Shown here: positions 1 through 34,261 of the stretch, in pieces
How positions within the stretch are numbered: the first letter of the stretch is position 1
Layout of the letters: every line of letters begins with the position of its first letter
Source: Thiocapsa sp.
Lineage (GTDB): Bacteria; Pseudomonadota; Gammaproteobacteria; Chromatiales; Chromatiaceae
Assembly (NCBI RefSeq): GCF_011390875.1
Contig: NZ_JAABRP010000031.1
Location: 1 to 34,261 of the forward strand
Direction of reading: 5' to 3'
DNA length: 34,261 nucleotides
Position numbers and translations under genes: made by a program
Notes under the pieces: generated by a model
What the model saw: the letters and a program-made list of their open reading frames with translations, nothing else
What the model was told of the DNA's origin: nothing
Database searches by the model: none

Positions 1-713
1 GCACGCAGCCGCCCGACGTCCTCGGGGGTCAGGATACCGCTCTCGGTGACGAGAAGCCGGTCGCTCGGGACCCGATCCAACAGTCCAAGCGTCGTGTCCA
101 GCGTCACCTCGAAGGTCCGCAGATTGCGGTTGTTGATCCCGATCAGCCGGCCAGGGACAGACAGCGCCCGTTCCAGCTCTTCCGCGTCGTGGACCTCCAC
201 CAGCACGTCCAATCCGAGCTGTCCGGCCAGAGCATTCAGCTCGGCGAGCCGGGCATTGTCCAGGCAGGCCGCGATCAGCAGGATGCAGTCTGCACCTTAA
301 GCTCGGGCCTCGTAGACCTGATAAGGGTCGACGATGAAGTCCTTGCGGATCACCGGCAGGGTGCAGGCCGCGCGCGCCGCCTTGAGATCCTCGTCGCTAC
401 CCTGGAAGAAATCACGGTCTGTCAGCACGGAGAGACAGGCCGCGCCGTTGCGGGCGTAGCTCTGCGCGATCTCGGCGGGCCGATAATCCCGGCGCAGCAC
501 CCCCTTGCTGGGACTGGCCTTCTTGATCTCGGAGATCACCGCCGGGGCGCCCGCGTCGACCTTCGCGCGGAGCGCGGCGGCAAATCCGCGCGGCGGATCG
601 GCCTCGTGTAAGCCTGCAGCGAGGCGATCGAGCGGCACGCGCGCCGACCGGGCGGAGACCTCTTCGACCTTCCGGTGAATAATCTTTTTGAGGATGTCGG
701 GCGTGTCGCTCAT
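1..713 (-). pseudogene. trpC: Indole-3-glycerol phosphate synthase with an in-frame stop; 3' end outside window
   Basis: TrpC converts CdRP (carboxyphenylaminodeoxyribulose phosphate) to indole-3-glycerol phosphate in tryptophan synthesis. The N-terminal part (starting [12 protein letters not shown]) shows [13 protein letters not shown]-like and [18 protein letters not shown] motifs typical of the family. Codon 139 from the ATG at 713 is TAA (297-299), yet translation resumes in the same frame with [17 protein letters not shown], then [23 protein letters not shown] and LLVTESGI, all characteristic TrpC segments, down to base 1. No other disruption is seen. The family normally has one residue (often A, I or L) where the TAA stands. 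The ATG lies 2 nt after the trpD stop; a TTG at 719 overlapping that stop is the alternative start. Either a recent nonsense mutation or a base error in the sequence explains the stop. Confidence 0.85.
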
Positions 714-715
714 CG

Positions 716-1756
716 TCAATGGCCGCCCTTCGCGCGATCGAAACTCGCCGTCAGCTCGATCAATCGCTCAAGCCGACGCTCCGCCTCGCCGCTGGAGATG
801 GCGAAGTCGGCTCGCGCCAGTCCGGCGGCGAGATTCTCGGCACGGCCGGCGGCGTAGATCGCCGCGCCGGCATTGAGCTGAACGATATCCCGTGCCGGAC
901 CCGCCTCGTTGGCGAGCACGCCACGCAGTATCACCAGGCTCTCGGCCGGATCCCCGACGCGGATCGCATCAAGATCCGCTCGCTTGAGACCGAAGTCTTC
1001 GGGATGGATGGCGTAGCGGTGGATCACGCCGTCCTTCAGCTCGGCCACGTCTGTGATGTCGCCGATGCTGATCTCGTCCAGACCGTCGCGGGCATGAACC
1101 ACCATGACATGACGACTGCCGAGACGCTGCAGCACCAAGGCTAGCGGTTCAAGCAGCTCTTCGCTGAAGACACCGAGGACCTGATTGGGCGCACCGGCGG
1201 GATTGGTCAGCGGACCCAGGACGTTGAAGATTGTCCGCACGCCCAGCTCTTTGCGCGGACCGATCGCATGCTTCATGGCGCTGTGATGACCCGGCGCGAA
1301 CATGAAGCCGACGCCGACCTCGCGCACGCAGCGCGCGACTTGCTCGGACGTCAGATCCAGACGGACACCCGCGGCCTCCAACACATCGGCCGCGCCCGAG
1401 CGACTGGAAACCGACCGGTTGCCGTGCTTGGCGACATGACAACCGGCCGCCGCTGCGACGAACATGCTGGTGGTCGAGACGTTGAAGGTCCCCGATGAAT
1501 CGCCGCCGGTACCGACGATGTCGACCACATGATCGAGCCCGCCGATGTCCACGCCGCTCGCCAGCTCGCGCATCACGCCCGCCGCCGCCGCGATCTCGGG
1601 GACAGCCTCGCCCTTCATACGCAAGGCGATCAGGAAGCCGGCGATCTGCGCGGATGTCGCCCCGCCGGTCATGATGGTGCGCATGACCGAGGTCATCTCG
1701 TCGCCGGTCAGGTCACGGTGTTCCAGGCAGCGGTTGATCGCCTCTTTCAGCTCCAT
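716..1756 (-). CDS. trpD: Anthranilate phosphoribosyltransferase
   Basis: TrpD transfers the phosphoribosyl group of PRPP to anthranilate, the second step of tryptophan synthesis in the cytosol. The 346-residue length is normal. The N-terminal helical part (residues 1-70) is followed by the PRPP/anthranilate-binding glycine motif GTGGD (82-86), then KHGNRSVSS (110-118) and SGAADVLEA, all diagnostic. It is a stand-alone transferase, not fused to a TrpG domain, and trpG lies just upstream as a separate gene. Its TGA is 2 nt from the trpC ATG, so the two are probably translationally coupled. The 176 bp between trpG and trpD hold a repeat element, unusual inside an operon. Confidence 0.97.
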
Positions 1757-1810
1757 GATTAAAACGCGCCTTTTGGTTTAGGTGAGGGTTTCATGTTGGG
1801 TCGACCTTGT

Positions 1811-1959
1811 CATGCGTATTCACTGCCGGAGCTGCGCGTTTTAAGTGATTATTTTTAAATTATTCTTTAAATATCCTAAACCGCGTCTCAACAGCCCACT
1901 GGAGAACTGCGGCGTCGACATCGCCGCCGACATCAACAGTCGGAATGGACGCGGTTTAG
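1811..1959. repeat. CTAAACCGCG repeat element (degenerate left module plus full right module)
   Basis: The right module (1876-1959) begins CTAAACCGCGTCTCAA and ends GGACGCGGTTTAG, giving perfect 12-bp inverted ends. To its left is an AT-rich linker and a decayed module tail (ccggagctgcgcgttttaag, ending at 1845) that resembles the left partner in the 6882-7076 unit. The right end lies inside trpG and encodes its last eight residues. A second head-like string, CAAACCGCG on the trpG strand, lies directly inside trpG next to it. The interior of this copy differs from the other copies; only the tail side matches them well. Confidence 0.8.
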
Positions 1960-2538
1960 CGCGGTTTGTAAGAAATTTTTGAGAAGGTCGTGCCCGTGCC
2001 GGGTCAGGATGGACTCCGGATGGAACTGCACGCCTTCGACCGCAAGCTCGCGATGGCGCACGCCCATGATGGCCTCGCGCTCGCCCTCGGCCGTCTCGGT
2101 CCAGGCCGTGACCTCCAGACACTCCGGAAGGGTCTCCTGCTCGATCACCAACGAGTGGTAGCGGGTCGCCTCGAAGGGGTTATCCAGTCCGTGGAACACG
2201 CCGACGTTCGTGTGGTGGATCGCCGAGGTCTTGCCGTGCATCACGCTCGGCGCCTTGATGATATGTCCGCCGAACGCCTGGCCGATCGACTGATGCCCCA
2301 GACAGACGCCGAGGATGGGCACGCGCCCGGCCATCGCCTGGATCAGCGGGACCGAGATCCCGGCCTCGTTCGGCGTACAGGGGCCCGGCGAGATCACGAT
2401 CCGCTCGGGCGCGAGCGAAATCGCCTCGTCGAGACTCAGCTCATCGTTGCGCACCACGCGCACCTCCGCACCCAGCTCGCCCAGGTACTGCACCAGGTTG
2501 TAGGTGAAGGAGTCGTAGTTGTCGATCATCAAGAGCAT
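1933..2538 (-). CDS. trpG: Anthranilate synthase glutamine amidotransferase subunit
   Basis: TrpG supplies ammonia from glutamine to TrpE for anthranilate formation (it may also serve PabB). From ATG 2538 it is 201 residues and starts [15 protein letters not shown], the family's standard opening; ATG 2529 is an alternative, and the 54-residue in-frame extension further upstream has no family character. Class I amidotransferase motifs are present: [11 protein letters not shown]-type oxyanion region (49-60), GVCLGHQ with nucleophile Cys79, and QFHPES with His173 and Glu175. The family usually ends near LLKNFL; here residues 194-201 (LNRVHSDC) are encoded by the end of the flanking repeat. No clear Shine-Dalgarno was found. 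The gene is separated from trpE by a toxin-antitoxin pair. Confidence 0.96.
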
Positions 2539-2650
2539 GACAATGAAAAGACTCGTTGTGACGTGAATCGGTTGTCGCGCATCCCGTCCGTCGATCTTCT
2601 TGAAAGATGGACACTGCCTGCGTCGGACGCCTGTTGCTCGATTGATTCGA

Positions 2651-3070
2651 TTATGCCGTGAACGGGTTGAGGATCCGAACCCCTGTCCCGACGAAATCAT
2701 CGATATTCCTGGTGACCAGGGTCAGGTCGTAGACCAGCGCAGTGGCCGCGATCTGCTTGTCGAGCGCGTTCTCGTGACGGGGCACCCTCAACCGGCCCCA
2801 GACCTGGGCGATATCCTCATCCAGGCTCAGGATCTGGCTTTGGTAGTCGGTCAGGATCCGACTCAGCCAGTCTTCCAGCCGCGCCGCCTGCGCTTGGTCG
2901 CCTCGATGGCGGATCAGCTCGACACCGCGGCGCAACTCCCCGACCGTGACCGCCGAAAGATACAGTCGCTGCGCATCGGCCGCGGCGGCAGCGAAGAAGC
3001 GCCGCACGCCAGGGTTGGCCCGGGATGCCTTGCGCGCCTCGCTGACGACGTTGGTGTCAATCAAATACAC
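2651..3070 (-). CDS. PIN-domain toxin (VapC/FitB family ribonuclease)
   Basis: This is a 139-residue PIN-domain protein, a family of Mg-dependent RNases neutralised by a cognate antitoxin. The acidic site residues are visible: Asp5 in YLIDTN, Glu45 in VGEL, Asp104 in ALDKQIAA and Asp125 in TRNIDDF. I chose GTG 3070 because GGAGG stands 9 nt upstream and the product then begins at the PIN strand; longer in-frame starts overlap the antitoxin extensively. It overlaps the antitoxin gene by 14 nt, the usual toxin-antitoxin arrangement. FitB is the closest family by length and by the NVVSEARK segment; the exact target RNA cannot be told from sequence. Confidence 0.92.
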
Positions 3071-3293
3071 CGTCTGCGCCCTCCGTCGCCTCCGTGCGCT
3101 CGAAGTCGCTGTCGCGTCCGACATCCGGCATGGATGCCAGTACCTCGGCAAAGCTGCGCTTGGGCGGATGCAGCAAGACCTGCTCCAGGATCAAACGATG
3201 CTCGGCCTCGGCGCTGCGCCCTCGGACGGCCGCCCGACGTTTGAGCGCCTCGACGATGCTTTGGTCAAGATTCCTGACGACGAGATTGGCCAT
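3057..3293 (-). CDS. Ribbon-helix-helix antitoxin (VapB/FitA type)
   Basis: This 78-residue protein starts MANLVVRNLDQSIVEALK, the beta strand plus helix of FitA-like Arc/MetJ-type DNA-binding antitoxins. The C-terminal half (PPKRSFAEVLASMPDVG...) is the likely toxin-binding tail. By family knowledge it binds the PIN toxin and represses its own operon. It starts 48 bp after the trpE stop and ends inside the toxin gene. The pair sits between trpE and trpG in the same orientation, so it may be read from the trp promoter as well as its own. Confidence in the family is high because toxin and antitoxin motifs support each other. Confidence 0.9.
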   Translation of the reverse strand: MANLVVRNLDQSIVEALKRRAAVRGRSAEAEHRLILEQVLLHPPKRSFAEVLASMPDVGRDSDFERTEATEGADGVFD

Positions 3294-3341
3294 GAGCCCG
3301 CTCCGCGAACCAGCATGCTTGCAATGATAGCAAACCGAGGC

Positions 3342-4835
3342 TCAAGCGACCCGCCCGGCACCCAGCTCGATCCCCGCCTCGGCCAGGGCCACGGCGCGAA
3401 AGACCGCGCGGCCCTTGCTCATGGTCTCCTTCCATTCGGCGTCCGGGACCGAGTCGGCCACGATGCCGGCGCCGGCCTGGATGTGGAGCATGCCGTCCTT
3501 GATCACGGCGGTGCGGATCGCGATCGCCGTGTCCATGTTGCCGTTCCAGGAGAGATAACCGACTGCGCCCGAGTAGATACCGCGTTTGACGGGTTCCAGC
3601 TCGTCGATGATCTCCATCGCGCGGATCTTGGGCGCCCCGGAGACGGTTCCGGCCGGGAAGGTCGCGCGCAGAACGTCGATGGCGTTCATGCCGTCGCGCA
3701 GATCGCCGACCACGTTGGAGACGATGTGCATCACGTGCGAATAGCGCTCGACGATCATCTTGTCGGTCACACGCACGCTGCCGATCTCGGCCACGCGCCC
3801 GGCGTCGTTGCGACCCAGGTCGATCAGCATCAGGTGCTCGGCCAGCTCCTTGGGATCGGCCAGAAGCTCGGCTTCGAGTGCCTGGTCTTCGGCCTCGGTC
3901 TCGCCGCGACGGCGCGTGCCGGCGATCGGGCGGACCGTGACCACGCCGTCCTCGAGCCGGGTCAGGATCTCGGGCGAGGAGCCGACGATGTGAAAATCGC
4001 CCAGATCGAGAAAATACATGTAGGGCGATGGATTGAGCCCGCGCAATGCCCGATACAGATCCAGCGGCGGCGCCTGGAAGGGAATGGACAGGCGCTGCGA
4101 GATGACGACCTGCATGCAGTCGCCGGCCAGGATGTAGTCCTTGATGCGCTCGACCGCGTGCTTGAAGCCATCCTCGGTGAACCCGGAGACGAAGTCGGTC
4201 TCGCTTACCGTGCGCCCCGGTTCGGACGAGCGTCGCGGCGCACCGCCGCGCATCCGCTCGCACAAGGCGTCGATGCGCGCCTCGCCGGCCTCCAGGGTAT
4301 CCCCGGCGCTCGGGTCGAGGTTCAGGATGATGTACATCCGTCCGCTGAGATTGTCGAAGACGACCACCTCGTCGGAGACCATCAGCAGGATGTCCGGTGT
4401 CTGCAGCTGATCCGGGTTGGGACAAGTCGCCAGACGCGGCTCGATATAGCGGATGGTGTCGTAGCCGAAATAGCCGACCAGACCGCCGGTGAAGCGAGGC
4501 AGACAGGCGAGATCGGCAACCTTGAAGCGATTCTGGTAGGCATCGATCCAGGCCAGCGGATCCGCCGTCTCGACGGACTCGATGACCGCGCCGTCACGCT
4601 CGACACGGATCTCGCGGCCGCTCACCCGCAGCAGCGTACGACAGGGCAGACCGATGATGGAATAACGCCCCCACTTCTCCCCGCCCTGCACGGATTCGAG
4701 CAGATAGGAGTAAGGCCCCTCGGCGAGCTTGAGATAGACGCTGAGCGGGGTGTCGAGGTCGGCAAGGACCTCGCGCAGGATCGGAATCCGGTTGTGGCCC
4801 TGGTCGGCCAGGGCACGAAAGGCAGCGGGGGTCAT
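3342..4835 (-). CDS. trpE: Anthranilate synthase component I
   Basis: TrpE makes anthranilate from chorismate using ammonia delivered by TrpG. It has 497 residues, normal for the family. The N-terminal part carries LLES (45-48), the signature of the tryptophan feedback-inhibition site, so the enzyme is probably allosterically regulated. The C-terminal chorismate-binding domain has [14 protein letters not shown]-type ([13 protein letters not shown]), [14 protein letters not shown] (from residue 396), [10 protein letters not shown] and [11 protein letters not shown] motifs. It is distinguished from PabB by LLES and by the trp neighbours. Upstream are an inverted repeat and gph; downstream is the toxin-antitoxin pair. 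No leader peptide or attenuator was recognised in the 270 bp before it. Confidence 0.97.
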
Positions 4836-4991
4836 CGGGGTCTCCGAGCAAAAGGGATCAAGGCAGGTCGGAACGCGGTCTCAACCTCGCCATCGCCACC
4901 CGTTCATCGCTCGCATCGTCCGAAGCCTCATGTTCAATCATCGAAATCGCGACCCCAAACGCCAGCCGCAGTCATCACAAACATCAACAGC

Positions 4992-5094
4992 CGTAGGATG
5001 GGTAGAGCGCAGCGAAACCCATCCTCACCGCGCCGAGATCCACAAAAAACGACACCCGTAGGATGGGTTTCGCTCTCGCTCTACCCATCCTACG
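4992..5094. repeat. Inverted repeat of the GTAGGATGGGT type
   Basis: CGTAGGATGGGTAGAGCG at the left and CGCTCTACCCATCCTACG at the right form long complementary arms, with a second internal copy of each half (AAACCCATCCT and GGATGGGTTT). It lies between trpE and gph. The same repeat type recurs at 20100-20220. Such GTAGGATGGGT...ACCCATCCTAC units are common intergenic repeats in many proteobacteria. As RNA it would fold into a long hairpin, so it may weaken read-through between gph and trpE. Confidence 0.85.
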
Positions 5095-5105
5095 CGGTCA
5101 AAAGA

Positions 5106-5774
5106 TTATCCGGCCAGAAATTGCTCGAGCTCAACCATGGAGTCGATCACCGCATCGGGCTTCGCCTCGCGGATATCCTGACCGTGGTTGTAGCCGTAGC
5201 TCATGCAGATGATCCCGAAGCCGGCGGCGCGCGCGGCCTTCACGTCGCTCACCGAGTCGCCGATCATGAGCGCCTCTGCGGGCTCGACCCCGAAGTGTTG
5301 TGCCGCGTGCAGCAACGGCAGGGGATCCGGCTTCTTTTTCGGTAGCGTATCACCACTCACCACCAGGCCGAAATTCTCGCGAATGCCGAGATCACGCAGC
5401 AACGGCTCGGTAAACTGAGCAGCCTTGTTGGTCACGCAACCGAGCTGATAACCCGCCCCCTTCATGAAGGCGATGCCCTCGACCACGCCCGGATAGAGCA
5501 CCGAGCGCTTGGAGGTGTTCTCCGCATAGAGATCCAGAAAGATCGGGAGCGCCGCCTCGAAATCCGCCTCGTCCGGCTCGCCGTCGAGCTGTCCGATCAA
5601 CGCCCGGCGCACCAGCCGCTCGACGCCGTTCCCGACCCAATTGCGCACGGCCGTCTCCCCGTGGGGCGGACGGCCGAGCCGCGCCATCATGGCGTCGACA
5701 CAAAAGGCGAGATCCGGGACGCTGTCCACCAGCGTGCCGTCCACATCGATCAGGATCATCTTCGGTCGCAGCAT
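5106..5774 (-). CDS. gph: Phosphoglycolate phosphatase (HAD family)
   Basis: Gph removes phosphate from 2-phosphoglycolate, important in an organism with Rubisco or with oxidative DNA-end repair products. The 222 residues carry the four HAD motifs: DVDGTLVDS (Asp10 nucleophile, Asp12), VTNKA (motif II), KKKPDPLPLL (motif III Lys) and MIGDSVSD (motif IV). The cap region between motifs I and II matches the Gph/CbbY group. GGAG precedes ATG 5774. The order rpe-gph-trpE is a known gammaproteobacterial arrangement, which supports Gph over other HAD phosphatases. Confidence 0.93.
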   Translation of the reverse strand: MLRPKMILIDVDGTLVDSVPDLAFCVDAMMARLGRPPHGETAVRNWVGNGVERLVRRALIGQLDGEPDEADFEAALPIFLDLYAENTSKRSVLYPGVVEGIAFMKGAGYQLGCVTNKAAQFTEPLLRDLGIRENFGLVVSGDTLPKKKPDPLPLLHAAQHFGVEPAEALMIGDSVSDVKAARAAGFGIICMSYGYNHGQDIREAKPDAVIDSMVELEQFLAG

Positions 5775-5833
5775 GCGATCACAGCTCCAGGCTCAAGAAC
5801 ACAATCGGACAAGCCATTCAGGCCCCTCATCAC

Positions 5834-5920
5834 CTGAACCGCGTCGACTCGAATCGCGAAAGGAAGCGCGGTCGCATCGACCAAACTCCCACCCCGACCT
5901 GAGCCCCGGACGCGGTTCAG
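5834..5920. repeat. Diverged CTGAACCGCG repeat module at the end of rpe
   Basis: The left end CTGAACCGCGTC and right end GACGCGGTTCAG are perfect 12-bp inverted ends and are a G variant of the CTAAACCGCGTC ends seen elsewhere in the window. Length is 87 bp. The right end supplies the TGA stop of rpe (5917-5919). The interior has little resemblance to other copies, apart from CCGG next to the right end. Confidence 0.7.
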
Positions 5921-6600
5921 CGCGCCATCTGCTCGCGCATCTCCCGGATAATGCTGTCGTAGCGATGCGGATCGCTGTCGCGGCCCTTGCCGAAGATCCC
6001 GGAGCCGGAGACGAAGGTGTCCGCACCCGCCGCCTTGATCTCGCCGATGTTGTCCGCCTTCACGCCGCCGTCGACCTCGAGCCGAATATCGAACCCGGAC
6101 GCATCGATCATCTTGCGCGCCGCGCGCAGCTTGTCCATCGTTGCCGGGATGAAGCTCTGACCGCCGAAGCCGGGATTGACCGACATCAGCAGGATCATAT
6201 CGATCTTGTCCATCACATAGTCGAGATAGCTCAGCGATGTGGCCGGGTTGAAGACCAGACCCGCCTTGCAGCCTTCGTTGCGGATCAACTGGAGGGTGCG
6301 GTCGATGTGCTCGCTCGCTTCCGGGTGGAAGGTGATGTATGTCGCACCGGCTGCGGCAAAGTCCGGGATGATCCGATCGACCGGCTTCACCATCAGATGC
6401 ACGTCGATGGGCGCCGTCACGCCGTGCTTGCGCAGCGCCTCGCAGACCAGCGGGCCGATGGTGAGGTTCGGCACGTAATGGTTGTCCATCACGTCGAAAT
6501 GGACGATGTCCGCGCCGGCGGCGAGCACATTGTCGACCTCCTCGCCGAGCCGGGCGAAATCCGCCGAGAGGATGGACGGTGCGATCAGATCAGGCGTCAT
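5917..6600 (-). CDS. rpe: Ribulose-phosphate 3-epimerase
   Basis: Rpe interconverts ribulose 5-phosphate and xylulose 5-phosphate in the pentose phosphate and Calvin cycles. It is 227 residues, normal length. A TIM-barrel epimerase is shown by APSILSADF (7-15), [12 protein letters not shown] with metal ligands His34 and Asp36, HLMV with His68, [17 protein letters not shown] (catalytic Asp) and SGSGIFG phosphate loop. AGGGGA lies upstream of ATG 6600. It is the first gene of the rpe-gph-trpE series, and its own TGA is provided by a repeat module end. Confidence 0.97.
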
Positions 6601-6727
6601 GCTGTTGTCCCCTAAGATCTCGCTCGCCGCGGCACACGCGCCTCGGCCCGGATCCGTTTTGATGTTGAAAGTGAGAAACTTTAACCGAAGCGGGCCGGAT
6701 TTTCACTCGGCACGCGGACGCACACGT

Positions 6728-7112
6728 CTAAACCGCGCCCAGCGCGGCATGCGATGTTTTTCGATGGGATCGGCCCCGGCAGACTTGACGGCCGCCGGAG
6801 CGGGCGCGGTTTAAGATATTAAAAAATATACGATTTAAAACTGCGTCCCGACTAAGGGCCGTGGATGCGCCAAACGTCGAGCTAAACCGCGCCCGGTGCG
6901 ATATGCGTCATTTGTTGGAATGACTTGGCCGCGCCAGCCCCGACGACTGTCGGAGCTGGCGCGATTTAAAGTCTTAAAGAATATTAAATTCTAAACCGCG
7001 TCTCACCGGGGTCGAGGACATCTCCGAAGCCAAACGCAAAATGAAAACTATGCATCTCGCTCCGGACGCGGTTTAGCTCGAAAATCACCATATCGCTCTG
7101 GACGCGGTTTAG
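6728..7112. repeat. Cluster of CTAAACCGCG repeat modules
   Basis: This 385-bp cluster fills most of the rpe-djlA gap. It contains: a B-type module (6728-6813, CTAAACCGCGCCCAGCG... to GGGCGCGGTTTAA); a partial module (about 6834-6881); a C-type module (6882-6970) with the GCGCCAGC/GCTGGCGC hairpin; an AT-rich linker; an A-type module in reverse (6991-7076); and a head fragment (7077-7112). The C-linker-A part is the reverse complement of the 196-bp units at 9480 and 12753, with a few differences. The right end gives djlA its TAA stop. No coding region is seen in 6601-7108. Confidence 0.88.
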
Positions 7113-7930
7113 GCCGCCCGCGCCTCCGTGATGGTCTCGTAGGCACGCCGGATCTCCTGCGTCTTCTGCGAGGCCATCCGCATGGCCTCCTCCGGCAGAC
7201 CCTTCGCCATCAGCTTATCCGGGTGATGCTGGCTCATCAGGCGCCGATACGCCTTCTTGATCTCGGCGTCGCTCGCCTTGGGACCGACGCCCAGGGTCGC
7301 GTAGGCGCTGGCGAGCGGTGCCGGTCTCGCCGCCGCCGAGGACTTACCGCGGCCGGCCTGCCCGGTCGCACCGGCATACATCCGCTGCTGCAGCACCAAA
7401 AGGTTTTCGAGCTGCCGATAGGCGAAGGCAGAGACGTTGAGTCCGCGCCGGATGGTCTCGAGCGCGCGCCGTTGGTCCGGTGTCGGGGCGCCGTCCACGT
7501 ACGCGGTCAGAAGCTGCACCTCGAGGAACAGGTGAATCAATGTCCCCTGACCCGTGCAGACCGCCTTCAGTGCAGCGATGGCGCCCGCCAGATCGAAATC
7601 CTGCGACTTGCCTTTGTTGAACAGATCGATCGCGACGCGGCGCTGGTCGGTGCCCAAGGACATCCGATCCATCACGGAACGCGCCAGGGCGACCTCGGCC
7701 TCGCTGACCCGCCCGTCGGCCTTGGCGACGTGACCCATCACCAAGAAGGTCGTCTCGAAGAAACGCGCCTGGACCCGCGCCCGCTGCGCACCCGTCAAGG
7801 CCGGGCGCCGCGAGCCACCGATCCAGCCCCGATCCACACCCTGACCCAAGGCCGCACCGAATACCGCACCGACCGGACCTCCTACGACCAGACCGATGGC
7901 GCCGCCGACGGCTGTGCCGACCCAACCCAT
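7109..7930 (-). CDS. djlA: DjlA-like co-chaperone (TerB plus J domain)
   Basis: The protein pairs a TerB-like helical domain (about residues 55-165, FLVMGHVAKADGRVSEAE) with a C-terminal DnaJ domain (209-273) bearing the HPD tripeptide at 236-238, which stimulates DnaK ATPase. The N-terminus (1-35) is glycine-rich and hydrophobic (GTAVGGAIGLVVGGPVGAVF), matching the membrane anchor of DjlA. A linker rich in A, G and P separates the domains. Length (273) fits DjlA. It is 13 bp downstream of a CbiM-like membrane gene, and its TAA stop is part of a repeat module. Confidence 0.9.
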   Translation of the reverse strand: MGWVGTAVGGAIGLVVGGPVGAVFGAALGQGVDRGWIGGSRRPALTGAQRARVQARFFETTFLVMGHVAKADGRVSEAEVALARSVMDRMSLGTDQRRVAIDLFNKGKSQDFDLAGAIAALKAVCTGQGTLIHLFLEVQLLTAYVDGAPTPDQRRALETIRRGLNVSAFAYRQLENLLVLQQRMYAGATGQAGRGKSSAAARPAPLASAYATLGVGPKASDAEIKKAYRRLMSQHHPDKLMAKGLPEEAMRMASQKTQEIRRAYETITEARAA

Positions 7931-7943
7931 GTCGAAAACTCCC

Positions 7944-8609
7944 CTATTTTCCTTTCAGGTACTGTTCATCGCTGAAGGAGTAGACCCACTGTGGCTTGAA
8001 CGCCACCAGCACGGCCAAGATCCAGCCGTTCAGGAAGGCCTCCGGCATGAACATCAAAGGAAAGAAGGGTAGCACCGTTTCGCTGAGATCCGCGAAGCTG
8101 TAAGCGCCGCTGAGCACCAGCAACCAAGCGGCCAGATAGCCCGTCATCACGCCCACCAGACCCGCGGTCAAGAACCCGTTCACCAGCACATAGACGAAAA
8201 ACTGTTTGGGCAGATACCAGCGGATCAGGATCAAGGCGACCTGGGTCAGTGTCGCCGGCACGACACCCGTGAGGAGGGCATTCATCGCGAACCCGTCCCA
8301 GCCCGTTCCCGCGTTCAGAACCACCCCGAGCAGCACCAACGCAGCCCCGATCACCGCCAACGACCACCCGAACATCAGGGTGATGGCCGTCACCCCGAGC
8401 AGATGAAACGACAACCCGGACTGCACCTGAACGTCCATGTGCCAGAGCACGAGCAGCGCAACGACCGCCCCGAGAAAGACGTTCAACTGCTCCATGTCGC
8501 GAAGCTTCCGCCACGGCGTGAGCTTCAGGGCAAGCAGCAGGAGCAAGGCGAAGAGCAGATTCATGACCCAGAGCAGGGCCGGCGAGAACAGCGTACCGTC
8601 GATCGTCAT
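7944..8609 (-). CDS. CbiM-like energy-coupling-factor permease family protein
   Basis: This 221-residue protein is almost entirely hydrophobic, with about six membrane segments (for example ALLWVMNLLFALLLLLAL, ALVLLGVVL, WLLVLSGAYSF). The segment QSGLSFHLLGVTAITLMFGW resembles the core of CbiM/ECF S-component-like permeases (PF01891), where it is part of the membrane substrate site. There are no ATPase or CbiN/CbiQ partners next to it, so cobalt transport cannot be inferred. The similar family in pseudomonads also occurs alone. It is followed by djlA at 13 bp, so the two are likely co-transcribed. Confidence 0.7.
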   Translation of the reverse strand: MTIDGTLFSPALLWVMNLLFALLLLLALKLTPWRKLRDMEQLNVFLGAVVALLVLWHMDVQVQSGLSFHLLGVTAITLMFGWSLAVIGAALVLLGVVLNAGTGWDGFAMNALLTGVVPATLTQVALILIRWYLPKQFFVYVLVNGFLTAGLVGVMTGYLAAWLLVLSGAYSFADLSETVLPFFPLMFMPEAFLNGWILAVLVAFKPQWVYSFSDEQYLKGK

Positions 8610-8809
8610 GTCGCGCCTGTCGGAGGTGGCTTGGTCGAGTTGACCTCATCTTTCGGAAATTAGGCAAGTTTTCGGGTGGATCAACGGTGAGGCTGCAATG
8701 AAGGGTTCACCGGAAGAGGCACGATTGCGGTGTCCGAATCGGTGTTCGGCGTGAAATATAGGGAGAAACGCCGCGAGTTGAGCGGCAAGGATCGGCAGCG
8801 GGAGGAGAA

Positions 8810-8896
8810 TTAAACCGCGCCCAGCGCGGTATGCGATGTTTTTGGATGGGATCGATCCCGGCAGACTTGGCGACTTCCGGAGTCCGCGCGGTTTAG
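8810..8896. repeat. CTAAACCGCG-family module, B type
   Basis: This single module starts TTAAACCGCGCCCAGCG and ends GCGCGGTTTAG. It matches the B module at 6728-6813 over most of its length, including GCGATGTTTTT, GATGGGATCG and CCCGGCAGACTTG. It stands 7 bp beyond the stop of the hemerythrin gene. The remaining bases of the 8610-8903 gap show no gene. Confidence 0.85.
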
Positions 8897-8903
8897 TGGA
8901 GAC

Positions 8904-9341
8904 TCAAACGTCCGCGATCATGGCAGCCACGTCCGCCGCTCGCTCCGGCAGGGCCCCGTCGGCCATCGGGTAGATGATCCCCTCTTCTTTGTAGTTGTGT
9001 TGCTGCACCAGAAAATGCAGCGTCTCGAGGATGCCGAGCAACGCGTTCTTATCGCGTATATCGACCGCCTCGCCGATCTCGGAGAGGAGTTGACGCATCT
9101 GCGCGTGCTCGTTGCACATGATCTCGATGGGATTTTCCGCGACGAAAAAGACCTGCGCGAGTGCGGGAAAGACGACGTCTTCCTCCAGCGCAAAGTGACG
9201 GTCCATTGCGGTGACGAGTGCTCCGGCGGCAGCACCGATGGCGGACCAATCCGAGCCGCCGGCACTGGCTTCGGCTGCGGCGAGGAGACGGTCGCAGCGG
9301 TGGTGATCCTCGGTGAAGGTGTCGGTAATCGCCGTCATCAT
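8904..9341 (-). CDS. Hemerythrin-domain protein
   Basis: The 145 residues carry the hemerythrin HHE metal-ligand pattern: His13/14 (EDHHRCD), His49 and Glu53 (DRHFALEED), His79 (NEHAQM), His115 and Glu119 (QHNYKEE). Such proteins bind a non-haem di-iron site and sense or handle O2 or NO. ATG 9341 was chosen because homology-like sequence starts there; an in-frame start at 9413 would add a basic, low-complexity extension and overlap a possible FNR-type site. It is monocistronic, ending at a repeat module. The specific role (oxygen sensing, nitric oxide handling, iron-centre repair) cannot be decided. Confidence 0.88.
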   Translation of the reverse strand: MMTAITDTFTEDHHRCDRLLAAAEASAGGSDWSAIGAAAGALVTAMDRHFALEEDVVFPALAQVFFVAENPIEIMCNEHAQMRQLLSEIGEAVDIRDKNALLGILETLHFLVQQHNYKEEGIIYPMADGALPERAADVAAMIADV

Positions 9342-9406
9342 TCCGTTGTTTTCCGTTGCCGATGCTTGAGATACGGTGATTCTGCGGCGCCGCGAACGTC
9401 GATTCC

Positions 9407-9420
9407 TTGACATGAGTCAG
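9407..9420. promoter_or_regulatory. Possible CRP/FNR-family site before the hemerythrin gene
   Basis: TTGACATGAGTCAG is a near-palindrome of the TTGAY-N4-RTCAA type bound by FNR, Anr or DNR-class regulators, with nine of ten half-site bases symmetric. It is centred about 72 bp upstream of ATG 9341. Redox control of a hemerythrin is plausible, but a single site found by eye is weak evidence. Confidence 0.3.
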
Positions 9421-9479
9421 GCGATGGGTCACGGCCAATAAAGCCGAAAACCGTGCTCTTGACCCGGAACCGACCGCCG

Positions 9480-9675
9480 CTAAACCGCGTCCGGAGCGAG
9501 ATGCGTCGTTTTTATTTTGCGTTTGGCTTCGGAGATGTCCTCGACCCCGGTGAGACGCGGTTTAGGATTTGATATTTTTTTAAGACTTTAAACCGCGCCA
9601 GCTCCGACAGTCGTCGGGGCTGGCGCGGCCAAGCCATTCCAACACATGACGCATATCGCACCGGGCGCGGTTTAG
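9480..9675. repeat. 196-bp composite CTAAACCGCG element (A module, AT linker, inverted C module)
   Basis: The A module runs CTAAACCGCGTCCGGAGCG to GTGAGACGCGGTTTAG; the linker is gatttgatatttttttaaga; the C module runs TTTAAACCGCGCC to GGGCGCGGTTTAG, so heads face outward. The C module holds a 16-bp stem (9593-9608 with 9613-9628, one G-T pair, loop AGTC). The right end supplies the TAA of the secreted-protein gene. It appears identical, base for base, to 12753-12948. Confidence 0.95.
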
Positions 9676-10193
9676 CGGGCAGGAGTGATGATCGCGTACA
9701 GCATGTCCGGCATGTGCACGGTATCCGTGGATGCGTCGAACGGCCACAGTTTGGAGGTCACTGAACGGAACCCATCCCGGGAATAGATCACCTCGACCGC
9801 GTAGGTCGTTTGAGCCGAAGGCGCCGCGCCTGTCGAGTGTTCGGGGATCAAGACCGTGCAGGATTCGCGGGAGCGGCATCCAAGGAGCTGTAGATTTCGC
9901 TGCTCGCCGGGGTTGGCCGTGAGTGCACCGCTCTCGCTTGCGACGAGGAGGACTTGGGCGACCTCCTGTGCGAGCTGCCCGTAACCGCTGAGCTGAGCGG
10001 GGTAAACGCCATTGAAGGAGCCATCCGCGAAGGCGACGTCGTACAGGCTGCCTTGGATCTCGATACCCGTCACGCCGCTGATCACGCCGTTGTCGACGGC
10101 GAAGGATTGCGCGTGGGCCGAGACTGCAGCCGCGAGGCATAGGGTCATCATGCCGGGACGGAATCCGTGATCGACAGTGCGTTTTATCGTCAT
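9672..10193 (-). CDS. Secreted protein of unknown function
   Basis: This 173-residue protein has a Sec signal: MTIKR, then a hydrophobic stretch MMTLCLAAAVSAHA with likely cleavage after Ala28. The mature part begins QSFAVDNGVISGVTGIEI, then SLYDVAFADGSFNGVYP, a pattern I associate with small exported proteins in which a short beta-rich domain follows the signal. Two cysteines (GCRSRESC) could form a disulfide. ATG 10193 is supported by GGAG 9 nt upstream; an earlier in-frame start would bury the signal. It diverges from the two-component genes. No family was recognised. Its stop lies in the repeat element. Confidence 0.75.
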   Translation of the reverse strand: MTIKRTVDHGFRPGMMTLCLAAAVSAHAQSFAVDNGVISGVTGIEIQGSLYDVAFADGSFNGVYPAQLSGYGQLAQEVAQVLLVASESGALTANPGEQRNLQLLGCRSRESCTVLIPEHSTGAAPSAQTTYAVEVIYSRDGFRSVTSKLWPFDASTDTVHMPDMLYAIITPAR

Positions 10194-10496
10194 AGTGCTC
10201 TCCGGTTGGGATCGATGAACGACGTGGCCTCGCGCTCGTCGGAGCGCCATTGAACCGCACGGATGTTCATTGCGCATTGCGAAATGTAGAGAAAAAGCGT
10301 CGGGTTCGAGCCGTTCCTTTTTTGGTGCACTCTCGCCTGTTATCGTCATCTCATCGACCGAGAGCGGATGCCGTGCGACGGCGTCGAGTGCGTCGAGCGT
10401 GGGTCGACCCGGTCCGCTTCACTCGACAGAAGCAGCACCCGCTGCGAAACCCCGTTCATGGCCGCTCGTGCCGAGGCGTCCGGAGCTGCCGTGAAG

Positions 10497-12032
10497 ATGT
10501 CGTTCTCCATTCACACCAAGGTCTTTCTCACGCTTCTGCTCGCCTGCGTTCTGGTCTTGTCGGGTACTCAGGCGTTCGTGCATTGGTCGCTTCAACGCGG
10601 GTTGGTCGAGCTGGCTGCGGCGCGCGAGCACGCGCGGGTCGAGGTCATCGGCGATCGTCTCACCGAAATCTATGCCCGAGAGGGGAGCTGGGCGTCGCTG
10701 CGCGAGTCGCCGCGGCTGTGGCTCGGCGCGCTGCTGGGGCGCGATTGGCCTGCCGAGGGGCGTCGGGGCCGACCGGGGGATGGCTCGCGCCCTCCGCCGT
10801 GGGCGCGACGCTTTCTCGGACCGCATCATCAGGTGGACGGCGGCGAGGGCTTCATCTGGCCACCGCCGTTGGCTTTGCGCGACGAGGGACAGGATCAGGG
10901 GGCGCCGATCGAGATGCGATTGATGCTGCTCGACGCCGACGGCACCCTGGTTTACGGACGCCCCGAGCTGTTGTCCGAGACGCGGCGTTTTGCGTTGGAC
11001 CTCGACGGCACGCGGATCGGCGAGCTTGCTGTCATCGCGGGTCCGCCGGTCGCGGAGCTCGCTGATCTGCACTTCGTCGAGCGTCAGGGTGGGCGCCTCT
11101 GGCTGATCGTGCTGGCCATGCTGGCACTCGCAGCCGCCTTGGCGTATCCGCTTTCCAGTCGTCTGATCCGGCCCGTGCAAGGCTTTCAGGAGACCGCTCG
11201 CCGGCTGGCAGCGGGGGACTATGACGCCCGCGTTTCGGTTGCGGGCGGCGACGAGATCGCCCGCTTGGGCCGCGACATCAACGCGCTTGCGGATGCCTTA
11301 GGGCGCAACGATCGGGCGCGGCGTCAGTGGGTCGCGGACATCTCGCATGAGCTGCGCACGCCGATTGCGCTGTTGCGGGCGCATCTGGAAGCGATGCAGG
11401 ATGGCGTGAGGCCGCTGGAGCGCGCGGAAGTCGATCGCCTGCTCGGCGACGTGCTGCGGCTCTCGCGCCTGGTCGAAGATCTCAACGATCTCGCGACGAC
11501 GGATCTCGGTGCACTCGCCTACCGCATGCAGGAGATCGACCTTGCCGAGCTCCTCTGCGAGGATATCGATGCCTTCCGGACGCGCTTCGAGGCCGCAGGG
11601 CTTGCCTTGGTCTTCGACAATCGGCTCGCCGGTCGGCGCGGCGCGGGTCCGGTCGGGTGGGCTCCGCTGCACGCGGACGCCGGCCGCATCTCCCAACTCT
11701 TCGGCAACCTGCTTCACAACAGCCTGAGCTACACGGACCCGGGCGGAGGGCTTACGGTGACCTTGGACGCAGCTCCGCTCGGAGGGTATCGGATCACCTT
11801 CGAAGACACTGCGCCCGGCGTCCCGACGGAGGACCTGCCGCGGCTCTTCGACCGGCTGTATCGGGTCGATGCCTCGCGCAGCCGCCACACGGGCGGTGCC
11901 GGACTGGGGCTCGCGATCGCGAAGAATGTGGTGCTGGCCCATGGCGGCACCATCGAGGCGCACGCTGCGGAAGCGGGCGGTTGTTCGATCCGCATCGAGC
12001 TGCCGGCGGACCGAGGGGTAAGATCCAAATGA
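10497..12032 (+). CDS. baeS: Sensor histidine kinase, BaeS-like
   Basis: This is a 511-residue inner-membrane kinase. It has TM1 (8-27), a periplasmic sensor region (28-200) rich in R, G and P, TM2 (201-220), HAMP (221-272), a dimerisation/phosphoacceptor helix with His284 in DISHELRTP, and an ATPase domain with N-box NLLHNS (404-409) and GGAGLGLAI (467-474). The G1 box is unusual: FEDTAPGVP where most kinases have DDGPGI/V. Family resemblance to BaeS (envelope stress) is strengthened by the Spy-like gene downstream. ATG 10497 has GGAG 12 nt upstream; GTG 10491 is equally possible. Its stop overlaps the regulator start (ATGA). Confidence 0.9.
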   Translation: MSFSIHTKVFLTLLLACVLVLSGTQAFVHWSLQRGLVELAAAREHARVEVIGDRLTEIYAREGSWASLRESPRLWLGALLGRDWPAEGRRGRPGDGSRPPPWARRFLGPHHQVDGGEGFIWPPPLALRDEGQDQGAPIEMRLMLLDADGTLVYGRPELLSETRRFALDLDGTRIGELAVIAGPPVAELADLHFVERQGGRLWLIVLAMLALAAALAYPLSSRLIRPVQGFQETARRLAAGDYDARVSVAGGDEIARLGRDINALADALGRNDRARRQWVADISHELRTPIALLRAHLEAMQDGVRPLERAEVDRLLGDVLRLSRLVEDLNDLATTDLGALAYRMQEIDLAELLCEDIDAFRTRFEAAGLALVFDNRLAGRRGAGPVGWAPLHADAGRISQLFGNLLHNSLSYTDPGGGLTVTLDAAPLGGYRITFEDTAPGVPTEDLPRLFDRLYRVDASRSRHTGGAGLGLAIAKNVVLAHGGTIEAHAAEAGGCSIRIELPADRGVRSK

Positions 12033-12748
12033 ACCAAACTGCACTGCCGTTGATCCTCATCGTCGAGGACGAGGAGCGCCTGGCCGACGTGGTCGGCGAC
12101 TATCTGCGTGCGGCCGGCTTCCGGGTCCATCACCTGGCTACCGGCGCGGGTGCAGTCGCCTGGATCGAGCGAGAGGGACCGGATCTGATCCTGCTCGACC
12201 TCATGCTGCCGGGTCAGGACGGGTTGAGCATCTGTCGCGAGGTGCGCAGCCGCGCTCAGGTGCCCATCATCATGACGACGGCACGGGTCGAGGAGATCGA
12301 TCGTCTCCTCGGGCTTGAGCTGGGTGCCGACGACTATGTCTGCAAACCTTACAGCCCGCGGGAGTTGGTGGCCCGCGTCAAGGCTGTCCTGAGACGAACG
12401 AGCCGGGCGCTCGAGCACCGCCGGAGCGGTTTCTTGACACTCGAGCCGGAGCGCTTGCAGGTCTCGCACGACGGCAAGATCATCACGCTGACTGCCGTGG
12501 AGCTTGCATTGCTGGCCGCGCTCCATCAGGCCGCGGGCCGAATCCTCTCGCGCGACCACCTCATGGACCGAATCTACACCGACAACCGGGTCGTGTCCGA
12601 TCGCACCATCGACAGCCACATCAAGAAGCTCCGGCGCCGACTCACCGAGCTGGCGCCGGATGTCGAGCTGATCCACTCGGTCTACGGTGTCGGCTATCGC
12701 TACGAGGAGCCCGACACCGACGCGGCAGTCTCGCAGGGATCCAAGTGA
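12029..12748 (+). CDS. baeR: Response regulator, OmpR/BaeR family
   Basis: This 239-residue regulator has a receiver domain (7-122) with acidic pocket Glu13/Asp14, phosphoacceptor Asp57 (LILLDLMLPG), Thr83/84 and Lys106 (CKPYSP). A winged-helix DNA-binding domain (140-229) ends with the typical SHIKKLRRRL and HSVYGVGYRYE. It is coupled to the kinase by a 4-bp ATGA overlap. The likely target is the CTGCAC array 230 bp downstream, in front of the Spy-like gene. The name BaeR rests on the BaeS-like partner and on the Spy neighbour; CpxR-like function is the alternative. Confidence 0.9.
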   Translation: MNQTALPLILIVEDEERLADVVGDYLRAAGFRVHHLATGAGAVAWIEREGPDLILLDLMLPGQDGLSICREVRSRAQVPIIMTTARVEEIDRLLGLELGADDYVCKPYSPRELVARVKAVLRRTSRALEHRRSGFLTLEPERLQVSHDGKIITLTAVELALLAALHQAAGRILSRDHLMDRIYTDNRVVSDRTIDSHIKKLRRRLTELAPDVELIHSVYGVGYRYEEPDTDAAVSQGSK

Positions 12749-12752
12749 TCCA

Positions 12753-12948
12753 CTAAACCGCGTCCGGAGCGAGATGCGTCGTTTTTATTTTGCGTTTGGC
12801 TTCGGAGATGTCCTCGACCCCGGTGAGACGCGGTTTAGGATTTGATATTTTTTTAAGACTTTAAACCGCGCCAGCTCCGACAGTCGTCGGGGCTGGCGCG
12901 GCCAAGCCATTCCAACACATGACGCATATCGCACCGGGCGCGGTTTAG
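12753..12948. repeat. 196-bp composite CTAAACCGCG element, second identical copy
   Basis: It has the same sequence and orientation as 9480-9675, and I found no mismatch on reading both. It starts 4 nt after the baeR stop. The hairpin of its C module (12866-12901) is a good candidate for a transcription end or mRNA 3' stabiliser between baeR and the Spy-like gene. Confidence 0.95.
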
Positions 12949-12981
12949 AGGGCTTGCTCGCGAACCCGGCTTCCACGAAAT

Positions 12982-13029
12982 CTGCACGATCGCTGCACAG
13001 CTCCTGCACCCTGGTCACCTAACCTGCAC
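12982..13029. promoter_or_regulatory. Probable response-regulator operator: CTGCAC direct repeats
   Basis: CTGCAC occurs at 12982, 12993 and 13004, each separated by exactly 5 bp, giving an 11-bp period, and once more at 13024 (20 bp on). Hexamer direct repeats one helical turn apart are the standard binding pattern of OmpR/PhoP-family regulators. The array lies just upstream of the Spy-like gene and downstream of baeR, whose product is the obvious candidate. A matching -10/-35 pair was not clear. Confidence 0.7.
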
Positions 13030-13102
13030 TGCGTCGGGATTGGACTCGACATGCCATCGGGATCCTCCCGAGACGCAACGAAGACATCACAGGTGACACA
13101 TC

Positions 13103-13657
13103 ATGAACACAGGCAAGAGCTTTCGCACCGCAACCTTGGCGTTCGCCGTCACGGCAGTCATGGCCACCTCGGTCCTGGCCGGACCTCGCGGCTTTGACCA
13201 CGACCCGAGCGCGTTCGCAGACCAGCGCATCGAACGTATGACCCGCACCCTGGACCTGACGAGCGAGCAGCAGGGCGAAATCCGGACCATCCTGGAGGAT
13301 CAACGCGCGAGGGCGCTACAACAGCGTGAGGAGGTGCAGGCACGCATCGGTGCCGTTCTCACGCCCGATCAACAGGCACGTATCGAAGAGCAGCGGGACT
13401 CTCGGATGGAAAGGCATCTCGATCGACTCGCCGACCGACTGGATCTGAGTGAGGAGCAGGTCGCCCAAGTGCGCACCGTCATGCAGACCAAGAACGACGG
13501 CTCGGGCATGGCCCGAGACGAGATCCAAGGGCAGATCAAGGCCGTCCTGACCGAGGAGCAGCTCCAACGGTTCGATGCCCGCGGACCGGGGTCCAAGCGC
13601 GGAGGTCCGGGCGAACCCTGCGCGTCGGGCAAGACGGGCCGCGGGCCGGCGTTCTGA
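13103..13657 (+). CDS. Spy/CpxP-like periplasmic stress protein
   Basis: This 184-residue protein has a signal peptide (1-26, cleavage near SVLA/GP) and a highly helical, charged mature part. Four LTxxQ-type motifs occur: LTSEQ (52-56), LTPDQ (86-90), LSEEQ (115-119) and LTEEQ (149-153). These are typical of Spy/CpxP proteins, ATP-independent periplasmic chaperones or sensor-inhibitors of envelope stress. The spacing suggests two tandem LTxxQ units. AGGTGA precedes ATG 13103 by 6 nt. In enterobacteria spy is a Bae/Cpx target, which agrees with the operator and the kinase-regulator pair upstream. The C-terminal tail is Gly/Arg/Pro-rich. Confidence 0.88.
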   Translation: MNTGKSFRTATLAFAVTAVMATSVLAGPRGFDHDPSAFADQRIERMTRTLDLTSEQQGEIRTILEDQRARALQQREEVQARIGAVLTPDQQARIEEQRDSRMERHLDRLADRLDLSEEQVAQVRTVMQTKNDGSGMARDEIQGQIKAVLTEEQLQRFDARGPGSKRGGPGEPCASGKTGRGPAF

Positions 13658-13714
13658 TGCCCCGAGCCATGGCCGATGGCGGTTGAGCACGCTCCGACCG
13701 GAGGCGACAGTGAT

Positions 13715-13756
13715 GATCCCGGCGGTACTGGGCCTTTAGGGCCGCACCCCGGGATC
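13715..13756 (+). terminator. Possible hairpin terminator after the Spy-like gene
   Basis: GATCCCGG (13715-13722) pairs with CCGGGATC (13749-13756) around an inner GGCC-TTTA-GGCC hairpin. There is no T run, so an intrinsic terminator is uncertain. Confidence 0.3.
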
Positions 13757-13921
13757 GACGCCTTGTGCAGCCGCAGGCTTGCGCTCGTCCGGCGGTCGGC
13801 CGATCGCGTGTCACTCGACCATCCAAGACCAGTTGTTTATTCGATAGAATCAGTGCGACTCTTCGCTTGATCATGTGCGTGGGCGATTCGATCCATCATC
13901 GACACGATTGAGGAGGACGCA

Positions 13922-14962
13922 ATGGAGCTCAGACCACTCGGACGCACTGACATCCGCGTCAGCGCACTTTGCCTCGGCACCATGACCTTCGGCGAGCAGA
14001 ACAACGAGGCCGAGGCACATGCCCAGCTCGACCGCGCGCTCGCCGTGGGTATCAACTTCATCGACACGGCCGAGATGTATCCGGTGCCGCCGCGAGCGGA
14101 GACCATTGGTCGAACCGAAGCCTACATCGGCACCTGGTTTGCGTCGCGCGGTTGTCGTGACCGGGTTGTTCTAGCCTCCAAGGTTGCCGGTCCGGGCACT
14201 TGGCTGCCGCATCTTCGCGGCGGCAAGTCTCGGCTGGACCGCGCCAATATCGTGACGGCATTGGACGGCAGCTTGAAGCGGCTGCAGACGGACCGGATCG
14301 ACCTCTATCAGCTCCACTGGCCCGACCGCGAGACCAATTACTTCGGCAAGCTTGGCTATTCACCGGTGGATGACGCGCACAGCGTCCCCTTGCTGGAGAC
14401 ACTCGAGGTCCTCGCCGATCAGGTCCGGGCCGGCAAGATCCGCCACATCGGCGTCTCCAACGAGACGCCCTGGGGCCTGATGCGCTTCCTCGCGCTCGCG
14501 AACAAGCATGGCCTGCCGCGCATGGTCAGCATCCAGAACCCCTACAGTCTGCTGAACCGGTCCTTCGAGGTCGGCCTCGCCGAGGTCGCCGTTCGCGAAG
14601 ACTGCGGTCTCTTGGCCTACTCGCCGCTCGGTTTCGGCGTGCTCTCGGGGAAGTATCTGGACGGCGCACGCCCGGCCGGTGCCCGCGTCACCCTCTTCGA
14701 GCGCTTCAACCGCTATTCCAACCCGCAGGCCGAGCGTGCTACGGCCGAATATGTCGCACTCGCCCGCCGCCACGGACTCGACCCGGCGCAGATGGCCCTC
14801 GCGTGGGTGACGAGCCGGCCCTTCGTCACGTCCAACATCATCGGTGCCACGACCCCCGAGCAGTTGGAAGCCAACCTCGCCAGCGCGGATCTCACGCTCT
14901 CGAATGAGGTGATCGCGGAGATCGAAGCGATCCATACGCGGCAGCCGAATCCGGCGCCTTGA
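13922..14962 (+). CDS. tas: Aldo/keto reductase, Tas-like
   Basis: This 346-residue NADPH-dependent oxidoreductase has the AKR TIM-barrel. The catalytic tetrad is visible: Asp48 (FIDTAEMY), Tyr53, Lys87 (LASKVAG) and His132 (LYQLHWPDR). The N-terminus MELRPLGRTDIRVSALCLGT and the TAEMYPVPP segment are typical of the Tas/YghZ group. The C-terminus has the cofactor phosphate-binding SNIIGATTPEQLEANL segment. A GAGGAGG ribosome site precedes ATG 13922. The physiological substrate is not evident. The gene stands alone apart from the DUF429 gene downstream. Confidence 0.93.
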   Translation: MELRPLGRTDIRVSALCLGTMTFGEQNNEAEAHAQLDRALAVGINFIDTAEMYPVPPRAETIGRTEAYIGTWFASRGCRDRVVLASKVAGPGTWLPHLRGGKSRLDRANIVTALDGSLKRLQTDRIDLYQLHWPDRETNYFGKLGYSPVDDAHSVPLLETLEVLADQVRAGKIRHIGVSNETPWGLMRFLALANKHGLPRMVSIQNPYSLLNRSFEVGLAEVAVREDCGLLAYSPLGFGVLSGKYLDGARPAGARVTLFERFNRYSNPQAERATAEYVALARRHGLDPAQMALAWVTSRPFVTSNIIGATTPEQLEANLASADLTLSNEVIAEIEAIHTRQPNPAP

Positions 14963-14968
14963 ACCTGA

Positions 14969-15021
14969 TAGGTGCGGATTTCGCATCGTCATGCCGCGAC
15001 TTGCGAATCAATTCGCACCTA
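14969..15021. repeat. Inverted repeat of the TAGGTGCG...CGCACCTA type
   Basis: TAGGTGCG (14969-14976) and CGCACCTA (15014-15021) form the arms, with GCGAATCAATTCGC as an inner palindrome. It resembles a common proteobacterial intergenic repeat. It lies between the aldo/keto reductase and the DUF429 start. Confidence 0.6.
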
Positions 15022-15038
15022 CGCCGGATCTCGCCGGA

Positions 15039-15848
15039 ATGAAGGTCTACGGTATCGACTTCACCAGTCGACCGAGTCGCCGCAAGCCCATCACCTGTTT
15101 GGAGTGCCGTTTCGACGGGGTGCGACTGACGTCAGGCGAGCTGACCGAATGGCGTGACTTCGAGGGTTTCGAGACCGCGTTGCAGCGACCCGGGCCCTGG
15201 ATCGCCGGGATCGACTGTCCGTTCGGCCAATCGCGCACCTTCATCGAGAACATCGGCTGGCCCGGCACCTGGGCGAGCTACGTGGATCACGCCGCAGCAC
15301 TCGGCCGTGACGGTTTCCGCACCGCGCTGGATGGGTACAGGGCGGCACGTCTTCCGGGCGACAAAGAACATCGCCGCGCCACGGATCGCGCAACCGGTGC
15401 GATCAGCCCGCAGAAGCTCTACGGCACCCCGGTCGGTCTCATGTTCTTCGAGGGCGCACCGCGGTTGCGCAAGGCCGGCGTGAGGATTCCGGGGCTCCAA
15501 GACGGCGACCCCGAGCGGATCGTCGTCGAAGCCTATCCCGGCGTTCTCGCCCGTCGGCTCATCGGCAAGCAGGGTTACAAACAGGACACGCGGTCCAAGC
15601 AGACAGCACAGCTGGACGAGACCAGGAAAAGGCTTCTCGACCTGATCCGCGCCGGAGCGACACAGCCTGTCTACGGCCTGAAGGTCGAGGCGGATCCGAG
15701 CCTCGCCGAGGCTCCGAGCGGTGACCGGCTCGACGCCTTGCTGTGCGCGATCCAGGCGGCTTGGGCCTGGACGCAACGGGAGAAGGGGTTCGGGATGCCC
15801 GATGCGATGGACTGTCTGGAGGGCGCAATCGCGGATCCGATCGGCTGA
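15039..15848 (+). CDS. DUF429 family protein, RNase H-like fold
   Basis: This 269-residue protein begins MKVYGIDFTSRPSRRKP, with the early acidic residue of DUF429 (GIDFTS) and a second in IAGIDCPFGQ, as in RNase H-fold nucleases; further on are YPGVLARRLIG and DRLDALLCAIQAAWAW, also typical. Function is not established for the family. I chose ATG 15039 because the longer start (14991) falls inside an inverted repeat and adds 16 residues of no family character. No neighbour gives a functional clue. Confidence 0.78.
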   Translation: MKVYGIDFTSRPSRRKPITCLECRFDGVRLTSGELTEWRDFEGFETALQRPGPWIAGIDCPFGQSRTFIENIGWPGTWASYVDHAAALGRDGFRTALDGYRAARLPGDKEHRRATDRATGAISPQKLYGTPVGLMFFEGAPRLRKAGVRIPGLQDGDPERIVVEAYPGVLARRLIGKQGYKQDTRSKQTAQLDETRKRLLDLIRAGATQPVYGLKVEADPSLAEAPSGDRLDALLCAIQAAWAWTQREKGFGMPDAMDCLEGAIADPIG

Positions 15849-15906
15849 TGGACTCGAACGACCAGACTCGGGGACGATGAGGTCGAATCGTCGCTTGGGC
15901 AGCCTG

Positions 15907-16818
15907 TCAGGGCGTAGGGGACGATTCGCGCCCCATCACGACGCCCGAATGCCCGCATTTGAGCCCCGCGAGCTTGACCGCCTGCACGACCGCCTCCCCG
16001 GATGGCAGGCCCTGCACAAGACCGTGGATGACCCCTGCGTTGAAGACATCGCCCGCACCCAGGGTATCGACGATACGCGTCGGGACGTAGGCAGGCACCC
16101 GCTGGACATGACCGCCGCGCACAAGGGATGCGGCACCTCGTGCGCCCCAAGCAACGACGCAAAGCCGTGCATCGCTGCGCACGAGGAGATCCTCCAAGAA
16201 ATCACCTGGATCCTCGAATCCACCGCCGCGCGCAAAGACGCGACTCGCCAGCAAGAGTTGCGGGCCGTTCAGCAGCGCCTCGATCCCGGGGCGGTGCTTT
16301 TCGAGCTCGACCGAGATCGGCACATCAGGGGCCTCCTCGCGAACACGGCGGATCATCCGTGCCGTCTCCGGCGGGTTGCGCCCTTCGAAATGGACCCAGG
16401 CGAGTCCATCGAGCGAGACCCGTCCGAAATCGTCCGCACTCAGCTCGGGAAGATCTCGAAAATGGACGATGGTCCGGCTGCCGCCGGCGCGGCTGAGCAG
16501 GATCGAAGAGATCGGGGTGGTCCCGCCGGGGACGCGCACCGCATCCTTGGCCTCGATGCCGTGACCGGCAAGGTCGGCGAGGATCAGGTCCGCCGCCGGG
16601 TCGTCGCCCAAGGTGCCCACCCAACGGCACGGGTGTCCGAGTTGCGACAGCACGGCGAGGCTGTTGGTGACGTTGCCGCCGCGCACCCGGCGCATGGCCA
16701 GGGCGCGGACCTCGTCGTCCTCGGCGGGATAAACCTCGACCTCGTTGACGAGGTCGAGCACGGCAATGCCGATACCCAGCACGGAGCCGGTCGCGCGCAC
16801 CCGAACGGACCCGGCCAC
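15907..16818 (-). CDS. PfkB-family sugar kinase (ketohexokinase-like)
   Basis: About 303 residues of ribokinase/PfkB fold. The N-terminal GIGIAVLDLV and RVRGGNVTNSLAVLSQLG segments are the sugar-binding part; DTLGAGDVFNAGVIHGL carries the catalytic Asp and anion hole. This combination (VLDLVNEVEVYPAEDDE) resembles the ketohexokinase-like subgroup, but the substrate is uncertain. No in-frame ATG fits, so GTG 16818 is the tentative start, 1 nt after the TGA of the FGE-fold gene; GTG 16830 is possible. No SD was seen, consistent with translational coupling to the upstream gene. Confidence 0.85.
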   Translation of the reverse strand: MAGSVRVRATGSVLGIGIAVLDLVNEVEVYPAEDDEVRALAMRRVRGGNVTNSLAVLSQLGHPCRWVGTLGDDPAADLILADLAGHGIEAKDAVRVPGGTTPISSILLSRAGGSRTIVHFRDLPELSADDFGRVSLDGLAWVHFEGRNPPETARMIRRVREEAPDVPISVELEKHRPGIEALLNGPQLLLASRVFARGGGFEDPGDFLEDLLVRSDARLCVVAWGARGAASLVRGGHVQRVPAYVPTRIVDTLGAGDVFNAGVIHGLVQGLPSGEAVVQAVKLAGLKCGHSGVVMGRESSPTP

Positions 16819-16819
16819 A

Positions 16820-18247
16820 TCAGAGATCACGTGCAACGCGAAACCCCAGCATGCCCAGACGCGTTCCCGGAACGAAGCGCGCGCGAACGTAGGTCCGCAT
16901 CGAGGCGGAGGGTTTGTTGAACGCACCGCCGCGCGCGACGCGATAGGTGCATGGACCGTCCGTGCGGGCGCGCCCGTCGCTCGGCGCGCCGTCGTAGTCC
17001 GGCTGATAACAGTCCGCGACCCACTCCATGACATTGCCCGCCGTGTCGTGGAGGCCGAAAGGGCTCGGCTCGAAGCTCCCTACGGGAGCCGTCGAGCGGT
17101 TGTCCCAGGCGCTGCCGCAGTCGAAGCAGGCCGCCCGATTCGGCTCCAGCCCGAACCCCCACCAGTAGGATCCGCCCCCGCCGGCTCGCGCCGCATATTC
17201 CCATTCGGCCTCGCTCGGCAGGCGGTAGCTGCGTCCCGTCTCGCGGGAGAGCCAGGTCACATAGGCCCGGGCATCCTCCCAGCTCACGCCGACCGCCGGG
17301 CGGTTGCCTCGACCCCATCCGAAGTCCTTCGCAAGGCCGCGGCCGACGGCGCGGGCGAAGCGATCGTATTCCTCGAAGGTGATTTCGTAGACACCCAGCA
17401 AGAAGGGCGCGATCTCGACCTCGTGCGCCGGCCCGAAATCGCTTGCGACCGTGAGATTCCGGCCCATCCGAAAACGCCCGCCCGGGAGCCTTGCGAGCGT
17501 CGGACCAAAGCCGCCGTTGCGCAGCCGATCCCGCTGTGTCGGTACGGAGACCATCGATGGCGCAACAGGCTCGATCGTTGGGTCGGATCCGGGCGGTAAC
17601 TCGCTCGCCCCGGTCGCGGTCTGTGTCGCAGGGGCCTCCGATGAAACGGTTTCCGGGTCCCCGGGGGCCGGCGGGCGATCGGCACGCAGCCAGACGAAGA
17701 TGACGAGCAACGCGAGCACCGGTAGAAGAAGCAGGGGCCAGAGGCCAAGCCTGATGACGCGACGTCGGGCTTGTGGTGGTGCGGCCGAGGGCCCACGCGG
17801 CGGTGCCGTGTCGAGCACCGCCGGCTCGCTCCCCTGCGCCTGCACGTCGAGCAGGGCTTGTCTCAAGCGGCCGACCTCGTCTTGGGCGGCCTTCAGGGAA
17901 AGATCGCGCCGCTCGACCTCCTTGCGCAGGCCGTCGAAGACCAGATGCTGATCCTCCAAAACGTCCTCGAGACGTCGGCACTCTTCGGTGATCGCGTCGA
18001 GGGCCTGCTCTTTCGCGCCGAGGGTCCGCTGAAGGCTCTCGAGCTCCTGACGCAGGGCGAGCTGCTCGGCGGCCGAGGCTGCTCCGCCCTCGACCGCGGA
18101 GTGCTCGCTCAACTGGCGATTGATGCGCGCGACCTCCTGCTGGGCCTCGCGACGAACCTCGCCCAAGGCCTGCCCCAATGCCTGTCGCAGTGACTCGGTC
18201 TCGGTGCGATCGCCTTGCGGAAGCTGTAGGTTCGTTTCGTCGACCAT
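16820..18247 (-). CDS. Membrane-anchored SUMF1/FGE-fold protein with coiled coil
   Basis: 475 residues: an N-terminal acidic/charged coiled coil (about 14-135), a Pro/Ala linker, one membrane span (168-187, LGLWPLLLLPVLALLVIFVW), a Pro/Thr-rich linker and a C-terminal FGE-sulfatase domain (250-475) with PSEAEWEYAARAG, NVMEWVADCY, VARGGAFN and GFRVARDL. True formylglycine generators need a cysteine pair near the RGGS region; here the segment reads GGAFNKPSASMRTYVR with no Cys, so formylglycine synthesis is unlikely. The coil would be cytoplasmic and the FGE domain periplasmic. Its stop is adjacent to the PfkB start. The gene diverges from ggt. Confidence 0.85.
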   Translation of the reverse strand: MVDETNLQLPQGDRTETESLRQALGQALGEVRREAQQEVARINRQLSEHSAVEGGAASAAEQLALRQELESLQRTLGAKEQALDAITEECRRLEDVLEDQHLVFDGLRKEVERRDLSLKAAQDEVGRLRQALLDVQAQGSEPAVLDTAPPRGPSAAPPQARRRVIRLGLWPLLLLPVLALLVIFVWLRADRPPAPGDPETVSSEAPATQTATGASELPPGSDPTIEPVAPSMVSVPTQRDRLRNGGFGPTLARLPGGRFRMGRNLTVASDFGPAHEVEIAPFLLGVYEITFEEYDRFARAVGRGLAKDFGWGRGNRPAVGVSWEDARAYVTWLSRETGRSYRLPSEAEWEYAARAGGGGSYWWGFGLEPNRAACFDCGSAWDNRSTAPVGSFEPSPFGLHDTAGNVMEWVADCYQPDYDGAPSDGRARTDGPCTYRVARGGAFNKPSASMRTYVRARFVPGTRLGMLGFRVARDL

Positions 18248-18504
18248 TCAGGGGGCATCGGGTAGGTTGAGCGTCGGGCGCCTTCGTCGGATCATTCGGC
18301 TCGCGAGTGCGGGGCCGACGCGTAAGATTCGCATGATCGGGGGTCGGTTGCACCCCGGGTTGAACCGACCCCGCCGCCTCGGGCAGCAGCGAGCGCGCGA
18401 CACACCAAGCAGGAGGGGCGGCGACCGCCCGGTCTCCGGATCACGCCATCGGCATAAAAGAGGCCGGCAATGCATTCAATACCTCCAGCCGGACTCCGGC
18501 TCCC

Positions 18505-20064
18505 ATGACTACCCTCGGTAGCGTAGCAGCCGGTCATCCGTTGACGGCCGAGGCAGCCGTCGAGGCACTGCGTGCCGGCGGCAATGCCTTCGATGCGGCG
18601 CTCGCGGCGCTATGCGCGGCCTGCATCGCCGAGCCGGTCCTGGCCTCGCTCGGCGGCGGCGGCTTCCTGCTCGCGCGTCCCGCCGGCGCGGCGCCGGTGC
18701 TTTTCGACTTCTTCGCGCAGACCCCGCAGCAACACCGCCCGGAGCAGGAGCTGGACTTCTATCCGATCCTCGCCGATTTCGGCGACGCCACGCAGGAGTT
18801 CCACATCGGACAAGGATCGATCGCGACACCGGGGACGATCGCCGGTGTCGTTGCGATCCATCGTGAGCAATGTCGGCTTCCGCTCGAGACCATCGTTGCG
18901 CCGGCCTGCCGTCTCGCCCGCGACGGGGTGATCGTGAACCGCGTCCAGCGGGATATCGCCGAGATCGTCGCGCCGATCCTTCACGCGAGCCCTGCGGCCC
19001 TCGCACTCTATGCCGATCCGGATCAACCCGACCAGCTCGCCCCGATCGGGGCTCGGCTGCGCAACCCGCAGCTCGCCGAGACCCTGGAGCGGATCGCCCG
19101 CGAGGGCGCGGATCCCTTCTATCGCGGCGACTTGGGAGAGCGCTTGGTCCGTGATTGTGCCGAGCACGGAGGACATCTGAGTGCGGCTGATCTTGCCGAC
19201 TACCGGGTCGAGCGCCGCGCACCGCTCGTCCACCCCTATCGCGGAGCCCACCTCTTCACCAATCCGCCACCCTCGCAGGGCGGGTTTCTGCTCGGCGTCG
19301 CCTTGGGGCTACTCGACGTGGTCGAGCCGGTCCGACTCGGACGCGGCAGCCCCGAGCATCTGCACGCGCTCGCCCTTGCTCAGGAGCTGACCCAACGTCT
19401 GCGTCGCGCGCAGCCGGCTGCGCGCGACGAGCCGCTCTCGGCGCCACTTTCTGAGTTGGCCCCGAGCATCCCCGAAGCCTATCGCAGGCTCATGGAGGAC
19501 GCGGCGACCTTCAGCCGCGGGACCACGCAGATCAGCGTCGCCGATTGCGAGGGCAACCTCGCCAGCGTGACCCTTTCCAACGGGGAGGGCGCCGGCTATG
19601 TGCTGCCCGGAACAGGCATCATGCTCAACAACATGCTGGGGGAAGAGGACATCAACCCGCACGGCTTTCATCGCTGGCCCACCAACCGGCGGATCAGCTC
19701 CATGATGGCGCCGAGCCTTCTGGCACTGGCGGACGGGGGATGGGTTGTGACCGGCTCGTCCGGATCCAACCGGATCCGCAGCGCCATCCTGCAGGTGATC
19801 TCTAATCTGATCGACTTCGGTCTCGATCTGGAGGCAGCAGTGGCCTCGCCCAGGATGCACTACGAAGACGGGGTCCTGAACCTCGAACCGCCGATCACGG
19901 AGGAGACGATCGCCGCGCTCGGCACGCACTGGCCGGGGCTCAAGGTCTGGAATCGCAGAAGCGTCTTCTTCGGCGGCGCCCACAGTGTGGCTGTCTCTCC
20001 GGACGGCAGCACGCATGGCGCGGGCGATCCGAGGCGCGGCGGGGTTGCGCTCCAGGTCGGTTAG
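18505..20064 (+). CDS. ggt: Gamma-glutamyltransferase
   Basis: GGT cleaves or transfers the gamma-glutamyl group of glutathione and related thiols. This 519-residue precursor-like protein has the N-terminal AAGHPLTAEAAVEALRAGGN, GGGGFLL and TPGT segments of the large subunit. The autocleavage/nucleophile site is Thr340 in SRGTTQISVADCEGN (usually TTHxSV); PGTGIMLNNMLGEEDI and GSSGSNRI are small-subunit signatures. No signal peptide is present, so unlike E. coli GGT it should act in the cytoplasm. No SD was evident before ATG 18505; a small hairpin (18487-18501) sits directly upstream. Confidence 0.93.
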   Translation: MTTLGSVAAGHPLTAEAAVEALRAGGNAFDAALAALCAACIAEPVLASLGGGGFLLARPAGAAPVLFDFFAQTPQQHRPEQELDFYPILADFGDATQEFHIGQGSIATPGTIAGVVAIHREQCRLPLETIVAPACRLARDGVIVNRVQRDIAEIVAPILHASPAALALYADPDQPDQLAPIGARLRNPQLAETLERIAREGADPFYRGDLGERLVRDCAEHGGHLSAADLADYRVERRAPLVHPYRGAHLFTNPPPSQGGFLLGVALGLLDVVEPVRLGRGSPEHLHALALAQELTQRLRRAQPAARDEPLSAPLSELAPSIPEAYRRLMEDAATFSRGTTQISVADCEGNLASVTLSNGEGAGYVLPGTGIMLNNMLGEEDINPHGFHRWPTNRRISSMMAPSLLALADGGWVVTGSSGSNRIRSAILQVISNLIDFGLDLEAAVASPRMHYEDGVLNLEPPITEETIAALGTHWPGLKVWNRRSVFFGGAHSVAVSPDGSTHGAGDPRRGGVALQVG

Positions 20065-20099
20065 GGACGATTCAGAAACAAGGCGAACGCCTTGATGAA

Positions 20100-20220
20100 C
20101 ACGTAGGATGGGTAGAGCGGCAGCGAAACCCATCCTCCAAACCGCCGCGTTGCCGGGTGTCGGTCCGATGCCCTTGGCGCGGGCTGGATGGGTTTCGCTT
20201 CGCTCTACCCATCCTACGTG
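20100..20220. repeat. Inverted repeat of the GTAGGATGGGT type, second copy
   Basis: CACGTAGGATGGGTAGAGCG and CGCTCTACCCATCCTACGTG flank a central segment, with inner AAACCCATCC and GGATGGGTTT. It is the same repeat type as 4992-5094 and fills the convergent gap between ggt and the retropepsin-like gene, where it could act as a bidirectional hairpin. Confidence 0.88.
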
Positions 20221-20244
20221 TTTCGGTTGTTTTTGAATCGTGAC

Positions 20245-20814
20245 TTATTCACCTGAATACGGCCGCAGGATCATCTCCCCGCCGCGCAGCACCAGCTCCA
20301 TGCGTCTGAGGTAGGCCATGCCGAGCAAGACCTGATCGCCCTGCATGTTTGGGAGGATCGTCGCGTTGATGTCATAGGCGACCAGCCCGCCGACGTCCAC
20401 ACTCTCCAGCCGCGCGACCCAGGTGCGGACATCGCCGTTGCCGGTCTTGCTGATCCCGCCGGGTTGGAGCGTCAGGCCGAGCGTCTGGGCCACCATGTAG
20501 GGCATAGCGACATCCACGGCCCCGGTATCGACCAAGAACTCGATGGAGGTTCCGTTGATTCGCCCGGTGGTGACGTACTGACTCACCTGATTCTCTTTGA
20601 GGACCACCTCGGGCACGTCGCCGGCGCCGAGAAAGGCGACCGGGTTCGGATTCGGATTCTCCCGTCGCGCAGCCAGATCGCGCGCCAGCAGGATCACCAG
20701 CAGACTTGCCAGCAGAAACACGGGGATCGGCAGCTTGCGTTTGAGCCAGGCGACGGCGTTGTCTCGGATCCTGTGCAGTCTGATCATCGTTTGTCGGGGT
20801 GCGTCGCTAACCAT
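20245..20814 (-). CDS. Membrane-anchored retropepsin-like aspartic protease (copy 1)
   Basis: 189 residues with one membrane segment (about 30-46, LPIPVFLLASLLVILLA) and a retropepsin-like domain (80-189). The active-site triad is DTGAVD (Asp96-Thr-Gly), followed by psi-loop-like LLGMAYLRRMEL. The family (clan AA, TIGR02281-like) has one DTG per chain, so it should work as a homodimer. The start is uncertain: ATG 20814 or ATG 20787. It is a paralogue of the gene at 21026-21583, sharing NPNPNPV, the NPNMxGDxVLLGM-like region and the RGGxxxLRP end. Role in the cell unknown. Confidence 0.85.
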   Translation of the reverse strand: MVSDAPRQTMIRLHRIRDNAVAWLKRKLPIPVFLLASLLVILLARDLAARRENPNPNPVAFLGAGDVPEVVLKENQVSQYVTTGRINGTSIEFLVDTGAVDVAMPYMVAQTLGLTLQPGGISKTGNGDVRTWVARLESVDVGGLVAYDINATILPNMQGDQVLLGMAYLRRMELVLRGGEMILRPYSGE

Positions 20815-21025
20815 GAAACGCCGTCGGCGTTGATTCCGAGCCCGATCACGAGGCCGGATCGCCGCAGGCCGCCCGCCCGTCATCGCGCTCGAAGCGTCGC
20901 GCCGATGTACGGGATCGGTCGAGCTTAAACCGAAACCATAAAGATGACGAGGTTGTGTCGTGGAGTCGCGGAGGGCTGTCGTCGAGAGTCGGAGCCGGCG
21001 CGAGAGGCCGGCGCCGAGATGCGGA

Positions 21026-21583
21026 TCAAGATGATCCGAGGTGAGGACGCAGCGTCAGCACACCGCCGCGCTGGATCAGCTCCAGATGCCTCAAATAACT
21101 CATGCCCAGAAGGACATCGTCTCCCGGCATGTTCGGCAAGACCGTGGCGCGGACGTTGTGCGCGACCAATCCGCCGAGGTCGACGGTGTCGAGCCGTGTC
21201 GTCCAGGTGCGTACCATGCCGTTTGCAGTCTTGCTCATGCCGCCGGGTCTGAGCGGCAGCGACAGGCGCTCGGCCAAGGACAGCGGCAAAGCCACGTCGG
21301 TTGCACCGGTGTCGATCAGAAAGCGTACCGTTTCGCCGTTGATCCGACCGCCGGCGACATAGTGCCCGGCGCGGTTGCGTTCGAGGCGCACTTCGGGGAC
21401 CCCGCTGCCGCTGTGCAGCGCAACCGGATCCGGGTTGGGATTGTCCCGGCCGGTGATCACGCCGTCGAAGAACATCGCCAGCAGCGCCAATCCGACGATC
21501 CATGCTGCAAACAACATCACCCGTCCGACTTTCGAGGGCATGTCGTCGGCGCCGGGCGGCGCGCTGTTCATCGGTCCATCCAT
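21026..21583 (-). CDS. Membrane-anchored retropepsin-like aspartic protease (copy 2)
   Basis: 185 residues, with one membrane segment (22-40, VMLFAAWIVGLALLAMFF), then NPNPDPVA and a retropepsin domain bearing DTGATD (Asp91-Thr-Gly). LLGMSYLRHLEL and the RGGVLTLRP end match the neighbouring copy. GGGAG precedes ATG 21583 by about 6 nt. It lies upstream of copy 1 in the same direction, with 211 bp between them that hold nothing recognisable. Tandem duplication followed by divergence is the simplest origin. A predicted periplasmic-side catalytic domain follows from the single N-terminal span, but topology was not tested. Confidence 0.86.
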   Translation of the reverse strand: MDGPMNSAPPGADDMPSKVGRVMLFAAWIVGLALLAMFFDGVITGRDNPNPDPVALHSGSGVPEVRLERNRAGHYVAGGRINGETVRFLIDTGATDVALPLSLAERLSLPLRPGGMSKTANGMVRTWTTRLDTVDLGGLVAHNVRATVLPNMPGDDVLLGMSYLRHLELIQRGGVLTLRPHLGSS

Positions 21584-21731
21584 CGTCGGCTCCCGGTCGG
21601 GCGAAATGATCGCCGGTTGCGACCTCTCGCAAGGTCCAGTCTATGGCCTTTGGCTGCGTCTCCTTCAAGTGGTTCGCTCCGACCGAACCGCTCCTTCCGG
21701 CACAGCTCGGTCGGAGCGGCTGGGTCGAGGA

Positions 21732-22496
21732 TCAACGCGTCGGCACGGCCCCCTGTCCGGCCATACGCTGGAACTGCACCCGATAATAGGCGGCCGCGCT
21801 TTGGCCGTTCGCCACGACATCGTAGACGCGCCAGCCGGTCGGCGATTTGTACATCCGAAACTCGAGCTTGGAGGGATAGCTCTGCGCGCGCAGCAGCGCC
21901 ACGTTGACGCTGACGTCGCCGCGCGGGCCCATGCGGGGCGGCAACACGCGGATCTGCTGCCCCTGATAGTCCATCAGTCGGGACGCCAGCGTGCCGAGGA
22001 AGTCTGCCTCCAGATGCGCGGCCATCGCCTTCTTATCCTCGGCACTCATGCCTTCGGACGCCGGACCTGCCACCCACTTGGCCATTTGCTCGAAGTCGAA
22101 ATAGGGCGCGATCTCGCGGTCGAGGAAGGCGGCGACCTGAACTCGATTCGGCACCTCTTCGCGGGCCAGAAAGCCGAGGAGCTTATCCATGCCCTCTTTG
22201 AGCGTCGCGCTGGCCTCGGCCGCAGGCCCCCTAGGCATCTCGGCAGGCGCCCCTTCACCCCGGGCCGGCGTAGCCGTCTGCGCACGCGCGGGCGGCTCGG
22301 CCGGACGCGTGGGGCGAGCCGGGGCAGCGGGCATTTCCGGCATGGCGGGCATTGCCGGATAAGCGCCGCCGTAGGGCATCTGCATCGGGCCGTAGCCCTG
22401 TGGCATGGGTGGCGGAGCGTAGCCGTAAGGCTGGGCGGAAGCGCCGGCGGCGGCTCCGAGTAAAACGAGGAGCGGCACCAAAGAACGAGACTTCAT
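21732..22496 (-). CDS. MlaC/Ttg2D-family periplasmic phospholipid-binding protein
   Basis: 254 residues: signal peptide (cleavage near ASA/QP, residue 21), a long Pro/Met/Ala/Gly-rich stretch (22-100), then a MlaC domain (about 98-254) with IAPYFDFEQMAKWVAG, FLGTLASRLMDYQGQQI, and YRVQFQ near the end. MlaC carries phospholipids between outer and inner membrane, and Ttg2D is its Pseudomonas counterpart. Usually it sits in mlaFEDCB; here it stands alone, so the function may differ. The proline-rich insert is unusual for the family. AGGAGG lies 7 nt before ATG 22496. Confidence 0.83.
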   Translation of the reverse strand: MKSRSLVPLLVLLGAAAGASAQPYGYAPPPMPQGYGPMQMPYGGAYPAMPAMPEMPAAPARPTRPAEPPARAQTATPARGEGAPAEMPRGPAAEASATLKEGMDKLLGFLAREEVPNRVQVAAFLDREIAPYFDFEQMAKWVAGPASEGMSAEDKKAMAAHLEADFLGTLASRLMDYQGQQIRVLPPRMGPRGDVSVNVALLRAQSYPSKLEFRMYKSPTGWRVYDVVANGQSAAAYYRVQFQRMAGQGAVPTR

Positions 22497-22836
22497 CGAA
22501 TTCCTCCTAAACATTATGTTTTTCGTCGTCCGCCAAGCGCCCTGTAGCTGCCCGGCAGGCTCGGAGCGTGCCAACGGACAGGGTGAAAAGCAAGCCGGTC
22601 CGGGGTCCCCCGAGCGCATGTCTATTTTTCGCGGGCAGGGTGCGTCCCGCGAGCGTCGGGACAAGGCGCGCCGACGAGGCGTCACGGCTGCTGCGGCGAG
22701 GAGGCACAACGGCGGCCCGGCGTGTGCGGGGAGTGCAATGCGAAAAACCGAAGTGCGCTCGGTATAAACTATCGTGCATCGACAGGACTCGGAATCGCCC
22801 GAATCCGGCACACCACTACGAGGGAGGCAACACGTC
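22497..22836. other. Divergent intergenic region
   Basis: These 340 bp separate the MlaC-like gene (minus) and a small unknown gene (plus). They hold the ribosome sites of both. TATAAA at 22763-22768 is a plausible -10 for the plus-strand gene but has no good -35. No coding or repeat content was recognised. Confidence 0.6.
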
Positions 22837-23178
22837 ATGTCACTACCGCGCGTCTACTACCGGGTCGTCGGACAGGACGACTATGCGCTGGAGATCACCC
22901 TGGAGCCCACGGGTGCATATCGGGTCGATTGCGGCGACCACACCAGTCACAAGCCACGCCAAGGCGTGCTCGACGAGCGTCGGACACGCGAGATCGCCGC
23001 CCTGATCGACGCCTTGGGCGACCAGCGAGAACACCCGGCACCCGAAGGTGCGACCGGATTCATCGCCGAGCTGACCATCGGTACCCCGCCGGACACGCGC
23101 CTCTACCGCGTCTGGGAGGGCGAGCTGGCGGAAGAGCCGGATGTGATGGCGCTGATCCGCGCACTGGAAGTCATTTGA
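22837..23178 (+). CDS. Small conserved-looking protein of unknown function
   Basis: 113 residues, starting MSLPRVYYRVVGQDDYALEI with GAGGGAGG 12 nt before ATG 22837. It has no signal peptide or membrane segment and looks like an alpha/beta cytosolic domain: beta strands (YALEITLEP, GFIAELTIG, TRLYRVWEG) separated by a helix (TREIAALIDALGD). The arrangement vaguely recalls emfourin-type protease-inhibitor proteins, but this is only a layout resemblance. It is 64 bp upstream of a MaoC-like gene in the same direction. Confidence 0.7.
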   Translation: MSLPRVYYRVVGQDDYALEITLEPTGAYRVDCGDHTSHKPRQGVLDERRTREIAALIDALGDQREHPAPEGATGFIAELTIGTPPDTRLYRVWEGELAEEPDVMALIRALEVI

Positions 23179-23242
23179 GCGGCGTCGCGATCGCCGCGAA
23201 CGCACCTTCCGCATTCGGCAGGACAGCAGGGAGATCCCATCC

Positions 23243-23713
23243 ATGACACCAACCCGCTGTTTGACCGCCGCGATGCTCGAGGTCGGGATGCGCCACGAAG
23301 CACGGCTGAGCTTCAGCCGCGAGGACGTCGACCGCTACTGTGCCCTGGTCGCCGATCACAACGCGATCCATCGCGACCTCGACGCGGCACGGGTGCGGTT
23401 CCCGGATGCCCGCGACATCATCGTCCCTGGCGGACTCGTGCAGACCCGTATCTCCGCCCTCTTCGGGACCGAGTTTCCGGGCGACGGGACCCTTGGCTTG
23501 ACCTTCTCGCCCGAGCGCCTTCGCCGTCCGCTGTATCCGGGCGACGAGCTCGTCGTGACGCTGGAGGTCGCGCGCCTGATCCGCGGCGGAATCGTCGAGA
23601 TGCAGATCGCCATCGCCGATCCCGAGGGCAACCGCGTCAGCGAGGCAACGGCCAAGGTGGTTCCGCCGGACGCGGCCTATCGGGCTTGGTGGGAGGAGAA
23701 TATCGGAGGCTAA
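23243..23713 (+). CDS. MaoC-like hydratase/dehydratase
   Basis: 156 residues with a single hot-dog fold. The hydratase motif is visible as ADHNAIHRD with Asp38 and His43; VPGGLVQTRISALFG and LRRPLYPGDELVVTLEV are typical of R-specific enoyl-CoA hydratases and MaoC-like proteins. The substrate is unknown; roles in (R)-3-hydroxyacyl-CoA supply for polyhydroxyalkanoate or in fatty acid metabolism are possible. AGGGAG precedes the start. The TAA stop is the first bases of a repeat module (CTAAACCGCG). Confidence 0.88.
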   Translation: MTPTRCLTAAMLEVGMRHEARLSFSREDVDRYCALVADHNAIHRDLDAARVRFPDARDIIVPGGLVQTRISALFGTEFPGDGTLGLTFSPERLRRPLYPGDELVVTLEVARLIRGGIVEMQIAIADPEGNRVSEATAKVVPPDAAYRAWWEENIGG

Positions 23714-23863
23714 ACCGCGTCCCGAACGACATGCGTCGTTTTTATTGTGCGTTTGGCTTCGGAGATATCCTCGAGCCCGGTGAGACGCGGTTTAGAACTT
23801 AATATTTTCAAATACTTTAAACCGCGCCAACACATTACGCATACCGCAACGGGAGCGGTTTAA
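23710..23863. repeat. Composite CTAAACCGCG element with shortened C module
   Basis: The A module (23710 to about 23795) differs from the 9480 copy at only a few bases. After an AT linker (aacttaatattttcaaatac), the C module keeps its ends and CAACACATTACGCATACCGC but lacks about 45 bp that include the strong hairpin. It follows the maoC stop and precedes the hydrolase end, so it sits between convergent genes. Confidence 0.9.
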
Positions 23864-23907
23864 GGTATCGGGTTCGGGGTTCGGGGTGGGAATGCGCGGA
23901 GGTCGCA

Positions 23908-24741
23908 TCAGAAGCCGCCGGGGTGCGGGTGTACCTGTTCGCCGTCGAGGAAGGCGGCAAGATAGCGGGCGGTCTGTTCAGGTGCCTGATAGAAGAACCC
24001 GTGTCCGCCACCCTTGATCTGAATCACGGAGGCGCCGGCGATGCGCTCGCCGATGATCCACGCATTGCGCGGCGGGATGACGACATCCTCGGTGCCGGTC
24101 ATCAGCAGTGTCGGGGCGACGATCTCGGACAGTCTTGGGCAGACGCCCGGCCAGGCGCGAAGTGCGTCGGCCTGACGCAGCAGATTCGCGTCGTCGATCG
24201 GTGCCGTGATCGGCGGAAAGACCTGCATCGGATCCGGGGTCTCCCGCAGCCATTCGGGTGGAAAGAGGTTCTCGAACATCCGGCGGATACGCTCTTCGAG
24301 GGTCCCGGACATGTCCACCAGCCTCCGCCAGACCGCCTCGTCGGGCCAGACCGCCTCCGCGCCGCCACAGGATGCGGATAAGAGGATGAGCTGCTCGACA
24401 CGCTCCGGGTGCGCAAGCGCAAGCTCCTGCGCGATATAGGATCCCATGGACCAGCCCAGGACGTGTGCGCGCTCGATGTCCAGCGCCCGTAGCAGGGCAT
24501 GGGCATCGGCGGCAAAACGCGCGATCGAATAGTCCTGATCCGAGGACGTGCTGTAACCCATGCCGCGATTGTCGAAGACGATGACCGGGCGTGTTCGGGC
24601 CAGCGTTTCGACGATCGTCGGAGGCCACATCTCCATCAGCCCGCCGTAGCCCATGATCATGAGCACGGGGACGCCGTGTCGGGACGGCCCGGAGATGCGG
24701 TAGGCGATTTCGATATCGTCGATGGACACGCGTTCGATCAT
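23908..24741 (-). CDS. Alpha/beta hydrolase
   Basis: 277 residues of alpha/beta-hydrolase fold, with the catalytic triad Ser98 (GWSMGS), Asp219 (TGTEDVV) and His247 (GGGHGFFY). MGYGGLMEMWPP and FDNRGMGYS resemble the oxyanion and HGG-like regions of ester and C-C bond hydrolases. CGGAG precedes ATG 24741. A long in-frame extension upstream lacks family character. The preceding 57-codon reading frame overlaps its start (ATGA). The substrate cannot be named. Confidence 0.88.
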   Translation of the reverse strand: MIERVSIDDIEIAYRISGPSRHGVPVLMIMGYGGLMEMWPPTIVETLARTRPVIVFDNRGMGYSTSSDQDYSIARFAADAHALLRALDIERAHVLGWSMGSYIAQELALAHPERVEQLILLSASCGGAEAVWPDEAVWRRLVDMSGTLEERIRRMFENLFPPEWLRETPDPMQVFPPITAPIDDANLLRQADALRAWPGVCPRLSEIVAPTLLMTGTEDVVIPPRNAWIIGERIAGASVIQIKGGGHGFFYQAPEQTARYLAAFLDGEQVHPHPGGF

Positions 24742-24911
24742 GCTTTTGACTCCGTTGAGGTCTGCCGATCCTTTAGCGGGGCCCGGGCTCTCGAATCCGG
24801 GCTGATCAACTGCGGGCTGGTCAGCTCCGGAGCGGTTGACCCCGGACTGACAGCCGCAGCGGCGCAGAGGGCGCCGGCTGCGGCAAGGAAGCGGAAGCCC
24901 CCTGACCTCAA
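24738..24911 (-). CDS. Possible 57-codon secreted peptide, overlapping both neighbours
   Basis: TTG 24911 overlaps the MscS stop (TTGA) and the TGA (24738-24740) overlaps the hydrolase ATG (ATGA). The product starts MRSGGFRFLAAAGALCAAAA, resembling a signal peptide, followed by a short Pro/Ser/Thr tail with a five-residue repeat (TAPEL, TSPQL, ISPDS) arising from a 15-bp repeat. It has no SD and no recognised family. The tight double overlap supports it; the non-ATG start and low complexity argue against. Confidence 0.35.
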   Translation of the reverse strand: MRSGGFRFLAAAGALCAAAAVSPGSTAPELTSPQLISPDSRARAPLKDRQTSTESKA

Positions 24912-27595
24912 GCCGACGCCCGGCCAAGCTCGCCCGGGGGGCGGCGCACGATCAGCTCCTGAGTCGGATAGGCGAACTGGATGCCTTCCTCTTGGAACTT
25001 GCGATAAATCGCGAGGTTGATGGCCTGTTGGATGTCCATGTAGAGCGTGAAATCCGCACCGATGACATAGTAGACCACCTCGAAGTCCAACGAAAAATCA
25101 CCGTAGGCGGCGAAGTGGGCACGATCGAAACGGGTGAACCGCTGAGCCCGGACGATCTCCTCGATCATCTTCGGGATGCGCTCGAGCCGATCCGGCGGGG
25201 TCTGGTAGACGACGCCCAGCTTAAAGACCACGCGACGCTCGCGCATGTGCTTGTAGTTGCGCAACGTGCTGTTGAGCAGATTGGTGTTGGACATGACCAC
25301 CATCTCGCCCGAGATGCTGCGTATGCGCGTGGTCTTCACGCCGATGCTGTCGACGACGCCGAGGGTCTCGCCGGCGATGACGAAGTCTCCGACCTTGAAG
25401 GGTTTATCCAGGATAATGGCCATGGAATGGAAGACGTCGGACAGGATATTCTGGACCGCGAAGGCCACGGCGATACCGCCCACACCCAGCGCTCCGATCA
25501 GACCGGCGATCGGATACTCGAAGTGGGCCATAACCGAGACCACCACCACGATCCACACGCCGACCCGCAGAAAGAACAACAGAAGGCCGTAACCCGTGAC
25601 GGCCGAAGGGTCCTGCTGCTCCTTTTTGCTGCGCTGCCTCTGCACGAAATCGACCAGGCCCGCGGTCGCCCAGATTCCGACCTGGACGTAGATGGCGACC
25701 ACCAGGAGCGTCCACAGCCAGACCTTGAGATGACCTTGAACCAGGCCGGAGACGGTCATGGCGGCGTAGAAGGCGACGATCAGGACGAACACCTGGTTGG
25801 TATTGCGGATCAGAGCCAAAACGGCCGCACGCGCGGTCTTGCGCTCGGTCTCCGGACCCTCCACCAGCTTGGGTAGTACGGTGCGCCGCAACAGGGTGCG
25901 CAGGAAGGACACGAGTACCAGGACCAAGGTGAAGACCACTGCGCCGGTCACCAGATCGCGGGCAAAGATCCCGTGATCCTGGATGACGAAGAGCTCCGTG
26001 TTCCACCAAGACTCCAACTGAAGTTTGGCCGCGTCGAGGCGCTGATCGAGCGAGCGCTCGCTCACCAAGGGGTCGAGCTGGTCGCGCAGGCGTTGAGCAA
26101 GCGACTGCACCTGATCCTTTACGAGCAGCATTTCCCTGGCGCGCTCCTCCTGCGTCTCGAGCGCGCCCACGCGCTCGCGGATCGCCTGCTCGACCCCGGC
26201 ACCGAGATCCGCTCGGGCGAGACGGCGCGCGAGCGCGAGCTGCATGGACCGCAAGGCGTCGAGCTCGGCCTGCGCGAAGGCACTCTCGTCACTCATGTCT
26301 TTGATCAGCGCCTGTGTCTCCCGCAGCCAGGTCGGCCAGAGCGCGCTTTCCTCTCCCTGCAAAAGCGCGTACCGCCGCTCGTATAGTGTCCGCGCCGAAC
26401 CGGCGAGCCCCACCGCTTGATGCAGATACTCGACGCCTTTGCGCGCGGCGGCCAGCTCCGCTTCGCGCGTGAGCACCTGCTCCTGTGCGCGATCGCGATC
26501 CGCGGCGTCGGAGCTCATGAGCCCCAAGCGGCGACGCGCCTGGAACAGCGCCAGCTCGGCAGCATCGCCGGCCTCCACGAGTAAGGCGATATCTGCGCGG
26601 ACCGCCTCCTCTCGGGCCTGTATCTCGCCAAGCCGTTCTTCCAATGCCTCGCGCGTGAAGACGACATCGCCGGCGACATGGGCGATCTGGGTCTGCAGCC
26701 GGACGAGCCGCGCTGCAGCCAAGGCATCCTCGCGCTCGGCCAAAGCGGCGCCGACCTGCGCGGACTGGCGCTCCTGAAGGGTCACGAGAACCGCCAGTCG
26801 GGCAACCTCCAGCTCCCGTTCGAGCGTCGCAATGTCGGGCCGTGCGGATGCCTGCCCTTCGGCCTGATCCCGGGCAACCGCAAGGCGATCTCGTGCGAGG
26901 CGTCGCTCGCGCACCGCCGCTTCATGGCTTCGATCGGCCGCGGCAACCCGCCGATCGGCCTGGCTGCGCAAACGCGCCGCGTCTTCCCGCGCGTGCTCGG
27001 CAAGGCTGCGCTTGGCCCGAAGCTCGTCCAACAATCGCAGCGGATAGGGCGGCTCGACGCCGAGGTCCAGGTCGAGCGGCTCGCTTGGCTCGGCAGCCGC
27101 CTGCGACTCGGCGAGCGCTCCATTCAACTCGCGCAGCCGCGCGGCAAGGACGGACTCGCGCTGGACCGCGGTGCGCAGCTCGCCGAGGAGGGCGATCCGC
27201 GCATCCTGCACCGGATCCTGGCTCCGTTCGGTCGAGTCGCCTCGGTCTGGATCCCGAACCTCGGCCTCGAGCTCCGAGATGCGCGCGTCGATCAGCGCCA
27301 AGAGCTCGGCATAGTCATCCGCGCTCGAGCGCGGCTCGGTAAACCCCGGCAGGCCGACATGCGCCGGATCGAAAGCGATCTCGGGTTCGTTGGGGCGTTG
27401 CGCCGGTGTCCGCTCTTCGACTTGATCGGGCGCATCGGAAAGTACCGACGTCTCGGCATCCGCTGCACCGGTAGCGACGGCGCCGGAGTGATCGAGATCG
27501 GATTGAGCGGGCCCGGACTGGGCATTGGTGATCAGTGGGGCCGTGAGAAGGACGAGGGCAAGAATCAAAAAGTGTGCGGGGCTGGCATGCGTCAA
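24908..27595 (-). CDS. Large MscS-family mechanosensitive channel
   Basis: 895 residues: signal peptide (MTHASPAHFLILALVLLTAP), a long charged, Ala/Arg/Glu-rich coiled-coil region (about 90-540), several membrane spans (about 550-740), and a C-terminal MscS module. The pore helix LGVGGIAVAFAVQNILSD and beta domain PFKVGDFVIAGETLGVV are family hallmarks. The periplasmic coiled-coil extension and size recall MscK/MscM-type (KefA-like) channels, opening under membrane tension on osmotic downshift. AGGTGA precedes ATG 27595. The gene is divergent from cytochrome b561. Confidence 0.92.
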   Translation of the reverse strand: MTHASPAHFLILALVLLTAPLITNAQSGPAQSDLDHSGAVATGAADAETSVLSDAPDQVEERTPAQRPNEPEIAFDPAHVGLPGFTEPRSSADDYAELLALIDARISELEAEVRDPDRGDSTERSQDPVQDARIALLGELRTAVQRESVLAARLRELNGALAESQAAAEPSEPLDLDLGVEPPYPLRLLDELRAKRSLAEHAREDAARLRSQADRRVAAADRSHEAAVRERRLARDRLAVARDQAEGQASARPDIATLERELEVARLAVLVTLQERQSAQVGAALAEREDALAAARLVRLQTQIAHVAGDVVFTREALEERLGEIQAREEAVRADIALLVEAGDAAELALFQARRRLGLMSSDAADRDRAQEQVLTREAELAAARKGVEYLHQAVGLAGSARTLYERRYALLQGEESALWPTWLRETQALIKDMSDESAFAQAELDALRSMQLALARRLARADLGAGVEQAIRERVGALETQEERAREMLLVKDQVQSLAQRLRDQLDPLVSERSLDQRLDAAKLQLESWWNTELFVIQDHGIFARDLVTGAVVFTLVLVLVSFLRTLLRRTVLPKLVEGPETERKTARAAVLALIRNTNQVFVLIVAFYAAMTVSGLVQGHLKVWLWTLLVVAIYVQVGIWATAGLVDFVQRQRSKKEQQDPSAVTGYGLLLFFLRVGVWIVVVVSVMAHFEYPIAGLIGALGVGGIAVAFAVQNILSDVFHSMAIILDKPFKVGDFVIAGETLGVVDSIGVKTTRIRSISGEMVVMSNTNLLNSTLRNYKHMRERRVVFKLGVVYQTPPDRLERIPKMIEEIVRAQRFTRFDRAHFAAYGDFSLDFEVVYYVIGADFTLYMDIQQAINLAIYRKFQEEGIQFAYPTQELIVRRPPGELGRASA

Positions 27596-27907
27596 ATGAT
27601 CACCTGTTCGATTTCGATAGTTGTCGCCAAGACGGCACTTCGCGACATTTTAACGTGGATCGAAGAAGCGATGCGAAGTCGGCCCTCGCTCGGTAGGCTG
27701 GCCACCTAAACACTGATGGCTCGCGACGTCCGCTCCGCGGTCACAGATGTCCCGTGACGCTCTGCCCTGCGTCCGCGGACATCACCGACACCGGTACACG
27801 ATTGCAAACCATACAAACACTATTGATACTCGCCAACTCGAACGACCCGACCGACGTTGCATGCCCCAACCCGAACGAAGACAGTCCAGACGAAAAGGAA
27901 TCATCCC
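27596..27907. other. Divergent intergenic region with a possible promoter
   Basis: This 312-bp gap separates the MscS gene and cytochrome b561. TTGCAA (27802-27807) and GATACT (27825-27830) with a 17-bp spacer form a modest sigma-70-like promoter for the plus strand, 78 bp upstream of ATG 27908. No other feature was seen. Confidence 0.5.
27802..27830 (+). promoter_or_regulatory. Possible sigma-70-type promoter of cytochrome b561
   Basis: -35 TTGCAA and -10 GATACT with 17-bp spacing; each hexamer matches the consensus at four of six positions. It is oriented toward the cytochrome b561 gene. No operator was recognised. Confidence 0.3.
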
Positions 27908-28471
27908 ATGAACGACACGCAATCCATCGAACGTTACGGCGTCATTTCCCAACTCTTTCACTGGGCCGTCGCCGGCCTGCTTTTTGCCATGCTCGGCACG
28001 AATTTCCTGCGCGAGATGGCCGAGAAAGGCTCGGACGCGCGCACCGAGTGGCTCAACCTGCATATGTCGCTCGGCATCCTGTTGTTCGTGATCGTGATCC
28101 TGCGTTTGTTCTGGACCAGGATGACGTTCCAGCCCGCGCCGCTACGCGGTCTCTGGATCACCCGCATCCTCGCCAAGGCGGCCCATGTGCTGCTGAACCT
28201 GGCTACCCTCCTGGTGCCGATCGGCGGCTATCTGCGCATCGCCTCCAAGGATGTTTCGGCGGATTTCTTCGGAACGCCGATCCCCTCGATCGTCGGCGAC
28301 ATGCCATGGCTGCACGACATCGCCAAGCTCGGACACGGGCCATACATGGAGTATTTCTTCTACGCTTTGATCAGCCTGCATATCCTGGCCGCGCTTTGGC
28401 ATCAGTATGTCCGCAAGGACGGCGCCATCGATCGGATCGTGCCTTGGGGGAAGGCGACGGCCGTGAGCTGA
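27908..28471 (+). CDS. cybB: Cytochrome b561
   Basis: 187 residues with four membrane helices. Conserved histidines for two b haems are visible: His18 (QLFHWAVAG), His52 (LNLHMSLG), His158 (LISLHILAALWHQY) and His165. The family couples superoxide or other reductants to quinone in the inner membrane. AAAGGA precedes ATG 27908 (a longer in-frame start upstream adds residues of no character). The stand-alone gene is followed by a hairpin. Confidence 0.93.
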   Translation: MNDTQSIERYGVISQLFHWAVAGLLFAMLGTNFLREMAEKGSDARTEWLNLHMSLGILLFVIVILRLFWTRMTFQPAPLRGLWITRILAKAAHVLLNLATLLVPIGGYLRIASKDVSADFFGTPIPSIVGDMPWLHDIAKLGHGPYMEYFFYALISLHILAALWHQYVRKDGAIDRIVPWGKATAVS

Positions 28472-28883
28472 GTTTTTCGGGAGACGGAGCCGGGATACTT
28501 TCGCCGGCTCCGCGCTTCTAAGCCTCCAGCTCTCAGCTCTCAGCTCTCAGCGATCGACCTTCAGTTATGGGCGGCGGTGCTCGCGGCGGGGTGCCGAGGG
28601 TGTGCACGCATGTCATGCGGTTGAGTCGGCGCAGGATAATCCGATCACCGCATCTACGACTGCCTCTGCATGCCTTCTTTTTGCCCGGGCGTGACCCGGA
28701 TCAGTCTCGCCTCGCCGACTGTTGCGGATCCGCAATTCCGACGGCAGCGGAATGGCTCACACTGACCGCGCTGGGCCGCTCGACCGAGACCTCCCTATCA
28801 ATAGATCCCGACGCCTTGCTCGATTGCGCATCCGGCCGGCCGCGCCCCCTGACCCGTTTTCGCTCAACCGAGAGACTTGATTT
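28472..28883. other. Intergenic region with hairpin and short tandem repeat
   Basis: This 412-bp gap holds a GC-rich hairpin right after the cytochrome gene and three copies of AGCTCTC (28528-28551). The remainder is not convincingly coding on either strand; reading frames here have no recognisable motifs. The promoter of the next gene must lie here but was not clear. Confidence 0.5.
28486..28511 (+). terminator. Possible terminator hairpin after cytochrome b561
   Basis: GGAGCCGG (28486-28493) and CCGGCTCC (28504-28511) form an 8-bp stem with a 10-base loop, 14 nt after the stop. It lacks a T run downstream. Confidence 0.4.
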
Positions 28884-30587
28884 ATGTCGTCGCAACCCCT
28901 GCGTATCGTCGTCATCGGCGGCTCCGCCGCTGGCCCCAAGGCCGCCGCCAAGGCTCGCCGGATGGACGAGCATGCCGAGATCACCCTGATCCAGCGCGAG
29001 CCGGATCTGTCCATGGCCTCTTGCGGCTTCCCCTACTATGTCGGCGGCACCTTCGACGACCGCAACATGCTTGTCTGCACACCGGCGGGGATCGTCCGCG
29101 ACCCGGCTTTTTACGGAAAGGCCAAGCGCATTCAAGCACTGGTGCGCACCGAGGCGACCGAGATCGACCGGGTCGCCAAAACCGTCACCTATCGGGATCT
29201 ACCGACCGGTGAGCAGTCCACCATCCCTTACGATCAACTGGTCATTGCAACGGGCGCGACGCCGCTGCGGCCCTCCGTGCCGGGCATTGAGCTCGATGGG
29301 GTCACGACGCTGCATTCGATGGCCGATGCGGATGCCCTGCGTGCGGTCCGTGACGAGAGAAAGACGACAAAGGCGGTGGTCGTCGGCGGGGGACTGATCG
29401 GGTTCGAGGTCTGCGAGGCTCTGCGGCTCGCCGGGATTCACACGACCGTGATCGAGAAGACCCGGCAGATCCTGCCCTTCCTCGACCCGGACTTGTCGAA
29501 GCTGGTCGAGAACCACGTCCGCGCGCACGGCCCGGACATCATCGTCGGCAACGGCGTGGCGGAGCTTCTGGGCGAAAACGGCAAGCTCGTCGGCGTCAAG
29601 CTCGACAACGGCACCGAGCTGCCCTGCGAGGTCGCGGTGATCGCCGTCGGGGTCAGACCCAATGTCACGCTCGCCCAAGCCGCCGGAATCGAGATCGGTT
29701 CGGTCGGAGGCATCCGTGTCAACGAATACATGCAGACCTCCGACCCGGACGTCTATGCCGTCGGCGACTGCGTCGAATGCACCTCGCTGGTCAGCGGCAA
29801 AGCGGTGCGCGCGCCCTATGGCGACCTCGCCAATCTACAGGGCCGCGTCGCCGGTCAAAACCTGGTGAAGGAGGGCAGTGCCCGCTTCCCCGGCATCATC
29901 CAGACCGGCATCTGCAAGATCTTCGACTACACGGTCGGCTTTACCGGACTCTCGGCCAAGGATGCCCGCGAGGCGGGATTCGACGACATCGAGACGGCGA
30001 TCATCTCCGGGCTCGACATCCCCGGCTACATGAGCGGCAAGCTGCTGATCAGCAAGCTGGTCGCCGATCGCAAAACCGGGCGCATCCTCGGCTTCCAATG
30101 CATCGGCCCCGGCGATGTCAGCAAGCGCGTTGCGGTCGTCGCCATGGCGATCCGCGGCAAGCTGACCGTCGAGGACATGGTGAACGCCGATCTGCCTTAT
30201 GCCCCGCCGTACTCGCTCGCCATCGATCATGTCATCAGCTCTGCTCAGGTCATGGACAACAAGCTCCAGGGTCGGATGCATGGGCTCTCCGCGAGCGAGG
30301 TCAAACAGCGCGTGGACACCGGCGCCGACTGCTTCATCCTGGATACCCGCAGCCCTCAGGAATTCGAGGAGACCCGCCTGGGCATCGGCGAGACCCTCAT
30401 CCCGCTCGGCGCATTGCGTGATCGCTTCGCCGAGCTGCCGCAGGACAAGTCCAAGGAGATCATCCTCTACTGCCGGATCTCGCTGCGCGGGTACGAAGCC
30501 GCAGCCATCCTCGACGCCCACGGCTGGCACAACGTGAAGGTCATGGAAGGCGGTGTTGTCGCTTGGCCTTACGCGAAGGAGAAGTAG
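28884..30587 (+). CDS. CoA-disulfide/persulfide reductase with C-terminal rhodanese domain
   Basis: 567 residues. The flavoprotein part has an FAD motif (IVVIGGSAAGPKAAAKAR), active Cys47 in SMASCGFPYY, an NAD-binding motif (VVVGGGLIGFEV) and the AVGDC FAD motif; a dimerisation domain follows. The C-terminal rhodanese domain (about 460-567) has its sulfur-carrying loop at Cys530 (YCRISLRG). This fusion (CoADR-RHD; also called NADH-dependent persulfide reductase) reduces CoA persulfides or polysulfides, so it likely serves sulfur metabolism or persulfide disposal. ATG 28884 is the natural start; the upstream GAGAG is a weak SD. Confidence 0.93.
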   Translation: MSSQPLRIVVIGGSAAGPKAAAKARRMDEHAEITLIQREPDLSMASCGFPYYVGGTFDDRNMLVCTPAGIVRDPAFYGKAKRIQALVRTEATEIDRVAKTVTYRDLPTGEQSTIPYDQLVIATGATPLRPSVPGIELDGVTTLHSMADADALRAVRDERKTTKAVVVGGGLIGFEVCEALRLAGIHTTVIEKTRQILPFLDPDLSKLVENHVRAHGPDIIVGNGVAELLGENGKLVGVKLDNGTELPCEVAVIAVGVRPNVTLAQAAGIEIGSVGGIRVNEYMQTSDPDVYAVGDCVECTSLVSGKAVRAPYGDLANLQGRVAGQNLVKEGSARFPGIIQTGICKIFDYTVGFTGLSAKDAREAGFDDIETAIISGLDIPGYMSGKLLISKLVADRKTGRILGFQCIGPGDVSKRVAVVAMAIRGKLTVEDMVNADLPYAPPYSLAIDHVISSAQVMDNKLQGRMHGLSASEVKQRVDTGADCFILDTRSPQEFEETRLGIGETLIPLGALRDRFAELPQDKSKEIILYCRISLRGYEAAAILDAHGWHNVKVMEGGVVAWPYAKEK

Positions 30588-30974
30588 CCATCGATTCCGG
30601 CGCGATACAAGGGGCGACTTTCATCGCCCCACACGACTTGAAGTAGGCCATCTCGTTGCCTCGTTGCGTACGATTTTGAGTACAAGTACGAGACGCAGTC
30701 TCATCGGTCCTTGTCCGCATGCGCACGTGGTGGCACATTAGATCCATGAGCTCCAGTGTTGCCCTTTACGAAGCTTGGCCGCCGCGCCGGACGAGCGTAC
30801 CCGCGCACCTGTGATCGCCGAGGCGTTCGAGCGACTGTAGCGCTATCCGCACCTTCCGCATCTCGCCACCCAAGGCCACCTGCGCAAATACGAACGACGT
30901 CTGCACAAGGAGGTCGAGAAGACTCGCGCCGAGGGCAGGGGACAACGATCGATCAACAGGAGTCCGAAACACGC
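30588..30974. other. Intergenic region with hairpin and a possible gene relic
   Basis: This 387-bp gap starts with a short hairpin. From about 30763 to 30960, one plus-strand frame has GC-rich codons with a coding look (VIAEAFERL, then TAG at 30838-30840, then HLRKYERRLHKEVEK), but it lacks a credible start and is interrupted, so it may be a decayed gene. I do not recognise a family. Confidence 0.35.
30611..30630 (+). terminator. Possible terminator hairpin after the CoADR gene
   Basis: GGGGCGA (30611-30617), loop CTTTCA and TCGCCCC (30624-30630) make a strong 7-bp stem, 23 nt after the stop. No T run follows. Confidence 0.45.
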
Positions 30975-31616
30975 ATGGCCGCAGAGCTTTCGCATCAAGA
31001 CCTTTCAGCCATGCTCGCCGAGCGACTCGGCGCCACCGCAGCCCTCGTGGAGGCCGTCCGGGGCGACGCCGAACTGCTTGCCGCCACGGTCGAGGCCGCG
31101 GTGCGCACCGCCGAGTCCATCCGCAACGGCGGCACGCTCTTCATCTGCGGCAACGGCGGCAGCGCCGGCGAGGCCACCCACCTCAGCGGCGAGCTGATCG
31201 GCCCCTTCCTGAACAAGACCCGCCGTCCGATCCCGGCCGTTGCCTTGGGCTTCGACACCAGCGCATTGACCGCAGTCGCCAACGACTTCTCCTTCGCCGA
31301 GATCTTCTCGCGCCCGCTCACCGCACTGGCCCGGCCCGGCGACGTGCTCTGGGCGCTCTCCACCAGCGGTCGATCGCCCAATATCGTCCGGGTTCTCGAG
31401 GCCGCTGCCGAGCGTCGGGTTCTGAGCGTGCTCCTGACCGGTGCACGACATGCCGATCTTATTGCGCCGACGGATCTCCTACTGTCGGTTCCGTCCCGCG
31501 AGACGCCTAGGATCCAGGAGATTCATTTGGTGCTCGGGCATTTTTTGTGCGAGGCCGTCGAGGCGCAAGTTGAGGCTCCCGTCACAAGACCGCTCAATGA
31601 GGTCGTCAGCCGCTGA
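30975..31616 (+). CDS. gmhA: SIS-domain sugar-phosphate isomerase, GmhA-like
   Basis: 213 residues with one SIS domain. FICGNGGSAGEATHLSGEL is the phosphosugar loop, NDFSFAEIFSRPL and LWALSTSGRSPNI are diagnostic of sedoheptulose-7-phosphate isomerase (GmhA), and the C-terminal RIQEIHLVLGH carries the catalytic His region. GmhA makes D-glycero-D-manno-heptose 7-phosphate for lipopolysaccharide core. The start is ATG 30975 with AGGAG upstream; a longer frame from 30756 runs over the gap and is not family-like. No other heptose genes are in view. Confidence 0.9.
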   Translation: MAAELSHQDLSAMLAERLGATAALVEAVRGDAELLAATVEAAVRTAESIRNGGTLFICGNGGSAGEATHLSGELIGPFLNKTRRPIPAVALGFDTSALTAVANDFSFAEIFSRPLTALARPGDVLWALSTSGRSPNIVRVLEAAAERRVLSVLLTGARHADLIAPTDLLLSVPSRETPRIQEIHLVLGHFLCEAVEAQVEAPVTRPLNEVVSR

Positions 31617-31771
31617 CGATAGGATGGACAGTTAGGCGGGTGCGAGGCATCCTAGTTTCGGGAGCTATGTCGATCAGGCATTGGACACGTATATGTTGTC
31701 GCTGGACGCCTCTTTCGGAGGCGAATCCAGACTCCTGAATCTCTCCGATATGGAATCTAGAGGGTAAGAAG

Positions 31772-34261
31772 ATGACGACGAAGACATCTGTTCGGTGGAT
31801 ACTCATTGCCCTCGTCTTGACAGGAGGTTTGATCGCCGCCGGCATTGCGACGGCATCCGGGGAAGATTCGACTTCGTCCCCGCTTCTTTTTGAAGACTTC
31901 TCAGGTCCGGACGCCGCAAAGACACAGGAAGCCGTCCCTGGCCGCTACATCGTGTTGTTTAGGGACTCGGCGTTCAGTGCATCTGCTCTTTCGGCGGGTA
32001 CCCTTGAGAGCGAAGTCGCGAGCTTAAGTCGGACCCTCGCTCAGCGGTATGGCGCCAAGGTTCAAGCGCAGTGGAGCCATGCTCTAACCGGCATGGCGGT
32101 GGAGATGAGCGCGAAAGCGGCGGCGGCCCTCGCCAAGGATCCTCGGGTGCTGCTGGTTGAGGAAGATGTCCCGATATCCGTCGACGGTGTGCAGAGTCCT
32201 GCAACCTGGGGCCTAGACCGGGTCGACCAGCGCGATCTTCCACTGAACAACACCTACTCTTACGGCAACGGGGGCGATGTCGTCACGGCCTACATCATCG
32301 ATACGGGTATCCGCATTACGCACGCTGAGTTTGGCGGTAGGGCTACCTGGGGTGCCAATTTTGTCGACAGCAACAACACCGATTGTCAAGGTCACGGCAC
32401 CCACGTAGCCGGCACGGTAGGTGGTTACACCTACGGTATCGCGAAGAACGTGGCCTTGGTTGCCGTAAAGGTGCTTGACTGCGATGGCTCCGGGCTGTCG
32501 TCTGGCGTCATTTCCGGAGTCGACTGGGTTGTCGCGAACAAGCAAATCCCTGCGGTTGCGAACATGAGCCTGGGCGGATCATATTCGGCGTCGCTGAATC
32601 TAGCTGTTAAGCGGGCGATCGATTCGGGCATCACGGTTGTCGCCGCAGCTGGAAACGAGAACGAAAATGCCTGCAGCGGCTCTCCCGCATCCACCCCGGA
32701 AGCGCTTACCGTTGGTGCGACCACGCGAACCGATAGGCGCGCTTCGTTTTCCAACTGGGGCAACTGTCTGGATCTCTTCGCGCCGGGTGACGGGATCACG
32801 TCAGCTGCGATATCGAGCGATACGGCAACCACGGTTAAGAACGGGACGTCGATGGCAGCACCTCACGTTGCCGGCGCAGCGGCCCTCTTCCTCCACACTG
32901 ATCCGGGTGCGTCCCCGGCCGAAGTCGCCCGCGCGCTGAACAACAATGCGACCGCCGGCAAGGTTACGGACCCGGCCACAGGCTCCCCCAATCGGCTGCT
33001 CTTCACCGGATCCGACAACACTGTCGGGCTCACCGTCCGGAAAGCCGGATTGGGTACGGTCAGGAGTTCACCTCCCGGAATCGACTGCGGTGCGACCTGC
33101 AGCGCCAGGTTTGCGCGGAACACCAGCGTCGCTCTGACTGCCCTGCCTGCCACTGGTTACACCTTTTCCGGGTGGTCCGGAAACTGCTCCGGAACCGCGA
33201 CGACCTGCACACTCTCGATGAACACCGACAAGTCGGTAACCGCGACCTTCGTCGATTCGCATGGAGACACCGAAGTGTTCCCCGCGGGTGGTGTGTGGCC
33301 TGCCGGCTTCACGACCCCCTCGAGCTCAAGCGCGGTCTGGAACATTGTGACCTCTCCGGTCACTGAAGGTCGGTACAGTCTGCGATCCGGGACCATTCGA
33401 GACAACCAATTCAGTGCGATCGAAGTCACGGACACCTTCGCCGCGGGAACCGTGTCGTTCGACTGGACGGTCTCCAGCGAGATCTACTTCGACGGAATCG
33501 TCTTTTCCGTCGATGGCCGACCCATAACAGGCCTATCGGGATGTAGCTCATGGTCCCCGAGCTGTTGGCGGTCTTACAGCTATCGGCTCCCCGCCGGTCG
33601 ACACACCCTGCGGTGGTCTTACCAGAAGGATTTCAGCACCACATCCGGGCTCGATGCGGGCTGGTTGGATAATTTGGTCATGCCCGCAAGGCCAGGGGCC
33701 GCGAACATCAATGCTGCCGTGCTGCCCTATGCGCGCGCCGTCGCGATCGGGCAAACCGCAACAGCGTTTGCCAGCGTCGTCAATGGCGGCACCGCGACGG
33801 CCAGGGTTTGCAGGCTGGCCTTGCCGAGCGGCATTCCCGCGACCTTCACCTATCAAACGACGAACGCCGCCAATGCCTTGATCGGTTCTCCCAATACTCC
33901 GGTTGACATTGCGCCCGGGGCGACCCGGGGCTTTGTATTTGCGATCACGCCAACCAGGGCTATGGCAGCGACCGAGATCGCGCTCGTGTTCGACTGTGAC
34001 AATACCGCTCCGGCGCCGAGCAGGGCTGGTCTCAATACCTTCATCCTCTCGGCAGCAGCGGTCGCACCCCCCGATCTGCTCGCGATCGGAGTAACACCGA
34101 GCGGGGACGGGGTGGTCCGGCTGCCGAGCCGCAACGGCACGGGACTATTCGCTGTGGCTGCGGTCAACATCGGCAGCGGGGGAATGGTGACGGTCAGTCC
34201 GGACGATGGTGGGCGTGGTTTGCCTGTCACGCTGCGGGTCTGCGAGACGAACCCGAGTGGT
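31772..34261 (+). CDS. Secreted subtilisin-like serine protease, multidomain, 3' end outside window
   Basis: The frame is open for 830 codons to the window end. Order: signal peptide (KTSVRWILIALVLTGGLIAA), an I9-type inhibitor propeptide (about 50-140, GRYIVLFRDSAFS), an S8 domain with Asp177 (IIDTGI), His208 (CQGHGTHVAG), oxyanion Asn295 (AAGNENE) and Ser360 (NGTSMAAPHVAG), as in proteinase K/aqualysin. Then an InlB-B-like repeat domain (from about 410, GYTFSGWSGNCSG), a beta-rich domain (about 500-630), and further repeats. The C-terminus is missing, so anchoring is unknown. Codon use (TTA, ATA, AGG, CTA) is less GC-biased than the neighbours, hinting at later acquisition. GAGGGT precedes ATG. 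Confidence 0.9.
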   Translation, partial: MTTKTSVRWILIALVLTGGLIAAGIATASGEDSTSSPLLFEDFSGPDAAKTQEAVPGRYIVLFRDSAFSASALSAGTLESEVASLSRTLAQRYGAKVQAQWSHALTGMAVEMSAKAAAALAKDPRVLLVEEDVPISVDGVQSPATWGLDRVDQRDLPLNNTYSYGNGGDVVTAYIIDTGIRITHAEFGGRATWGANFVDSNNTDCQGHGTHVAGTVGGYTYGIAKNVALVAVKVLDCDGSGLSSGVISGVDWVVANKQIPAVANMSLGGSYSASLNLAVKRAIDSGITVVAAAGNENENACSGSPASTPEALTVGATTRTDRRASFSNWGNCLDLFAPGDGITSAAISSDTATTVKNGTSMAAPHVAGAAALFLHTDPGASPAEVARALNNNATAGKVTDPATGSPNRLLFTGSDNTVGLTVRKAGLGTVRSSPPGIDCGATCSARFARNTSVALTALPATGYTFSGWSGNCSGTATTCTLSMNTDKSVTATFVDSHGDTEVFPAGGVWPAGFTTPSSSSAVWNIVTSPVTEGRYSLRSGTIRDNQFSAIEVTDTFAAGTVSFDWTVSSEIYFDGIVFSVDGRPITGLSGCSSWSPSCWRSYSYRLPAGRHTLRWSYQKDFSTTSGLDAGWLDNLVMPARPGAANINAAVLPYARAVAIGQTATAFASVVNGGTATARVCRLALPSGIPATFTYQTTNAANALIGSPNTPVDIAPGATRGFVFAITPTRAMAATEIALVFDCDNTAPAPSRAGLNTFILSAAAVAPPDLLAIGVTPSGDGVVRLPSRNGTGLFAVAAVNIGSGGMVTVSPDDGGRGLPVTLRVCETNPSG

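Follow-up and report, generated by a model that had tools for sequence, protein, structure and literature searches.

Hundreds of hairpin mini-elements at Thiocapsa gene ends target a four-letter site found in many stop codons

ERIC elements are palindromic in form and have TA termini. These 127 bp elements of enterobacteria (ERIC/IRU) are tied to the mRNA stability of adjacent genes according to the part of PMC2229807 drawn on here, which also describes RUP of Streptococcus pneumoniae, a MITE of IS630-Spn1 present in 108 copies at TA-containing target sites. IS630-family elements insert into TA and duplicate it (PMC2170065, cited from an excerpt). The REPINs of Pseudomonas have inverted conserved ends and a spacer that is constrained in length and pairing over sequence, with compensatory changes being common (PMC3116915, in the portion used here). 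For E. coli REPs, an excerpt of PMC12306157 reports that an earlier study assigned 260 of 496 to translational regulation and that REPs at most 15 nt from a stop codon stall ribosomes; its own count places 446 of 4,072 REPs (11%) within 15 nt of a stop.

The elements described below, from purple sulfur bacteria of the genus Thiocapsa, resemble the TA-target MITEs RUP and ERIC, while their near-fixed length and mirrored stem changes resemble REPINs. Like RUP they are short and non-coding, with inverted ends and TA targets, but RUP ends match a resident IS630 whereas a partner of the Thiocapsa modules was not found in their own genome, and docking at stop codons, seen here, is not mentioned for RUP in the part of PMC2229807 drawn on. 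They differ from ERIC/IRU in sequence and length, being 84–86 bp long and often arranged as head-out doubles of a T-type and a C-type half. Two REPIN-like traits are present, a constrained length (84–86 bp in 198 of 217 modules of a 1.385 Mb sample) and end changes that mirror each other (in 32 of the 36 modules where both ends carry one change), but REPINs carry REP sequences and are RAYT-associated, whereas the Thiocapsa modules use YTAR with TA duplication and their own genome shows no module-flanked RAYT. In contrast to the E. coli REPs near stops, the stop codon lies within the first strand of the hairpin in half of the Thiocapsa clusters. The MIRU repeats of mycobacteria are found at operon stop/start junctions; they consist of direct repeats, have a different target and are not known to form a hairpin of this kind. 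Our literature search for MITE insertion in stop codons returned no match.

The window analysed here is a stretch of 34,261 nucleotides from Thiocapsa sp. (contig NZ_JAABRP010000031.1). A preliminary description placed seven elements within 5917–23713, each at a gene 3' end; all seven are present and all face a 3' end, with the trpG element (1760–1958) lying outside that range. It also held that module ends make the stop codons of four genes, which we see in each case. One end of a single module with mirrored TGA/TCA ends (5835–5919) forms the rpe TGA stop (5917–5919), and TAA stops are made by module ends at djlA (7109–7111, minus strand), at the 9672–10349 gene by a double element (9481–9674; modules 9481–9564 and 9589–9674), and at the 23243–23713 gene by a double (23711–23862) whose second module is just 45 bp (23818–23862). 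The proteins of the latter two genes, labelled 'secreted' and 'maoC' respectively, have no Pfam match at 1e-5. A double (12754–12947; modules 12754–12837 and 12862–12947) begins 5 nt past the baeR stop, and a single module (8811–8895) lies 8 nt past the hemerythrin-gene stop. The trpG stop is inside a module, the second of a double that takes up the whole space separating trpG from its neighbouring gene. The two trpG modules, 1760–1843 with TAAAACGCG ends and 1877–1958, are orthologous in six and five congeners respectively, and the rpe-docked module in six. The djlA element is likewise a double (6729–7111; modules 6729–6813 and about 6836–7111, the inner edge near 6836 being read directly from the sequence), and its second module is split by a nested double (6883–7075; modules 6883–6968 and 6992–7075), the joined flanks of which read CTAG; related modules in congeners G004 and G007 have CTCA there.

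The genome contains 341 modules with exact ends, and a reversed-motif control gives none. The 1.385 Mb sample, approximately one third of the genome, holds 217 modules grouped as 166 clusters, with genes predicted by a purpose-made codon-based caller rather than a standard program. Because 20 of its stretches came from contigs already known to contain modules, density per Mb is overestimated, although docking is expected to be unbiased. Each module has paired 11 bp terminal inverted repeats with the end consensus YTRAACCGCG, forming a mirrored stem that closes about 62 bp of interior with a weak consensus only; the closing stem is the sole shared part of the consensus fold, and interiors fold about as shuffled sequences do. 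Paired modules form a head-out unit of about 195 bp with T-type and C-type halves (heads outward in 45 of 51 doubles). Clusters without TA at their start (24 of 166) are mostly of the mirrored TGA/TCA type; among 19 TGA/TGA modules, 16 are preceded by C and followed by G. Rfam gave no match above the gathering score in the window, and neither plasmids and phages, queried with one double, nor viral contigs, queried with one pattern, matched the elements. Integron attC sites and CRISPR were discounted as possible identities.

At two sites, with eight empty congener orthologs between them, insertion is at a TA that is doubled in the filled copy. The 9672–10349 gene ends in TAG with a single TA in G001, G004 and G007, all three of the congeners that align across the junction, so that the empty site is CTAG; the filled copy reads TAA...TTTAG, giving the junction C-TA[AACCGCG...CGCGGTT]TA-G, in which the stop has changed from TAG to TAA and the protein keeps its length. 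The same gene ends in TAA with no element in G010, and G002 is diverged at its end. The second site (G001 L158:4625–4817) has a single TA in five of five empty orthologs; these have A before the TA, where the filled copy has C. In G001, G005, G008 and G010, djlA lacks the element and terminates with TAG at the matching residue, and the G009 gene ends in TGA. An empty TA is not seen at three further sites, all diverged: at baeR the stretch reads GA in G001, G002 and G003 and is a gap in G004, the hemerythrin-gene site in G010 reads TG, and the rpe site in G009 has no TA. Clusters of the mirrored TGA/TCA type are not accounted for by TA duplication.

Over the sampled third of the genome the copies are not at random distances from genes, and 83 of the 166 clusters start exactly at a stop codon. 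Modules make 82 of the 248 TAA stops in the sample, one third, and C or T precedes all 82 of these docked stops, against 161 of 334 undocked TAA or TAG stops. The count of docked ends, 92, leaves out djlA because its module is split. The preliminary description took the entry of transcription at the head end, in six of seven elements, as a sign of function. Composite anatomy accounts for it: docking is head-first because the double unit is head-out. Half-doubles dock by the head in 17 cases and by the tail in none, and the preference vanishes in true singles (17 by the head, 15 by the tail); we have dropped it as a functional sign.

The insertion target is YTAR. Occupancy of YTAR sites is 67/222 at stop codons and 22/83 at 0–20 nt downstream of them (p=0.57), with 9/101 at 21–60 nt, 10/152 at 61–150 nt, 6/195 beyond 150 nt, 9/238 in divergent gaps and 9/80 in contig-edge gaps; these counts take in 140 of the 166 clusters, the other 26 being the 24 without a starting TA and others at contig edges. 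Because sites at stops and just downstream are equally occupied, recognition of the stop codon itself is ruled out. Of the earlier suggestion of selection or targeted insertion at 3' ends, targeted insertion at gene ends is supported, but what is targeted is YTAR and not a stop codon in its own right. The bias toward 3' ends exceeds what YTAR by itself accounts for: stop codons make up about one fifth of the non-coding YTAR sites of this 64% GC genome, yet they received 67 of the 132 non-coding YTAR insertions, compared with 27 expected from YTAR alone (p ~2e-14). Docking reflects the YTAR target together with a bias toward gene 3' ends, and since their four-letter insertion site is present in many stop codons, the mini-elements end up exactly at gene termini.

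We consider it probable that the mini-elements are palindromic and non-autonomous, that they enter the TA of YTAR and duplicate it in the manner of Tc1/mariner/IS630 elements, and that in old copies the hairpin is maintained by selection or palindrome repair. An IS630-type transposase would act in trans, doubling the TA. Since the first base of the element is A, a Y-TAG or Y-TAA stop that receives it reads TAA at the same codon, so that stop sites tolerate insertion with the protein unchanged. An additional bias, already seen in young copies, favours the interval that runs from the stop codon to about 20 nt beyond it, and insertions inside genes would be lost; no cluster has its middle more than 60 bp within a called gene. 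Stop codons can in this way serve as safe landing sites for a transposable element. The genome itself (a 91.5% complete assembly) has no DDE_3 and no HTH_Tnp_IS630 match. DDE_3 matches occur in 9 of 11 genus genomes, with 13 in G001 and 7 in G010, counted at the level of the gene. Among 98 unpaired module ends we find eight outward pairs 110–3500 bp apart, with no transposase between them; three genes lie wholly between such ends, encoding a phosphofructokinase, an ACT-domain protein and an AMP-binding protein.

In old copies the end stem is intact and the length stays near 84 bp while interiors have drifted, and for this reason a later role of these copies, or palindrome repair, is likely. 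Since the search was keyed on intact ends and missed modules with decayed stems, the stem integrity is partly a sampling effect, although the mirrored changes are not so affected; these raise the question of what keeps bacterial palindromes perfect. Selection at the 3' end, for translation termination or the mRNA end, or DNA-level repair of the palindrome could each maintain the hairpin. The end palindromes may instead be kept, with the elements otherwise inert, by template-switch correction of imperfect palindromes in replication and no selection at all, a reading that we consider less likely: mirrored changes at several positions and the absence of an RNA-strand bias are consistent with it, but it leaves unaccounted for both the length held near 84 bp despite very divergent interiors and the orthologous modules with unmirrored changes. 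Conservation of the end stem between orthologous sites makes a role at the 3' mRNA end or at the end of translation possible. We can only speculate that the mobile hairpin, with a ruler-like length and a largely free interior, is by now a regular component of Thiocapsa gene 3' ends, where it makes one third of the TAA stops and places termination within the first strand of the stem, and that it is retained for tuning ribosome release or protecting the mRNA end. Docked hairpins exactly at termination codons coexist with empty orthologs in sister species, and this natural set makes the effect of a hairpin on termination and mRNA directly testable.

That selection keeps the elements at gene ends as intrinsic terminators or mRNA stabilisers, the stop codon being incidental, seems unlikely. 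It would agree with an end stem less variable than the interior at three orthologous sites (15/66 versus 97/185 variable columns, p=3e-5; site by site p=0.024, 0.0004 and 0.31), with a single in-place C-G to T-A change in G002, and with old clusters lying closer to 3' ends than young ones (45/59 versus 39/71, p=0.016). The spacers of doubles often contain a T-run some 10 nt past the T-type stem, and docked singles carry T in 45% of cases at +6 and in 53% at +7. However, there is in general no T-tract after the elements: the mean T content per 12 nt is 3.1 for singles and 2.2 for doubles against 2.9 in the control, and at least six T in 12 nt are found after 4/55 singles and 1/35 doubles against 23/201 controls. 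No polarity is seen in how doubles dock (by the T-type half in 9 cases, by the C-type half in 14), and stem mispairs in the transcribed strand show no wobble bias (G-U 25, A-C 23), so that the terminator role put forward in the preliminary description is not borne out. The shuffle-like folding of interiors also speaks against this reading, as does docking already present in young clusters (33/71), a share similar to that of old ones (31/59).

It is still less probable that the elements are of the REPIN type and that a REP-associated tyrosine transposase (RAYT) mobilises them in the form of single-stranded hairpins, even though they share with the REPINs of PMC3116915 (in the portion used here) a copy number in the hundreds, conserved inverted ends, an almost constant length and end changes that mirror each other. 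Y1_Tnp genes occur in all 11 genus genomes searched; of three from the host genome that were scanned, two gave sub-threshold matches to the NCBIfam RAYT model and the third is IS200-like. Against this, none of the four host-genome Y1_Tnp matches has module ends beside it, the shortest distances to a module being about 0.9 and 1.4 kb, with no module within 2.5 kb on the contig for two of the genes; the module ends lack the GTAG/CGTC tag; the target is the symmetric YTAR with TA doubled; and exact-ended modules are absent from G005, G006 and G009, all of which carry Y1_Tnp genes.

Random insertion anywhere, with docking as the remainder after harmful insertions were lost, is strongly disfavoured given the YTAR dependence and is very improbable: coding YTAR sites are indeed nearly empty (1/654, the one site falling in called coding sequence once the element is excised, L002), but non-YTAR TA sites are nearly unused even between genes (7 occupied in all), and intergenic YTAR sites more than 20 nt from a stop are 3–9% occupied versus 30% at stops. 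Insertion into YTAR itself favours the palindromic targets TTAA and CTAG (85/132 versus 450/939, p=4e-4); IS630 reportedly prefers TA within CTAG, going by the title of a 1991 study.

Seven places in the window bear a module, an 84–86 bp palindromic mini-element with the ends TAAACCGCG...CGCGGTTTA, and each faces a gene 3' end; TAAACCGCG, with at most one mismatch, has 32 matches in the window against 6 expected by chance. The genome as a whole (3.98 Mb, 91.5% complete) has 341 modules with exact 9-bp ends, and the reversed-motif control gives 0 here as in all 56 genomes searched. Matches occur in 10 of these 56 (own included): 8 of the 11 Thiocapsa genomes have 121–589 copies, the motif search finding no exact-ended module in the congeners G005, G006 and G009, and elsewhere in the family there are 81 copies in G028 and, among the other 23 genomes, a single one in G031.

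Anatomy was studied in a 1.385 Mb sample (131 pieces, window included; 1249 genes called), allowing at most one mismatch per module end. It holds 217 modules, 198 of them 84–86 bp long, in 166 clusters (115 single and 51 double). Doubles mostly have their heads outward (45/51), combine a T-type with a C-type module, the two module types (45/51), and are separated by 23 bp (30/51); the 30 spacers listed are A+T-rich. Such a flank lies at the tail in 34 of the 36 oriented singles that have one, and many apparent singles are half-doubles. At window 6729–7111 a double is nested within another element docked on djlA, that is, supplying its stop codon, and the joined flanks read CTAG. The double at 1760–1958 fills the space that separates trpG from the next gene and is kept in several congeners; the trpG C-terminus varies among species, depending on the element present.

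The stop is made by the module's first three bases in the bin that takes 87 of the 176 cluster-facing gene 3' ends, and lies 19 nt or more inside the module in only 4. By exact position, a stop coincides with 92 module ends in 83 of the 166 clusters (10 are TGA and 82 TAA, the latter making up one third of the 248 called TAA stops), so that the placement at gene 3' ends given in the preliminary description holds well beyond the window. None of the 166 clusters is centred deeper than 60 bp within a called gene. As young and old clusters are docked alike (33/71 and 31/59; p=0.60), docking dates from insertion or shortly afterwards.

Comparison with congeners bears on the target, YTAR, whose TA is duplicated on insertion. 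The djlA reading frame ends ...EARAA-TAG in G001, G005, G008 and G010 and ...EARAA-TAA-ACCGCG here, while the G009 gene ends TGA. The gene at 9672–10349 ends TAG in the empty state (G001, G004 and G007), and the joined flanks of the filled site equal these empties with exactly one TA; in G010 the gene ends TAA and has no element, and the G002 sequence has diverged there. A second site has a single TA in 5/5 empties, preceded by A, not C. The stretches corresponding to the baeR, hemerythrin and rpe sites have diverged and lack the TA, so these comparisons are uninformative or unfavourable. With elements removed in silico, YTAR occupancy is 67/222 at stops, 22/83 at 0–20 nt after them, 9/101 at 21–60 nt, 10/152 at 61–150 nt, 6/195 beyond 150 nt, 9/238 in divergent gaps, 9/80 at contig edges and 1/654 in called coding sequence. 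Stops and the next 20 nt do not differ (p=0.57), and the two taken together are fuller than divergent gaps and the intergenic sites farther away (p about 2e-24; contig edges not counted). Docking is therefore a target effect together with a bias to gene ends; the targeted insertion at 3' ends suggested earlier survives as that bias, corrected in that sites just past the stop are equally full. TGA stands at both ends of 19 modules, scattered over 14 sequence groups and flanked by C and G in 16; this change has recurred and is not accounted for by TA duplication.

Entry at the head end, also described earlier, is seen in docked singles overall (head 34, tail 15; p=0.009). It is complete in half-doubles (17:0) and gone in true singles (17:15; p=0.86), and the head is merely the outer end of the unit.

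The proposed terminator role is not supported, because elements in general lack a following T-tract, doubles lack polarity and interiors fold about like shuffles (mean z -0.19 and -0.46); T does stand at +6 and +7 in about half of the docked singles, and T-runs are frequent in the spacers of doubles. A stop-codon hairpin might instead act on translation, by analogy with REPs no more than 15 nt from a stop, which are reported to stall ribosomes (PMC12306157).

The retained stem and length are a real puzzle. For 49 modules, no other interior in the sample reaches 66% identity (shuffles stay below 58% in 99% of cases); 32 of these modules are 84–85 bp, a variant at one end recurs in mirror form at the other, and because a weak consensus persists near both ends of the interior they look like very diverged relatives. 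Where each end has one change, the changes mirror each other in 32/36 modules (at most 20 in 20,000 permutations), and in 13/17 with the TGA type excluded (at most 9). Across three orthologous sites in 6–7 species, which show no length change, variable columns number 15/66 in the stem against 97/185 in the interior (p=3e-5; one site not significant alone); one stem pair is changed on both sides in G002, and other species have unmirrored stem changes. Among modules whose stems are intact enough for the search to detect, stem mispairs are about as frequent in old copies (0.33 per module) as in young ones (0.32). As G-U (25) and A-C (23) mispairs are about equal, the strand test gives no sign of RNA-level selection. 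Two very short palindromes elsewhere in the genome, L122:9297–9319 (23 bp) and L122:2986–3010 (25 bp), have nearly the same ends and almost no interior.

TA-target MITEs such as RUP (PMC2229807) and IS630-type transposition (PMC2170065) are mechanistically nearest to the modules, and REPINs (PMC3116915) are similar in anatomy. The 91.5% complete genome has neither the IS630-type domain DDE_3 nor HTH_Tnp_IS630; DDE_3 is present in 9 of the 11 Thiocapsa genomes. G001 and G010, the richest in modules, each have several DDE_3 genes of near-equal score, which are candidate partners of the modules. In our genome no module ends lie beside Y1_Tnp genes, and no transposase is among the genes between unpaired module ends. 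A second abundant palindromic repeat, GTAGGATGGGTAGAGC...GAAACCCATCC, lies at window 4992–5100 and 20096–20218, with 14-mers that occur as many as 67 times in the sample; it resembles a REP with a GTAG tag and may be a substrate of the resident genes resembling RAYTs (REP-associated tyrosine transposases).
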